Source of the DNA: an uncultured Alsobacter sp.
Lineage (GTDB): Bacteria > Pseudomonadota > Alphaproteobacteria > Rhizobiales > Beijerinckiaceae
Reading direction: 5' to 3'
Length of the DNA stretch: 60,685 bases
Assembly: GCF_945952055.1 (NCBI RefSeq)
Contig: NZ_CAMFHB010000039.1
Span: 1 to 60,685, forward strand
The position numbers and the translations under genes are program-made. Shown here in pieces: positions 1 to 60,685 of the stretch. The notes under the pieces are model-generated. The model was not told the DNA's origin, made no database searches, and saw only the letters and a program-made list of their open reading frames with translations. How positions within the stretch are numbered: position 1 is the first letter of the stretch; every line of letters starts with the position of its first letter.

Positions 1-33
1 AACAGGTGTCCACCATCTCCCCGGTCTAAACAC

Positions 34-107
34 TTGGCCCGGCCACCCACGACTGTCGCATGGCCCCGGCAAAGTCGTGGATGCCCGGGCCAAGCCCGGG
101 CAAGACG
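34..107. repeat. Palindromic intergenic repeat, family B copy 1
   Basis: Long imperfect palindrome. The left arm reads TTGGCCCGGCCACCCACGACT and the right arm AGTCGTGGATGCCCGGGCC followed by AAGCCCGGGCA. The centre holds GGCCCCGGCAA. A second copy lies at 47374-47460 with the same arms and the central loop in the opposite orientation. It sits just past the 3' end of the gene at 152-643. Related CCCGGGC/CCACGACT intergenic palindromes are, from memory, widespread in Hyphomicrobiales. Confidence 0.75.
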
Positions 108-151
108 AGCGGAGAGAATGGTGGAGGGTTGAAGGACCGCGAGAGGCCTCC

Positions 152-643
152 TCACCCCTGCTCGGCCATGATCTCCCGCAGGGCGGCGATGACCAGCCGG
201 TGGTCCTCCACGGCCGGGAGACCGCTCACCGTGGCCGTGCCGACGAAGCCCGAGCCGCGCACGAAGATCGGTACGCCCCCGCCGCTGGCCGCGTAGTCCT
301 CCGCCGGAAGCGCATAGCGGGCGTTGAAGTCCGTGCCCTGCTGCTCGGCGCGCAACTGCGCGTGCAGGGACGAGCGCTGGAACATCTGCACCGTCGCGCG
401 CTTGCGGCGGGCCCAGCGGGCGTTGTTGGCCGAGGCCCCGGGCAGCATGGCGAAGAAGACGACGTCCGGGCCCTTGGTGATCTCGACGGCGATCGGCAGG
501 CTCTCCGCCAGGCCCCGGCGCTGGATGCGGCCGCCGAGATCGACTGCGACGGCGTTGTCGAAGCGGGCGAGCTGGACCTCGGTTTCCTCGGCGATCAGGT
601 CGTCGAGCGAGGGCATCGGAGTGGCAGGAGAAGACATCGGCAT
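152..643 (-). CDS. UPF0303 / haem-degrading-domain protein
   Basis: 163-residue soluble protein of the UPF0303 (Haem_degrading, GlcG/HbpS-like) family. The family hallmarks are in the C-terminal half: RKRATVQMFQRSS, then YALPAEDYAASGGGVPIFV and a TVSGLPAVEDHRLVIAAL tail. The biochemical role of this subfamily is not settled, so haem binding is only a family-level suggestion. The start is uncertain: ATG at 643, ATG at 637 and ATG at 676 are all in frame and none has a clear ribosome binding site. I use 643 because the family-like sequence begins soon after it. It lies about 50 bp downstream of the LysR gene on the same strand and may be cotranscribed. Confidence 0.75.
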   Translation of the reverse strand: MPMSSPATPMPSLDDLIAEETEVQLARFDNAVAVDLGGRIQRRGLAESLPIAVEITKGPDVVFFAMLPGASANNARWARRKRATVQMFQRSSLHAQLRAEQQGTDFNARYALPAEDYAASGGGVPIFVRGSGFVGTATVSGLPAVEDHRLVIAALREIMAEQG

Positions 644-693
644 TCCCGGGTTGGTTGCGCCGGCAAGGTCGGCCATGGCGCGTCGGGCGTCAA

Positions 694-1599
694 TCAGGCG
701 GCATGCCCGGCAACCCACTCCGACAGTCCGTCCGCCAGCGCGTCGAACACCGCCCGGACCGGGGGCGCGTTGCGCTGGTCCTCGTGCATGGCCAGCCAGC
801 AATCGAGCGCGACCGCCACCTCCTCAGCGAGGACGGGCACGAGCATCGGGTCCTGCCGGGCCAGCGCCTTCTGGATCATGCCGATGCCCAGCCCGGCACG
901 CACGGCCATCACCTGGGCCACGTCGTTGTCGACCCGGACCGAGAACAGCGTGCGGTCGATCGGCAGTGTCCCGGCCACCACCGCCCGGGCGGAGTGATCG
1001 TCGCGGTCGAACCCGACGACGTGGTGCTCGCGCAAGGCGGCGACCGTGCCGGGCAGGCCGAAACGCTGCACGTAGTCACGGTGCGCGTAGAGGCCGAGCG
1101 GCACGGTGCCGATCCAGCGGGCCACGAGGCTGTCCTGCTTCGGCCGCGCCATCCGCACGGCGATGTCGGCATCGCGCCGGAGCAGGTCGTCGGTCCGGTT
1201 GCTGAGCGCCAGCTCCAGGACGATGCCGGGGTGCCGGTGGCGTAGCGGGGCCAGGACGTCGGGAAGCACGAAGGTCCCCACGATCTCGCTGGCGGTGATC
1301 CGGACGGTGCCGCGCGGCCCCGCCGCGTCGCCGCCCGCCGAGGCCGCGCGGACCAGGGCCGCGAAGGCCGCCTCCATCGCCTCGGCATGAGTCACGAGGC
1401 CGCGCGCCGCCTCGGTCGGGACGAGCCCGCCGGGAGACCGCGTGAACAAGGCGAGCCCCAGCCCCTGCTCCAGCTCGTCGATGTGGCGACCGAGGGTCGG
1501 CTGGGTCAGCCCCGTGGCGCGGGCCGCCGCCGACAGGCTCCCGCGCCGCCAGACGGCGAGAAAGGAGCGCAGCAGGGTCCAGTCGTTGATCTCGGCCAT
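694..1599 (-). CDS. LysR-family transcriptional regulator
   Basis: 301-residue LysR-type regulator. The N-terminal winged helix-turn-helix covers about residues 5-65, with the typical GSLSAAARATGLTQPTLGRH recognition region and the ELEQGLGLALFTR linker. The effector-binding domain occupies about 90-295. The ATG at 1599 is chosen because it begins the family-like MAEINDWTLLRSF; the frame extends further upstream but into the divergent promoter. It is transcribed divergently from the epimerase gene at 1691 with 91 bp between them, the classic arrangement for a LysR protein controlling its neighbour and itself. The effector is not predictable. Confidence 0.92.
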   Translation of the reverse strand: MAEINDWTLLRSFLAVWRRGSLSAAARATGLTQPTLGRHIDELEQGLGLALFTRSPGGLVPTEAARGLVTHAEAMEAAFAALVRAASAGGDAAGPRGTVRITASEIVGTFVLPDVLAPLRHRHPGIVLELALSNRTDDLLRRDADIAVRMARPKQDSLVARWIGTVPLGLYAHRDYVQRFGLPGTVAALREHHVVGFDRDDHSARAVVAGTLPIDRTLFSVRVDNDVAQVMAVRAGLGIGMIQKALARQDPMLVPVLAEEVAVALDCWLAMHEDQRNAPPVRAVFDALADGLSEWVAGHAA

Positions 1600-1661
1600 A
1601 CGGAAAAGAATAGCGACTCTACAGAGAACCGCAATTTTCGTTTGCTCTCCGTGTCCCCATT

Positions 1662-1683
1662 CTCCGTCCAGACAGACGGAGGA
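1662..1683 (+). promoter_or_regulatory. Inverted repeat covering the epimerase ribosome binding site
   Basis: CTCCGTC (1662-1668) and GACGGAG (1675-1681) form a perfect 7-bp inverted repeat with a 6-base spacer. The right arm contains most of the GGAGG Shine-Dalgarno (1678-1682) of the gene starting at 1691. As RNA it could hide the ribosome binding site. As DNA it could be a LysR site, although it lies close to the start for that. Confidence 0.45.
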
Positions 1684-1690
1684 CTTCCCC

Positions 1691-2656
1691 ATGACCAACG
1701 CATCGACCCCCGCCCCCGGCACTGCACTGGTGCTCGGCATCACGGGCGGCATCGGGGCGGCGATCGCCTCGCGGCTCGCGGCCCGCGGCTGGACAATCCG
1801 AGCGCTGACGCGGCGGCCGCCCGACCAGCGCCCTCGGATGGACTACCCGGTCGAGTGGCGCCTCGGGGACTCGCTGGATCAACGCTCGGTTCGCGAAGCC
1901 GCCCGCGGTGCCGGCCTCATCGTGCACGGGGTCAATCCGCCCGGCTACGCCCGCTGGCGTGAGGACGGCCTGCCCATGCTGGCCAACACCATTGCGGCGG
2001 CTCGGGACGCCGGTGCCACGATCCTGTTTCCGGCCAATGTCTACGTCTTCTCCGCAACGTCGCCCGCAACGGTGGATGAGACGACACCGCGCCACCCGAC
2101 GACCCGGAAGGGCAAGGTCCGCCTCGAGATGGAAACGATGCTGGCCCTGGCCGCGCAGGAGCACGGGGTCAGGGTCATCGCGGTCCGGGCCGGCGACTTC
2201 TTCGGTCCGGGAGTGGCGAGTTCCTGGTTTTCCCAGGCCCTGGCCAAGGGCGGGTTGGCGGCAAGGTCCGCCGCGACGCTGGCCAGGCCCGGGACCGGGC
2301 ATGCCTGGGCCTTCGTGCCGGACCTCGCCGAGACGTTTGCCCGCCTCGTCGACCGCCGGTCCGCGCTGCCGGCGTTCACCCTGGTCCACTTCGCCGGGCA
2401 CCACGACGCATCGGGGCGCGACCTGGCTGAGGCCGTGCGCCGGGTGATCGGCCGCAAGGACCTGCCGATCCGGCCGTTCCCCTGGATCGTCGTCTGGCTC
2501 GGCGCGCCCTTCGTGCGCTTCCTGCGCGAAGCCCTCGAGATGCGCTGGCTCTGGACGACAAGCCTCGCGCTCGACAACGGCCGGCTGCGCAGCCTGATCG
2601 GCGAGGAGCCTCACACGCCTCTCGACGATGCGGTCCGCACCGCGCTCGCCGGCTGA
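1691..2656 (+). CDS. Atypical NAD(P)-dependent epimerase/dehydratase
   Basis: 321-residue extended or atypical short-chain dehydrogenase. The N-terminal Rossmann motif is LGITGGIGAAIASRLAARG (about residues 15-33). A segment with NVYVFSATSPATVDETTP resembles nucleotide-sugar epimerases, but the usual YxxxK pair is absent (TTRKGKVRLEME occupies the place), so the catalytic chemistry may differ or the protein may only bind dinucleotide. The ATG at 1691 follows GGAGG at 1678-1682; longer in-frame extensions would run back into the LysR promoter. It is probably controlled by the divergent LysR and cotranscribed with the membrane protein 39 bp downstream. The substrate is unknown. Confidence 0.8.
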   Translation: MTNASTPAPGTALVLGITGGIGAAIASRLAARGWTIRALTRRPPDQRPRMDYPVEWRLGDSLDQRSVREAARGAGLIVHGVNPPGYARWREDGLPMLANTIAAARDAGATILFPANVYVFSATSPATVDETTPRHPTTRKGKVRLEMETMLALAAQEHGVRVIAVRAGDFFGPGVASSWFSQALAKGGLAARSAATLARPGTGHAWAFVPDLAETFARLVDRRSALPAFTLVHFAGHHDASGRDLAEAVRRVIGRKDLPIRPFPWIVVWLGAPFVRFLREALEMRWLWTTSLALDNGRLRSLIGEEPHTPLDDAVRTALAG

Positions 2657-2695
2657 ACCACGCCTCTCCCTCACCCTCAAATCGGAAGACAAGCC

Positions 2696-3400
2696 ATGAC
2701 ACCGTCGACCGCGGCGCCGCAGGAGCGCGCGCATACCCTCCCGCTCGTCCTGCTCGTCCTCGCGCAGGTCGTCCTGTTCATGATCCCGCTCATCGTGCTG
2801 GGATCGGCCATCGGCTGGCCCGCCAGCCTCCGCCTGCCGGCCGCCGAGGCCCTGCCCCTGATCGCGGCGAAGGCCGAAGCCGTCCAACTCGGCTACTGGG
2901 GCTACCTGGTCACGGCCGTCGCCATGGTGCCGCTGGCGGTGGCGCTGCGGCGTCACTTCGCCAGCCGCGGCGCCAACGGGATGATCAACGACACGATGGT
3001 CGCTTTCGGCGTCGCGGCGGCCATCCTCAAGACGCTCGGGATCGTTCGCTGGCTGACCGCCATGCCGATGCTGGCCCTGGCCCACGGCAACGCGGCAGAC
3101 CCGGGCCGGCGCGCAGCGGTGGAGACGGCCTACGCTGCCCTCAATGGCTATGCCGGCAGCGTCGGCGAACTCCTGGGCGTGCAGCTGGTCTCGGGCCTGT
3201 GGATGATCCTGGTCGGCGTCCTGCTGGCCCGGACGGACCGGCGGGCCGTCGGGATCGCAGGCGCGGTCGTCGGCGCCGGCTTCGCGGCGAATGCCCTGCG
3301 CAGCGCGGTGCCGGCCCTCGAGGTGCTCTCGGCCGTCATGCCGCCGGTCGGGCTTGCCTGGCTGCTCTGGCTGGCGGTGGCCCTGTGGCGGTCGCGCTGA
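2696..3400 (+). CDS. DUF4386-like integral membrane protein
   Basis: 234-residue protein with about six hydrophobic segments: near residues 16-38 (LPLVLLVLAQVVLFMIPLIV), 68-85, 103-125, 155-178, 183-203 and 210-230. The alternating pattern, with a conserved-looking LGYWGYLVTAVAMVPLAVAL block, resembles DUF4386 inner-membrane proteins, whose function is unknown. It starts 39 bp after the epimerase gene on the same strand, so the two probably form one operon. It converges with the dehydratase gene ending at 3428. Confidence 0.75.
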   Translation: MTPSTAAPQERAHTLPLVLLVLAQVVLFMIPLIVLGSAIGWPASLRLPAAEALPLIAAKAEAVQLGYWGYLVTAVAMVPLAVALRRHFASRGANGMINDTMVAFGVAAAILKTLGIVRWLTAMPMLALAHGNAADPGRRAAVETAYAALNGYAGSVGELLGVQLVSGLWMILVGVLLARTDRRAVGIAGAVVGAGFAANALRSAVPALEVLSAVMPPVGLAWLLWLAVALWRSR

Positions 3401-3427
3401 GCGCGCGACCGCGTCCTGCCCGAGGGC

Positions 3428-5281
3428 TTACTTGCCCCGGTACTTGTTCGTGGGCGTGAACCCCGACGGCGTGGCCGGCCGGGGCTCGCGCACCCAGACC
3501 TCGCGGTTGGGATGCAGGCCGCCGCCCCGCGTCGCGGGAACCGCCGTGTGGCGGGCGCGGTGCAGGAGCCGGGTGTCGGCGATGCCGCAGTTCGGGTGCA
3601 CGCCGCCATGGGAGGCCACGACCTTGTCCCACGCCGCCTTGCGGGCGGAGAAGACGGCCGGGTCGGAGAGCGCGGTGCAATCGAGGGTGTTGCTGTTGAG
3701 GTCGACGACGATTTCGTCGCCCATCTCGATCAGCGCGATGGGCCCGCCGAGCGCGGCTTCCGGCCCCACATGACCGATGACGAGGCCGACCGAGCCGCCC
3801 GAGAAACGGGCGTCGGTCATCAGGGCCACCACGATGCCGCGCTCGCGGCACAGCGTCGTGATGCGCGAGGTCGGATCGAGCATCTCCGGCATGCCGGGGG
3901 CGCCGCTCGGGCCCTCGTAGCGCACGATGATCATGTCGTGGTGCTGGAACTGGTCCGGATCGCTGTCGAGCGCGGACAGGAGATCCTGCTCGCCCTCGAA
4001 CACCCGGGCCCGGCCCTTGAACACGTTGTTCTCGAGGCCGCCCTCGACGCCGGCGAGCTTGAGGATCGCCGAGAAGTCGGGCGACAGGTTGCCGCCGAGC
4101 ACCCGCAGGCCGCCCGTCGGCTTGTAGGGCTTGGACACCGGATAGATGACGACGCCGTCCGCCTTCGGCGGATTGAGCCGCGCGATCTGCTGCGAGAGCG
4201 TCTCGCCCGTGCAGGTCATGACGTCGCCGTTGAGCAGGCCCGCGTCGAGCAGCTCCTTCACGATGACCTGGATGCCGCCCACGCGGTCGATGTCCACCAT
4301 CGAGTACTTGCCGTAGGGTCGTGCGTCGGTGAGCACCGGCACGACGTTCTTGGAGAGATGGTTGAACTCCTCCGGCGTCATGACCTCTTTCCAGAAGTCG
4401 GCGTAGCCGGCGGCGCGCGCGATCTCGGGCGCGTGCAGCGTGACGTTGGTGGAGCCGCCGACCGCCATGGCGACGATCATGGCGTTGCGCAGGCTGTCGC
4501 GCACGACGATGTCGCGCGGCTTCAGGTTGCGCTCGATCTGCATGGCGAGCAGCTCGACGAGCTCGTCGGCGAAGACTCCCGTGCGACGTGGGTCGTCGGA
4601 CGCCGGCGCCACCATGTGGAGCGGCTGCAGGCCCACCACGCCGATGAAGGTCTGCATGGTGTTGTAGGTGAACATGCCGCCGCAGCTGCCGATGCCCGGG
4701 CAGGCGTGGCAGGCGATGTGGTGGCGATGCGCCTCGTCAGGATGGCCAGCCACCTGGTAGGCGCTGACGATGTCGAGCGCCTCGCCCGTCTGCGGGTCCT
4801 TGCCGGGATGGATCGGCCCATCCGACATGATGATGGCCGGCTGATTGTGCTCCAGGAACGCCGCGAGCGTGCCGACCGGCGGCTTGTCGCAGGCCACCAC
4901 GGCGATGGTGCCGGCGAGGCCGGTCGCCTCGAGATGCTCGCACAACGCGTCGTGCGTCACTTCGCGACCGATGAGCGAGTAACGCATCTCCCGCGTGCCG
5001 TTGCGGATGCCGTCCGAGGTGGCGATCGTGTATTCGGGCTGCACCAGGCGCAGCCGGAGCTTGCCGGGCTCGTTGCCGATCCGGGCCTTCAGGCGCGCGT
5101 GGATGGCATCGACCTTGTCCAGCACGCCCAGATAGCACTGGCTGTCGCCCTTGGTGCCCACCACGCCGACCGAGGGCTCGTGGATGAGCGCGGGATCGGT
5201 CCCGATCACGCGGGCCATGCCGATCGTCTGGCTGTTGCGGCCAGGGTGGTGGTCGATCAAGACGATCTTGGAATTGCTCAC
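3428..5281 (-). CDS. IlvD/Edd-family dehydratase (sugar-acid or dihydroxy-acid dehydratase)
   Basis: 617-residue [Fe-S]-dependent dehydratase of the IlvD/Edd family, which removes water from 2,3-dihydroxy acids. Cluster ligands appear as Cys49 (DSQC), Cys131 (ACDKPP) and Cys200 in CHACPGIGSCGGMF; Lys133 is the candidate magnesium-site lysine. A GGSTN motif and a SGAPGMPEM segment follow, as in the family. Parts of the classic IlvD sequence are missing, and the neighbours are a polyol-type dehydrogenase and a CoA enzyme, so a sugar-acid substrate is at least as likely as the branched-chain amino-acid intermediate. The start is GTG at 5281 with GGGAG upstream. It is the last gene of the minus-strand block. 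Confidence 0.85.
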   Translation of the reverse strand: MSNSKIVLIDHHPGRNSQTIGMARVIGTDPALIHEPSVGVVGTKGDSQCYLGVLDKVDAIHARLKARIGNEPGKLRLRLVQPEYTIATSDGIRNGTREMRYSLIGREVTHDALCEHLEATGLAGTIAVVACDKPPVGTLAAFLEHNQPAIIMSDGPIHPGKDPQTGEALDIVSAYQVAGHPDEAHRHHIACHACPGIGSCGGMFTYNTMQTFIGVVGLQPLHMVAPASDDPRRTGVFADELVELLAMQIERNLKPRDIVVRDSLRNAMIVAMAVGGSTNVTLHAPEIARAAGYADFWKEVMTPEEFNHLSKNVVPVLTDARPYGKYSMVDIDRVGGIQVIVKELLDAGLLNGDVMTCTGETLSQQIARLNPPKADGVVIYPVSKPYKPTGGLRVLGGNLSPDFSAILKLAGVEGGLENNVFKGRARVFEGEQDLLSALDSDPDQFQHHDMIIVRYEGPSGAPGMPEMLDPTSRITTLCRERGIVVALMTDARFSGGSVGLVIGHVGPEAALGGPIALIEMGDEIVVDLNSNTLDCTALSDPAVFSARKAAWDKVVASHGGVHPNCGIADTRLLHRARHTAVPATRGGGLHPNREVWVREPRPATPSGFTPTNKYRGK

Positions 5282-5368
5282 GGACGTCTTACTCCCTCAG
5301 GCGGTTTTCGGCCAGGCGCTGCTCGGGGCGGACTATGCCCCAGGAGGCCCTGCCGCGCCAACGGGCAA

Positions 5369-6523
5369 TCAGGCCGCGGCGGGAATGACACCGATCCGGG
5401 CCAGTTCCGCAAGTGTCTTCTCGTCCACCCCCCAGCTTCGCAGGGCCCCGTACGTATCCGTCCGGGGGTCCAGCGGCCCGTGGCGAACCGCGCCCGGGGT
5501 CCGCGTGAAGCGCGGCGCGGGCGCCGGCCCGACGACATCGTCGGTCTCCGCGGCCATGGCCCGGGCGCGCGCCATGGGGCTCGCCAGGCTTTCCTCCATG
5601 GTGAGCACCGGCGATACGCAGGCGTCCCGCCCCTCGAAATGGGCGGCCCAGTCGTCCCGCGTGCGCGTGGCGAACGTTGCTGCGAAAACCTGCCGCAGGT
5701 CCGCCCAGCGCGAGCGGTCGTCCTGCGCCGGCAGTGCGGCGGCCTCCAGCCCCAGGCCCTCCAGCAGGGCGGCGTAGAAGCGCTTCTCGATGGCCCCGAC
5801 CGCCACGTATCGGCCGTCGCTGGTGCGGTAGGTCGCATAGTAGGGCGCGCCGCCATCCAGCACGTTGGCCCCGCGCCCGGCCTGCCAGAGTCCCGCCTGG
5901 CGAAAGCCGTGGAACATCGCCATCAGGCTCGCCGCGCCGTCCACCATGGCCGCGTCGACGACCTGCCCCTGCCCGGAGCCGCGCGCCTCGATGATCCCTG
6001 CCAGCAGCCCCATCGCGAGATAGAGGGCGCCACCGCCGAAATCGCCCACGAGGTTCAGCGGCGGCAGCGGCCCGCCCTCGGCCGGTCCGATCGCGTCCAG
6101 GGCCCCCGCCATGGCAATGTAGTTGATGTCGTGGCCGACCCGCTGGCTGAGCGGTCCCTCCTGGCCCCAGCCCGTCATCCGGCCGTAGACGAGGCGCGGG
6201 TTGGCCGCGAGGCAGGGCTCCGGTCCGAGCCCCAGGCGCTCCATGACGCCGGGACGGAAGCCTTCGATCAGCGCGTCGGCCGATCCGACGAGCCTGCTGA
6301 CGAGCGCCACGCCCTCGGGCCGCTTCAGATCGACCGCGATGGCCCGCTTGCTGCGGTTGGGAAGGTCGAAGCGCCGCTCCACGTCGATGCCGAGGTCAGC
6401 AGCGGCCGTCAGCCGGTCGACGCGCAGCACCTCGGCGCCGAGTTCGGCCAGCAGCATGCCGCAGAACGGCGCCGGCCCGATCCCCGCCATCTCGACGATC
6501 CGCACGCCTGCCAACGGCCCCAT
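5369..6523 (-). CDS. Alpha-methylacyl-CoA racemase-like family III CoA enzyme
   Basis: 384-residue CaiB/BaiF-type protein. The residues known to be catalytic in bacterial alpha-methylacyl-CoA racemase (His126, Asp156, Glu241 in the mycobacterial enzyme) have clear counterparts: His131 in VGHDINY, Asp161 in LVGDFGGG and Glu246 in VGAIEKRFY, all shifted by five. This favours racemisation of 2-methylacyl-CoA thioesters over CoA transfer, though the family label alone would allow either. ATG at 6523. It lies between the zinc dehydrogenase and the IlvD/Edd dehydratase. Its job in a polyol or sugar-acid block is not obvious; it may serve the acyl-CoA pathway encoded further right. Confidence 0.85.
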
Positions 6524-6556
6524 GAACGCCCCCGTTCCCTCGCTGGACGGGACACT

Positions 6557-6589
6557 CGCACGGGCCGAACCGCGCCGGAAGCCCGTGCG
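6557..6589 (-). terminator. Perfect 9-bp hairpin between zinc dehydrogenase and AMACR-like gene
   Basis: CGCACGGGC (6557-6565) pairs perfectly with GCCCGTGCG (6581-6589) around a 15-base loop. It falls in the 71-bp gap just after the zinc dehydrogenase stop. No U-tract follows on the minus strand, so it is more likely an RNA stability or attenuation element than a full terminator. Confidence 0.45.
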
Positions 6590-6594
6590 GCCGG

Positions 6595-7632
6595 TCAGGG
6601 CGCGACCCTGATCTGGAGCTTGATGTCCTCAGGCCGCCCCTGCGCGGCGCGCTGGAAGGCGGCCACGCTGTCCTCGAAGGCAAAGGTCGCCGACACCAGC
6701 GGCTTCAGGTCGACCTTGCCCGACGCGATCAACGCGAGCGCACGATCGAAGACGTTGGCATAGCGGAACACGGTCTCGACGCGGGCCTCCCGTGAAATGG
6801 CGGCGTTCACGTCGAACTGGATGGGCTCCACGGGCAGTCCGACCAGCACGACGGCCCCGCCCGGCCTGAGCACCGGGAACAGGTCGGCATAGGCCCGCGG
6901 ACTGCCGCTGGCCTCGAAGACGATGTCGGCACCCCACCCGGTCGTCTCGGCGGCCACGCGGTCGCGAAGGCTCTCGCGCGTCACGTCGATGGGCACCAGC
7001 CCGTCGTAGCCGGCGGCGACGGCGAGCTTCGGGGCGCTGACGTCGCTGATCAGCACGCGCGAGCAGCCGCCCGCCAGCGCAGCCAGCGCCACCATGATCC
7101 CGATGGGCCCGCAGCCGATCACCACCGCCACGTCGCCCGGCGTGATGCGGGCGCGGGCGGCGGCCTGCATGCCGACGGCGAAGGGCTCGACCATGGCGGC
7201 CTCCGCGAAGCTCACCGCGTCGGGCAGCTTGAAGGTGAAGGATGCCGGATGCACCGTCTCGGCCGTCAGCACGCCATGCACCGGCGGCGTGGCCCAGAAG
7301 CGGACGGCGGGATCGACGTTGTAGAGCCCGAGCTTGGAGGCCCGCGAAGCGAGGTCGGGAATGCCCGGCTCCATGCACACGCGGTCGCCCACGGCCAGGT
7401 GCCGGACGCGCGAGCCGACCGCGATCACCGTTCCGGAGGCTTCATGGCCCAGCACCATCGGCGCCTCGACCACGAAGGAGCCGATGCGCCCGTGCGTGTA
7501 GTAGTGCACGTCGCTGCCGCAGATGCCCACGGTGTGGAGCGCGATCCGGACGTCGTCGGCCCCCATCTCCGATGGCAAGTCGATGTCACGAAGCGCGAGT
7601 TCGCCCCGCCGTTCCAGCACCAGCGCACGCAT
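6595..7632 (-). CDS. Zinc-dependent polyol (xylitol/sorbitol-type) dehydrogenase
   Basis: 345-residue medium-chain dehydrogenase. Catalytic zinc ligands are visible as Cys38 ([10 protein letters not shown]), His63 and Glu64 (LGHEASG). The [11 protein letters not shown] segment is typical of xylitol and sorbitol dehydrogenases. The Rossmann motif is [14 protein letters not shown]. The usual four-cysteine structural zinc lobe appears incomplete (only CMEPGIPDL). It should oxidise a secondary alcohol of a polyol with NAD+. The ATG at 7632 gives the family-standard MRALVLE start. It lies 77 bp downstream of the DppC-type permease, so imported polyol released by the phosphodiesterase is a reasonable substrate guess. 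Confidence 0.85.
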
Positions 7633-7684
7633 GTTCCCGATCCACTCCGCAGACAAACCCGATCCGTCGAAGCTAGCACAGGAC

Positions 7685-7703
7685 ACGGCCGCAGTTCGGC
7701 CGT
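7685..7703 (-). terminator. Short hairpin between permease and zinc dehydrogenase genes
   Basis: ACGGCC (7685-7690) and GGCCGT (7698-7703) form a 6-bp stem with a 7-base loop just downstream of the permease stop on the minus strand. No U-run follows. It could reduce read-through or protect the transporter message. Confidence 0.3.
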
Positions 7704-7709
7704 CTGGCG

Positions 7710-8591
7710 TCAGCGGGATTGCAGGGTCGGGTCCAGGCGGTCGCGCAGCCAGTCGCCGAGAATGGAGATCGACATCGTCGTCAGGAAGATGGCGGTGCCA
7801 GGGAGCACGGCGATCCACCAGGCCGTCGTGAGGTAGGCGCGTCCCGCGCCCAGCATCTGGCCGAGGCTGGTGAGCGGCGGACGGATGCCCAGGCCCAGGA
7901 AGCTGAGCGACGTCTCGAGCAGGATCACCTGCGGAAAGTTCAGGGTGAACTGCACGATCAGCACGCTGAGGATGTTGGGCAGCACGTGGCGCCAGTAGAC
8001 GTGGCGCGCCGGGGCGCCCAGCGCGACCACCGCCGTCGCGTAGCCCTGGGTGTTGGCCGCGATGACGACGCCGCGCGTGAGGCGCGCGAAGACCTCCCAG
8101 CCGTAGAAGCCCATCAGCGCCACGAAGAGCATGAAGCCGCCGCCGAACATGGCGATCATGGCGAGCGCGATGACCATGAACGGCAAGGACGCCTGCACGT
8201 CCGCCATCATCATGATCACCTCCTCGACCATGCCGCGGAAATGCGCGGCGAGGAAGCCGAGAGCCGTCCCGATGAGCGCCCCGATGAGCGTGCCGCCGAG
8301 CGCGACCAGGACGCTGAAGCGGATGGCGTAGATCAGCCGGCTGAGGACGTCGCGGCCGAGTTCGTCCGTGCCGAACAGGTGCTCGGGTGGCCCGCCGAGG
8401 AAGGACGGGGGCTTGAGCCGCTTGAGCAGCGACTGGGCGCGGTAGTCGTAGGGCGCGAGCCAGTCGGCGAACAGGAAGATCGCGACGATGACCGCGAGGA
8501 TGGCGAGGGCGACGAGGACGAGCACGGGATAGCGCGCCTCGGCCCGCACCGGGGCGTCGTCCGCGCGACGAATGGGCCAGCCGATCCCCAT
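7710..8591 (-). CDS. Dpp/Opp-type ABC permease (DppC-like)
   Basis: 293-residue inner-membrane permease of the peptide/opine/nickel class. The first membrane helix lies near residues 24-48 ([20 protein letters not shown]). The [19 protein letters not shown] motif marks DppC-type subunits. The EAA coupling loop, which contacts the ATPase, is around residues 178-212 ([20 protein letters not shown]). About six membrane segments are expected. ATG at 8591; one base separates it from the upstream permease stop. It pairs with the DppB-like subunit at 8593-9519. Confidence 0.92.
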
Positions 8592-8592
8592 G

Positions 8593-9519
8593 TCAGCGCT
8601 CCGCCGCCCTGGCGCGCATGCGCGGGTCGATCAGGACGTAGACGGCGTCCACCGCGAGGTTGGCGCCGACCATGGTGATCGACACCATGATCAGGATCGC
8701 CTGCACCAGGGCGAAGTCGCGCGAGGTCACGGCGTTGACCAGGAGGCGCCCGACCCCGGGCACGGCGAAGACCGTCTCGACGATGATCGAACCCGCCACC
8801 AGGTCGCCGAGCTTCAGGCCGACGATGGTGATCAGCGGGATGGAGGCGTTGGGCAAGGCGTGCCACAGCACCCGGCGCGGGCGCGGCACCCCCTTGGCGC
8901 GGGCCGCCACGACATACTGCTTGTTCAGCACGTCGAGCATCGTCGAGCGGGTGAAGCGGGCGAAGGTGCCAGCGAAATGCGTGCCCAGCGTCACCGCGGG
9001 CAGGATCAGGTGCCAGGCCGTCGCGTCGCCCGAACTGGGCAGCAGGCGCCAGTGCAGCGCGAAGAGCAGGATGAGGAGAATGCCGAGGAAGAAGTTGGGC
9101 AGGCTGAACCCCAGCACCGCGAAGCTCATGACCAGCCGATCGACCGCCTTGTTGCGGTTCAGCGCCGCGACGATCCCGAGCGACACGCCGAGCAGCAGCC
9201 CGACGACGAAGGCGGTGAGCCCCAGACGCAGCGTGTGGGGCAAGGCGCCGGCGATGAGTTCGACCGCCGGCCGCTGGTCGGACAGCGAGAGGCCGAAGTC
9301 GCCCTGTGCGATGCCGGCAAGATAGGACAGGTATTGCTGCCAGAGGGGTCGGTCGAGACCGAACTTCTCGCGGTAGTGCGCGATCACCTCGGGCGAGGCC
9401 TGGTCGCCCACGAGGGCATCGATCGAATCGCCGGACAGGTTGAGGGCGACGAAGGTGAAGGTGACGATCAGCCAGACCGTCAGCACGCCCCGCCCGAGCT
9501 TGGTGAGGATCCGCCGCAT
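8593..9519 (-). CDS. Dpp/Opp-type ABC permease (DppB-like)
   Basis: 308-residue permease with the N-terminal helix LTVWLIVTFTFVALNLSGD followed by a periplasmic loop containing the REKFGLDRPLWQQYLSYLA signature of DppB subunits. The EAA loop is at about residues 190-226 (KQYVVAARAKGVPRPRRVLW). The ATG at 9519 overlaps the stop of the phosphodiesterase gene by ATGA, indicating translational coupling. It is half of the membrane pore of the importer encoded at 7710-13685. Confidence 0.92.
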   Translation of the reverse strand: MRRILTKLGRGVLTVWLIVTFTFVALNLSGDSIDALVGDQASPEVIAHYREKFGLDRPLWQQYLSYLAGIAQGDFGLSLSDQRPAVELIAGALPHTLRLGLTAFVVGLLLGVSLGIVAALNRNKAVDRLVMSFAVLGFSLPNFFLGILLILLFALHWRLLPSSGDATAWHLILPAVTLGTHFAGTFARFTRSTMLDVLNKQYVVAARAKGVPRPRRVLWHALPNASIPLITIVGLKLGDLVAGSIIVETVFAVPGVGRLLVNAVTSRDFALVQAILIMVSITMVGANLAVDAVYVLIDPRMRARAAER

Positions 9520-10244
9520 CAGGAGGCCTTCGTGCCGGTGAGGCCGACCATCAGGTCGGGATCGTTGAGCAGGACGGCCCCGGGACCCCTGGCGAGAATC
9601 CCGCGCAGTTCGCTGGCCCCGACGTCACCGACCTTGCGGCCCGTCCCCTTGCCTCCCGTCGTGACCCACACCGGGCGGCTGGCGAAGAGGTGGCCGGCGG
9701 CGGGACCGTCGAGCGCGCCCTCCCAGATCCGGAAGGCCGCCGCGCCTGCGTCCGCGAAGCGCTGGGGATCCTCGCCGTCGGGCAGGAAGGCCAGCACGCG
9801 CACGGTCGGCAGGTGGCCGCGGGCATGGGCGGCCTGCCCTGCGTCGCGCACGCCGAGCCACACCCGATCCGTCACGTCGAGGCGCCGCAGCACCGCCACG
9901 ATGGCATCGATGATGGCGAGATCGGCCGTCTTGACGTCGATCAGCGCGTCCCGTGCCGGGCAGATCGCGGACAGGGCTTCCTCGAGCGTCGGAACCTCGA
10001 CGCCCCGCGCCCGGGCCATCGCCTTGAGGTCGGCACAGGCGGTGCCCGCGACGGTGGCCTGCGTGCCGGCGACGCGAACGAGGTCCGCGTCGTGGACCGC
10101 GACCGGGATGCCATCCGCGGTCAGGCGCGCGTCGGTCTCGACGAGGTCCGCGCCGGCGGCGATCGCGCCGCGATAGGCCACGACGGTGTTTTCGGGAAAG
10201 CGGGCGGAGTGTCCGCGATGGGCGACGACGAGTGGCCGGCTCAT
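9519..10244 (-). CDS. Glycerophosphodiester phosphodiesterase (first copy)
   Basis: 241-residue cytosolic GDPD/UgpQ-family enzyme without a signal peptide. Catalytic and metal residues appear as His9-Arg10 (AHRGHS), Glu36 and Asp38 (VETDARLTADG) and His51-Asp52 (VAVHDADL); PENT at 17-20 is also typical. The family hydrolyses glycerophosphodiesters to an alcohol and glycerol 3-phosphate, and some members cut sugar phosphodiesters such as agrocinopine. It is placed inside the transporter operon, overlapping both neighbours by ATGA, so the imported solute is probably a phosphodiester. The ATG at 10244 is fixed by the HRG motif being only eight residues in. Confidence 0.93.
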   Translation of the reverse strand: MSRPLVVAHRGHSARFPENTVVAYRGAIAAGADLVETDARLTADGIPVAVHDADLVRVAGTQATVAGTACADLKAMARARGVEVPTLEEALSAICPARDALIDVKTADLAIIDAIVAVLRRLDVTDRVWLGVRDAGQAAHARGHLPTVRVLAFLPDGEDPQRFADAGAAAFRIWEGALDGPAAGHLFASRPVWVTTGGKGTGRKVGDVGASELRGILARGPGAVLLNDPDLMVGLTGTKAS

Positions 10245-11223
10245 GCCTGGGCTCCGAGATCTTCGGCGAAATGGCAGCGCACCGTGCGGCCCGGGCCCAA
10301 CGCCCGCAGCGCCGGCTTCTCTGCGGCGCAGCGCGGCCGGGCATACGGGCAGCGGGTGTGGAAATGACAACCGGGCGGGGGCGCCGCCGGGGACGGCGGG
10401 TCGCCGGTCAGGCGCGACCGGCGCGCGCCCCGCGGCGCCGCGATGTCGGGGATCGCGGCCAGGAGCGCCATCGTGTAGGGGTGCAGGGGCGACCCGTAGA
10501 CGGGCTCGGTCGGCCCCTCCTCCACGATCTCGCCGAGATACATCACCGCGATGCGGTGCGAGAGCTTCTTCACCACGCGCAGGTCGTGGGAGATGAAGAG
10601 ATAGGCGATGTCGAACCGCTCCTGCAGGTCCTGCAGGAGGTCCGTGACGGTCGCCTGGACCGACACGTCGAGGGCCGAGACCGGCTCGTCGCAGACGATG
10701 AGGCTGGGCCGCAGCGCGAGCGCCCGGGCGATGACCACGCGTTGCGCCTGCCCGCCGCTGATCTGGTGCGGGTAGCGCCCGGAAAGCTCCGCGGACAGGG
10801 CCACCGCCGCCATCAGGCGCGCCACCTCGGCGTCGCGGCCGGAGGCCTCGCCGATCCCGTGCAGGTCCAGCGGCTCCCGGATCTGGCGGGCGATGGGCAG
10901 GCGCGGATCGAGCGCGGCCTGCGGGTTCTGGAAGATAATCTGGATGTCGCGGCGCTGCCGCTGCCAGCCGGCCGGCGTGAGCGCGGTGAGATCCTGGCCC
11001 TTGAACAGGATGGCACCGCTCGTCGGCGTTTCCAGGCCGACGACCATGCGGCCCGTGGTCGACTTGCCGCAGCCCGACTCGCCAACGAGGCCCAGGGTCT
11101 CGCCGACGCGCACCGTCAGCGAGACGTCCTCGACCGCGCGGATCGTACGGCTCGTGCGCAAGAACGAACGGCCACCGCCGAAATGACGGCGCAGGCTCGT
11201 GACGCTGAGGAGCGGCGTTTCGC

Positions 11224-11227
<4 letters not shown>
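10241..11227 (-). CDS. Oligopeptide-type ABC transporter ATPase (OppF/DppF-like)
   Basis: 328-residue ATPase. Walker A is GESGCGKS at residues 49-56, the Q-loop region [11 protein letters not shown], the ABC signature [14 protein letters not shown] and Walker [13 protein letters not shown]. The C-terminal oligopeptide-transporter domain is present, with the cysteine-bearing [16 protein letters not shown] motif. The start is GTG at 11227, overlapping the previous ATPase stop as GTGA, and the stop overlaps the phosphodiesterase start. It partners with the ATPase at 11224-12084 to power the DppBC pore. Confidence 0.93.
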
Positions 11228-12080
<853 letters not shown>

Positions 12081-12084
<4 letters not shown>

Positions 12085-13685
12085 TTCCCGGCCAGGGAGA
12101 AGTTCGAGGGGCGGAAGTCCATGTAGTACTGGCTGTAGGGCGTCCAGTTCACGCCCTTCCGCAGGGCGTAGCCGGTGACCGGGTTGTAGAGCATGGTCAT
12201 CGGCATGTCGTCCTCGAAGGCCGCCAGCAGCCGTGCGAACGCCTCGCGGCGGACCGCAGTGTCGGCGCTCGCCTGCAGGTCGGCTGCCGCCGTGTTGAAG
12301 GCTTCGCTGGCGCCGTAGAACTTGTAGGTCTTCTGGTTGTCGGTGTCGGGGCCCCAGAGCACCAGGATCGAGCCCACCGGATCGGGGACGCGGTAGGTGT
12401 TGGACCAGGCGAACACCTGGGCGCCGGGCTTGCGCACCTCCTTGAAGCTGTCGACGTAGTCGATGCGGGCGTTGATGCCCACCGCGCGCCACATCTCCTG
12501 GATCACCTGCGCCGCCTCGACGTTGTAGAGATAGTAGTTCGGGATCAGGCGATAGGAGATCTCCTGTCCCTTGTACTTGCTCTCGGCGAGCAGCTTCTTG
12601 GCCAGTGCCGGGTCGTACGGGTAGCCCTTGTCGTCCTTGATGTAGAGCGGACCGAAGCTCGGCAGCTGGTGGCCGTTGGGCGCGTAGGTCTGGCCTTTCC
12701 ACAGCGCGTCGATCAGCGCCTTGCGATCGATCGCCAGGCTCATGGCATGGCGCAGCTTCTTGTCGGACAGGACGGGGTCGTTGGTGTTGAACTGCAGGAC
12801 GTGGCTGTTCTCGATCGGCTCGGTCTTGAGCACGACGTCCTTGTACCGCTTCAGCGCATCCCACTGGTCCGGCGGAATGTCGACGGCGATGTCGAAGTCG
12901 CCGGCGACGAGGCCTGCCACGCGCGCCGCCACCTCGGGCACGGAGCGGAACGTCACCGTCTGGGCGGCCGGCGCACCCTCGTAGTACTTGTCGAACGCGG
13001 CCAGCGCGATGCGTTCGTTCTTCTGGTAGTCCACGAACTTGTACGGGCCAGTCCCGACGGGCTTCCAGCGCAGGGCCTTGGCGGCCTGGTCCATCCAGGT
13101 CGCGGCCGGCACGCCCTCCTTGCGAAAGGCCGTCCAGGCCTCGTCGCAGACGATGAAGGACATATAGCTCGACAGCCGGTGCTCCATGATGGGATCGGGC
13201 TGGGCCGTGGTGATCCGCACCGTGAAGTCGTCCACCTTCTCGACGTTGGTGAAACTGCCGAAATAGAGGCGCCCGTCCGGGTAGTACGCCTTCGGTCCCC
13301 AGAGACGGTCGGGAGAGAAGGTCGCCATCACGTCGTTGGCGTCGAACGGAGAACCGTCGTGGCACACGACGTTGCGCCGCAGCTTGAGCTCGAAGGTGGT
13401 GGGGCTGGTCCATGACCAGCTCTCGGCGAGCCCGGGGACGAGATTGGCGCCGCCGCCCTCCTTGGGATGGGCGAAATCGCGCCGGATGAGGGTGTCGAAG
13501 ATCGAGTAGTACACGCGCACGTCGACGTTGCCGGTGTTCTCACCGGGGTCGAGCGAGCGGGCGAGTTCGTTCACGGCGACGGTGACGGCGGGGCGATCGG
13601 CCGCGACGGCACCGGTCGCGAGACAGGCGGCCAGGCCCGTTCCAGCCAAGGCCGCCAAAGCTGCTGCGTGCGTCATCGACTTCAT
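12081..13685 (-). CDS. Family 5 solute-binding protein of Dpp/Opp-type importer
   Basis: 534-residue extracytoplasmic binding protein (SBP_bac_5 fold). The N-terminus is a signal peptide of about 28 residues; LAAC at 18-21 could be a lipobox, otherwise cleavage after AVA is likely. Family landmarks include the FHDGSPF-like CHDGSPFDANDV block and the TGPYKFVDYQ segment. Although the family is called peptide-binding, members also bind opines, sugars and phosphodiesters. ATG at 13685 with GGGAG upstream. It is first in the operon after the RpiR gene, and the operon contains a GDPD, pointing to a phosphodiester ligand. Confidence 0.92.
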
Positions 13686-13703
13686 GGCGTTCTCCCGTGG
13701 ATT

Positions 13704-13761
13704 GAGCCCCTGCGCGGGGTCTTCTTGGGTGATTTCGACTTCAGTTTTGCGACAGGGGCTC
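13704..13761 (-). promoter_or_regulatory. Inverted repeat in leader between RpiR gene and binding-protein gene
   Basis: GAGCCCCTG (13704-13712) and CAGGGGCTC (13753-13761) are perfect 9-bp complements separated by 40 bases. The arms span the gap between the RpiR stop and the binding-protein start. An RNA hairpin here could set the ratio between regulator and transporter expression; a DNA-looping operator is the alternative. Confidence 0.35.
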
Positions 13762-14611
13762 ACCCGGCGCGGGCGCGGAACATGCGCTGCAGGGTCTCCA
13801 CCTTGGCCAGCGTCTTGAGCGAGCGGCCGCGATCGGAGCGCGACAGCTCGAGGATGAGCGTGTTGCACACCGCCATCGGCACGGTGAGCGAATGGAACTC
13901 GCCCTTCTCCCCGCGCTCGGCGACGAGGGCGACGTCGCAGGCGGGCACGCCCGCGTGCCGGTCGGTGATCAGGAGGGTTCCCGCGCCAACCGAGCGCGCA
14001 TAGGCGACCACCTTGTCCACCGGCGGGCTCTCGTGGCGGAAGATGAGCGCCACGACCACGTCGCCGGCGGCGAGCCCCAGCAGCTGGTCGGCGGCCTGCC
14101 AGTCCGCATGCGCGACGACGGCCGCGCGGTATCCGGACCGGACGAGGCGGCGCACGAAGATGTCGGCGAGACTGCTGGCATGCCCTTCGCCGACCACGAG
14201 GATGCGGCCGGCTTCGCGCAGCAATCCCGCGGCAGTCACGATGTCCTCGTCGGAAATCTGCCCGGCCAGCGCGTTGAGCGCGCGGATCTCACCCTCCACG
14301 ACGGAGCCCAGGAGGGAGCTTCCCTTGACGCGGCTGAGCCGCCTGCGCACCCGCACGGACGCGTCGAGCTCCGCGACGACGCTGTCCTGCAAGGCACCAC
14401 GCATGTCGCGGTAGGTTGCGAAGCCGAGCTTGCGGGCCAGGCGGCCGGCGGTGGAGGCGTGCACGCCGGCCTGGTGCGCGACCTTGTGGGCGGGCAGGAA
14501 GCTGCCGGCCGCGCGATCGGCGAGCAGGATGTCGACGAGCCGGCGGTCGGCGTCGGTGAGTTCGTCGCGCCGCGCCGCGACCATGTCCGCGAGAGTGATG
14601 CGATCGGCCAT
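13760..14611 (-). CDS. MurR/RpiR-family transcriptional regulator
   Basis: 283-residue regulator with an N-terminal RpiR helix-turn-helix (residues about 1-75; ADRRLVDILLADRAAGSFLP then HQAGVHASTAGRLARKLGF) and a C-terminal SIS sugar-phosphate-binding domain (about 115-260; ILVVGEGHASSLADIFVRRL and LLITDRH). Family members sense phosphosugars or related phosphates. ATG at 14611. It is divergent from the second GDPD gene and upstream of the transporter operon holding the first GDPD, so it is the obvious candidate to control both arms through the inverted repeat at 14651-14678. Confidence 0.92.
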   Translation of the reverse strand: MADRITLADMVAARRDELTDADRRLVDILLADRAAGSFLPAHKVAHQAGVHASTAGRLARKLGFATYRDMRGALQDSVVAELDASVRVRRRLSRVKGSSLLGSVVEGEIRALNALAGQISDEDIVTAAGLLREAGRILVVGEGHASSLADIFVRRLVRSGYRAAVVAHADWQAADQLLGLAAGDVVVALIFRHESPPVDKVVAYARSVGAGTLLITDRHAGVPACDVALVAERGEKGEFHSLTVPMAVCNTLILELSRSDRGRSLKTLAKVETLQRMFRARAG

Positions 14612-14650
14612 GGCGGCACGGTAGAGGACGGCCCGCGCTCCGTGCAAGAA

Positions 14651-14678
14651 AAATTGCAAATCCTCAACTTGGCAATTT
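14651..14678. promoter_or_regulatory. Candidate RpiR operator
   Basis: AAATTGC (14651-14657) and GCAATTT (14672-14678) are perfect 7-bp inverted arms separated by 14 bases, giving 21 bp centre to centre, two helical turns. A further TGCAA/TTGCA pair sits at 14643-14658. The block is strikingly AT-rich for this genome and lies between the divergent rpiR-like and GDPD genes. Confidence 0.6.
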
Positions 14679-14683
14679 ATGTT
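14654..14683 (+). promoter_or_regulatory. Candidate sigma-70-type promoter for second GDPD gene
   Basis: TTGCAA (14654-14659), an 18-base spacer and TATGTT (14678-14683) resemble -35 and -10 elements facing right. Transcription would begin near 14690, about 26 bases before the ATG at 14716. The candidate operator overlaps both elements, so a bound repressor would block it. Confidence 0.45.
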
Positions 14684-14715
14684 GCATGCCGTCGAACACG
14701 CCGGGAGGACGCGCC

Positions 14716-15456
14716 ATGACCGACATTGCCTCGCACCGCGGAGGCGCCATGCTGTGGCCCGAGAACAGCCGCCTCGCCTTCCGCAACTCGACCGCCCTGC
14801 CCGTGGAGTTCATCGAGTTCGACGTCCACCGCAGCCGCGACGGCGTTCTCCTCGTCCATCACGATTCGCAGTTGGGCCGCACCGCGCGCGGCAGCGGCGC
14901 CATCGCCGAGATGGACTGGGAGCAGCTCTCGGCCGTCCCGTTGCTCGGCACCGACGGCGAGACCATTCCGACCTTCGAGGAGGTCCTGGACATCATCGGA
15001 CCCAGCGGTATCGGACTGCGCATCGAGATCAAGACCCGCCACGACGGCGGGCGCTATGCGGGGATCGAGCAGGCGGTGGTCGACGTGCTGGCGCGCCGAG
15101 GCCTCCTGGCGCGGACGACCTTCACGTCCTTCGACCTGCCGACGCTCGCGACGCTCGCCGGAATCGCGCCCGGCGCGCCCGCGATCTGGCTCGTCGCGGA
15201 CCGTCACCTCGCACCGGCGCGGGACATCGCCTCCCTGTGCCGCAAGGCCAAGGACGCCGGCGCGGGCGAGATCGCCCTGCGCGCCTCGAAGGTCGAGGAC
15301 GCAGACGCGGCGGCCTGCCATGCGGCGGGCATTCGCTTCGGCGTCTACGGCGCGCACGACGAGGCCACGATCCGCTGGGCCTTCGCGACCGGCGTGACCG
15401 TCTTCACCACGGACCGGCCGGACCTGGCGATCGCCCTGCGGCCGACTGCGGGGTGA
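14716..15456 (+). CDS. Glycerophosphodiester phosphodiesterase (second copy)
   Basis: 246-residue cytosolic GDPD-family enzyme. His7-Arg8 (SHRGGA), PENS at 15-18, Glu34 and Asp36 (IEFDVH) and His49-Asp50 (VHHDSQL) supply the expected active site. The substrate loop IEIKTRHDGG is also present. ATG at 14716 follows GGAGGAC. It is only loosely similar to the first GDPD (9519-10244), so this is not a recent tandem duplication. It lies across the RpiR promoter region from that operon and heads the plus-strand block, suggesting two phosphodiesterases of different specificity under one regulator. Confidence 0.92.
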   Translation: MTDIASHRGGAMLWPENSRLAFRNSTALPVEFIEFDVHRSRDGVLLVHHDSQLGRTARGSGAIAEMDWEQLSAVPLLGTDGETIPTFEEVLDIIGPSGIGLRIEIKTRHDGGRYAGIEQAVVDVLARRGLLARTTFTSFDLPTLATLAGIAPGAPAIWLVADRHLAPARDIASLCRKAKDAGAGEIALRASKVEDADAAACHAAGIRFGVYGAHDEATIRWAFATGVTVFTTDRPDLAIALRPTAG

Positions 15457-15530
15457 GGAACGGCCACCGGACGCGCAGCGCGACGGGCGTCTTGCGCCCC
15501 GTGCCGCGATCGGCGCAGATTGCCCCCGGC

Positions 15531-15548
15531 CTGCGGGACGGCCCGCAG
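15531..15548 (+). promoter_or_regulatory. Leader hairpin before the aminotransferase gene
   Basis: CTGCGGG (15531-15537) and CCCGCAG (15542-15548) form a perfect 7-bp stem with an ACGG loop, ending 18 bases before the ATG at 15567. It lies between the GDPD stop and the aminotransferase ribosome binding site. No U-tract follows. Confidence 0.35.
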
Positions 15549-15566
15549 CCGACAAGGACACTCCCC

Positions 15567-16505
15567 ATGAAGGGCAGCCAGGATTTCGCGCCGGACGGCC
15601 GGAACGCCGACGTACTCGTCTACCTCAACGGCGCCCTGGTCCCCCGCTCGCAGGCCGTGGTCTCGGTCTTCGACGCCGGTTTCGTGCTGGGGGACGGCGT
15701 CTGGGAGGGACTGCGCCTGCACCGCGGCGCACTGATGTTCCTCGACCAGCATCTCGACCGGCTCTTCGACGGCGCGCGGGCCATCGACCTGGACATCGGG
15801 CTCGACCGCGCGGCGCTCGTCGAGGCGCTTCACCGGACGCTGGCGGCGAACGGGATGCAGGACGGCGTCCACATCCGCCTGATGGTCACCCGCGGCCTGA
15901 AGAAGACGCCGAACCAGGATCCGCGGCAGACGGTCGGTCCCGCCACCGTCGTGATCGTCGCGGAGTACAAGGTGCCCAGTCCCGCGATCATGACGCGCGG
16001 CCTCAACCTCTTCACGTCGTCGATCCGCTGCACGCCGGCGGACATGTTCGACATGCGCCTGAACTCCCACAGCCGCCTGAATCTCATCACCGCGCTGCTC
16101 CAGGCCATCAAGGCCGGTGCCGACGAGGCCCTGATGCTGGATCCCCACGGCTTCGTGTCGAGCTGCAACGCCACGAACTTCTTCTTCGTGCGCAACGGCG
16201 AGGTATGCACGTCCACCGGGGACTACTGCTTCCACGGCGTGACGCGGGCCAACGTGATCGCGCTGTGCCGCGCCAACGCCATTCCGGTGAGGCTCGCGAA
16301 CTTCGCGCTGATGGACGTCTATGGCGCGCAAGAGGCCTTCGTGACCGGAACCTTCGGCGGCGTCACGCCGGTGGCCTCGATCGACGGCCGACCGCTGCCC
16401 AGCGCGCTTCCGGGTCCCGTCACCCGGCGCCTGAGCGAGCTGTACATCGCGTGGAAAGACGAACTGGCCCGGACCGGCAGCGCGCCGGCCGGCACGGAGG
16501 ACTGA
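15567..16505 (+). CDS. Class IV (fold-type IV PLP) aminotransferase homologue lacking the usual lysine
   Basis: 312-residue protein of the branched-chain/D-amino-acid aminotransferase fold. The VFDAGFVLGDGVWEGLRL N-terminal strand, GADEALMLDPHGFVSSCNAT and GTFGGVTPVASIDGR are classic for the class. The segment that normally carries the PLP-binding lysine just before an LN pair reads NSHSRLNLI, with Arg170 (codon CGC at 16074-16076) and no lysine within several residues. From memory, close relatives have SHSKLN. If the alignment is right, it cannot form the internal aldimine normally, so it may be inactive as a transaminase or use PLP differently. It is followed four bases later by the M24 peptidase gene. 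Confidence 0.85.
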   Translation: MKGSQDFAPDGRNADVLVYLNGALVPRSQAVVSVFDAGFVLGDGVWEGLRLHRGALMFLDQHLDRLFDGARAIDLDIGLDRAALVEALHRTLAANGMQDGVHIRLMVTRGLKKTPNQDPRQTVGPATVVIVAEYKVPSPAIMTRGLNLFTSSIRCTPADMFDMRLNSHSRLNLITALLQAIKAGADEALMLDPHGFVSSCNATNFFFVRNGEVCTSTGDYCFHGVTRANVIALCRANAIPVRLANFALMDVYGAQEAFVTGTFGGVTPVASIDGRPLPSALPGPVTRRLSELYIAWKDELARTGSAPAGTED

Positions 16506-16509
16506 TGCC

Positions 16510-17622
16510 ATGGAGGAAACGAGGCTGGCCGATGTCGTGCCGGTGATGCGGCAGGAGGGCCTGGATGCCGTGGCTTTGGTGCCGGGCGCGAATTTCAGGC
16601 GCATCTTCGGCAAGGACTTTCACCAGAACGAGCGTCCGCTGGTCGTCCTGGTGACGAAGGCCGGCAAAGCGGTGGCCGTCGTGCCCCACCTGGAGTTTGC
16701 CTCCTTCGCCAAGCTCGATTTCAAGGGCGAGGTCTTTCCCTGGCGTGACGAACAGGGTTTCGACGCGGCGTTCATGGCCGCGGGCCAGGCGATCGGTCCG
16801 CTCGATCGCCTGGGTGTCGAAGGCCAGCGGATGAGGGTGTTCGAGTATCTCGCGCTCGCCCGGGCCTTTCCCGGCGCGAACCTGTGCGACATGCACCGCC
16901 CGATCTCTCAGTTGCGGGTCGTCAAGAGGCCGGGCGAGGTCGAACTCCTGCGCCGCGCCATCCGGGTCTCGGAAGCCGCGCTGGAGGCGACCCTCGCCCA
17001 GGTGCGGGTGGGGCAGACCGAGACGCAGATCGAGGGCATCCTCCTGAACGAGCTCTTCGCGGCCGGCGCGGAGGGCCTCTCCTTCGCCCCGATCGTGGCG
17101 GCGGGATCGAATTGCGCGCAGCCGCACGCCAAGGCACGGCCCGACTACAAGGTCCAGCCGGGCGACGCCCTGCTGTTCGACTTCGGAGGCACCGTCCAGG
17201 GCTACTGCGCCGACATCACGCGCACCGTCTTCATCGAGCGGGTCAGCGACGAGGACAGGGCCTTCTACGAGACCGTGCTCGCGGCCAACGAGCGGGGGCG
17301 CAACGCGGCCCGGCCGGGCCTGGCGGCCGGCGACCTCGACGACCTCGTGCTGAAGGTCCTGGAAACCTCCCCCTATGGCGCCTTCACCCGGCACAAGACG
17401 GGGCACGGGCTCGGGCTCGACGTCCACGAGGATCCCTACATCATGCGCGGCAACACGACGCCGCTGCAGCCGGGCATGGTCTTCACCATCGAGCCGGGGC
17501 TCTACCAGCTGGGCAAGGTCGGCGTCCGGATCGAGGACGACGTCGTCGTCACGCAGGACGGCGTGGACGTACTGACCACGTTCCCCAGGGACCTGCGGAT
17601 CGTCGCCGCAGCGCCGCGTTGA
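16510..17622 (+). CDS. M24-family metallopeptidase (Xaa-Pro aminopeptidase-like)
   Basis: 370-residue pita-bread metallopeptidase. All five family metal ligands are in place: Asp224 (LFDFGGT), Asp235 (CADITRT), His299 (KTGHGLGLDVHE), Glu328 (FTIEPGLY) and Glu342 (VRIEDDVVV). The first 130 residues form the creatinase/prolidase N-terminal domain. It should cleave peptides with proline in position two or related amides in the cytoplasm. Its position directly before an Opp/Dpp-type importer suggests that it processes the imported compound. ATG at 16510, four bases after the preceding stop. Confidence 0.92.
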   Translation: MEETRLADVVPVMRQEGLDAVALVPGANFRRIFGKDFHQNERPLVVLVTKAGKAVAVVPHLEFASFAKLDFKGEVFPWRDEQGFDAAFMAAGQAIGPLDRLGVEGQRMRVFEYLALARAFPGANLCDMHRPISQLRVVKRPGEVELLRRAIRVSEAALEATLAQVRVGQTETQIEGILLNELFAAGAEGLSFAPIVAAGSNCAQPHAKARPDYKVQPGDALLFDFGGTVQGYCADITRTVFIERVSDEDRAFYETVLAANERGRNAARPGLAAGDLDDLVLKVLETSPYGAFTRHKTGHGLGLDVHEDPYIMRGNTTPLQPGMVFTIEPGLYQLGKVGVRIEDDVVVTQDGVDVLTTFPRDLRIVAAAPR

Positions 17623-17687
17623 CGCGGTTCGCCCTGGGGCTCCATAGTTAGACAATTAGTCAATCGCGGTCTGTGGGGAGACGAAGC

Positions 17688-19274
17688 ATGCGCATGATGT
17701 CGGGTTGGACGAAGGCGGTCGCACTCGGGTGCACGACGGCCCTGGCGACGCTGTTGGCATCCGCGGCATCGGCCCAGACGCTCCGGTGGTCGGCCCCCAC
17801 CGACATCGCCACGCTCGACCCGTACGCGCACACGGAGAGCTTCACCACGAGCATGCTGCACCACGTGTTCGATCCGCTGGTGCGCCGCAGCCGGAAGCTC
17901 GAGCTCGAGCCCGCGCTGGCCACGAGCTGGAAGCTGACCGCGCCGGACACCTGGCGCTTCGAACTGCGCAAGGGTGTGAAGTTCCACAACGGCAACGCCT
18001 TCACGGCCGACGACGTGGTGGCCTCGATCACCCGCCTGCTCGATCCCGGCGCACGCGCCCGCGGCAACCTCTCCACGGTGGAATCCGCCACGAAGGTCGA
18101 CGACTTCACGGTCGACATCAAGACGAAGGGGCCCTACCCGCTCCTCCTGAACGACCTTGCCGGCATCTACATCATGGACAAGGAGTGGATGGAGCAAACC
18201 GGCTCGCTCAAGCCCGGCAACATCGCCACGGGCGTGACGACGGCGGCCTCCACCAACGCGATCGGCACCGGGCCGTTCAAGGTCGAATCCTACAAGCCGG
18301 ACATCGGCACCAATCTCGTGGTCAATCCGGACTGGTGGGACAAGCCCGAGCACAACCTGAAGCGCATCGAGTTCAAGCCGGTGAAGTCGGACGCGACCCG
18401 CGTGGCCGCGCTGCTGTCGGGCGAACTCGACATGATCGCGCCGGCGCCCCTGCAGGACCTCGCGCGCATCGGCTCGGCCTCGGGTTTCAAGGTGATCGAG
18501 GAGCCCTCGCTGCGCCTGATCTTCCTGGGGCTGAACCACCGGCCCGAGCTCAAGGCCACGCCGGGTCAGAAGAACCCGATGCTGGACGTGAAGGTTCGCC
18601 AGGCGATGTGGCACGCCATCGATCTCGACACGATCCAGAAGCGCGTCATGCGCGGCAAGTCGCGCAACACCGCCACGCTGGTGGCGCCGCCGGTGCCCGG
18701 CTTCTCGGCGGAGAACGACAAGCTCGTCGCCTACGACCCCGAACTGTCGAAGAAGCTGCTCACCGAGGCGGGCTTCCCCAACGGCTTCAAGACGAACTTC
18801 AACTGCTCCAACGACCGCTACATCAACGACGAGCAGATCTGCGTCGCCATCGCCGCCATGTGGAGCAAGGTGGGCATCCAGGCCGACCTGAAGACGGAGT
18901 CCCGCGCCACCTATTTCCCGCGCATGGATAAGGGCGAGTTCGACGTCTACATCATCGGCTGGGCGACGCTGCCGCCGATGGACGGCTTCAGCGTGCTGTC
19001 GGCGCTCCTGACCGAGCCGAAGGACGCCTTCGGCGGGTCGAACCCGATGGGCTACGTCAATGCCCAGATCGAGAAGCTGACGCGCGACAGCGCGGTCGAG
19101 CTCGACGAACCCAAGCGCCGGGCGATGCTCGCCGAGGCGATGAAGATCGCCAAGGACACGGTCGCCTACATCCCGCTGCACACCCAGCCGGTGGCGTGGG
19201 CGGTGCGCTCCGGCGTCGAGGTTCCGCAGTTCCCGGACGAGTACGTCCGCCTGTGGTTCGCGCAGGTGAAGTGA
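17688..19274 (+). CDS. Family 5 solute-binding protein (second importer)
   Basis: 528-residue periplasmic binding protein. A signal peptide ends near residue 29 (ASAASA then QTLRW). SBP_bac_5 landmarks include PALATSWKLTAPDTW, VKFHNGNAFTADDVV and GTGPFKVESY. The ATG at 17688 follows GGGGAG; an upstream in-frame start at 17673 would spoil the signal peptide. It is first of four transporter genes (binding protein, DppB, DppC, fused ATPase) and is followed by a strong hairpin at 19285-19319. The sequence just upstream has TAGACAAT-TAGTCAAT direct half-sites (17649-17664) that might be regulatory. Confidence 0.92.
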   Translation: MRMMSGWTKAVALGCTTALATLLASAASAQTLRWSAPTDIATLDPYAHTESFTTSMLHHVFDPLVRRSRKLELEPALATSWKLTAPDTWRFELRKGVKFHNGNAFTADDVVASITRLLDPGARARGNLSTVESATKVDDFTVDIKTKGPYPLLLNDLAGIYIMDKEWMEQTGSLKPGNIATGVTTAASTNAIGTGPFKVESYKPDIGTNLVVNPDWWDKPEHNLKRIEFKPVKSDATRVAALLSGELDMIAPAPLQDLARIGSASGFKVIEEPSLRLIFLGLNHRPELKATPGQKNPMLDVKVRQAMWHAIDLDTIQKRVMRGKSRNTATLVAPPVPGFSAENDKLVAYDPELSKKLLTEAGFPNGFKTNFNCSNDRYINDEQICVAIAAMWSKVGIQADLKTESRATYFPRMDKGEFDVYIIGWATLPPMDGFSVLSALLTEPKDAFGGSNPMGYVNAQIEKLTRDSAVELDEPKRRAMLAEAMKIAKDTVAYIPLHTQPVAWAVRSGVEVPQFPDEYVRLWFAQVK

Positions 19275-19284
19275 TGAAAGACGC

Positions 19285-19319
19285 CTGCCCCCGCGCCGGA
19301 TCGCTCGGCCCGGGGGCAG
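19285..19319 (+). terminator. Intercistronic hairpin after the binding-protein gene
   Basis: CTGCCCCCG (19285-19293) pairs perfectly with CGGGGGCAG (19311-19319) around a 17-base loop, 10 bases after the binding-protein stop and 13 before the permease ATG. No U-run follows. Such hairpins often give a higher message level for the binding protein than for the membrane subunits. Confidence 0.55.
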
Positions 19320-19332
19320 CGGCCATCGTCCC

Positions 19333-20304
19333 ATGATCCGCGTCGTTCTCGAACGGCTGGCGCAGGCCGTGCTCGTCCTGCTCGCCGTCTCGGCCGTCTC
19401 CTTCGCCATGTTCCGCTACGTCGGCGATCCGGTCGCCGCCATGTCGCGCGAGGGCGCCTCCCTGCAGGAGAAGGCCGAGCTGCGCCAATCGCTCGGCCTC
19501 GACCGCCCCGTGCTCGTGCAGTATGGCGCGTTCCTGCAGCGCACCCTCAAGGGCGACTGGGGCATCAGCTACCGCAACCAGCAGCCCGTGACGAAGCTTC
19601 TGGCCGACCGCCTTCCGGCGACGCTCGAACTCGTCCTCATGGCGACGCTGCTGTCACTCTCGCTCGGAATCCCGCTCGGCGTCGTCTGCGCCCTGCGGCC
19701 CGACGGGATCGTCGCGCGGCTGATCCAGGCCGTGTCGCTGATCGGGATCTCGACGCCCACCTTCGTCACCGGGATCGTGCTCATCCTGGTCTTCGCCGTG
19801 ACGCTCGGCTGGCTGCCCTCCTTCGGCCGTGGTCCCACCGTCGACCTCGGCTGGTGGACGACGGGCCTGCTGACGCTCGGCGGGCTGAAGGCGCTGGTGC
19901 TGCCGGCCATCACGCTCGCGCTCTACCAGCTCACCCTGATCATGCGGCTGGTCCGCTCCGAACTGATCGACGTGCTGTCGACCGACTACATCCGCTTCGC
20001 CAAGGCGCGCGGGCTGCCGTCGCGCTACATCCACTACCGCCTGGCCCTGCGCAACGCGCTGATGCCGGTCATCACCGTCACGGGCCTGCAGGTCGGGTCG
20101 CTCATCGCCTTCGCGATCGTGACGGAGACGGTGTTCCAGTGGCCGGGGATGGGCCTGCTCTTCATCCAGGCAGTCAGCTTCGCGGACGTGCCCGTGATGG
20201 CCGCCTACCTGCTGTTCGTGGGGCTGATCTTCGTCATCATCAACAGCGTCGTCGACCTGCTCTATGCCGTGGTCGACCCGCGCCTGCGCGTGAGGGCGGG
20301 ATGA
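19333..20304 (+). CDS. Dpp/Opp-type ABC permease (DppB-like, second importer)
   Basis: 323-residue permease. The N-terminal helix AVLVLLAVSAVSFAMFRYVG is followed by the RQSLGLDRPVLVQYGAFL DppB signature. Membrane segments lie near 96-118, 134-156, 190-212, 247-270 and 285-308. The EAA loop is STDYIRFAKARGLPSRYIHY. ATG at 19333. Its stop overlaps the next permease start by ATGA. Confidence 0.92.
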   Translation: MIRVVLERLAQAVLVLLAVSAVSFAMFRYVGDPVAAMSREGASLQEKAELRQSLGLDRPVLVQYGAFLQRTLKGDWGISYRNQQPVTKLLADRLPATLELVLMATLLSLSLGIPLGVVCALRPDGIVARLIQAVSLIGISTPTFVTGIVLILVFAVTLGWLPSFGRGPTVDLGWWTTGLLTLGGLKALVLPAITLALYQLTLIMRLVRSELIDVLSTDYIRFAKARGLPSRYIHYRLALRNALMPVITVTGLQVGSLIAFAIVTETVFQWPGMGLLFIQAVSFADVPVMAAYLLFVGLIFVIINSVVDLLYAVVDPRLRVRAG

Positions 20305-21185
20305 AGCGCCCCGGACGCATGCCCGTCTCCGTCGCCCTGGCCTGCCTCGCGGCACTGGTCATCATCGGCGTCGCGGCCTTCGCGCCGCTGCTGGCGCCCT
20401 ACGACCCGACCAACCTCAAGAGCTTCAACCTGATCGACGCCGAGCTGCCGCCGCGGTTTTCAGCAGACGGCGACCCACGGTTCATCCTCGGCACGGACAA
20501 CCAGGGCCGCGACCTGTTCTCGACCATGCTCTACGGCGCGCGGGTCTCCATCGCCATCGGGGGCGGCGCCGTGCTGGTGGCCTCGACCATCGGCGTCCTG
20601 CTGGGCCTGCTCGCCGGCTATCTCGGCGGCTGGGTCGACGCCCTCATCATGCGCGTCGGTGACGTGATCCTGAGCCTGCCGACGATCCTGCTCGCCCTGC
20701 TCGTCGCGGGCATCGCGCGGGTGCTCTTCCCCGCGGCAAGCGGCGCGGAGTGGGCGCCCGTCATCCTCATCGCGGCGATCGCCATTCACGAGTGGGTGCA
20801 GTATGCCCGCACCGTGCGAGCCGCGACGATGGTGGAGAGCGAGCGCGACTATGTCCGCGCCGTCAAGGTGATCGGCCTGCCGGCCCACCGCATCATGCTG
20901 CGCCACATCCTGCCGAACGTGATGGGGCCGGTGCTCGTCATCGCCACCATCAACCTGGCGGCCGCCGTGCTCACCGAGGCGACGCTGTCCTTCCTCGGCG
21001 TGGGGATGCCGCCCACCTACCCCTCGCTGGGCACGCTGATCCGGATCGGCAACGAGTTCGTGTTCTCCGGCATCTGGTGGATCGCGCTGTTCCCGGCCCT
21101 GCTGCTCGTGGTGCTGGTGCTCGCCGTAAACGTGGTGGGCGATTGGCTGCGCGACCGCTTCAATCCGAAGCTGCGGGGCCGGTGA
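20301..21185 (+). CDS. Dpp/Opp-type ABC permease (DppC-like, second importer)
   Basis: 294-residue permease. Signature FILGTDNQGRDLFSTMLYGA near residues 58-77; the EAA loop SERDYVRAVKVIGLPAHRIM and ATLSFLGVGMPPTYPSLG are both typical of DppC. ATG at 20301 within the ATGA overlap with DppB. The stop overlaps the ATPase ATG as TGATG. Upstream in-frame sequence lies within the DppB gene and is not used. Confidence 0.92.
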   Translation: MKRPGRMPVSVALACLAALVIIGVAAFAPLLAPYDPTNLKSFNLIDAELPPRFSADGDPRFILGTDNQGRDLFSTMLYGARVSIAIGGGAVLVASTIGVLLGLLAGYLGGWVDALIMRVGDVILSLPTILLALLVAGIARVLFPAASGAEWAPVILIAAIAIHEWVQYARTVRAATMVESERDYVRAVKVIGLPAHRIMLRHILPNVMGPVLVIATINLAAAVLTEATLSFLGVGMPPTYPSLGTLIRIGNEFVFSGIWWIALFPALLLVVLVLAVNVVGDWLRDRFNPKLRGR

Positions 21186-22918
21186 TGGGCGACGCCGCTC
21201 CCGTTCTCGCCATCCGCGACCTGCGCATCGAGTACCCGCTCGCCGACGGCGGCGCCTTCGTCGCGGTCGAGGGCGCCTCGCTGGCCATCCAGCCAGGCGA
21301 GATCCACGCGCTGGTGGGCGAGTCCGGCGCGGGAAAGACCACCATCGGCAACGCGGTGCTGGGCCTCATCGAGAAGCCGGGCCGGATCGCGGCCGGATCG
21401 ATCCTCATCGACGGCAAGCCCTTCGTGTCGGGCGATCCGAATGGCGAGGTCCGGCTCGGCAGGGACATCGGGGCGGTGTTCCAGGATCCGATGACGAGCC
21501 TCAACCCGCTGTTCACGGTGGAAAGCCAGCTCGTCGAGACCATCCTGGCCCACAGGCCCATGGGCCGCCGCGCGGCGCGCGACAGGGCGCTGGAGCTGCT
21601 GCGGTCGGTCGGCATCCCCGAGCCGGAGCGCCGCCTCGGCGCCTACCCGCACCAGCTCTCGGGCGGCCAGCGCCAGCGCGTCGTCATCGCCGCGGCGCTC
21701 GCCTGCCAGCCGCGCCTGCTGGTCGCCGACGAGCCGACGACGGCGCTCGACGTCTCCATCCAGGCCCAGATCCTCGATCTGCTGCGAGACCTCGCCGACA
21801 CGCAGGGCATCGGCATCCTGCTGGTCACCCACAACATGGGCGTCGTGGCGCAGATCGCCGACCGCGTCACGATCATGCACCGCGGCGCCATCGTGGAGAG
21901 CGGGCCCACCGCGCAGGTCCTGCGCCAGCCCCAGGCCGACTATGCCCGGGCGCTCATCGCGGCCGTGCCGCGCATCGACGTGCGCCTGGACCGCTTTCCG
22001 ATGCTGGACGGCGTGAACCACCAGAAGGCGGCACGGGCCCGCGGGGCATTCCGCGGCAAGCTCCCGGGCACCGTCGGGGAGAGCGCACCGGCGGGAGAGC
22101 CCGGCGCGCCGTTGCTGGAGGTCCGCAACCTGACCGTCGACTACCAGGCGGCGGGCTGGCTGCCGGGGGTCGCGCGCAAGGGCTTCCGGGCCGTGGACGA
22201 CGTGAGCTTCTCGATCATGCCCGGCGAGGTCTTCGGGCTGGTGGGCGAGTCGGGTTGCGGCAAGACGACGATCGCCAACGTGGTGGCGGGCCTGCGCCGC
22301 CCCACCGGCGGAACGGTGCGGTTCCGGGGCGCGGCCATCGCTGGCGAGGGCTCGGCCGGCTGGACCGTGCGGTCGCGCCGGGCGATCCAGATGATCTTCC
22401 AGGATCCCTACTCGTCGCTCAACGCGCGCATGCGCGTGGGCTCGATCCTGTCGGAGCCGATCCTCTTCTACCGGCTCGCCGCCACGCGCGACGAGGCCCG
22501 GCGTGACGTGGAGACGCTGATCGAGGCCGTGGGCATGGATGCCGATGCGGCCGGGCGCTTCCCCCACGCCTTCTCGGGAGGCCAGCGGCAGCGCCTGTCG
22601 ATCGCCCGGGCGCTCGGTGCCCGTCCCACCCTGATCGTCTGCGACGAGCCGACCTCCTCGCTCGACGTGTCGATCCAGGCCCAGATCCTGAACCTGCTGA
22701 AGGACCTGCGGGACGCGACCGGCCTCACCCTGCTCCTGATCAGCCACGACCTCGCGGTCGTGCGCCAGATGTGCGACCGCGTGGCCGTGATGAAGAGCGG
22801 CAAGCTCGTGGAGACCGCGGCTGCCGAGACGCTCTTCACCGCGCCGGAGCATCCCTACACGCGCGACCTGCTCGCGCTGGTGCCCACGCTCGACCACGTC
22901 CGCGGCGAGCCGCGCTGA
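21185..22918 (+). CDS. Fused double ABC ATPase (DppD-DppF type)
   Basis: 577-residue protein with two complete ATPase domains in one chain. Domain 1 (about 5-265) has Walker [11 protein letters not shown], signature [15 protein letters not shown] and Walker [13 protein letters not shown]. Domain 2 (about 305-575) has [25 protein letters not shown] and [12 protein letters not shown]. It supplies both ATP sites for the 19333-21185 permeases, whereas the first and third importers in this window use two separate ATPase genes. The ATG at 21185 overlaps the permease stop by one base. Confidence 0.93.
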
Positions 22919-22952
22919 CCCCTTTGCAATGACCATCGACAGGAGACGCCCC

Positions 22953-24410
22953 ATGGCCGACATCCTCATCGTCAACGCCATCGTCGTGACGCTCGACGAA
23001 GAGCGTCGCGTGATCGAGGACGGCGCCATCGCCATCAGCGCGGACCGGATCACCGCCATCGGCACCACCGCGGAGGTCACGGCCGCCCACAAGGCGCCGA
23101 CCGTGATCGACGCCAAGGGCAAGCTGGCCATGCCGGGCCTCATCGACGGCCATGCCCATGCCGGGCACGGCCTCATCAAGACGCTCGGCGGCGGGCGAAG
23201 CGACATCTGGTACAAGGCCTGCGAGATCGCCTACACGGTCGCATCCACGCCCGCATTCTGGCGCGCCGAGGCGCGGCTGGCCGCGCTGGAACGCCTGCGC
23301 TTCGGCGTCACCACCGGTGTCTCGCTGCTGGGCGGCGGCGACACGATCCTGCGCACCGACGAGCCGATCTACGGCGATGCCCACGCGGAGGGCGTGCGCG
23401 AGGTGGGCACGCGCTCGGTGGTCGCCGTCGGCACGACGCGCCCACCCTTCCCCCGCACCTATGCCCGCATCGAGAACGGCGAGGCGAACGAGCGGCCGGT
23501 GAGCTTCGACGAGCAGTTCGAGACCTGCCGGACGCTGGTGAAGCGCTGGCACGGCAGCCATAGCGGCCGGCTCAACATCGCCATGATCACACCCACGCTC
23601 CGCGACGAGCACACCAAGGGGCTCTCGGCCTCCGACATGGCCGACGCCCGCGCCCAGGCCCAGAAGGTCGCGGCCTTCGCCCGCGAGGCGGGCCTGGTGT
23701 TCACCCAGGACGGCCACACCCGCGGCAGCGTCGCCTATGCGAACGCGCTCGGCATCCTCGGCCCCAATGCGCTGCTGTCCCACTCCACGGCGCTGACCGA
23801 CGAGGAGATCCGGATCGTCGCCGACACCGGCACCCACATCGCCCACAATCCCAGCGCCGTCGCGTCCATCCTGGCGCGCTGCCCCGTGACCGAACTGCTC
23901 GAGGCCGGCGCCAACGTGTGCCTGGGCTCCGACGCGACCGCGCCGGACCGCTCCGGCGACATGTTCCGGCACATGCAGCAGTGCATGCACTACCACCGGA
24001 CCTTCCACCACGATCCGTCGTGGCTGCCGCCCGGCCGCGTGCTCGAGATGTGCACCATCGACGGGGCCCGCGCGCTCGGCATGGAGAAGGACATCGGTTC
24101 GCTGGAGGTCGGCAAGAAGGCCGACGTGGTGCTGCTCGACATGCGCCGGCCGCACATCTACCCGCTGAACATGCCCGTCTTCCGCCTCGTCTACTTCGCC
24201 AACGGCAACGACGTGGACATCGTGATCGTCGACGGCCGCATCGCGCTCCAGGGGCGCAAGGCGATGTTCGTGGACGAGGACGAGGTGCTCGACGACGCCC
24301 AGCGCGAGACCGAGGCGTTCCTCGATCGCGTGGGCATGCGCAGCGCGCTGGAGACGCCGGACACCTTCTGGCGGCACGTGCGCGCGACCGACCAGATCGA
24401 GGGCCACTGA
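22953..24410 (+). CDS. Amidohydrolase (cytosine deaminase/chlorohydrolase-like metal-dependent hydrolase)
   Basis: 485-residue cytosolic TIM-barrel hydrolase of the TRZ/ATZ-type amidohydrolase group. Metal ligands appear as His67 and His69 (GLIDGHAHAGH), a histidine in FTQDGHTRGS, the SHSTALTDEEI histidine and the aspartate in LGSDATAPDRSGD. Relatives deaminate or dechlorinate N-heterocycles or remove amides. ATG at 22953 follows AGGAGACG; an upstream ATG at 22929 is possible but has a poorer site. It is the last gene of the plus block, 34 bp after the importer ATPase, so the importer probably delivers its substrate. Confidence 0.87.
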   Translation: MADILIVNAIVVTLDEERRVIEDGAIAISADRITAIGTTAEVTAAHKAPTVIDAKGKLAMPGLIDGHAHAGHGLIKTLGGGRSDIWYKACEIAYTVASTPAFWRAEARLAALERLRFGVTTGVSLLGGGDTILRTDEPIYGDAHAEGVREVGTRSVVAVGTTRPPFPRTYARIENGEANERPVSFDEQFETCRTLVKRWHGSHSGRLNIAMITPTLRDEHTKGLSASDMADARAQAQKVAAFAREAGLVFTQDGHTRGSVAYANALGILGPNALLSHSTALTDEEIRIVADTGTHIAHNPSAVASILARCPVTELLEAGANVCLGSDATAPDRSGDMFRHMQQCMHYHRTFHHDPSWLPPGRVLEMCTIDGARALGMEKDIGSLEVGKKADVVLLDMRRPHIYPLNMPVFRLVYFANGNDVDIVIVDGRIALQGRKAMFVDEDEVLDDAQRETEAFLDRVGMRSALETPDTFWRHVRATDQIEGH

Positions 24411-24424
24411 GGCCGCAGCGCCCT

Positions 24425-24449
24425 GCCGGCCGGCGTTTCACCGGCCGGC
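24425..24449. terminator. Bidirectional terminator-like hairpin between convergent genes
   Basis: GCCGGCCGG (24425-24433) and CCGGCCGGC (24441-24449) form a perfect 9-bp stem with a 7-base loop CGTTTCA. It lies between the convergent amidohydrolase and MFS genes and overlaps the MFS stop codon. Confidence 0.6.
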
Positions 24450-25601
24450 GTGGCGCGCTCCGACGAAGGCCGCGGCGATCAGGCTCAGGGCCAGGATCGA
24501 GGTCATGGTCGCGATGCCGTAGAGCGACGCGAGGGCGCCGGACACGAACGGAGCCACGAGCTGCAGGGCATTGGCCGAGATCGAGGCCATTGAAATGGCC
24601 TCGTTGACCCTGCGGGGCGGCGCCGTCTCGTAGACCATCGCCATCGACACGGGCTGGCCGAGCCCCGTCGCCGCACCGACGCACACCGAGACGGCCGCCA
24701 GCAGCGACCAGTCTTGGAGCAGCGGCGTGATGGCGTAGGCGGCGGCGGACACGACGAGGGCTGTGCTGACCAGAAGGCGCCGGCTGACGGCGGACTGGAT
24801 GAGCGAGATGGTCCCGCGGGAGGCGATCTGGCCGACGGCCTGGGCGGCGAACAGTCCGCTGATCACGGCCCCGCTCATCCCCAGCTTGGATCCATGCATG
24901 GCCAGGACGATGGGATAGAGGCCCAGACCGGCCTGGAACACCGCGTAGATGAGCGCCCAGCCCCGCAACCGGGCGTCGGCGAGGAGGCCCAGGCGGCCTC
25001 CCGGAGCCACCGGTTCCGAGGCGTGCGAAACGGTCGGCACGTAGAAATGCCGGCCGACGAGCAGGACGACCATGCCCAGCAGCGGCGTCGTGCTCAAGGC
25101 CAGGAACGCCGCCCGCGGGCCCGAGTGATCATAGGCGTAGCCGATCACCAGCGGCGAGACGAACTGCATCACGGAATAGGCCATGGCCAGGAGCCCGAGG
25201 GTCCGCACGCGGGTGTTGCGGTCCCCCGCCCCGCCGACCGCCTTGATCGAGGCCACGTGGCAGAGCATGGCCCCTGCCCCGGCGAGCGCCGACGTCAACG
25301 CCAGAGACACCAGGCCGGGCTGCACCACGCTGACGAGGCCCGCCAGGATCGCGAGTGCCGTCGCGATCTTCATCGGCTTCAGCGCGCCGACCCGGTCCAT
25401 CCAGCGCCCGTAGGGCACGGTGGTCACCAGCGGAACGATCATCAGCAGCGCCGAGAGGACCCCGACCGTGAAGTCGCTGGCCCCGAACCCCAGCGCGACC
25501 ACGGGCACGGCGAAGCGGCTCGCGGAGAGGACGCTGTTGGACGTGACCGCGACGAAGATCGTCGTCGCGAGACGCCGCCCGTCGATCCGATCCCCGTCCA
25601 T
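24438..25601 (-). CDS. MFS transporter
   Basis: 387-residue major facilitator protein with about 12 hydrophobic helices. The loop between helices 2 and 3 carries PYGRWMDRVGALKPMK, the family A-motif region. A central loop near residues 185-210 (SHASEPVAPGG) splits the two halves. The ATG at 25601 has GCGGGG four bases upstream; an alternative ATG at 25625 adds eight residues but has its GAGGGG directly abutting the codon. It converges on the amidohydrolase gene. Substrate and direction are unknown. Confidence 0.85.
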   Translation of the reverse strand: MDGDRIDGRRLATTIFVAVTSNSVLSASRFAVPVVALGFGASDFTVGVLSALLMIVPLVTTVPYGRWMDRVGALKPMKIATALAILAGLVSVVQPGLVSLALTSALAGAGAMLCHVASIKAVGGAGDRNTRVRTLGLLAMAYSVMQFVSPLVIGYAYDHSGPRAAFLALSTTPLLGMVVLLVGRHFYVPTVSHASEPVAPGGRLGLLADARLRGWALIYAVFQAGLGLYPIVLAMHGSKLGMSGAVISGLFAAQAVGQIASRGTISLIQSAVSRRLLVSTALVVSAAAYAITPLLQDWSLLAAVSVCVGAATGLGQPVSMAMVYETAPPRRVNEAISMASISANALQLVAPFVSGALASLYGIATMTSILALSLIAAAFVGARHAGR

Positions 25602-26018
25602 CGCACCCCGCCAGCCGACAGGCATCCCCTCATGGGGCGCCGGTCCGTTTCGATCTCCTGCGATCTAGACAGTCTCGGGCGGGATGCACCAGTGCCCGTG
25701 ACGCGCACCGGACCTGTCGGGCCGCGCGATGCGGCCGCCAGGCCGCAAATCGCCGAATACAGAGGATTTAAAGAATAAGCTGGAACGCACTTTTAAGAAG
25801 ATGCTCTCAGAAATCGTCTCTCGAATACAGAGACCCCAGCGTTGTGGCGAAATTGAAATTCGTCAAAAACGCAGTAATCATTCGACTTACAATCGTGTCG
25901 CATTCGAAAACAAAGGGCCGGTGTCCTGGCGAACTGCACGGTGTGCCGTGCAGGTGGCGCCGCGCTTGGCCCTCGTCCGCTGCCCCTCGCTGACCTGAGC
26001 CGAAATCCGGAGTTGACC
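25602..26018. other. 417-bp intergenic region with AT-rich core
   Basis: The stretch from about 25755 to 25915 is far more AT-rich than the rest of the window. It contains an 11-base direct repeat CGAATACAGAG (25754-25764 and 25822-25832) and a weak promoter-like pair TTGAAA (25853-25858) and TAATCA (25875-25880) facing the chemoreceptor gene. A short open frame across it does not look coding. No tRNA or small RNA is recognisable. Confidence 0.5.
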
Positions 26019-28136
26019 ATGCGTTTCACCGTTCGTGCCAAGATGGGCGTCGCCTTCGCGGCGATCATCGGCCTCTCCGCGGCCGGCCTCGGCGTCGGAT
26101 ACGTCAAGATGTCGGGCCTGAACGACAGCCTGGATTTCGCCGTCCACAGCGTCGCCAAGCGCATGGAACATGCCGGCGAGCTGCGCACGGAACTGCTCGA
26201 GGATCTCAGGGCCGAGAAGAACCTGCTCATCGCTCCCACCGAGAGCGACATGCAGAATTACTATGCGAGCCTCAAGCAGAAGCGCGAACTCTTCCTCAAG
26301 GCGCGTGAATCCCTCGCCGGCCTGACGACGGGCGAGGACGGCAAGGCCGTGATCGCCGACATCAAGACGCTGTACCAGCGCCACGGCGAGATCCAGGACA
26401 GGATCTACCAGCTGGCGCGCTTGAACTCGGGCCGGCGGACCGAAGCCCTCGTGACGGGTGACGGCAAGGTGGCCCTGGAGGCCGTGAGCCATGCCAGCGC
26501 CACGGCCGCGGGCGCCCTGACCGGGCCCAAGGCCCCGGTGGCCGAAGCGGTCACCGCGCTGGTCGACGGCGCCCAGGAGGCCATGATCGACCTGCAGAGC
26601 ATTTCCGGTGCCGCCACCAGCGCCCAGCTCGAAGAGCGGCTCAAGCTCGCGACCGAGGAGGTCGGACGGCTCAGGCAGGCCCGCGAGGCCCTCGTCGCGA
26701 CCGCGCAGCGCAACGACGCCACCGCCGACGTGGCCCCCACGCTGAAGACCGTGGACGCCTGGACGGCGATCGCGGAGCGCGCGCTGGCCATCGCCGGCGA
26801 GGGCGGCACCGTGAAGGCGACCGAGCTCTCCAACGGCGAGGGGCGGACCCTCGTGAACGAACTCTCGGCGCGCATGGAGCGCTACATGGCCCTGCTCGAC
26901 GGGGTGATGAACCAGACGGGCGAGGAAGCGGCCGCGCAGTTCCGCTTCGCGCAGATCGTGCTGGCCTCGGCGCTAGGCATCATCCTCCTCGTCAGCATCG
27001 GCATGGCGATCTGGCTGGCGATGACGGTCAACAAGGGAATTTCCCAGTCCATGACGCTGGCGCAGGCGATCGCCGACGGCGACCTCACCGCGCGCGCAAA
27101 GGCCCGGGCCAACGACGAGTTCGGGGATCTCGCGGGCGCGCTGGACACCATGGCGGAGCGGCTGCGCTCCGTGGTGGGGGACGTGGCGACCGCCGTTCGC
27201 AACGTCTCCGCGGGCAGCCAGGAACTGGCCTCCAGCGCCGAGCAGCTGTCGCAGGGCGCCACGGAGCAGGCCTCGTCCACCGAGGAAGCCTCCGCCTCGA
27301 TGGAGGAGATGGCCGCCAACGTGAAGCAGAACGCCGACAATGCCAGCCAGACCGAGAAGATCGCCCACCAGTCCGCCAAGGACGCGGAAGCGAGCGGCGT
27401 CGCGGTGTCCTCGGCCGTCGACGCGATCCAGACGATCGCCGAGAAGATCATGATCGTGCAGGAGATCGCCCGGCAGACGGATCTCCTCGCCCTGAACGCC
27501 GCGGTCGAGGCCGCCCGTGCCGGCGAGCATGGCAAGGGCTTCGCCGTCGTGGCCTCCGAGGTCCGCAAGCTCGCCGAGCGCAGCCAGGCGGCCGCCGCCG
27601 AGATCGGCACGCTGTCGTCGAACACCGTCAAGGCGGCCCGCGACGCCGGCAGCATGCTGACCAAGCTGGTGCCCGACATCCGCCGCACGGCCGACCTCGT
27701 CGGCGAGATCACCGCGGCCTGCCGCGAGCAGGACATCGGCGCGGCGCAGATCAACACGGCCCTGCAGCAGCTCGACAAGGTGACCCAGCAGAACGCCGCC
27801 GCCTCCGAGGAAGTGTCCGCGACGTCGGAGGAGCTGTCGGCGCAGGCCGAGCAGCTGCGCGACGCGATCGCCTTCTTCCGGATGGACGAGACGGAGCAGG
27901 ACGCGCCCGGCCAGGCCAAGGCCGCCACCCCGGTCCACGCGATGCGCCAGCGCATCCAGTCCTCGGGTCTGCAGGCACCGGCCGCCAAGGCCGACCGCAA
28001 GCCGAAGACGTCGCGCCAGGCCGCGCCCGCCCCCCAGCGGGACGCCGCCCAGGTGCGCGCCGTGGCCAATGGCGGCTTCGCCTATGACCTCGGCGCCGCC
28101 CAGGACGCCGAGGACGCGGAGTTCAAACGCTTCTGA
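26019..28136 (+). CDS. Methyl-accepting chemotaxis protein
   Basis: 705-residue chemoreceptor. A membrane helix at about 9-30 is followed by an approximately 275-residue periplasmic region rich in helices, without a recognised cache fold, so probably a helical-bundle sensor. The second membrane helix is near 310-335 ([20 protein letters not shown]). A HAMP domain follows, then the cytoplasmic signalling domain with the conserved hairpin tip [20 protein letters not shown] near residues 485-505. There is no C-terminal NWETF-type pentapeptide; the tail is acidic ([10 protein letters not shown]). ATG at 26019 with GGAG six bases upstream. No che genes are nearby; it may sense a compound handled by the neighbouring transport clusters. 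Confidence 0.93.
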
Positions 28137-28161
28137 TCCGCGCCATCCGGGGCAGCATGCC

Positions 28162-28941
28162 CTAGAGGTCGATCCTCACCGGTTCGTCGAACTCCTGCGT
28201 CGGCGCAAGCGCCGACGCAGCCGCCTGCAGGGCGGTGAGATACTGGTCGAAGTTGGAGCGGATGCGCTGGGCCACCCCGCCCACCGCCAGCACGGCCGGC
28301 TGCCCCTGGATTTTCACCGGCAGCAACACCGCCAGCGTCCCGCCCCCGAGGAAGGGGACGTTCTCCGCGTGGGCATATCCCCTGGCGCGGATCTCGCGCA
28401 GGCGATCCATGATCTCACGGACGGGGACGCGCTCGGCCGCATCCGGGGTCGCGATGTTGGCGCGGCGCACGATGTTGTCGACCTGTTCGTCCGACATGTC
28501 GGTGAGCAGCATCCAGCCGGCGGCGGAGCGGGTGATCGGCCGGATCGTGCCTTCGTCGATGTGGAACCGCAACGCGTGGATGGACGGGATCGTCGTCACG
28601 TATTGCAGGTAGACGTCGTTGCGCGTCCCCAGGAAGACGCCCTCCCCGGTCGCGGCATGCAGGTCCTTCATGGCCTCCAGGATCTTGCCGGACCCGAACA
28701 GGACCCGCGGGATCCAGTCGCCCAGCGCGGTCACCTTGGGGGTCGGGAAGTAGACCCGGCTGCGGCGGTCGAAATTGAGATAGCCGAGCTTCACGAGCGT
28801 CTTGAGAAGGACGGTCATGCTGGAGTGCGGATAGCCGAGCGCGCTCGCCAGTTCGCTCATGGAGCGCGGCTGCTGCCCGAGCTTGAAGGATTCGAGCACC
28901 TCGATGGCCCGGGTCGCCGATTTGACCAGCAATGAGCCCAT
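28162..28941 (-). CDS. IclR-family transcriptional regulator
   Basis: 259-residue regulator with an N-terminal winged helix-turn-helix (residues about 5-68; KSATRAIEVLESFKLG then SMSELASALGYPHSSMTVLL) and a C-terminal IclR effector domain (about 85-250) with the LQYVTTIPSIHALRFHIDEG and RSAAGWMLL segments. IclR proteins commonly control aromatic and acid catabolism. ATG at 28941. A perfect palindrome TTCACATCCGTGAAAC begins 27 bp upstream, consistent with autoregulation, and related sites recur at 45568, 45596 and 57265. Confidence 0.93.
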   Translation of the reverse strand: MGSLLVKSATRAIEVLESFKLGQQPRSMSELASALGYPHSSMTVLLKTLVKLGYLNFDRRSRVYFPTPKVTALGDWIPRVLFGSGKILEAMKDLHAATGEGVFLGTRNDVYLQYVTTIPSIHALRFHIDEGTIRPITRSAAGWMLLTDMSDEQVDNIVRRANIATPDAAERVPVREIMDRLREIRARGYAHAENVPFLGGGTLAVLLPVKIQGQPAVLAVGGVAQRIRSNFDQYLTALQAAASALAPTQEFDEPVRIDL

Positions 28942-28967
28942 GTCGTTCCCCCGTCAGCGCGGCGAGG

Positions 28968-28983
28968 TTCACATCCGTGAAAC
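28968..28983. promoter_or_regulatory. Candidate IclR operator, site 1
   Basis: TTCAC-ATCC-GTGAA with a following AC. The 5-bp arms are perfect. It lies 27 bp before the IclR start and 148 bp before the divergent SDR gene, so it could control both. The same motif recurs at three other promoter regions in the window. Confidence 0.6.
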
Positions 28984-28991
28984 TCGTCCGG

Positions 28992-29010
28992 CCACCCCGC
29001 TGGGGGGTGG
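28992..29010. promoter_or_regulatory. GC-rich hairpin beside operator site 1
   Basis: CCACCCC (28992-28998) and GGGGTGG (29004-29010) form a 7-bp inverted repeat with a 5-base loop inside the divergent IclR/SDR promoter region. It could be a leader hairpin of the rightward transcript or a second protein site. Confidence 0.3.
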
Positions 29011-29130
29011 TTGTCCAAGAGACCGCATGACATGCTTTTCAATGTCAAGGCGATGGTGACGACCACCGAGCGGGCCAAAACGACGGTCCGGAGACGTAAA
29101 TCGGCCTCGCCGCAACGGGTAGGAGACGCG

Positions 29131-29889
29131 ATGACCGGGAGGCTTGCCGGGCGCGTAGCGCTTGTCACGGGTGGCGGACGCGGGATCGGACGGGCGATCA
29201 GCGAGGCCTATGCGCGTGAAGGCGCCAGGGTCGGCGTTCTCGATCTGAAGGCGGAAGTCGCGGCCGAGGCCGCCGACGCGATCCGCGCGGCCGGGGGCGA
29301 GGCGCTGCCCCTCACCGGCAACGTCGCCAACCGCGCCGACGTCTTCGCCGCCGCCGAGGCAGTGCGCCAGGCCTTCGGGCCGGTGACGATCCTTGTCAAC
29401 AACGCCATGTGGAACCGCTACGGGCCGCTCGAGGAGCAGACCGAGGTGATGATCGGCCGCATGATCGACGTCGGCTTCAAGGGGGTCATCTGGGGATACC
29501 AGGCGGTCCTGCCGCAGATGCGCGACGCGGGCGGCGGCGTCATCGTCAACATCGCCTCCCCGTCGGCCGTGATCGCGATGAAGCACGGCATCATGTACAG
29601 CGCCATCAAGGCCGCCGTGGCCGCCGCGACGCGCTCGGGCGCCGCCGAGTTCGGCCCCGACAACGTCCGCGTCGTGGCCATCGCACCGGGCCCGACGCAG
29701 ACCGACGGAGCCAATCTGGTCCTCACCGAGGAAGCCTGGGAACGCCGCCGCCAGCGGGTGCCGATCGGCCGCCTCGGCCAGCCGGTCGACATGGCCCACG
29801 CGGCCGTGTTCCTGGCCTCCGACGAGGCCTCCTTCATCACCGGCGACATGCTGTTCGTCGATGGTGGCATCACCTACGCCTTCTCATGA
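29131..29889 (+). CDS. Short-chain dehydrogenase/reductase
   Basis: 252-residue classical SDR. The cofactor motif VTGGGRGIGRAI is at residues 12-23, LVNNAMW replaces the usual NNAG, and the active site is NIASPSAVI with Tyr156 and Lys160 (YSAIK). It would oxidise a secondary alcohol or reduce a ketone with NAD(P)(H). ATG at 29131 preceded by AGGAGA. It is the first gene rightward of the IclR operator and is followed 84 bp later by the Liv-type binding protein, suggesting a role in the first steps on an imported alcohol. Confidence 0.9.
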   Translation: MTGRLAGRVALVTGGGRGIGRAISEAYAREGARVGVLDLKAEVAAEAADAIRAAGGEALPLTGNVANRADVFAAAEAVRQAFGPVTILVNNAMWNRYGPLEEQTEVMIGRMIDVGFKGVIWGYQAVLPQMRDAGGGVIVNIASPSAVIAMKHGIMYSAIKAAVAAATRSGAAEFGPDNVRVVAIAPGPTQTDGANLVLTEEAWERRRQRVPIGRLGQPVDMAHAAVFLASDEASFITGDMLFVDGGITYAFS

Positions 29890-29973
29890 CCTGACGTCGA
29901 CCGACACGCGACACCGACCAAGATCTGGCACCGGCCGACAGAAGCCGGGGCCTCAACACCAGGAGGGACACCC

Positions 29974-31200
29974 ATGACTTCGACGAGGAAGACCGCCGGC
30001 CGGATCGCCGCCCTGATGGCCGCCACCGCGATCGCGGCGACCCCGCTGGCCGCCCGGGCCGCCGGCGACACGATCCGCATCGGCGTGATGAACGACATGT
30101 CCGGCCCCTATGCCGACAACTGCGGCCAGGGCTCCGTGACCGCGGCCAAGCTGGCCGTCGAGGACTTCGGCGGCGCCATCAACGGCAAGAAGATCGAGAT
30201 CGTCACCGCCGACGACCAGAACAAGCCCGACATCGGGCTCGCCACGGCCCGCCGCTGGGTCGAGAAGGACGGCGTCGACGCCATCGTCGGCTGCTCGATC
30301 TCGCCGATCGCGCTCGCGGTCTCCGACATCATGCGCGAGTTCAACAAGCCCTACATGCTGGCCGGCACGGCCTCGTCCGACACGACGAACTCCAAGTGCT
30401 CGCCCATGACCACCAACTGGGCCTACGACACCTACACGCTCTCGAAGGGCGCGGTGAAGGCGCAGATCGACCAGGGCATGGACAGCTGGTACTTCATCAC
30501 CGTCGACTACGCCTTCGGCAAGCAGTGGCAGGAAGACGCGACCAAGTTCATCACCGCCGCCGGCGGCAAGGTCCTCGGCACGTCGCTGCACCCGCTGAAC
30601 TCGAACGACTTCTCCTCGCAGCTGCTTCAGGCGCAGGCCAGCGGCGCCAAGGTGATCGTGCTCGCCAACTCCGGCTCCGACCTCGCCAACGCCCTCAAGC
30701 AGGCCAAGGAATTCGGCATCCTCGGCAGCAAGCAGCGCATCGCGCCGCTGGGCATCCTGATCAATGCCGTGCACGGCATCGGCCTCGACGCCACGCAGGG
30801 CCTCGTCATCTCGGCCGCCGCCTACTGGAACGCCAACGACGAGTCGCGCGCCTTCACCAAGCGCTACAACGCCGCCTTCGGCAACCGGATGCCCAACGAG
30901 TCCCAGCTCGTCACCTACTCGGCCGTGAACCACTACCTCAAGGCCGTGAAGGCCGCGAACTCGCTCGACGGCCAGGCGGTGATGGGCAAGATGCGCGAAC
31001 TGCCGGTCGACGACATGACCGTGAAGGGCGCCAAGATCCGCGAGGACGGCGTGGTCGCCCGCCCGATGATCGCCGCCCGCATCAAGAAGCCCGGCGAGCC
31101 CAAGGCCACCTGGGACTACTACGAGGTGATCGGTTCGATCTCGGCCGACGACGCCTGGCGTCCGCTCTCCGAGAGCGCCTGCCCGCTCGTCAAGAAGTAA
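29974..31200 (+). CDS. Liv-type ABC transporter substrate-binding protein
   Basis: 408-residue periplasmic binding protein of the branched-chain amino acid/amide/aromatic acid class (type I fold). A signal peptide ends near residue 30 (PLAARA then AGDTIRIG). The MNDMSGPYADNCGQGSVTAA opening and the VDYAFGKQWQEDA hinge region are typical. ATG at 29974 with AGGAGGG. The matching LivHMGF membrane and ATPase genes are not adjacent but lie at 37319-40624 on the other strand. Members near CoA-ligase genes usually bind aromatic or alicyclic acids rather than amino acids. Confidence 0.92.
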   Translation: MTSTRKTAGRIAALMAATAIAATPLAARAAGDTIRIGVMNDMSGPYADNCGQGSVTAAKLAVEDFGGAINGKKIEIVTADDQNKPDIGLATARRWVEKDGVDAIVGCSISPIALAVSDIMREFNKPYMLAGTASSDTTNSKCSPMTTNWAYDTYTLSKGAVKAQIDQGMDSWYFITVDYAFGKQWQEDATKFITAAGGKVLGTSLHPLNSNDFSSQLLQAQASGAKVIVLANSGSDLANALKQAKEFGILGSKQRIAPLGILINAVHGIGLDATQGLVISAAAYWNANDESRAFTKRYNAAFGNRMPNESQLVTYSAVNHYLKAVKAANSLDGQAVMGKMRELPVDDMTVKGAKIREDGVVARPMIAARIKKPGEPKATWDYYEVIGSISADDAWRPLSESACPLVKK

Positions 31201-31210
31201 GCCGCAGTCC

Positions 31211-31236
31211 CGCGGCGGAGGCTCGCCTCCGCCGCG
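31211..31236 (+). terminator. Strong hairpin after the Liv-type binding-protein gene
   Basis: CGCGGCGGAGG (31211-31221) pairs with CCTCCGCCGCG (31226-31236) around a CTCG loop, an 11-bp perfect stem 10 bases after the stop codon. No U-tract follows, so partial termination or 3' protection of the binding-protein message is likely. Confidence 0.6.
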
Positions 31237-31254
31237 CCCACATGGGTCCCGCCG

Positions 31255-32160
31255 ATGGCACAGTCCTCCCGCCTCACCACCGCCACCAGGATCTCGCCCT
31301 CGCAGGACATGCTGGGCGAGAGCCCGATCTGGGACCCGGACAGCCAGTGTCTCTTCTGGGTCGACGGGGTGTCCCGCCTGATCCGCAGCCACGACCCGTC
31401 GACGGGCATCTGCCGCTCGATCCCGGTGCCCTCCATGATCGGATCGATCGGCCTGGCCACCGGCGGCAAGCTGGTCGCGGGCCTCGTCGACGGGATCTAC
31501 CTCGTCGACCTCGAGACCGGCCAGTGCGACCCGGTGTTCAAGCCGGCGACGCCCGATGCCCGCGCCCGCTTCAACGACGGCAAGGTCGACCGCCAGGGCC
31601 GCTATGTCTGCGGCACCATGGGCATCTACGCCGAGCCGCGCGGGGAGCTCTACCGCGTCGACAGCCAGGGCCGGCACGACGTGCTCGCCAACGGCATCCG
31701 GATCGCGAACTCGCTGTGCTTCAGCCCCGACGGCGGCACCATGTATTTCGCCGACAGCCTGGACCGGGCGATCCGCGCCTACCGCTACAGCCCCGGCGAC
31801 GAACCGCTGGAGCACCCGCGCATCTTCGTCGACACCTCCGCCTTCAACTCGGGCCCCGACGGGGCCACGGTGGATGCGGAAGGCTATGTCTGGGCCTCGC
31901 TCGTCACGGTCGGCAAGATCGCGCGCTTCACGCCGACGGGACAGCTCGACCGGCTCATCGAGGCGCCGACCGACATGCCCTCCTGCGTCACCTTCGGCGG
32001 CCCGGACCTGACCACCCTCTTCGTCACCTCCATCAAGGATTCGGGCTCCGGCCGCGCCATCTCGCGCCACCCCGCCGGCGGCCATCTCTTCGCCATCGAC
32101 GGCCTGGGCGTGAAGGGACTGCCCGAACCGCGCTTCGGCGTGCGGCAGGCCGCGCCGTGA
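31255..32160 (+). CDS. SMP-30/gluconolactonase-like lactonase
   Basis: 301-residue six-bladed beta-propeller hydrolase. Metal ligands of the family are suggested by the glutamate in MLGESPIWDP, asparagine in ANSLCFSPDGG and aspartate in NSGPDGATVDAEGYVW. The family opens lactones, for example gluconolactone. In a locus that also encodes a Baeyer-Villiger monooxygenase, hydrolysis of a lactone made by that enzyme is attractive but unproven. ATG at 31255. The stop overlaps the GTG start of the next gene (GTGA). Confidence 0.88.
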   Translation: MAQSSRLTTATRISPSQDMLGESPIWDPDSQCLFWVDGVSRLIRSHDPSTGICRSIPVPSMIGSIGLATGGKLVAGLVDGIYLVDLETGQCDPVFKPATPDARARFNDGKVDRQGRYVCGTMGIYAEPRGELYRVDSQGRHDVLANGIRIANSLCFSPDGGTMYFADSLDRAIRAYRYSPGDEPLEHPRIFVDTSAFNSGPDGATVDAEGYVWASLVTVGKIARFTPTGQLDRLIEAPTDMPSCVTFGGPDLTTLFVTSIKDSGSGRAISRHPAGGHLFAIDGLGVKGLPEPRFGVRQAAP

Positions 32161-34262
32161 GCAGCGCGCTCGCGTCCCTGCTGTCGCCGCGCGCGATCGC
32201 CATCGTCGGTGCCTCGGACAGCCCCGCCCGCATCGGCGGCCGGCCTCTGCGCTACATGCTCGAAGCCGGCTTCGGCGGCACGATCTATCCCGTCAATCCG
32301 AGCCGCGAGACCGTGCAGGGGGTGAAGGCCTGGCCCTCGCTCGCCGCCCTCCCCGAAGCCCCCGACGTCGCCATCCTGGCCGTGCCGGCCGATGCGACCG
32401 AGAAGGCCGTCGCCGAATGCGCCGCCCGGGGCGTCAAGTCGGCCATCGTCTTCTCGGCGGGGTTCGCCGAGGCCGGCGACGACGGGGCTGCGCTGCAGAA
32501 CCGCATGACCGCGACGGCCCGCGCGGCGGGCCTGCGCCTGCTCGGGCCCAACTGCCTCGGCGTGTTCAACCCGTCGCAGCGCTTCTACGGCACATTCTCG
32601 GTGGTCCTGGACAACGCGTTCATCGCGCCGGGCCCCGTCGGCATCGTGTCGCAGAGCGGGGCCTACGGCGCCCACGTGGCGCATCTCGCCCGCAACCGCG
32701 GGCTGGGCGTCAGCCAGTGGATCACCACCGGCAACGAGTGCGACATCGACCTCGCCGAGGCGCTGGCCCACGTCGTCGAGCAGGACGACACCCGCGTCGT
32801 CATGGCCTATGCGGAGGGCGTGCGGAACCGCGACGCCTTCATCGCCGCGCTGGAACGTGCGCGCGCGCTCGGCAAGGCGATCGTCTTCATGAAGACGGGC
32901 CGCTCAGCCGTGGGCGCCGAGGCCGCCGCGTCGCACACGGCCGCGCTCGCCGGCTCCGACGCCGTGTTCGACGCGGTGCTGCGCCAGTTCGGCGTCCACC
33001 GCGCCCGCACCACGGCCGAGCAGATCGACGTCGCCTATGCCTGTGCCTCCGGCCGCTACCCGGCCGGTGACCGCATCGGCATCTTCACCATGTCGGGCGG
33101 CTTCGGCATCCAGCTCGCCGACGATGCCGGCGAGGCGGGCCTCGACGTGGCCCCGATGCCCGAGAACGCCCAGGCGGAACTGAAGGCGCTGCTGCCCTAT
33201 TGCTCGCCGCGCAATCCCGTCGACGCCACCGCGCAGGCGGTGACCGAACTCTCGATCCTGTCGAAGTCGGTCGACAGCATGCTGCGCCTCGGCGGCTACG
33301 ACCTGTTCTCGATTATCCTGGGCACCGGGCCCGCGACCAAGACCTTCGCGCTACCGCTGCGCGAGGCGCTGGCCAAGGCGATGGCCGGGCACGACGACGT
33401 CATCCGCGCGGCGACCATGTCGGTGCCGCGCGAGGCGGCGGAGATCTACGAGAAGGACGGCTTCCTCGTCTACGAGGACGGCTCGGCGCTGGCCAACGCG
33501 CTGGGCGCCCTCGTCCGCTTCAGCCGGAGCTTCGAACGAGCCCGGACCGGGACGAAGCCGGCGCCCGGCGAAAGGCTCGCCCTCCCGGCGGGCCCCATCA
33601 GCGAACGCGCCGCCAAGGACATCCTGCGCCAGGCCGGCATCCCGTTCCCACGCGAGATCCTGGTGCCGCCGGGCGGCGATGCCGGCAAGACCGCGGCCGA
33701 GATCGGCTTCCCGGTCGTCCTCAAGGTGTCCTCGCCCGACATCGCCCACAAGACCGAGGTCGGCGGCGTCGTGGTCGGCGTGAAGGACGAGGCCGAGGCG
33801 CGCAGCGCCGCCGCCGCCATCCTCGCGCGCTGCGCCGAGAAGGCGCCGGGCGCCGGCATCGAGGGCATCCTCGTCGCGCCCATGGTCAAGGGCGGCGTGG
33901 AGACCATCGTCGGCGTCGTCGACGACCCCACCTTCGGTCCCGTGGTCATGTTCGGCCTCGGCGGCATCTTCGTGGAAGTGCTGAAGGACGTGACCTTCCG
34001 CGTGGCGCCCTTCGACGCCGGCGAAGCGCGCCGGATGATCGACGAGATCCGCGGCCGGGCCCTGCTCGACGGCGTGCGCGGCGCCACGCCCTGCGACGTC
34101 GACGCGCTCGCCGACCTCCTCTCCGCGCTCTCGCGCTTCGCCGCCACCCATGGCGACCGCATCGAGTCCATCGACCTCAACCCGGTGCTCGTCCTGCCGC
34201 AGGGCCAGGGCATCGCGCCGCTCGATGCGCTGATCGTGCTGAAGCCGGAGACATCGCCATGA
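32157..34262 (+). CDS. ADP-forming acyl-CoA synthetase (acetate-CoA ligase family, fused alpha-beta)
   Basis: 701-residue NDP-forming acyl-CoA synthetase. An N-terminal CoA-binding domain (about 1-130; AIAIVGASDSPARIGGRPL) is followed by two succinyl-CoA-ligase-like domains, the first with the phospho-histidine candidate His260 in AASHTAALAGSD, and a C-terminal ATP-grasp domain (about 480-700; AGIPFPREILVPPGGDAG and VVLKVSSPDIAHKTEVGG). It activates a carboxylic acid with CoA and ATP, giving ADP. The start is GTG at 32157, overlapping the lactonase stop. Longer upstream frames lie inside other genes. It may activate the acid released by the lactonase. Confidence 0.9.
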   Translation: MSSALASLLSPRAIAIVGASDSPARIGGRPLRYMLEAGFGGTIYPVNPSRETVQGVKAWPSLAALPEAPDVAILAVPADATEKAVAECAARGVKSAIVFSAGFAEAGDDGAALQNRMTATARAAGLRLLGPNCLGVFNPSQRFYGTFSVVLDNAFIAPGPVGIVSQSGAYGAHVAHLARNRGLGVSQWITTGNECDIDLAEALAHVVEQDDTRVVMAYAEGVRNRDAFIAALERARALGKAIVFMKTGRSAVGAEAAASHTAALAGSDAVFDAVLRQFGVHRARTTAEQIDVAYACASGRYPAGDRIGIFTMSGGFGIQLADDAGEAGLDVAPMPENAQAELKALLPYCSPRNPVDATAQAVTELSILSKSVDSMLRLGGYDLFSIILGTGPATKTFALPLREALAKAMAGHDDVIRAATMSVPREAAEIYEKDGFLVYEDGSALANALGALVRFSRSFERARTGTKPAPGERLALPAGPISERAAKDILRQAGIPFPREILVPPGGDAGKTAAEIGFPVVLKVSSPDIAHKTEVGGVVVGVKDEAEARSAAAAILARCAEKAPGAGIEGILVAPMVKGGVETIVGVVDDPTFGPVVMFGLGGIFVEVLKDVTFRVAPFDAGEARRMIDEIRGRALLDGVRGATPCDVDALADLLSALSRFAATHGDRIESIDLNPVLVLPQGQGIAPLDALIVLKPETSP

Positions 34263-34319
34263 GCGGCACGCCGGCAGCGGCAAGATATCCCCTTTTGGAG
34301 CTTGGTTTCCCCCATCTCC

Positions 34320-34430
34320 CTCATCCTGAGCCGGCCGCGCAGCGGCCGAGTCGAAGGACGCAGAACGGTTCAGCGGAGCCATGGTGCGTCCTTCGACTCA
34401 CGGCCCTTCGGGCCGTGGCTCAGGATGACG
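34320..34430. repeat. Paired palindromic repeats, family A copies 1 and 2
   Basis: Copy 1 (34321-34362) runs TCATCCTGAGCC, a GC-rich loop, GAGTCGAAGGACGCA. Copy 2 (34385-34428) is its inverse: TGCGTCCTTCGACTC, a different self-complementary loop (ACGGCCCTTCGGGCCGT), GGCTCAGGATGA. The two face each other with the GACGC ends inward. A second pair at 37184-37303 has the opposite facing. The arms are conserved while the loop stems differ but stay palindromic. Confidence 0.8.
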
Positions 34431-34515
34431 GGCGTGGGGGCGGTTGGGGCAACAGGACCCAAGCTTTCACAAAGCGGACCACGGGTGGCGTGAGACGTTC
34501 GAAAGGCCTTTCGAG

Positions 34516-35037
34516 ATGACTGAATCCCGGCTCACCGAGCTCATGGATCGCGAGGCGATCCGCGACTGCATCTACCGCTATTGCCGCGGCGTCGATCGGG
34601 GCGACGAGGCGGCGCTTCGCTCGTCCTACTGGCCGGGCGCGACGGACAGGCACGGGCCGTTCAACGGCACGGCCGAGGGCTTCATCGAGTGGGCCAGGAG
34701 CATCTGGAAGACCGGCCCCCGCAACGTCCACCACGCGACCAACATCCTGATCGAATTCCAGGGCCCGACGACCGCCGCCGTCGAGACCTACTTCATCGCC
34801 ATGCAGCGTGGTGCCGGCGCCGACGGCGTCGTGCGGCAGGTGGTGATGTCCGGACGCTACTGCGACCTCTTCGAGAAACGCGGCGCCGAGTGGCGCGTGG
34901 CCAGGCGGACGGTCGTCTACGATTGGGTCGATCCGCAGGCGCCCCACGAGGGCAGCGACGCCGATCGCTTCGGCCCGCGCCAGCCCATCGGCGGCTTCTT
35001 CCCCGACGATCCGGTCTACGCGATCGGTCAGAACTGA
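34516..35037 (+). CDS. SnoaL-like / nuclear transport factor 2-fold protein
   Basis: 173-residue small alpha-beta barrel protein of the SnoaL_4 type. [34 protein letters not shown] matches the family opening in its first 34 residues; [12 protein letters not shown] and [20 protein letters not shown] are also typical. Such proteins serve as cyclases, isomerases or dehydratases on small aromatic or steroid-like ligands, or are subunits of ring-hydroxylating systems; none is specified here. ATG at 34516 has no strong ribosome binding site. It is first in a three-gene cassette with a flavin reductase and a tandem SDR. Confidence 0.85.
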
Positions 35038-35046
35038 CGGCGCGAC

Positions 35047-35571
35047 ATGACGGTGCAGACGACCCGTGCAGGTGAGGGCGAACGGCCGGTCGTGGCGACC
35101 GACGCGTTCCGCAACGCCATGGGACACCTGGCGATGCCGGTGGCCGTGGTCGCGGCCGGCGACGGCGGCGAGCGCGATGCGGTGACGACCACCACGCTCT
35201 GCTCGGCCAGTGTCGATCCACCGACGCTCATCGTCAGCGTCAACCGCCACTCTCCGCTGAACGCGCTCGCCGAACGCAGCCGCGCCTTCTCCGTCAACGT
35301 GCTCACCGACGAACAGGCCACCATCGGGCGGGTCTTCTCCGACGCACGCCGCACGGGCGAGCGCCGGTTCGGCCAGGGCACCTGGACGACCGGCGCGACG
35401 GGATCGCCGCTGCTGGAGGACACGCTCGCCACCTTCGACTGCGAACTCGTCCAGACGCTCGACTACGGCCCGAACCGCATCCTCATCGGACGGGTGGTGG
35501 CGATCGGCTTCGGCGAGAAGCAGCCCCTGCTCTACCGCGACGGCTTCTTCCGCCGCCTCACCACGTCCTGA
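35047..35571 (+). CDS. Flavin reductase-like domain protein
   Basis: 174-residue FMN-binding flavin reductase family protein. FRNAMGHLAMPVAVVAAGDG begins the split-barrel at residues 20-40; VTTTTLCSASVDPPTLIVSV and FSVNVLTDEQATIGRVFS are conserved flavin-pocket segments. Members supply reduced flavin to a partner monooxygenase or act as flavoprotein reductases. No two-component flavin monooxygenase is encoded beside it, so its partner is elsewhere or it acts alone. ATG at 35047, nine bases after the SnoaL-like stop. Confidence 0.88.
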   Translation: MTVQTTRAGEGERPVVATDAFRNAMGHLAMPVAVVAAGDGGERDAVTTTTLCSASVDPPTLIVSVNRHSPLNALAERSRAFSVNVLTDEQATIGRVFSDARRTGERRFGQGTWTTGATGSPLLEDTLATFDCELVQTLDYGPNRILIGRVVAIGFGEKQPLLYRDGFFRRLTTS

Positions 35572-35594
35572 CATCCGCCTCCCGGAGGAAAGCC

Positions 35595-37169
35595 ATGCCG
35601 GTGTCCGCGCAGACCGTGATCGTGACCGGAGCGGCCGGCGGCATCGGCCGCGCCCTCGTGGAGGAGTTCGCCGCACGCGGCGCCCGCGTGATCGCGGTCG
35701 ACCTCGCCTCGGCCAGGCCCGAGGATGCGATCGCGGGCCTCGGCGCCCGCCACCGGGCCTATGGCTGCGACCTCGGCAGCGAGGCGGAGATCGTCGCCCT
35801 GTTCGAGACGCTCGACCGGGAGGTCGGCACCGTCGACGTCCTGATGAACAACGCGGCCATCGGACCGATCATGTCCGATACGCGCAAGACGGACTTCGCG
35901 CATTTCCAGCTGACGGTGCGGGTGAACACGATCGGACCGTTCGTGATGGCGCGGGAAGTGGCGCGGCGCATGGCGCCAGGCGGCGTGATCGTCAACACGG
36001 CTTCCCTCGCGGGCGTGCTCGCGAACCCGCGCCGCAATGCCTACGCCGCCTCCAAGGCCGCCCTCATCTCGCTGACGAAGTCTCTGGCCTGCGAATGGGC
36101 CAGCCGCGGGATCCGGGTGAACGCCGTGGCGCCGGGCTACGTGCGCACGCCGATGGTCGCCGAGTTGGAGCGGACGGGGAAGGCCGACATCCCGCTGGTG
36201 CGCCGTCGCGTCCCCATGGGCCGCATGGGCCGGCCGGACGAGATCGCCTCGGCGGCCGTGTTCCTCGCCTCGCCAAAGGCCCGCTACGTCACAGGCTCGG
36301 TGCTCGCGGTCGACGGCGGCTGGATGTCCTTCAACCAGCCCGGCCACGCCCACCCCGCGGTCGAAGGCGTTCCGGCCGACGAGCTCGGCCGGCCGAAGGC
36401 CTCATCGGAACCACGGGTCGTGGTCGTCGTGGGCGGCGGACGCGGCATCGGCGCGGCGATCGCCGCCCGCTTCGCCGCCGGCGGGGACCGGGTGGTCGTG
36501 GCGGACAAGGACGGCGCTGGCGCCGTGACGGCGTCCCTCGGGCCGCAGCACCTGGGCGTGACCGTCGACATCACCGACGAGGCCCAGGTTCGCGATGCCT
36601 TCACGGTCATTCGCGAGTGCTTCGGCCATGTCGACGTGCTGGTCAACGACGCCGCCGTCGCCGACGTCTTCAAGCCGGCGCTGGAGCAGACCGGCGCGGA
36701 CCTCGCGGCCACGCTCGACGTGAACCTCGCCGGCACCTTCCTGTGCACCCGCGAGGCGCTGGGGCTCATGGAGGGCCGCAAGGGCGTGATCCTGAACCTG
36801 GGCTCGATCAACACCTTCCTGCCCTTCGCCCCACGGCACGGCTACGGCGCCTCGAAGGCCGCGGTCGACGTGTTCACCCGGTGCCTCGCCGGCGAGCTCG
36901 GCCCGCAGGGCCACCGCACGGCGACGATCGCGCCGGGCTACATCCGCACGCCCGGCGTCGCGGAGCTCGAGACGTCGGGGCGCATCGACGCGGGCAAGAT
37001 CCGCCGGCGCATTCCCATGGGCGACATGGGCCGGCCAGAGGACATCGCCGACGCCGCCTGGTTCCTCGCCTCCCCGGCCGCCAGCTACGTCAACGGCGGC
37101 ATCCTCTACGTCGATGGCGGCTGGACGTCGTTCGGCAACGCCGGGGATGCGAGCACGGGCGAGGATTGA
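35595..37169 (+). CDS. Tandem (fused) double short-chain dehydrogenase
   Basis: 524-residue protein carrying two complete SDR domains. Domain 1 (about 5-245): VTGAAGGIGRAL, NNAAIG, NTASLAG, Tyr150/Lys154 (YAASK). Domain 2 (about 275-505): VVGGGRGIGAAI, NDAAVAD in place of NNAG, LGSINTF, Tyr417/Lys421 (YGASK). Each ends with the VDGGW motif. Both active sites look intact, so this may carry out two successive or reverse redox steps, or two steps with different cofactors. ATG at 35595 preceded by GGAGGAA. The domains differ enough that the fusion is not a very recent duplication. Confidence 0.9.
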   Translation: MPVSAQTVIVTGAAGGIGRALVEEFAARGARVIAVDLASARPEDAIAGLGARHRAYGCDLGSEAEIVALFETLDREVGTVDVLMNNAAIGPIMSDTRKTDFAHFQLTVRVNTIGPFVMAREVARRMAPGGVIVNTASLAGVLANPRRNAYAASKAALISLTKSLACEWASRGIRVNAVAPGYVRTPMVAELERTGKADIPLVRRRVPMGRMGRPDEIASAAVFLASPKARYVTGSVLAVDGGWMSFNQPGHAHPAVEGVPADELGRPKASSEPRVVVVVGGGRGIGAAIAARFAAGGDRVVVADKDGAGAVTASLGPQHLGVTVDITDEAQVRDAFTVIRECFGHVDVLVNDAAVADVFKPALEQTGADLAATLDVNLAGTFLCTREALGLMEGRKGVILNLGSINTFLPFAPRHGYGASKAAVDVFTRCLAGELGPQGHRTATIAPGYIRTPGVAELETSGRIDAGKIRRRIPMGDMGRPEDIADAAWFLASPAASYVNGGILYVDGGWTSFGNAGDASTGED

Positions 37170-37183
37170 GCACGGCGGGATTC

Positions 37184-37303
37184 TGCGTCCTTCGACTCGG
37201 CCGCGCTGCGGCCGGCTCAGGATGAGGGACTTTTTGCAATTTCAATAAGTTACAATGGCCCTCATCCTGAGCCGTGGCCAAAGGCCACGAGTCGAAGGAC
37301 GCA
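37184..37303. repeat. Paired palindromic repeats, family A copies 3 and 4
   Basis: Copy 3 (37184-37228) runs TGCGTCCTTCGACTC, GGCCGCGCTGCGGCC, GGCTCAGGATGAGGG. Copy 4 (37259-37303) runs CCCTCATCCTGAGCC, GTGGCCAAAGGCCAC, GAGTCGAAGGACGCA. They face each other with the ATGAGG ends inward, around an AT-rich 30-base centre containing GACTTTTTG. Copies 1 and 4 share extra homology beyond the core (ACGGTTCA). The pair separates convergent genes and could act as a bidirectional terminator. Confidence 0.8.
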
Positions 37304-37318
37304 CCACGGTTCAACCGC

Positions 37319-38251
37319 TCACCGCGCGGGAGCCACCTTCTTGCGCCTCAGAAAGGCGTCGATCTCGCCCACCACGCCGCGGCGCAGGAAGATGATCACG
37401 ACCAGCATGATCACGCCCTGGGAGATCAGCGACCACTCGCCGAACTGCGAGAGGAAGTCGTTGAGTCCGATGATGATCACCGCGCCGACCATGGGGCCCG
37501 CCAGCGTGCCGAGGCCGCCGAGCAGCGTCATCAGGATCACCTCGCCCGACACCGTCCAGGACACGTCCGTGAGGGTGGCGATCTGGAAGGCCACGGCCTT
37601 CAGGCCGCCGGCGACGCCGGCCATGCCGGCCGAGATGACGAAGGCGATGAGCTTGAAGCGCTCCGGGCGGAAGCCCAGCGATTCCACGCGGGCCTCGTTG
37701 TCGCGGATGGCCTTCAGGATCTCGCCGAAGGGCGAGTGCACCACACGGTAGAAGAACAGCACCGCCAGCACCGTGAAGCCGAGCACCACGTAGTACAGCG
37801 AGCCGCTCTTCGACACGTCGACGACACCGAGGAGCGCCGTGCGCGGAATGCGCTGCAGGCCATCCTCGCCGCCCGTGAAGGGCGCCTGCAGGAGCACGAA
37901 ATAGACGAACTGCGAGATCGCGAAGGTGATCATCGCGAACTGGATGCCGCTGCGCTTCACCGCGACGAGGCCGACGAGCAGCCCCAGAGCGGCGGCCGAG
38001 AGCCCGCCCACGAGAATGCCGATCTCGATGGAGGCGCCCGTCGTCTTCAGGAACCAGCCGGTGACGTAGGCCGCCCCGCCGAAGAACATTGCGTGGCCGA
38101 AGCACAGCAGGCCGGCATAGCCCAGCAGCAGGTTGAACGAGCAGGCGAAGACGATGAAGCTCAGCACCGTCATCAGCAGCACGGGATAGACGACGGTGGG
38201 CGCCACCAGCGCCACGGCCAGCAGCGCCAGGAGCATGGGCCAGCGGGTCAT
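37319..38251 (-). CDS. Liv-type ABC permease (LivM-like)
   Basis: 310-residue permease of the hydrophobic-substrate ABC class with about nine membrane segments. SFNLLLGYAGLLCFGHAMFF near residues 38-58 and the EAA-like SPFGEILKAIRDNEARVESL loop near 168-187 are diagnostic. The ATG at 38251 overlaps the LivH stop (ATGA). A longer frame upstream lies within LivH. It is the last gene of the eight-gene minus operon starting at 45404. Confidence 0.92.
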   Translation of the reverse strand: MTRWPMLLALLAVALVAPTVVYPVLLMTVLSFIVFACSFNLLLGYAGLLCFGHAMFFGGAAYVTGWFLKTTGASIEIGILVGGLSAAALGLLVGLVAVKRSGIQFAMITFAISQFVYFVLLQAPFTGGEDGLQRIPRTALLGVVDVSKSGSLYYVVLGFTVLAVLFFYRVVHSPFGEILKAIRDNEARVESLGFRPERFKLIAFVISAGMAGVAGGLKAVAFQIATLTDVSWTVSGEVILMTLLGGLGTLAGPMVGAVIIIGLNDFLSQFGEWSLISQGVIMLVVIIFLRRGVVGEIDAFLRRKKVAPAR

Positions 38252-39132
38252 CGCGCCGCCTCCGACGAGGTGAAGATGCCGCGCGGACGCAGCACCAGCG
38301 CGAGGATCATGACCACGAAGATCACCATGTTGGCGCCCTGCGGATAGAAGACCTTGGTGAGCGCCTCGGCGAGGCCGAGCAGGTATCCCGTCGCCACCGC
38401 CCCGATGATCGAGCCCATGCCACCGATCACCACGACCGCGAAGATGACGATCATGATGCTCGAGCCCATGGACGGCGAGACCTGGTAGATCGGCGCCGCG
38501 AGCACGCCCGAGAGCGCCGCGAGCCCGACCCCGAAGGCGTAGGTCAGCGTCACCATGCGCGGCACGTTGATGCCGAAGGACTCGACGATGGCCGGGTTCT
38601 CGTTGGCGGCGCGCAGGTAGGCGCCCAGCTTGGTGTGCTCGATGAGGAGCCAGGTGCCCAGGCACGTCACCAGCGAGAACACCACCACCCACAGCCGGTA
38701 CCACGGCATGAACATGAAGCCGAGATTGATGCCGCCCGAGATCGGCAGCTGGTAGGGCAGTCCGGTCGAGCCGTATTGCTGGCGCACGATGCCCTCGACG
38801 ATCAGCGCCACCGAGTAGGTGGCGAGCAGGCTGTAGAGGTGGTCGAGGTTCTGCAGCGGCTTCAGGACGAGCCGCTCCATCACCAGGCCGAGGCACGCCA
38901 CGACGATCGGCGCGATGACCAGCGCGCCCCAGTAGTTGATGCCGAGCATGTTGAGGAGCAGCCAGGCGACGAAGGCACCCAGCATGTACTGCACGCCGTG
39001 GGCGAAGTTCACGACGTTCATCAGCCCGAAGATGATGGCCAGCCCCATGCTGAGCATGGCGTAGAACGAGCCGTTGATGAGCCCGATCAGCATCTGGCCG
39101 AAGAACAGCTGGGGGGTGAGGTTGGACAACAT
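38248..39132 (-). CDS. Liv-type ABC permease (LivH-like)
   Basis: 294-residue permease. LINGSFYAMLSMGLAIIFGL at about residues 18-37 followed by MNVVNFAHG is a textbook LivH opening; the EAA-like loop is LGAYLRAANENPAIVESFGI. About eight membrane segments are visible. ATG at 39132, three bases after the LivF stop. Confidence 0.92.
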   Translation of the reverse strand: MLSNLTPQLFFGQMLIGLINGSFYAMLSMGLAIIFGLMNVVNFAHGVQYMLGAFVAWLLLNMLGINYWGALVIAPIVVACLGLVMERLVLKPLQNLDHLYSLLATYSVALIVEGIVRQQYGSTGLPYQLPISGGINLGFMFMPWYRLWVVVFSLVTCLGTWLLIEHTKLGAYLRAANENPAIVESFGINVPRMVTLTYAFGVGLAALSGVLAAPIYQVSPSMGSSIMIVIFAVVVIGGMGSIIGAVATGYLLGLAEALTKVFYPQGANMVIFVVMILALVLRPRGIFTSSEAAR

Positions 39133-39135
39133 CCG

Positions 39136-39852
39136 TCAGACCCCCAGGTAGGACTTGACCCGCGCCATGTCGGCGTCGAGCTGTGCGGCCGTGAGGACGT
39201 CCACCACCCGGCCGTTCTCGACCACCACGTGGCGGTCGGCAACCGAGCGCGCGAAGCGCAGGTTCTGCTCCACGAGCAGGATGGTGAAGCCCTGCGCCTT
39301 GAGGCGCTGGATGAGCTCGCCGATCTCCTTGACGATGACCGGCGCGAGCCCCTCGCTGGGCTCGTCGAGCAGCAGGAAACGCGAGCCGGTGCGCAGGATG
39401 CGGGCGATGGCGAGCATCTGCTGCTCGCCGCCGGAGAGCTTGGTGCCGCCGCTGCCGGCGCGCCGGCGCAGGTTCGGGAAGGCGTCCATGAGCGCCTCGT
39501 CGTCCATGCCGCCGGGCTGGAGGACGGGCGGCAGCGTCAGGTTCTCCCGGACGGTGAGGCTCCCGAAGATGGCGCGCTCCTCCGGGCAGTAGGCGATGCC
39601 CTTGCGCGCGATCTCATAGGTCCGCCGGCCGACGAGCTCCTCGCCCTTGAAGCGGATGGACCCGGTGCGCTTGCGGACGATGCCCATGATCGACCGCAGA
39701 GTCGTCGTCTTGCCGGCGCCGTTGCGCCCGATGAGCGTCAGCAGCTCGCCCTCGCGCACCTCGAACGACATGCCGTGCAACGCCTTGGACTCGGCGTACC
39801 AAGCCTGCAGGTTCTCCACCTTCAGGAGCGGCGTCGCACCCTCAGGACTCAT
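39136..39852 (-). CDS. Liv-type ABC ATPase (LivF-like)
   Basis: 238-residue ATPase with Walker A GRNGAGKTT, signature LSGGEQQMLAIARIL and Walker B FLLLDEPSEGLAP. The short compact length and the ESKALHGMSFEVREGELLTL opening mark LivF. ATG at 39852, which overlaps the LivG 3' end by 11 bases. Confidence 0.93.
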   Translation of the reverse strand: MSPEGATPLLKVENLQAWYAESKALHGMSFEVREGELLTLIGRNGAGKTTTLRSIMGIVRKRTGSIRFKGEELVGRRTYEIARKGIAYCPEERAIFGSLTVRENLTLPPVLQPGGMDDEALMDAFPNLRRRAGSGGTKLSGGEQQMLAIARILRTGSRFLLLDEPSEGLAPVIVKEIGELIQRLKAQGFTILLVEQNLRFARSVADRHVVVENGRVVDVLTAAQLDADMARVKSYLGV

Positions 39853-40624
39853 CGACGCCTCCCATGTAGGCGGTGACGACGTCGGGATTGGTCGAGACCT
39901 CGGCATAGGTGCCCTCGGTCAGCACCTCGCCGTGCTGCAGCACCGTGATGCGGTCGCACAGGCTGGAGACGACCGACAGGTTGTGCTCGACGATGACGAC
40001 CGTGCGCCCCTGCGCAGCTCGCCGGATCAGGTCGGTGATCGGCTCCACGTCCTCGTGGCCCATGCCGGCGGTCGGCTCGTCGAGGAGCATCACGCGCGGC
40101 TCCAGCGCCAGCGTCGTGGCGATCTCCATCGCCCGCTTCTTGCCGTAGGAGAGCTCGGTCGCAGTCAGGTGGGCGGAGCCCGCGAGCCCGACCTCCTCCA
40201 GCAGCTGCATCGCCCGCTTGTTGAGGGGCTCCACGGCCTTCAGCGAGCGCCAGAACTGGTAGGCCCTGCCGTAATCGGACTGGAGCGCCACGCGCACGTT
40301 CTCCAGCACGGTCAAATGCGGAAACGTCGCCGAGATCTGGAAGGAGCGCACCAGCCCGCGCCGGGCGACGTCCGCCGTGCGCAGGGCCGAGATGTCCTCG
40401 CCCTCAAACAGGATCGTGCCGGCGGTCGGCTGCAGCGTCTTGGTGAGCAGGTTGAAGCAGGTGGTCTTGCCGGCACCGTTGGGCCCGATGAGGGCATGGA
40501 TCGCCCCCCGCCGCACCGCGAGGTTCACGTCCTTCACGGCCGCGAAGCCGCCGAAGACCTTCGTCAGGCCCCGCGCCTCCAGCGCGAAGTCGCCGGCTCC
40601 CGCCGGAGCGTTCGTCGTGCCCAT
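39842..40624 (-). CDS. Liv-type ABC ATPase (LivG-like)
   Basis: 260-residue ATPase with Walker A GPNGAGKTT, the LivG-type loop RTFQ-like RSFQISATFPHLTVLENV, signature ELSYGKKRAMEIATTLAL and Walker B VMLLDEPTAGM. The signature has SYGKKR rather than SGGQ, as is usual for LivG. ATG at 40624 follows GGGGAGGGGGG; an alternative ATG at 40645 is possible. It lies 17 bp after the acyl-CoA dehydrogenase gene. Confidence 0.92.
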   Translation of the reverse strand: MGTTNAPAGAGDFALEARGLTKVFGGFAAVKDVNLAVRRGAIHALIGPNGAGKTTCFNLLTKTLQPTAGTILFEGEDISALRTADVARRGLVRSFQISATFPHLTVLENVRVALQSDYGRAYQFWRSLKAVEPLNKRAMQLLEEVGLAGSAHLTATELSYGKKRAMEIATTLALEPRVMLLDEPTAGMGHEDVEPITDLIRRAAQGRTVVIVEHNLSVVSSLCDRITVLQHGEVLTEGTYAEVSTNPDVVTAYMGGVDES

Positions 40625-40641
40625 CCCCCCTCCCCGCGGCG

Positions 40642-41799
40642 TCATCCAGGCAGGCCCAGCACGGCCTTGGCCAGGATGTTGCGCTGGATCTCGTTCGACC
40701 CGCCGAAGATCGCAGGCGCGCGCGCGTCGAGATAGAGGTTCATCGCGTCGACCTCCGATCCGTTCGCGTCGAGGTCGTCGGCGAAGCGGGCTTCCTCGCC
40801 GGCGATCTCCAGCATCTCCTCGGTGATGCGCTGGTAGAGCTCCGTGCAGAAGAGCTTCAGCACTGACACGTCGCCGCCGAGTTCCCCACCGGTGCGCAGC
40901 ACCTTGGCGAAGCGGTCGAAGGCCGAGCACAGGTCGTAGAGGTCGAGGCGCAGCCTGGCGTAGCGCGAGCGGAAGGCCGGGTCGTCGAAGGCGCCGCGCG
41001 CCTCCGCCAGCATGATCAGCCGCGACAGGGCGTATTCGGGCCGCGACGGCGCGCCGAGGAAGATGCGCTCATGCCCGAGCACCGCCTTGGCGAGGTTCCA
41101 GCCTTCGTCCACCACGCCGACCACGTTGGCGGCCGGCACCCGGACGTTGTCGAAGAAGACCTCGCAGAAGTCGGCCTCCTCGCGCAGGTTCGGGATCGGC
41201 CGCACGGTGACGCCGGGCGAAGTCAGGTCGATGAGCAGGACCGTGATGCCCTTCTGGCGCACCTTCTCGTCGCGGCTGGTGCGCACCAGCGCGAAGATCC
41301 AGTTGGCGCAGTGGGCGAGCGTGGTCCAGATCTTCTGGCCGTTGACAACGAAGTGGTCGCCGTCGCGCACGGCCGCGGTCTTCAGGCTCGCGAGGTCGGA
41401 GCCGGAATTGGGCTCGGAATAGCCCTGGCACCACACGTGCTCGCCGGAGAGGATCTTCGGCAGGTAGTGGTCCTTCTGCTCCTGCGTGCCGTAGCGAATG
41501 AGCAGCGGGCCGACGAGGCCGATGCCATGGTCGGGGATGCGGGGGCAGCCGAGGCGTGCCCACTCCTCGACATAGATGATGTGCTTGGCGGCGCTGAGCC
41601 CCATGCCGCCATGCTCGCGCGGCCATACCGGCGACAGCCAGCCCTTGGCGGCCAGCGCGTGATACCACTCCGCCACCTCGTCGAAGACGGGCCGCTGCTT
41701 GCGCATGAAGCGCAGGTGCCGCGGGCAGTTTTCGTCCACCCAGGTGCGGAAGACGTGCCGGAAGTCCTCGTCCGGCAAGGCGTTCCAGTCGGTCTGCAT
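40642..41799 (-). CDS. Acyl-CoA dehydrogenase, subunit 1
   Basis: 385-residue FAD-dependent acyl-CoA dehydrogenase. The middle domain has the flavin-binding WCQGYSEPNSGSDLASLKT and VNGQKIWTT segments; the C-terminus has FGGSNEIQRNILAKAVLGLP. It introduces the alpha-beta double bond into an acyl-CoA. ATG at 41799; a GTG three bases earlier (41802) is also possible, and both overlap the hydratase stop. A second, shorter and divergent acyl-CoA dehydrogenase is encoded two genes upstream in the same operon (42590-43714), an arrangement seen in heterotetrameric enzymes. Confidence 0.92.
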   Translation of the reverse strand: MQTDWNALPDEDFRHVFRTWVDENCPRHLRFMRKQRPVFDEVAEWYHALAAKGWLSPVWPREHGGMGLSAAKHIIYVEEWARLGCPRIPDHGIGLVGPLLIRYGTQEQKDHYLPKILSGEHVWCQGYSEPNSGSDLASLKTAAVRDGDHFVVNGQKIWTTLAHCANWIFALVRTSRDEKVRQKGITVLLIDLTSPGVTVRPIPNLREEADFCEVFFDNVRVPAANVVGVVDEGWNLAKAVLGHERIFLGAPSRPEYALSRLIMLAEARGAFDDPAFRSRYARLRLDLYDLCSAFDRFAKVLRTGGELGGDVSVLKLFCTELYQRITEEMLEIAGEEARFADDLDANGSEVDAMNLYLDARAPAIFGGSNEIQRNILAKAVLGLPG

Positions 41800-42578
41800 C
41801 ACGCCTCGTCCTTGAACACGGGCTTGCGCTTCTCGATGAAGGCGCGCATCGCCTCCTTGCTGTCCTCGTGGCGGCTCATCTCCACCGTGAGGTTCTGCTC
41901 GAAGCGATAGCCGTCCTTGAGACCCATGGTCTCGACGGTGTTGATGGCGCGCTTGGCGAGCCGGATGGCGGCCGGGCTCTTGCTGGCGATCTCGGTGGCG
42001 ATCTTCATCGCCTCGGGCAGCAGCTGGTCGCGCGGCACGCAGCCTTCGATGAGGCCGCGGCGATAGAGCTCCGCGGCCGGCACGCGCCAGCCGGTCAGCA
42101 CCATGCGCTTGGTCAGCGACAGCGGGAACACGCGCATCGTGTGGCGCACGCCGCCCATCAGCCCGATGTCGATTTCCGGCAGGCCGAACACCGCGTCCTC
42201 GGACGCGACGATCATGTCGGCGCAGATGGCGAGCCCCATGCCGGCGCCCAGCGCGGCGCCGTTGACGGCCGAGATCACCGGCTTGTTGGATTCGATGATG
42301 ACGAAGCCGAGCTCACGCGCCCGGCGCAGGTGCCGGTAGGTGTCTCCGGGCGCCCACTCGGAGGCCCGTGCCCGCGCCTTGATGTCGGCGCCGGCGGAGA
42401 AGACCTTGCAGTTGCTGGCCAGCACGATGACGCGCACGGCGGGCGTCTCGTTGAGTTCGTCGAAGACGGCGATCAGCTCTTCCATGAACTCGCGCGACTG
42501 CGCGTTCACCGGCTGGTTGTCCATCATTACCAGCGCGACGTTGTTCTCGATGGTGGTCTTGATGAGGTTGTTGTCCAT
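41799..42578 (-). CDS. Enoyl-CoA hydratase/isomerase (crotonase family)
   Basis: 259-residue crotonase-fold protein. The oxyanion-hole segments are CKVFSAGADIKARA and VNGAALGAGMGLAICADMIV; FGLPEIDIGLMGG holds the candidate catalytic glutamate. It hydrates enoyl-CoA or acts on a related ring-derived CoA ester. ATG at 42578, 11 bases after the acyl-CoA dehydrogenase upstream. The gene overlaps the next dehydrogenase by one base. Confidence 0.9.
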   Translation of the reverse strand: MDNNLIKTTIENNVALVMMDNQPVNAQSREFMEELIAVFDELNETPAVRVIVLASNCKVFSAGADIKARARASEWAPGDTYRHLRRARELGFVIIESNKPVISAVNGAALGAGMGLAICADMIVASEDAVFGLPEIDIGLMGGVRHTMRVFPLSLTKRMVLTGWRVPAAELYRRGLIEGCVPRDQLLPEAMKIATEIASKSPAAIRLAKRAINTVETMGLKDGYRFEQNLTVEMSRHEDSKEAMRAFIEKRKPVFKDEA

Positions 42579-42589
42579 GGCGGGTCCAA

Positions 42590-43714
42590 TCAGGCCGAGC
42601 GCTCGAGGTCGACGAAGGCGAGACGCAGCTCCTCGGGCTGGCCGAGGGTGGCGTTGAGGTTGACGGCGCGCTTCATGTAGAGGCCGATGTCGCACTCGTC
42701 GGTGAAGCCCATGGCGCCGTGCAGGTGGATGGCCCGGCGCGTGATGCCGACGGCCGCGTCGCCGGCCCGCGCCTTGGCGGCCAGCGTGGCGAGCCGGCCG
42801 TCCCTGCCGCCGGCCCCGAGCGTCCGCTCGACCGCGTTCACCACCGCGCAGCAGGCGAACTCCGCGTCGCCCCACATGTCGACGAGGCGATGCTGGATGG
42901 CCTGGAAGCTCGCGATCGGCTTGCCGAACTGCACCCGCTGCTTGGTGTAGTCGACCGTGATCTCGAGCGCCCGCGAGGCGACGCCGGCGAGCTCTGCGGC
43001 GAGCGCCAGCCGCGTGACCTCGATGGCGGAGGCCAGCAGGCCGTCCACCTCGGCGCCCGCGGCGATGACCCGCCCGGACTCGACCGGCGTTCCGGCGAAG
43101 GCCACGGCACCGAGCACCGCCCCGTCGAGCGTCGGACGCGTCGTCACGGACAGGCCGCCAGCACCGGCGGGAACGCTCACCAGGAGCCGGCCCCGATCAC
43201 CCTCCGCCAGGACGAGCACGTCCGTCGCCGAGACGGGGGCCGCCACGAAGTGGCAGGTGCCCGTCAGCGTCAGCGCCGGGTGAGCACCGCTCGCCTTCAC
43301 GGGGGCGGCCTTGCCGCCGGCGCCCTGCCAGGCGGCCGTGACCAGCAGCGAGCCGTCGGCGATGCCGCGCAGCAGGCGGTCGCGCTCCTCGCCGGCCGGC
43401 GCGTCGCGCAGGAGGGCGCCGGAGAAGATGGCGAGCTGGGCCACGGGTTCGGTGAGCAGGGCCCGTCCGAGCGCCTCGCTCAGCACCGCCTGCTCGCGGA
43501 TGGAGAGGTCCGCGCCGCCCAGATTCGCCGGCAGCATCAGGCCGAGCCAGCCGGCCTCGGCCATAGCGGACCAGAGGCCGCGGTCGAGGTCGCCGCCGGC
43601 CTTGCGGCGGGCCCGCAGCGCCTTGGCGCCGGGATGGGCCTCGGCAAAGCCGCCGACGCTGTCGCGCAGCATCGCCAGCGTGCCGTCCTCGTCGTCGAAC
43701 ATCGTCTTTGGCAT
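42590..43714 (-). CDS. Acyl-CoA dehydrogenase, subunit 2
   Basis: 374-residue acyl-CoA dehydrogenase-fold protein. N-terminal helices contain [20 protein letters not shown]; the C-terminal domain has [20 protein letters not shown] and [20 protein letters not shown]. The flavin-contact loop of the middle domain is less canonical than in the protein at 40642-41799, fitting the role of the second subunit in an alpha2beta2 enzyme. ATG at 43714. It lies 58 bp after the CoA ligase. Confidence 0.88.
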
Positions 43715-43772
43715 GGCTCGATCGTCCTGCCGGGGCCAACGCCGCCCCGGGTCATGAAAGGGCTTGCCCGGC

Positions 43773-45404
<1,632 letters not shown>

Positions 45405-45443
45405 GGCGCCACGTCCTCCCCCTCGTCTGGTCGCATGCCTTTC

Positions 45444-45470
45444 GCGAAAAGCCGGATCCCGCCTTTTCGC
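45444..45470. promoter_or_regulatory. Inverted repeat in divergent ligase/monooxygenase region
   Basis: GCGAAAAG (45444-45451) and CTTTTCGC (45463-45470) are perfect 8-bp inverted arms with an 11-base spacer, 40 bp before the ligase start. The 45405-45695 region otherwise holds the two TTCAC-N4-GTGAA-like sites and no gene. Confidence 0.45.
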
Positions 45471-45567
45471 AGCATGCTCTGGCACGCCCTTTCCGGGCGT
45501 TGGCATGGCCGGAGGGTCACCGCGACGGGTCCCCGCTGTCAAAGGAAACCGGGAGCGCCCGGGGACT

Positions 45568-45583
45568 TTCTCATCTGTGAAAA
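45568..45583. promoter_or_regulatory. Candidate IclR operator, site 2
   Basis: TTCTC-ATCT-GTGAA followed by AA, one base away from the perfect TTCAC-N4-GTGAA palindromes at 28968 and 57265. Its right half and the left half of site 3 also form a perfect 9-bp inverted repeat, CATCTGTGA (45572-45580) and TCACAGATG (45597-45605). Confidence 0.55.
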
Positions 45584-45595
45584 TCCGCGGCACGC

Positions 45596-45610
45596 GTCAC
45601 AGATGTGAAA
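45596..45610. promoter_or_regulatory. Candidate IclR operator, site 3
   Basis: GTCAC-AGAT-GTGAA followed by A, one base from the consensus. Its centre lies 28 bp from that of site 2, and it is 86 bp before the monooxygenase start. The tandem pair between divergent operons would suit cooperative binding. Confidence 0.55.
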
Positions 45611-45695
45611 GTGGGCCGCGGGCTCGCTTTTGCTTTGACCCCCGCCCGGAGCCCTCTCCATCATCCGGCCAAACAGCAAGCATGCGAGGGCGGAG

Positions 45696-47339
45696 ATGAA
45701 CGACAAGGCTGGGACCACCGGGGCCGTGAAGCGGCTCGACGCGGTCATCGTCGGTGCCGGATTCGGCGGCATGTACGCGGTCTACAAGTTCCGCGAGATG
45801 GGTCTCTCCTTCGTCGGCATCGAGGCGGGCGGAGACGTGGGCGGCGTCTGGTACTGGAACCGCTATCCCGGCGCGCGCTGCGACCTCATGAGCGTCGACT
45901 ACAGCTACTCATTTTCCAGGGAGATCGAACAGGAGTGGACCTGGTCCGAGCGGTTCGCCGGACAGCCCGAGATCCTGGCCTACGCCAACTTCGTCGCCGA
46001 CCGCCTGGACCTTCGCAAGCACATCCAGTTCAACACCCGCGTCACCGGCGCCGTGTGGGACGAGCGCCGCCAACTCTGGGTCGTGAAGACCGACAAGGGC
46101 GAGACGATCGAGGCGACCTATTGCGTCATGGCGACGGGCCCGATCTCGACGCCCAAGGACCCCGACATCCCCGGCATCGCGAGCTACGAGGGCGAGCTGC
46201 TGCGGGCCCAGAAGTGGCCGCACCACCCCGTGTCCTTCGCCGGCAAGCGGGTCGGCGTCATCGGCGTCGGCTCCACCGGCATCCAGGTCATCCAGGAGGT
46301 CGGCAAGGAGGCAGGCGAGCTCTACGTCTTCCAACGCACGCCGAGCTACTCGATGCCAATGCGCAACCAGGCGCTCGAGGCCGACTACGTCGCGGAGATG
46401 AAGAAGCACTACCCCGCCTTGCGCGCGGCGATGCGGATGAGCCCGAACGGCGGCGTGCGCCCCTCCAGCACGCGGCCCTTCTTCAGCCTGCCTCCGTCGA
46501 TGCGGCGCCAGGTGCTCGAGCATGCCTGGGAGGAAGGCGGCCACAGCGTGCTCGGCGCCTTCTCCGACGTGATGGTCAACCAGGAGGCCAACGACCAGGT
46601 GGCCGACTTCCTGCGCGAGAAGATCGGCCAGATCGTGAAGGACCCGAAGACCGCCGAGCTCCTCAAGCCGCGCGGCTATCCGGTCTTCGCCCGCCGCCCG
46701 TGCCTCGACAGCGGCTATTACGAGACCTACAACAAGCCCAACGTCCACCTCGTCGACTGCAACAGCGAGCCGATCGAGGCCATGACGGCAAAGGGCGTGC
46801 GCACCTCCGCCCGCGAGATCGAGCTCGACATGGTGATCTTCGCGACGGGCTACGACGGCCTCACCGGCGCGCTGCTCGCCTTCGAGGTGACCGGGCGCGG
46901 CGGTCTGAAGATGAGCGAGAAGTGGTCGGGCGGCGCCCGCTCGTTCCTCGGGCTGATGATGGAGGGCTTCCCGAACCTCTTCACCACCGCCGGCCCGAAC
47001 GGTCCGGCCGCGCTCGCCAACCTCATCAACATCAACGAGCACGACGTCGACTGGATCGCCGCCGCCATCACCTACATGGCCGACAACAAGCTCACGGCCA
47101 TGGAGCCCACGAAGCAGGCCGAGGACGACTGGATGGAGCTCGTGGCGACGCTCGCGCCGCGCACCCTGCTGTCGAAGGCCTCGACCTGGTACACGGGCAC
47201 CAACGTGAAGGGCAAGCCGACGGGGCTGACCATGTTCGTCGGCGGCTTCCCCAAATACGTGGAGCACTGCGCCAACGCCACCAAGGACGGCTACCACGCC
47301 TTCAGCTTCAAGACGCGCGAGGCCACGGCGGCGGCGTGA
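45696..47339 (+). CDS. Baeyer-Villiger-type flavin monooxygenase with unusual fingerprint
   Basis: 547-residue type I Baeyer-Villiger monooxygenase-like flavoprotein. The FAD Rossmann motif is VGAGFGGMYAVY (about 19-30), the second fingerprint GGVWYWNRYPGARCD is perfect, and the NADPH Rossmann motif is GVIGVGSTGIQV (about 186-197). The main fingerprint FxGxxxHxxxWP reads YEGELLRAQKWP at residues 164-175, with Arg170 where histidine is expected and Tyr for Phe. It would insert oxygen beside a ketone to give an ester or lactone. ATG at 45696. It heads a plus operon with MaoC, SDR and flavin oxidoreductase genes and is divergent from the ligase operon. Confidence 0.88.
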   Translation: MNDKAGTTGAVKRLDAVIVGAGFGGMYAVYKFREMGLSFVGIEAGGDVGGVWYWNRYPGARCDLMSVDYSYSFSREIEQEWTWSERFAGQPEILAYANFVADRLDLRKHIQFNTRVTGAVWDERRQLWVVKTDKGETIEATYCVMATGPISTPKDPDIPGIASYEGELLRAQKWPHHPVSFAGKRVGVIGVGSTGIQVIQEVGKEAGELYVFQRTPSYSMPMRNQALEADYVAEMKKHYPALRAAMRMSPNGGVRPSSTRPFFSLPPSMRRQVLEHAWEEGGHSVLGAFSDVMVNQEANDQVADFLREKIGQIVKDPKTAELLKPRGYPVFARRPCLDSGYYETYNKPNVHLVDCNSEPIEAMTAKGVRTSAREIELDMVIFATGYDGLTGALLAFEVTGRGGLKMSEKWSGGARSFLGLMMEGFPNLFTTAGPNGPAALANLININEHDVDWIAAAITYMADNKLTAMEPTKQAEDDWMELVATLAPRTLLSKASTWYTGTNVKGKPTGLTMFVGGFPKYVEHCANATKDGYHAFSFKTREATAAA

Positions 47340-47373
47340 GGGGTGAGATCCAGCCCTTCTCCACCTCTCAGTC

Positions 47374-47460
47374 GTCCTGGCCGGGCTTGGCCCGGCCATC
47401 CACGACTTTGCCGGGGCCGCGCGTAAGTCGTGGGTGCCCGGGCCAAGCCCGGGCATGACG
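47374..47460. repeat. Palindromic intergenic repeat, family B copy 2
   Basis: Arms GGGCTTGGCCCGGCCA and CCACGACTT on the left, AAGTCGTGGGTGCCCGGGCC and AAGCCCGGGCATGACG on the right. The central TTGCCGGGGCC is the reverse complement of the core loop in copy 1 (34-107). It lies between the monooxygenase and MaoC genes on the same strand; the surrounding 238-bp gap contains nothing else I can identify. Confidence 0.75.
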
Positions 47461-47577
47461 CGCGGAGGGGTAGAGCCCGACCGAGTGAGGCCTTGATCCT
47501 TGGGGTATGAGGGCCTAGCGAGGCAACGCGCCAAAGAGCAACAACTCGCCCCACCTGCCCCTGATCGGACCTCCCCC

Positions 47578-48051
47578 TTGCCTGCACTGTCCCTTGATGA
47601 CCTGCGCTCCATTGTCGGCTCCGAGATCGGCGCCTCGCCGTGGATCCTGCTCGACCAGGAGCGCATCAGCGCCTTCGCGGTCCTGACGCAGGACGAGCAG
47701 TACATCCACGTCGATCCCGGGAAGGCCGCCGCGACGCCCTTCGGCGGCACCATCGCCCACGGCTTTCTGCTGCTGTCGATGCTGAGCCGGATGTCCTACG
47801 ACACGCTGCCCGCGATCGCGGGCGCCACCATGAGCGTCAACTACGGCTTTGACCGCATCCGCTTCCTGTCGCCGGTGCGCGCCGGCAGCCGCATCCGCGG
47901 CCGCTTCACCCTCGCCGACGTGCAGGCGAAGGGCGAGCGCGACGTGATGCTGCGGGTGGCGGTGGCCGTCGAGACCGAGGGCGGCACGAAGCCGGCCGTC
48001 GTGGCCGACTGGCTGATCCTGTTCATCCTGGGGGCGGGCGAGCCGTCCTGA
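47578..48051 (+). CDS. MaoC-family enoyl-CoA hydratase (NodN-like)
   Basis: 157-residue hot-dog-fold hydratase. The hydratase-2 catalytic Asp and His are in LTQDEQYIHVDPGKAA, followed by FGGTIAHGFLLLSMLSRM, typical of NodN/MaoC dehydratases. The start is probably TTG at 47578, giving LPALSLDDLRSIVG as in the family; no in-frame ATG is well placed and a TTG at 47500 would add unrelated residues. The Shine-Dalgarno is weak. It lies before an SDR resembling the (R)-3-hydroxyacyl-CoA dehydrogenase domain of peroxisomal multifunctional enzyme 2. Confidence 0.85.
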   Translation: MPALSLDDLRSIVGSEIGASPWILLDQERISAFAVLTQDEQYIHVDPGKAAATPFGGTIAHGFLLLSMLSRMSYDTLPAIAGATMSVNYGFDRIRFLSPVRAGSRIRGRFTLADVQAKGERDVMLRVAVAVETEGGTKPAVVADWLILFILGAGEPS

Positions 48052-48073
48052 CGTCCATCGGAGAGTTTGCGAC

Positions 48074-48952
48074 ATGAGCATCAGGTTCGACGGCCGCGTG
48101 GCCATCGTCACCGGGGCGGGCAACGGGCTGGGGCGCTGCCATGCGCTGGGGCTCGGCGAGCGTGGGGCCAGGGTCGTCGTCAACGACATGGGCCCGGGCG
48201 CCGATGCGGTGGCCGAGGAGATCCGCGCCGCCGGAGGCGAGGCCATCGCGATACACGCCGACGTGTCGGATTTCGCCGCGACGCAGGCCATGGTGGCCGA
48301 GACGCTGGCGCGCTGGGGCCGCATCGACATCCTGGTCAACAATGCCGGGATCCTGCGTGACCGGAGTTTCGCGAAGCTCGAGCCGGCGGACTTCGCCAAG
48401 GTGCTCGACGTGCATCTCACGGGCTCGTTCAACTGCACCAAGGCCGCGTGGGAGACGATGCGCAGCCAGGCCTATGGCCGCATCGTGTTCACCTCGTCTG
48501 GGTCCGGCCTCTTCGGCAACTTCGGCCAGGCCAACTACGGCGCCGCCAAGACCGGCATGGTCGGCCTGATGAACGTGCTCCACATCGAGGGCCAGAAATA
48601 CGGGATCCGCGTCAACGCCCTCGCCCCCACGGCGCAGACGGCCATGACCAACGGCCTGTTCTCGCAGGAGCACGCCGCCCTGCTCGGCCCCGAGACGATC
48701 ACGCCGGGCCTGCTCTACCTCGTCAGCGAGGACGCGCCGTCGCGCGTCATCATGGGCGCGGGCGGCGGCTGCTTCACGCGCATCGTCATCCGCGAGACGC
48801 AGGGCGTGTGCTTCGACCCGCAGGCGCTCACGCCCGAGGCCGTCGCCGACCAGTGGGGCGCCATCGCCGACGAGACCGGTGCCCTCGACATTCCCGACGC
48901 CTTCTCGCAGCCTGTCCGCTTCGCGACGATGGCGGCCGCCAGGACCAAGTGA
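48074..48952 (+). CDS. SDR, (R)-3-hydroxyacyl-CoA dehydrogenase-like (MFE-2 type)
   Basis: 292-residue SDR. The cofactor motif VTGAGNGLGRCHALGLGERG and RVVVNDMGPG strongly recall the dehydrogenase domain of multifunctional enzyme type 2 (17-beta-hydroxysteroid dehydrogenase 4 type). NNAGILRDRSF and FTSSGSGLFGNFGQANYGAA supply the Asn, Ser, Tyr, Lys active site. With the MaoC hydratase immediately upstream it makes a split version of the eukaryotic fusion, able to hydrate an enoyl-CoA and oxidise the (R)-3-hydroxyacyl-CoA. ATG at 48074, 22 bp after the MaoC stop. Confidence 0.88.
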   Translation: MSIRFDGRVAIVTGAGNGLGRCHALGLGERGARVVVNDMGPGADAVAEEIRAAGGEAIAIHADVSDFAATQAMVAETLARWGRIDILVNNAGILRDRSFAKLEPADFAKVLDVHLTGSFNCTKAAWETMRSQAYGRIVFTSSGSGLFGNFGQANYGAAKTGMVGLMNVLHIEGQKYGIRVNALAPTAQTAMTNGLFSQEHAALLGPETITPGLLYLVSEDAPSRVIMGAGGGCFTRIVIRETQGVCFDPQALTPEAVADQWGAIADETGALDIPDAFSQPVRFATMAAARTK

Positions 48953-48993
48953 CGCCCGACGCCCGAAACCGCCCGCGCCCGGAGATCGATGCG

Positions 48994-50178
48994 ATGTCAG
49001 CCCTTTTCTCGCCCCTCCCGCTCGGCGGCATCACGGTCCCGAACCGCGTCGCGGTCTCGCCGATGTGCCAGTACAGCGCCGTCGAGGGCCTGGCGCAGCC
49101 CTGGCACCTCGTGCATGTCGGCAACCTCATGATGTCCGGCGCGGGGCTCGTCATCATGGAGGCGACGGGCGTGGAGGCCGCCGGGCGCATCACCCACGGC
49201 TGCCTCGGCCTGTGGAACGACGCCCAGGAAGAGGCCCTGGCCGACCTGGTGCGCGAGGCGAAGAAGCTCTCGGGCGCGGCGCTCGGCATCCAGCTGGCGC
49301 ATGCCGGGCGCAAGGCCTCCAGCCGCTCGATCGCCGACCGCTGGAAGGGCGAGGTGCTGCCGCCGGAGGAAGGCGCCTGGCAAACCTGCGGGCCCTCCGC
49401 CCTGCCCTTCGACACGGGCTGGCACGTGCCGCAGGCGATGGACGACGCCGCTCTGGCCCGCGTGCGCGACGCCTTCGCGGACTCCGCCCGCCGCGCCGAC
49501 CGCGCCGGCTTCGACGCCGTCGAGGTTCACGGCGCCCACGGTTACCTGCTGCACACCTTCCTGTCGCCGATCTCCAACACCCGCACGGACCGCTACGGCG
49601 GCAGCCGCGAGAACCGTATGCGCTATCCCCTCGAGGTGGCGGCAGCGGTGCGCGAGGCCTGGCCACGCGGCAAGGCGCTGGGCTTTCGCATCAACAGCAC
49701 CGACTGGCATCCCGACGGGGCCACGCTGGACGACGCCGTGGCGCTTGCCGCAGGACTGAAGGCGATAGGTTTCGACTATGCCGTCATGTCGGCGGGCAAC
49801 GTCGCGGCCGGCGCGCAGATCCCCACCGCCACGCCAGGCCACCAGGTCGAGTTCGCCGCGCGCGTGAAGCGCGAGACCGGACTCACGGCCATGGCGGTCG
49901 GCTTCATCGTCGAGGCGCGGCAGGCCGAGGCCGTGGTGGCCGACGGCCTGGCGGACATGGTCGCACTCGGCCGCGCGATGCTCGACGATCCGCGATGGGG
50001 CCTCCACGCGGCGGCCGCCCTCGGCGTCGACGTCGACTACCCGCCCCAATACCTGCGTGCGCGTCCCAACAACTGGATCGGCTACCGGGTCGCCCACCCT
50101 GACACCGGCGCCATCGCGGCCACCCGCCAGGCGGACCGGCCGGCCTCGCAGAGCTGGGACCGGCCGAAGGCGGGGTGA
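48994..50178 (+). CDS. NADH:flavin oxidoreductase (old yellow enzyme, YqjM class)
   Basis: 394-residue FMN-dependent ene-reductase fold. Cys25 in SPMCQYSA is the YqjM-class flavin-tuning cysteine; the substrate-binding histidines are in EVHGAHGYLLHTFLSP and the FMN-binding NTRTDRYGGSRENR follows. Such enzymes reduce the double bond of enones or desaturated rings. ATG at 48994 with GGAGA 12 bases upstream. It is the last gene of the monooxygenase operon. Its last 20 coding bases (ending WDRPKAG) are repeated exactly at 57294-57313. Confidence 0.9.
   Translation: MSALFSPLPLGGITVPNRVAVSPMCQYSAVEGLAQPWHLVHVGNLMMSGAGLVIMEATGVEAAGRITHGCLGLWNDAQEEALADLVREAKKLSGAALGIQLAHAGRKASSRSIADRWKGEVLPPEEGAWQTCGPSALPFDTGWHVPQAMDDAALARVRDAFADSARRADRAGFDAVEVHGAHGYLLHTFLSPISNTRTDRYGGSRENRMRYPLEVAAAVREAWPRGKALGFRINSTDWHPDGATLDDAVALAAGLKAIGFDYAVMSAGNVAAGAQIPTATPGHQVEFAARVKRETGLTAMAVGFIVEARQAEAVVADGLADMVALGRAMLDDPRWGLHAAAALGVDVDYPPQYLRARPNNWIGYRVAHPDTGAIAATRQADRPASQSWDRPKAG
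50155..50174 (+). repeat. 20-bp direct repeat, left copy (3' end of flavin oxidoreductase gene)
   Basis: TGGGACCGGCCGAAGGCGGG lies in the last codons of the gene and is identical to 57294-57313. The two copies flank the seven-gene minus operon and its candidate operator, about 7.1 kb. Confidence 0.85.
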
Positions 50179-50187
50179 CGCACCGGC

Positions 50188-51054
50188 TCAGCGCCGGTAG
50201 GCCGCGTTCCCGGACCCGGCCAGCATGGCCGGGGTATCGGAATAGCCCGGCTCCGCCGATGGCCCGAACGCGGCCATGACGGCGTCGACACGCTCGCGGA
50301 CCAGCGGCTCGTATTCGGGATGCGTGAACACGTGCAGCTCGTTGGCGCGGACGGCCTGCACCACCCGTTCACCGACGTTGCGGGCCTGCATCTTCATCGG
50401 CTGGACCGGAGGCGTGAAGGGCCGACCGGCCGCGAGCGCGGAGCGCTCGGCCGACCGCTCGACGAAGTCGGACCGGACGCCGCCCGGGCAGAGGATGCTG
50501 ACGCCAATGCCCACCGGCAGCAGTTCCGCGGCCAGCGATTCCGACAGGGCCACGACGCCGAACTTGGAAGCCGAGTAGCCCGCCAGACCGGCCGGCGCGA
50601 GGAAGCCGGCCATGGAGGCCGTGTTGACGACGTGGCCGCCCCGCCCCCGGGCAATCATCCCGGGCACGACGGAGCGCACCCCGAGAAAGACGCCCGTGAG
50701 ATTGACGTCGAGGAGCAGTTGCCAGTGCTCGAGAGGGATATCGGCGAAGCCGGTCGGCCCTGAAGCGGCAGAGCGCCCCATGCCCACGCCGGCGTTGTTG
50801 CACAGGATGTCGATCCCGCCGTGCACCTCCTCGATGCCGGCGACGACCCGCGACCAATCCGCCGGCGAACGCACGTCGAGGCCGAAGGTCAGCGTTCCCA
50901 GCGGCAGCGAGCGTGCGGCCTCCTCGAGCGCCACCCCGTCGATGTCGGTGAGCGCGAGGTGAGCCCCGGCCGCGGCGAAGGCCTGCGCCAACCCCAGGCC
51001 GATGCCCCGCGCGGCACCCGTGACCAGTACGACCTTGCCGGCGATGTCGTCCAT
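50188..51054 (-). CDS. Short-chain dehydrogenase/reductase
   Basis: 288-residue classical SDR. VTGAARGIGLGLAQAFAAAG at about residues 10-29, CNNAGVGMG, NTASMAGFL and the YSASKFG active site. The final 60 residues contain RARELHVFTHP-like AVRANELHVFTHPEYEPLV, seen in several SDRs of this type. ATG at 51054 with CGGAGAG upstream; an alternative ATG at 51072 overlaps the EthD stop. It is last in the minus operon and converges on the flavin oxidoreductase gene. Confidence 0.9.
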   Translation of the reverse strand: MDDIAGKVVLVTGAARGIGLGLAQAFAAAGAHLALTDIDGVALEEAARSLPLGTLTFGLDVRSPADWSRVVAGIEEVHGGIDILCNNAGVGMGRSAASGPTGFADIPLEHWQLLLDVNLTGVFLGVRSVVPGMIARGRGGHVVNTASMAGFLAPAGLAGYSASKFGVVALSESLAAELLPVGIGVSILCPGGVRSDFVERSAERSALAAGRPFTPPVQPMKMQARNVGERVVQAVRANELHVFTHPEYEPLVRERVDAVMAAFGPSAEPGYSDTPAMLAGSGNAAYRR

Positions 51055-51068
51055 GGCTGCTCTCCGGT

Positions 51069-51779
51069 TCATGAGCGCGAGCTGCCCGCGAACCATTCGG
51101 TCACGGAGCCGATCTGGTATTTCTCGACGCGGGCGGAGGTCTTCGCGGCGTGGGCGGCCGTAGCCTGGCCGGCGGCGGAGTCGCGCAGGGCGGACAGGAC
51201 GTCGGGGCTCTCGTACCAGAGCTCCACCGCGCCATCGAACGGGAACGCCGTGTCGTCGACCGCCTCCGACCAGTTGCGCCAGCGCCCCGTGACGAGGTGC
51301 TGTCGGTACCCCCTGATGGGCTTCACCGCCTGGACGAGCGGCACGTGCACGACGCGCCACTCGTACAGGAACGCCTCGTGGGAATAGCCGTCGGCCCGCC
51401 GGATGATCGACATGGTCTTCACGGCACGCGGAAGGTCGCGGGGCGGTGAGATGACGACCCGTTGCTCGACCTCCAGCACCATGGTCATCGCCGTGACCTT
51501 CGCCTCCGCCGCGCGCAAACCCTGCCCGGCGGGCGACGCCCCGAGCTCCGCGACCCCCGGTCCAGGATCGAGGATGCATTGGACGAAACCGGCGACCGGC
51601 AGCGCCGGGTGCTTTGGGTCGGTGTCTCGGGCGAAGCGATCCGCGGCCCGGTTCCACGCGCAGTAGCGTAGTCCCGGAAGCCGTCGGACCTCGGGCAGGC
51701 AGGTCTGCGTCCACGCATCGCGCACTGCGTCCGGATCGTCCCCGTCGCGACACAGCACCACCCCGATCAGGTTCAGCAT
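51069..51779 (-). CDS. EthD-domain protein (double EthD-like)
   Basis: 236-residue protein of the dimeric alpha-beta barrel superfamily. The C-terminal half, MSIIRRADGYSHEAFLYEWR then HVPLVQAVKPIRGYRQHLV, is a clear EthD domain; the N-terminal half (LIGVVLCRDGDDPDAV) looks like a degenerate second copy. EthD proteins accompany ether and ring degradation operons, with roles that are not well defined. ATG at 51779, 28 bp after the binding-protein stop. Confidence 0.82.
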   Translation of the reverse strand: MLNLIGVVLCRDGDDPDAVRDAWTQTCLPEVRRLPGLRYCAWNRAADRFARDTDPKHPALPVAGFVQCILDPGPGVAELGASPAGQGLRAAEAKVTAMTMVLEVEQRVVISPPRDLPRAVKTMSIIRRADGYSHEAFLYEWRVVHVPLVQAVKPIRGYRQHLVTGRWRNWSEAVDDTAFPFDGAVELWYESPDVLSALRDSAAGQATAAHAAKTSARVEKYQIGSVTEWFAGSSRS

Positions 51780-51807
51780 CGCACGTCCTCCCTTTTCGAG
51801 GTTTCGA

Positions 51808-53325
51808 TCACTTCCAGCTCGCCAAGTAGAAGCGTGCCCAGCTGTCGGACGAAGGCTTGAAGTCGAGGGACTTCGTCATGCCGTAGGTCTTGACGTAGGT
51901 GAACAGCGGCAGCTGGTAGACCCGATCGCTGACGAGTGCGAACGCCTTCTCGTAGGCGGCCTTGCGCTGATCCGCGTTGCTGTTGCTGACCGCAGCCTTC
52001 ACCAGCGCGGTGACCTCTTCGTCGCGCGCCTGGTCCAGCGCCGTGCCGCCGAAGAAATACTGGAGGTAATAGGATGGGTCTCCGATGTCGCCGCCGCCCC
52101 AGCGACCGAGGTTCAAGGGCAGCTCGCCGCGCTGGAACATGGGAAAGAGGGCGCTGATCTGCATCTGCTCGATCTGCGCCTTGATGCCGACCGCACCGAG
52201 GTAGTTCTGCACGGCCGCGACCCAGGAGGGTGCCAGGTAGTTGTAGAGCTTGATCGAGAAGCCGTCCTTGTAGCCCGCCTCCTCCAAGAGGGCCTTGGCC
52301 TTGGCCGGATCATAGGCGAAGGCCCGTGCCTTGCCCTGGTCGCAGGCGAACTGCTGCTCGTAGCAGGCAATGTTCAGGACCTTCGAGCCGCCGGGCTGGA
52401 ACTGCCGTGCCATGGCCTGGCGGTCGATCGCATAGGCGATGGCCTGGCGGACCTTGACGTTCTTGAGCGGGCTCTGGGGATTGTCGCGGCCCGCGCCGTT
52501 GAGGGTCAGGTAGACCAGGGAGTTCACCGGCGTAGCCAGCGTCTGCACGTTCGGCATCCGCGACAGGCTCTGCAACTGGTCGGCGGCGACGTCCTCGATC
52601 CAGTCGGCTTTGCCGCCGATGAGCTCGGCCATCTGCGCGGTCGGATCGGCGACAGCGCGGAAGATCACGGTGCGGATGGCGGGCTTGGGCTTCGGCCCGG
52701 CGAAGTAGCCGTCGAAACGCTCGGTGACGATCTCGCCGACGCCATCGAGCTTGACGATCTTGTAGGGGCCCGTTCCGACCGGCTTCTTCGCATACTCGTC
52801 GGCGCCCACCTTCTCGCGATAGGCCTTCGGCCAGATCGGCGTGGTGGCGGCCAGGAACTCCAGCGCCGCAGGGAACGGCGTCTTCAGCTTCAGGCGCACG
52901 GAAAGATCGCCGGTCTTCTCGGCGGAGGCGATGTGGGTGAAGTTGCTCGGGTTGGCGACTTTGCTCCCCGGCGCGATCACGGTCTGGATCGTGTAGACGA
53001 CGTCGTCGGCGGTGAAGGGGTCCCCGTTGTGGAAGGTGACGCCGGGCCGCAGCTCGAAGTCGATGGTGAGATCATCGACCTGCGTCCACTTGACGGCAAG
53101 AAGCGGCTGCATGGCGCCGGACTCGGGATCGCGGTGCACGAGCGTGTCCCAGGCGTGCTTCTGCAGCATCACACCCGATCCCTGACCGTTGTAGTAGGGG
53201 TCGATGTTGGCCAGCGCGTCGCGGATCGTGACCCGGAGGGTGTCGTCCGCCTTGCCGGCCCAGGCCGGCGACAGGGATGCCAGCAGGATGGCCGTCGTGG
53301 TCATTGTCAGTCCAAGGCGCTTCAT
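51808..53325 (-). CDS. Family 5 solute-binding protein (third importer)
   Basis: 505-residue periplasmic binding protein. The signal peptide is MKRLGLTMTTTAILLASLSP with cleavage near AWA-GKA (residue 23). SBP_bac_5 landmarks: GVTFHNGDPFTADDVVYTI and VGTGPYKIVKLDGVGE. ATG at 53325. Unusually it comes after its permease and ATPase genes, 16 bp behind the OppF-type ATPase. It shares an operon with EthD and SDR genes, suggesting that the importer brings in a catabolic substrate rather than peptides. Confidence 0.92.
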   Translation of the reverse strand: MKRLGLTMTTTAILLASLSPAWAGKADDTLRVTIRDALANIDPYYNGQGSGVMLQKHAWDTLVHRDPESGAMQPLLAVKWTQVDDLTIDFELRPGVTFHNGDPFTADDVVYTIQTVIAPGSKVANPSNFTHIASAEKTGDLSVRLKLKTPFPAALEFLAATTPIWPKAYREKVGADEYAKKPVGTGPYKIVKLDGVGEIVTERFDGYFAGPKPKPAIRTVIFRAVADPTAQMAELIGGKADWIEDVAADQLQSLSRMPNVQTLATPVNSLVYLTLNGAGRDNPQSPLKNVKVRQAIAYAIDRQAMARQFQPGGSKVLNIACYEQQFACDQGKARAFAYDPAKAKALLEEAGYKDGFSIKLYNYLAPSWVAAVQNYLGAVGIKAQIEQMQISALFPMFQRGELPLNLGRWGGGDIGDPSYYLQYFFGGTALDQARDEEVTALVKAAVSNSNADQRKAAYEKAFALVSDRVYQLPLFTYVKTYGMTKSLDFKPSSDSWARFYLASWK

Positions 53326-53341
53326 GGGGGCTTTCCTCCTG

Positions 53342-54364
53342 TCAGGGGCCAAGGCCTGCATGGACCTGGCTCGTTGCTTCTCGGGATGCGGTCTCGGGAG
53401 CGAGGATGCATTCGACCAGGTGCCCGGCGTCGACCCGCAGCGGCGGCGAAGCGTCGGCGCAGGCGGGCAGCGCGCTGGGGCAGCGCGGGTGGAACCGGCA
53501 TCCCGGCGGAATGGCGGCGGGGTCCGGGAAACCCTCGCCGAGCGGGATGCGAGGAATGCCTTTGCCGGGCTCGGGCGTCAGGACCGACTGCAGGAGTGCG
53601 GCGGTGTAGGGGTGGCGAGGGGAGCCGAAGAGTTCGGCCGTCGGCGCGGCCTCGACGATGCGGCCGAGATACATCACCGCCACGTGGGTCGCGATGTGCT
53701 CGACCACCGCGAGATTGTGGCTGATGAAGACCAGCGTCAGATTGAGCTCGCGCCGGAGCGCCTGCAGCAAGTTCAGGATCTGCGCCTGGACGGACACGTC
53801 GAGCGCGCTCGTGGGCTCGTCGCAGACGACGATACGGGGCTTGAGGACGAGAGCCCGCGCGATGGCGACGCGCTGGCGCTGCCCACCCGACATTTGCCCC
53901 GGGTAGCGCTCGCCGACGGCGGGGTCCAGCCCCACGAGCGCAAGCATCTCCGAGACGCGCCGCGCGCGTTCCTCGCGCGGTACGTCCCCCTGCGCCACCA
54001 GCGGGAGAGCCACGATGTCGCGCACGCGCTGGGTCGGGTTCAGCGACGAGTACGGATCCTGGAAGACCTGCTGGATGAGCCGGGCGCGTTGCCTGCGGTC
54101 CGCTTCGGCCAGGCTGCGGCCGGCGATGCGGACGTCCCCGGCCGTAGGCCGCAGCAGGCCGGTGATCAAGCGGGCCAGGGTGGACTTGCCCGACCCGGAC
54201 TCGCCCACGATGCCAAGCACCTCGCCATGGCTCACGTCGAAGGATACGCCGTCCACCGCGCGCACCGTTGCATGCGTCGAGAGAAGCCCCCCGCCCCGGA
54301 CGAAATCGCGGCGCAGGCCGCGCACCGAGACGGCCGGACCGGCCTCGTCGATCAGCGCTGTCAC
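53342..54364 (-). CDS. Oligopeptide-type ABC ATPase (OppF-like, third importer)
   Basis: 340-residue ATPase with Walker A VGESGSGKST, Q-loop [14 protein letters not shown], signature [15 protein letters not shown] and Walker B IVVCDEPTSALD. The C-terminal domain has PPGCRFHPRCPSALPAC. The start is GTG at 54364 overlapping the OppD stop (GTGA); more upstream frame lies inside that gene. Confidence 0.92.
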   Translation of the reverse strand: MTALIDEAGPAVSVRGLRRDFVRGGGLLSTHATVRAVDGVSFDVSHGEVLGIVGESGSGKSTLARLITGLLRPTAGDVRIAGRSLAEADRRQRARLIQQVFQDPYSSLNPTQRVRDIVALPLVAQGDVPREERARRVSEMLALVGLDPAVGERYPGQMSGGQRQRVAIARALVLKPRIVVCDEPTSALDVSVQAQILNLLQALRRELNLTLVFISHNLAVVEHIATHVAVMYLGRIVEAAPTAELFGSPRHPYTAALLQSVLTPEPGKGIPRIPLGEGFPDPAAIPPGCRFHPRCPSALPACADASPPLRVDAGHLVECILAPETASREATSQVHAGLGP

Positions 54365-55335
54365 GACGCCTGCCCCTGCAGCTCGGACGACAGCCGGCAC
54401 AGGTAGCGATGCTGTGGCCCCTCCTCCCGCGGCATGATCGTGTCCTCGCATCCGCGGTCGGCCAGGCCGCAGCGGTCGCGAAACCCGCAGCCGCGGAACG
54501 CCGCGGTGATCCTGGGGACCGTCCCGGGGATGGCCTTCAGCTGATCGCCCGGTCGCAGCTTCCCCGGCACGGGAATGCTGTCGAGGAGGCCGCGGGTGTA
54601 GGGATGCATGGGTCGGCCGAACAGGGCCTCGGCCGTCCCGCTCTCCACGATCTCGCCCGCGTACATCACCGAAACCCGGTCAGCCATGCGTGCGACGACG
54701 CCAAGATCGTGGGTGATGAGGAGGATCGCGAGCCCCGTCTCCTTTTGCAGATCCTGCAGAAGGCGCAGGATCTGGGCCTGCACCGTGACGTCGAGCGCCG
54801 TGGTCGGCTCGTCCGCGATGAGCACGTCCGGCTCGCACATGAGTGCCATCGCGATCATCACGCGCTGGCGCAGGCCGCCGGAGAGCTCGTGGGGGTACTG
54901 CGCCAGCCGCAGCCCTGGATTGGCGATACCGACCCGGGCGAGGAGGTCTGCAGCGCGGTCGCGTGCCTGCAACCGGCCCGCGCCTCGGTGCCGACGATAC
55001 ACCTCGGACAATTGGTCGCCGACCGTGTAGGCGGGATTGAGGCTGGTCATCGGCTCCTGGAAGATCATGGCGATGCGGTCGCCCCGCAGCTGCGCCATCC
55101 GGCGCTCCGAGGCGCGCGCGATGTCCTCGCCGGCGAGCCTGATCCCGGCCGCCGTGCGCGCTGCGCCGCGCGCCAGCAAGCCCATCACCGCGAGCGAGGT
55201 GACCGACTTGCCGCACCCGGATTCGCCCACCAGTCCGAGGGTCTCGCCATGGCCGAGGTCGAGGGAGATGCCGCGCACGGCAAGCGTGCCGTCGCGAAAA
55301 CCGACCCTGAGATCCTGGACGGCGAGCACGCTCAT
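54361..55335 (-). CDS. Oligopeptide-type ABC ATPase (OppD-like, third importer)
   Basis: 324-residue ATPase with Walker [12 protein letters not shown]-loop FQEPMTSLNPAYTV, signature [15 protein letters not shown] and Walker [13 protein letters not shown]. The C-terminal oligopeptide domain carries FRGCGFRDRCGLADRGCE. ATG at 55335, overlapping the DppC stop by ATGA. Confidence 0.93.
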   Translation of the reverse strand: MSVLAVQDLRVGFRDGTLAVRGISLDLGHGETLGLVGESGCGKSVTSLAVMGLLARGAARTAAGIRLAGEDIARASERRMAQLRGDRIAMIFQEPMTSLNPAYTVGDQLSEVYRRHRGAGRLQARDRAADLLARVGIANPGLRLAQYPHELSGGLRQRVMIAMALMCEPDVLIADEPTTALDVTVQAQILRLLQDLQKETGLAILLITHDLGVVARMADRVSVMYAGEIVESGTAEALFGRPMHPYTRGLLDSIPVPGKLRPGDQLKAIPGTVPRITAAFRGCGFRDRCGLADRGCEDTIMPREEGPQHRYLCRLSSELQGQAS

Positions 55336-56177
55336 CGAGCATGCCCTCCCGCCACGAGGTCGCGCAGCCCGTCGCCGAGGATATTGATCGCCAGCACCAG
55401 GGTGAAGAGCGCCACGCCGGGGATCGTGATGACCCAGGGCATGAAGAACATCTGGTCGCGCGCCTCGGCGATCATCAGCCCCCACGACGGCAGCGGCGGA
55501 GGAACGCCGAGCCCCAGGAACGACAGCGCGGCTTCCAGCAGGATGGCGATCGCAAGCTCGAGCGTCATGACGACGACGAGGTGCGGGAGAATGTTGGGCA
55601 GGACCTCGCGCAGGAGGATGTGCGGCAGCGACGCTCCGCACAGCCGCGCCGCCTCGATGAACTCGCGGTGGCGGACCTGCATGGTGGTCGTGCGCGCGAC
55701 CACGGCGAAGCGCTCCCACAAAAGGAGCCCGAGGGTGAGCATCACGACCACGAGCGACGTGCCGGTCAGTGCCACCACCGTGAGCGCCACCAGGATGAGG
55801 GGGATCGACAGCCGACAGGTCACGACGATCATGACCGCATCGTCGAGCCAGCCGCCGGCATAGCCACCCGCCATGCCCAGCCCGACCCCGATCATCCCCG
55901 AGAGGATGACCGTCACGGCTCCGATCAGCAGCGAGATCCTCGCGCCGTAGAGGAGGCGCGAGAGATAGTCCCGGCCCAGTTGGTCCGTCCCGAGCGGATG
56001 TCCCGACAGGGACCCCTCGGCCCAGAATGGCGGGGCGAGGCGCTGGTCGAGGTTCTGCAGGAAGGGATCGTGGGGCGCGATCCAGGGGGCGAGCAAGGCA
56101 AGGAGCACTGTCGCGCCGAGCACCGATCCACCGATGACCAGGGCCGCTTTCGCCGAAGGAGTGAGGCGCCCGCTCAT
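55332..56177 (-). CDS. Dpp/Opp-type ABC permease (DppC-like, third importer)
   Basis: 281-residue permease. First helix LVIGGSVLGATVLLALLAPW; HPLGTDQLGRDYLSRLLYGA marks DppC; EAA loop RHREFIEAARLCGASLPHIL; ALSFLGLGVPPPLPSWG follows. ATG at 56177 in an ATGA overlap with the DppB stop. Confidence 0.92.
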   Translation of the reverse strand: MSGRLTPSAKAALVIGGSVLGATVLLALLAPWIAPHDPFLQNLDQRLAPPFWAEGSLSGHPLGTDQLGRDYLSRLLYGARISLLIGAVTVILSGMIGVGLGMAGGYAGGWLDDAVMIVVTCRLSIPLILVALTVVALTGTSLVVVMLTLGLLLWERFAVVARTTTMQVRHREFIEAARLCGASLPHILLREVLPNILPHLVVVMTLELAIAILLEAALSFLGLGVPPPLPSWGLMIAEARDQMFFMPWVITIPGVALFTLVLAINILGDGLRDLVAGGHAR

Positions 56178-57091
56178 GCGATCCTCAGCCTCGGGTCGAT
56201 GAGCGCGTTCAGGAGGTCCGCGATCAGCGTCAGGAGGATGAAGATCGTCGCCAGCAGCAACACCACCGCCTGGACGACCGCGAAGTCCCCCTTGCTGATC
56301 GCCTCCCACGCCAGGAAGCCCATGCCGTGGAGGGCGAAGATGGACTCGATCACCACGGACCCGCCCAGCATGAAGCCGAACTGGACCGCCGCAACCGTCA
56401 CGACCGGCATGGCCGCATTCCGCAGCGCATGCTTGAGGAGCACGCTGGCCCAGGACAGGCCCTTCGCACGCGCGGTCCTCACATAGTCGGAGGCCAGGGC
56501 CTCGACCATGCCCGCCCGCGTGAGCCGCATCAGGACGGGGACGGACGACGCCGCGAGAACGATGCCCGGCATGACGTAGCCTTGCCAGTCGTCCAGCCCG
56601 GAGATCGGCAGGAGCTGCCAGTAGACGCCCACCCAGATCATCATGAGCAGGGCGAGCCAGAAGCTCGGCATGGCCTGGCCCACCAGGCCGACGAGACCGA
56701 TCAGGCGGTCCCAGACGGAGCCGTTCGCGACCGCAGCCGCGATCCCCAGCGGCACGCCGACCAGGACGGCCAGCACGAGCCCGACCGCCCCGAGCGTCAG
56801 CGTGACGGGCAGGCGTTTGGCGAGCAGGTCGGCGACGGGCTCGCGATAGAGGTAGGAGGTCCCGAGGTCGCCGTGCAGCAGATTGCCGAACCAGACGGCG
56901 AACTGGACTGGGAGGGGGCGATCGAAGCCATAGCGTGCGCGAACCGTCGCAACATCTTCAGCGGTTGCATTGGGACCCGCGATGGAGACGGCCAGGTCGC
57001 CCGACAGGCGCGTCAGGAGGAAGCTCACGGTCACGACGATCAGGAACACGGCGAAAGCCAGCACGAGACGTCGCAGGATGAAGCGGATCAT
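56174..57091 (-). CDS. Dpp/Opp-type ABC permease (DppB-like, third importer)
   Basis: 305-residue permease. MIRFILRRLVLAFAVFLIVV begins the first helix, followed by the ARYGFDRPLPVQFAVWF signature. EAA loop ASDYVRTARAKGLSWASVLL. It is the first gene of the seven-gene minus operon (57091 to 50188). The perfect palindrome at 57265-57280 lies 174 bp upstream, and the gap also holds the repeated 3' end of the flavin oxidoreductase gene. Confidence 0.92.
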   Translation of the reverse strand: MIRFILRRLVLAFAVFLIVVTVSFLLTRLSGDLAVSIAGPNATAEDVATVRARYGFDRPLPVQFAVWFGNLLHGDLGTSYLYREPVADLLAKRLPVTLTLGAVGLVLAVLVGVPLGIAAAVANGSVWDRLIGLVGLVGQAMPSFWLALLMMIWVGVYWQLLPISGLDDWQGYVMPGIVLAASSVPVLMRLTRAGMVEALASDYVRTARAKGLSWASVLLKHALRNAAMPVVTVAAVQFGFMLGGSVVIESIFALHGMGFLAWEAISKGDFAVVQAVVLLLATIFILLTLIADLLNALIDPRLRIA

Positions 57092-57264
57092 GGATCGAGC
57101 GATCCCCGCAGCCCTGGACTCGCGGCGATGCCGTCTCTGTCCATCCTCGCGCTCCCCCGGTCCGCGTGTTGGCCGCCCGCTCTCGGGGCTCATCCAACCG
57201 CCATGACGCCAGAATGCTCCGTCGGGGCGAAGCGCGACAGGACGAACAGGTCCGCGTTGGGAAA

Positions 57265-57280
57265 TTCACATGAGTGAAAC
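57265..57280. promoter_or_regulatory. Candidate IclR operator, site 4
   Basis: TTCAC-ATGA-GTGAA followed by AC: perfect 5-bp arms identical to site 1 at 28968, differing only in two spacer bases. It is upstream of the DppB-led operon and between two convergent-looking gene ends. The rest of the 57092-57330 gap shows no gene except the tiny frame at 57270-57317. Confidence 0.6.
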
Positions 57281-57317
57281 CACTCCGTCGGCGTGGGACC
57301 GGCCGAAGGCGGGATGA
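57270..57317 (+). pseudogene. 15-codon remnant of a flavin oxidoreductase gene end
   Basis: The frame reads MSETTPSAWDRPKAG then stop. Its last eight codons match the SWDRPKAG end of the oxidoreductase at 48994-50178 apart from the first residue, in the same frame. There is no ribosome binding site and the ATG lies inside the palindrome at 57265, so it is most likely a leftover of duplication or insertion rather than an expressed peptide. Confidence 0.5.
57294..57313 (+). repeat. 20-bp direct repeat, right copy
   Basis: TGGGACCGGCCGAAGGCGGG, identical to 50155-50174. At both places a minus-strand gene ends just to the right: an SDR at 50188 and a zinc-type dehydrogenase at 57331. Confidence 0.85.
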
Positions 57318-57330
57318 ACCGGCCGCGCGC

Positions 57331-58350
57331 TCAGAAGCCCGCCAGCGTGATCTTGCCCACCACGCGGCCAGCCTCGATGGCCGCGTGGGCACGCCGCAGG
57401 TTCTCGGCGGTGATGCGGCCGAAGGTCTGGCCGGCCGCGGCGCGCAGCGCCCCCTTGTCGACCAGGGCCGCGACCTCGTCGAGGATGTGGTGCTGGCGCA
57501 GCATGTCGGAGGTGGCGAACATCGGCCGGGTGAACATGGCCTCCCAGTGGATCGAGACGCTCTTGAACTTGACGAGCCGCAGGTCGAGGGGCTCGGGATC
57601 GTCGATCAGGCCGATCCGGCCCTGCGGTTCGACGATCTTCGCCATCTCGGCCCAGCTCGCCGTGTCGGTGTGGGTGGAGAAGATCCAGCGCACCGGCGGC
57701 AGTCCGCCGATGGCGGCGACCTGTGCGGCCAGGGGGCGGGTGTGATCGACCACGTGCTGCGCCCCGCAGGCACGGACCCAACTCTCGCTCTCCGGCCGCG
57801 AGGCGGTGGCCACCACGGTCGCCTTGGTCAGCAGCCGCGCGAGCTGGATGGCCAGGGACGGCACCCCGCCGGCCCCACCGACGATGAGCAGGGTGCGCTC
57901 GATGTCGGGATCGCGGCCGATCTCCAGCCGGTCGAACAGCATCTCCCATGCGGTGAGCGCGGTCAGCGGCATCGAGGCGGCGCCGGCATGGTCGAGGCTC
58001 GCGGGCTTGCGCCCGACGATCCGCTCGTCCACGAGCTGCAGCTCCGCGTTCGAGCCCTGCCGGTCGAGCACGCCAGCGTAGAACACCTCGTCCCCGGGAC
58101 GGAACAGCCGGGCGTCGGGCCCCACCGCCTCGACCACCCCGGAGGCGTCGTAGCCGAGCACGACCGGCGCCTGCGGCGAGGCCGGAAAGGCCATGCGGCT
58201 CTTCACGTCGCGCGGGTTGACGGAGACGGCATGGACGCGGACCAGGAGGTCGGAACCGGCCGGCCGTCCAGGATCGGGAAGCTCGAGGTCTTCCAGCGAA
58301 CGAGGGTCGGACACGGGCAAACCATGCTGGCGGTAGCCGACGGCCTTCAT
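57331..58350 (-). CDS. Zinc-type alcohol dehydrogenase-like / quinone oxidoreductase family protein
   Basis: 339-residue medium-chain dehydrogenase of the zinc-binding alcohol dehydrogenase 1 (quinone reductase-like) group. MKAVGYRQHGLPVSD start, VHAVSVNPRDVKSRM in place of the zinc-ligand cysteine region, LGYDASGVVEAVG and the Rossmann motif IVGGAGGVPSLAIQLARLL. Zinc ligands are absent, so NAD(P)H-dependent reduction of quinones or enones is more likely than alcohol oxidation. ATG at 58350. It is followed on the same strand, upstream, by dihydrolipoyl dehydrogenase with a 32-bp gap. Confidence 0.88.
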   Translation of the reverse strand: MKAVGYRQHGLPVSDPRSLEDLELPDPGRPAGSDLLVRVHAVSVNPRDVKSRMAFPASPQAPVVLGYDASGVVEAVGPDARLFRPGDEVFYAGVLDRQGSNAELQLVDERIVGRKPASLDHAGAASMPLTALTAWEMLFDRLEIGRDPDIERTLLIVGGAGGVPSLAIQLARLLTKATVVATASRPESESWVRACGAQHVVDHTRPLAAQVAAIGGLPPVRWIFSTHTDTASWAEMAKIVEPQGRIGLIDDPEPLDLRLVKFKSVSIHWEAMFTRPMFATSDMLRQHHILDEVAALVDKGALRAAAGQTFGRITAENLRRAHAAIEAGRVVGKITLAGF

Positions 58351-58382
58351 GCTCTGTCTCCCCGGGCGGGCCCCCCGCCGAG

Positions 58383-59773
<1,391 letters not shown>

Positions 59774-59777
<4 letters not shown>

Positions 59778-60685
59778 CGCTGCGGTTCCACGAAGATCAT
59801 GGCGGGGGTTTCGAGAAGCGTCTTGAGGCGCTGGACGAAGACCGCCGCGTCGTAGCCGTCGATCACGCGGTGATCGAAGCTGGACGACAGGTTCATCATC
59901 TTGCGCGGCTCGAAGGCGGTGCCGTTCCACATCGGCCGGACGGCCATTCGGTTGACGCCGACGATGGCGACCTCGGGGTAGTTGATGACGGGGGTCGTGG
60001 CGAGGGCTCCCAGCGCGCCCAGCGACGTGATGGTGATGGTGGAGCCACCGAGCTCGTCCCGGCTGGCCGAGCCGTCGCGGGCCCGCCGGGCGAGGCGGTC
60101 GACCTCGCCTGCGCACCCCCACAGGTCGCGCGCCTCGGCGTTGCGCACCACGGGCACGACAAGGCCGTTGGGCGTCTGGGTGGCGATGCCGATGTTGATG
60201 GCCGCGTGCTGGCGGATGATGCCCGCGTCGTCGTCGAAGAGGGCGTTGAGGGCCGGCTGCGCCTCGAGCGCCCGCACCATCGCCCGCATCAGGAACGGCA
60301 GCAGGGTGAGGCGGATGCCGTCGCGCGGCGCCTTGTTCAGCTTCTCGCGCAGGTCCTCGACGGCCGTGACGTCGACCTCCTCGACGATGGTGATGTGCGG
60401 GATGCGCGACTTCGAGAGCGCCATCTTCTCCGCGATCTTGCGACGAAGCCCGACGACCTTGATCTCGGTGACCTCGGTGCGCTCGCGCGGCCTCGCCACG
60501 GCAGGGCCTGCCGCACCGGCGGCATGGCGCTCGACGTCGGCGTGCAGGATGCGACCGCCCGGGCCCGTTCCCGGCACGAGGCGCAGGTCGATGCCGCGGT
60601 CGCGGGCCGCCTGGCGCACGAACGGCGCCGCGAGCGGACGCGTCCCGGCCGGCCGGGGCGCGGGCGCCACGGTGCCCCGCTGCAC
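59774..60685 (-). CDS. 2-oxoacid dehydrogenase E2 (dihydrolipoamide acyltransferase), C-terminal part
   Basis: At least 303 codons; the gene runs off the right edge, so the lipoyl domain and true start are not seen. Visible are the peripheral-subunit-binding domain ([20 protein letters not shown]) and the catalytic domain with [43 protein letters not shown] and the active-site DHRVIDG. The sequence style, with [21 protein letters not shown], fits branched-chain 2-oxoacid or pyruvate-type E2 equally well; the E1 genes would decide. It is translationally coupled to E3. Confidence 0.9.

Follow-up and report, generated by a model that had tools for sequence, protein, structure and literature searches.

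We find that a palindromic word with the consensus ATTTCACATATGTGAAAT stands before an IclR-family regulator gene and before the cluster genes beside it, both in the window (the whole 60,685-nucleotide stretch of DNA that was analysed) and in many related bacteria, and for this reason it is very probably an operator of the IclR protein. Going by the sequence, we hold with considerable confidence that this protein (28162-28941) controls transcription through the predicted operators A and B, and we favor, with more reserve, site C as a further predicted operator of the same regulator. The predicted accessory regulon would comprise the regulator itself, the SDR/LivK/lactonase/synthetase genes, the divergent monooxygenase and ligase-to-Liv units, and perhaps the Dpp unit. 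The genes and sites are:

28162..28941, minus strand: IclR-family regulator, 259 aa, HTH_IclR and IclR_C above the Pfam cut-offs
28966..28983, no strand: predicted operator A, GGTTCACATCCGTGAAAC, between the divergently transcribed IclR and SDR genes
29131..29889, plus strand: short-chain dehydrogenase (SDR), first gene divergent from IclR
29974..31200, plus strand: LivK-type solute-binding protein
31255..32160, plus strand: SMP-30/gluconolactonase-type lactonase
32157..34262, plus strand: ADP-forming acyl-CoA synthetase-like protein, 701 aa
34444..35037, plus strand: SnoaL_4-domain protein
35047..35571, plus strand: flavin reductase
35595..37169, plus strand: double short-chain dehydrogenase, 524 aa
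37319..40930, minus strand: Liv-type permeases (37319-38896, a frame, and 38248-39132) and two ATPases (39136-39906 and ~39842-40930), some starts uncertain
40642..43714, minus strand: acyl-CoA dehydrogenase, enoyl-CoA hydratase, acyl-CoA dehydrogenase
43773..45404, minus strand: AMP-dependent acyl-CoA ligase, heading the ligase-to-Liv unit
45566..45583, no strand: predicted operator B1, CTTTCTCATCTGTGAAAA, scoring 23.6 with the 35-site matrix, the highest value in the window
45594..45611, no strand: predicted operator B2, GCGTCACAGATGTGAAAG
45696..47339, plus strand: flavin monooxygenase, heading the plus-strand unit
47500..50178, plus strand: MaoC-like protein, short-chain dehydrogenase, old-yellow-enzyme-type FMN oxidoreductase (start of the last uncertain)
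50188..57193, minus strand: DppB-led unit, tentative regulon member (two permeases, two ATPases, SBP_bac_5 binding protein, EthD protein, SDR)
57263..57280, no strand: tentative predicted operator C, AATTCACATGAGTGAAAC, ~78 nt upstream of DppB, score 22.4

Four intergenic palindromes in the window

The initial annotation had described four copies of TTCAC-N4-GTGAA, all intergenic and in front of operons. Our scan of the window found them again with the same positions and mismatches, two perfect (28968-28981 and 57265-57278) and two with one mismatch (45568-45581 and 45596-45609), but their ends had been placed 1-2 bases too high, as the motif is 14 bp long. Four other one-mismatch copies had been missed (starts 18372, 19257, 40533 and 51890); all are intragenic, in transporter genes by Pfam, and score at most 9.4 bits with the matrix described below. 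Allowing one mismatch, the 14-mer occurs eight times in the window against 0.52 expected, and no shuffle reached eight. The extended form TTTCACNNNNGTGAAA with up to two mismatches picks out sites A, B1, B2 and C only (0.29 expected; no shuffle reached four). All four sites do lie in non-coding DNA, whose share of the window is ~5.7% by a hand-made gene table, and their placement before operons holds once the starts are corrected, to 29131 instead of TTG 29011 for the SDR and to ~45404 instead of 45593 for the AMP ligase.

The centre of site A is ~34 nt upstream of the IclR start and 156 nt upstream of the SDR start. B1 and B2, whose centres are 28 nt apart and which together form a larger interrupted inverted repeat, are placed ~93-199 nt from the ligase and monooxygenase starts; sigma-70 scans gave a single weak promoter-like match, at 45635-45664.

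Matrix scores and occurrence in the genome

A 35-site matrix, built solely from sites outside the window in other species, ranked A, B1, B2 and C as the top four in the window, with scores of 23.6, 22.4, 20.2 and 19.4 in descending order and 14.1 for the fifth match, and 60 random 60.7-kb sequences gave one match of 19 or more in total. Many of the sites scored with this matrix had also served to train it, the thresholds of 12 and 15 bits were set after the scores were known, and at least one training site, CTGGCAC... in L135, may have matched by chance next to a true site. A second matrix, made from 14 IclR-upstream sites only, removes the self-scoring objection for the monooxygenase and the ligase. 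With this IclR-only matrix, a match at 25851, before a chemotaxis receptor gene, scores 17.1 bits against 17.5 for B2, so that B2 by itself is not outstanding. LysR and RpiR genes are also found in the window, at 694-1752 and 13760-14659, with no matrix match above 10.0 bits around them.

The whole genome (6.62 Mb) yielded 49 candidates, with A, B1, B2 and C among the six highest-scoring, these four all falling within 0.92% of the genome. Asking whether the motif is common in coding DNA genome-wide, we found the perfect 14-mer at 15 places, 11 of them in frames whose base composition resembles that of coding DNA (L007 weakly so), and two of the remaining four inside the window; the motif is thus rare outside the window and mostly in coding-looking frames there, and the idea of a regulon survived. 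The other two of the six highest-scoring genome sites were considered as clear regulon members and set aside: C37:48717 lies inside a small AT-rich frame, and C18:23294 is a good intergenic site whose neighbours, by eye an apparent DNA glycosylase gene and a signalling protein gene, appear unrelated. The C72 pair has a CCCGG centre and is unrelated. Among the relatives, 18 of 37 exact TTTCAYNNNNGTGAAW places are inside the cluster and 19 outside (13/21 orthologue genomes; hand count); the 59-genome set includes the window's own genome.

Conservation in related bacteria

A version of the palindrome is found just upstream of the IclR gene in 22/22 loci whose product is 54-74% identical to the window protein, beginning 27-103 nt upstream of the start of the IclR match. 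Five of these loci (L048, L057, L065, L066 and L067) contributed no upstream site to the training of the matrix, and in the two most diverged, L065 and L066, the word is altered yet in place. A held-out plasmid orthologue, L171, has a site of 26.4 bits 37 nt upstream of IclR, the next best in its 19.9 kb scoring 12.9. More distant IclR homologues have a match of at least 15 bits within 250 nt in 4/34 loci (counted without the short locus L044 and without L017, whose contig equals that of L066 in length and was taken as the same). The group is spread over Bradyrhizobium, Mesorhizobium, Microvirga, Gemmobacter and relatives. The SDR is divergent from IclR across the same gap in 13 of the 22 loci and lies ~1.4-1.5 kb off in 5, and in 4 a SnoaL_4 cluster gene replaces it beside IclR. 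In Bradyrhizobium, 7/9 IclR promoters have a partner box 20 nt away; the other two were missed by the script pattern.

By the IclR-only matrix the word is present upstream of 14/19 monooxygenase orthologues against 0/11 paralogue controls, and of 13/15 AMP ligase orthologues against 0/15, the controls being the loci fetched, a subset of the paralogues listed. One ligase control, L144, has 324 nt of upstream DNA and reaches 9.1, under 12. Of the seven orthologues lacking the word there, six have it further upstream in their gene unit, and the monooxygenase orthologue L082 has none anywhere in its locus. The motif is thus kept before orthologues of IclR, monooxygenase and ligase, and here too the idea held.

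The DppB-led unit, which had also been assigned to the regulon, is a different case. Conservation bears out the IclR, SDR, ligase and monooxygenase units; upstream of the seven closest DppB relatives (50-62% identity), in contrast, neither matrix finds the motif (0/7; best scores 5.9 with the 35-site and 8.8 with the IclR-only matrix), and other DppB homologues gave 0/23. The membership of Dpp therefore comes down to the quality and place of site C.

The regulator and known IclR systems

The IclR protein matches PF09339 with 38.7 bits (cut-off 22) and PF01614 with 41.4 bits (cut-off 24). It belongs to the same family as PcaR/PcaU/PobR and BhcR and is similar to them across almost its entire length, but it falls far below the NCBIfam cut-offs for both, with 67.8 bits against 284.75 for TIGR02431 (PcaR/PcaU/PobR subfamily) and 70.1 against 350 for BhcR. 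Its closest solved relative is PDB 3d3o, a putative IclR-family regulator, presumably from Acinetobacter (E 4e-56, residues 80-255); this 178-residue chain covers the effector half only, the table names no function for it, and we found no paper on 3D3O in the open-access literature. The nearest solved relative of the monooxygenase is phenylacetone monooxygenase, of the Baeyer-Villiger type.

The main text of Suvorova and Gelfand (2021, PMC8222616) gives GKTYCRY-W3-4-RYGRAMC as operator consensus of IclR group 1, with centres mostly 20-80 nt before the gene and tandem sites 18-22 nt apart centre-to-centre, and names Liv and Dpp transporters as regulated. The window sites share with this group the half-site WTTYCRY and the dyad symmetry, and the arms of ATTTCACATATGTGAAAT, the consensus of the 35 sites, fit except at their two outermost bases, positions at which W also occurs in the WTT subgroup of that text. 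That subgroup has a 3-nt centre (WTT-11-AAW), whereas the WTT half-sites of the window flank a 4-nt centre, a combination absent from the four main subgroups in the main text. Individually, site A fits in both arms with a centre, ATCC, that is not all A/T, C has two arm deviations, and B1 and B2 have three each. Sites A and C are inside the 20-80 nt range and the B sites outside it, and the 28-nt spacing of B1 and B2 is outside the tandem range; the 20-nt partner box of the Bradyrhizobium IclR promoters agrees with the tandem sites of the same text, which lists 20-nt tandem boxes in Bradyrhizobium. PheR, a repressor of phenanthrene degradation, likewise exemplifies IclR-family control of an uptake-plus-catabolism operon, but the core given in the text seen of that report, GCAACG, differs from our palindrome (PMC13273656). 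The exact consensus word had no match in the open-access literature.

Alternative explanations

The regulon could consist of A and B only, in which case C would have arisen by chance or have another role and IclR would not control the DppB operon. We consider this a real possibility, though the less likely one, since none of the seven closest DppB relatives has the motif and, in the compared genomes, these relatives and the cluster monooxygenase are on different contigs (G077 has no such monooxygenase). On the other hand, C is non-coding, ~78 nt before DppB, and is placed second in the window by the 35-site matrix (22.4) and first by the IclR-only matrix (22.9), and random sequences rarely give a chance match as strong. 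The DppB relatives may also not be true orthologues; their matches start 24-34 residues into the query, so that ~250-280 nt of true upstream DNA was covered. A chance clustering of a short palindrome at all the sites, for which one could cite the comparable intergenic site C18:23294, is rejected on the paralogue controls and the shuffles; for A and B the conservation speaks against it, and the held-out orthologue L171 and the clustering in the genome also speak against it; we give it next to no weight.

We also think it unlikely that another regulator, for example of the TetR or GntR type and encoded elsewhere, binds the palindrome with IclR as a mere target. Many families use palindromes of this length, and the IclR gene could be such a target; the site nevertheless adjoins it in 22/22 loci, although these were fetched by IclR, which is therefore present in every one of them by design. 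Moreover, the word fits the group 1 consensus in the main text of PMC8222616, it is changed but retained in the diverged loci L065 and L066, the frames scanned at 25-60 kb hold no second regulator domain, and the LysR and RpiR genes have no match above 10.0 bits nearby. Hardly more credible than chance is an RNA hairpin, an attenuator or terminator, in place of two operators at 45566-45611. By eye the repeat does have 15-nt arms with one mismatch, but either arm alone is a palindrome like the single sites elsewhere, the palindrome is present in orthologous promoters, and the one stem that a terminator scan returned is another, of 5 pairs, at 45549-45562 (1 against a shuffle mean of 0.4).

A predicted switch for uptake and breakdown

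From the motif statistics, the conservation and the gene content observed, we infer IclR to be the binder, the operon extents, sign of regulation, effector and substrate likewise being putative. Site A separates IclR from the divergent SDR/LivK/lactonase/ADP-forming synthetase unit, and through it the protein would regulate both itself and that unit; through the B1/B2 pair, between the AMP-ligase-to-Liv and monooxygenase units, it would control both of these, while site C may bring in the DppB-type transporter genes. The C-terminal domain of IclR probably binds a compound of the pathway, which alters the action of the protein at the sites. In this way uptake (Liv, Dpp), the conversion of ketones or enones (by SDR, FMN reductase, Baeyer-Villiger-type monooxygenase and lactonase) and the breakdown of CoA thioesters would be switched together.

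Regulation of this kind is an ordinary type of switch for a breakdown pathway, and we found no description of the regulon in the open-access literature; for the Baeyer-Villiger-type monooxygenase cluster and its gene set we found there a general monooxygenase review only. We tentatively suggest, as a reading somewhat short of probable, that this IclR group, which accompanies a horizontally spread cluster in several alphaproteobacterial lineages, defines an undescribed regulon for an undescribed cyclic-ketone/terpenoid-like pathway, whose parts might be SDR, FMN ene-reductase, Baeyer-Villiger monooxygenase, SMP-30 lactonase, CoA ligation and beta-oxidation. Its WTT half-sites with a 4-nt centre would then be a spacing class that none of the four main subgroups published for IclR contains, and it would have recruited two different types of transporter. 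What the analysis offers is a candidate operator and target list for the IclR group that adjoins the Baeyer-Villiger-type monooxygenase cluster. Such an operator would permit a screen for the effector, which might reveal the substrate of the pathway, and could possibly serve in a biosensor.

Results

The palindrome TTCAC-N4-GTGAA, which the initial annotation placed at four promoters as the mark of a single IclR regulon, is present at all four, as perfect 14-mers at 28968-28981 and 57265-57278 and as one-mismatch copies at 45568-45581 and 45596-45609; the end coordinates first reported were 1-2 bases too large. We refer to the copy in the IclR/SDR gap as site A, to the pair between the AMP ligase and monooxygenase genes as B1 and B2 (together B), and to the copy before DppB as site C. 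The surrounding genes are:

28162-28941, minus strand: IclR regulator (Pfam, NCBIfam)
Divergent from IclR: SDR, LivK-type binding protein, SMP-30 lactonase, ADP-forming synthetase-like protein, SnoaL_4 protein, flavin reductase, double SDR (Pfam, NCBIfam)
Minus strand: AMP ligase heading acyl-CoA dehydrogenases, hydratase and Liv-type transport genes
Divergent from the AMP ligase: flavin monooxygenase, then MaoC, SDR and an old-yellow-enzyme-type protein
50-57 kb: DppB-led transporter unit

The nearest solved relatives of the flavin monooxygenase are phenylacetone, steroid and cyclohexanone monooxygenases. Orthologue alignments relocate the start of the SDR to 29131 and that of the ligase to ~45404, and all four sites are therefore intergenic, as had been claimed. 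The window holds four more one-mismatch copies of the 14-mer, each within a gene; when one base is added per side (TTTCACNNNNGTGAAA, at most two mismatches), just the four reported sites are found, where shuffles expect 0.29. The own genome (6.62 Mb, of which the window is contig 39, or 0.92%) has 15 perfect 14-mers, 11 of them in coding-looking frames (one weakly so). Extended sites number 49 at up to two mismatches, four of them in the window, and six at up to one mismatch, three of them in the window.

A matrix of 35 distinct sites, all taken from outside the window and lying 5′ of orthologues of IclR, the monooxygenase and the ligase, gives the four sites ranks 1-4 in the window (23.6, 22.4, 20.2 and 19.4 bits; fifth, 14.1) and places them among the best six of the 49 genome candidates, and 60 random sequences of matched length and dinucleotide make-up yielded a single match of at least 19 bits. 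With a matrix made from 14 distinct IclR-upstream sites to avoid circularity, C scores 22.9, B1 22.7, A 20.3 and B2 17.5. The fifth place, 25851-25868 (AATTGAAATTCGTCAAAA; 14.1 bits with the 35-site and 17.1 with the IclR-only matrix), is possibly a further site; it lies ~75-90 nt 5′ of a methyl-accepting chemotaxis protein gene (25941-28136) that adjoins IclR. A second catabolic stretch at 1-24410, with LysR and RpiR regulators and Dpp-type transporter, GDPD, dihydroxy-acid dehydratase family, CoA-transferase and amidohydrolase genes, has no match above 10.0 bits with the 35-site matrix.

A two-sequence IclR alignment, which detects only genes with its peptide patterns, was used to search the species genome collection and returned 22 loci (54-74% identity) under titles including Bradyrhizobium, Mesorhizobium, Microvirga, Gemmobacter and Pararhodobacter. 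At least one further cluster gene lies beside IclR in all 22, and many such genes in most. The SDR is divergent over the same gap in 13 loci and ~1.4-1.5 kb distant in five; in four, a SnoaL_4 gene takes its place. As the regulon proposal predicted, the motif is kept upstream of IclR in 22/22 loci, at 15.8-31.9 bits with the 35-site matrix, which many of these sites helped to train (L048, L057, L065, L066 and L067 gave it no IclR-upstream site); it is the best of its locus in 16 and second best in six. In a plasmid orthologue found later (L171, Pseudosulfitobacter), a 26.4-bit site precedes IclR by 37 nt, the next best in 19.9 kb being 12.9. Of 34 more distant IclR homologues, 4 (L018, L022, L030, L045) have a site of at least 15 bits within 250 nt; the palindrome thus mostly tracks the close IclR group.

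Predicted targets were scored for a site of at least 12 bits within 350 nt with the IclR-only matrix, with paralogues from the same genomes as controls. The motif was retained upstream of 14/19 monooxygenase orthologues vs 0/11 paralogues and of 13/15 ligase orthologues vs 0/15 paralogues, counts that the 35-site matrix reproduced. In four monooxygenase exceptions (L072, L076, L077, L078) a SnoaL_4 gene precedes the monooxygenase, and the gap that separates IclR from that gene holds a copy, 715-824 nt upstream of the monooxygenase; in the fifth, L082, no copy of the palindrome was found. In both ligase exceptions (L141, L142) the gene directly follows the monooxygenase gene, which carries its own site. 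Three loci (L050, L052, L061) have extra copies ~7.4 kb from IclR, within the operon and in the stretch that separates the ligase gene from the next acyl-CoA dehydrogenase gene. The proposed membership of the DppB-led operon finds no support in conservation, the site being present in 0/7 of the closest DppB relatives, with 0/23 in more distant ones (both matrices).

Discussion

Sites A and B very probably serve as operators for IclR, and C is a possible one. Across the 13 orthologue genomes scanned, of 21, exact TTTCAYNNNNGTGAAW occurs at 37 places, 18 of them, by hand count, within ~40 kb of the cluster; the 19 off the cluster argue against perfect specificity. The identical word TTTCATATTGGTGAAA occurs once off the cluster in 5 of the 13 scanned genomes (G062:C62, G067:C57, G068:C85, G070:C19, G076:C66); it may be a site for some other regulator or mark a second target. 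Contigs G067:C57 and G068:C85 also carry paralogous monooxygenases. In a Pararhodobacter bin, the contig that carries the IclR cluster has two further exact palindromes (G074:C27:147723 and 150134). On contig 72 of the own genome (20912-20955, L160), the related palindromes TTTTACCCGGATGAAA and TTTCACCCGGGTAAAA stand 28 nt apart just before an apparent minus-strand gene start; their CCCGG centre suggests that this pair belongs to another regulator.

PMC8222616 gives the IclR group-1 consensus as GKTYCRY-W3-4-RYGRAMC; most sites precede genes by 20-80 nt, and tandem sites are spaced at 18-22 nt. The half-sites of our consensus, ATTTCACATATGTGAAAT, are those of the WTT subgroup described there, with a centre of 4 nt rather than 3, and the B pair, 28 nt apart, departs from that tandem spacing. 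In 7/9 Bradyrhizobium IclR promoters there is a second box at a distance of 20 nt; in L053, L055, L056, L058, L059 and L064 this partner is TTCAT-N2-GTGAA, with a centre of 2 nt, not 4. The proposed regulation is of a known kind.

The IclR protein would most likely repress itself at A and control both divergent units from there, and at B it would control the ligase-to-Liv and monooxygenase units. A single promoter-like match was seen, a weak one at 45635-45664. Both B sites are upstream of it, an arrangement that would, speculatively, fit with the monooxygenase unit being activated from B. The gene set suggests, by family names, a pathway in which a compound would be taken up, oxidized to a ketone, subjected to Baeyer-Villiger insertion and, after lactone opening, broken down in a CoA-dependent manner.

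A close IclR orthologue is found in 1/58 related genomes (57% identity; next best 38%) and in 0/3 same-genus genomes. This distribution indicates that the cluster is accessory, and that it has probably spread horizontally. In L171 the IclR cluster is on a 250-kb Pseudosulfitobacter plasmid, in line with such spread.
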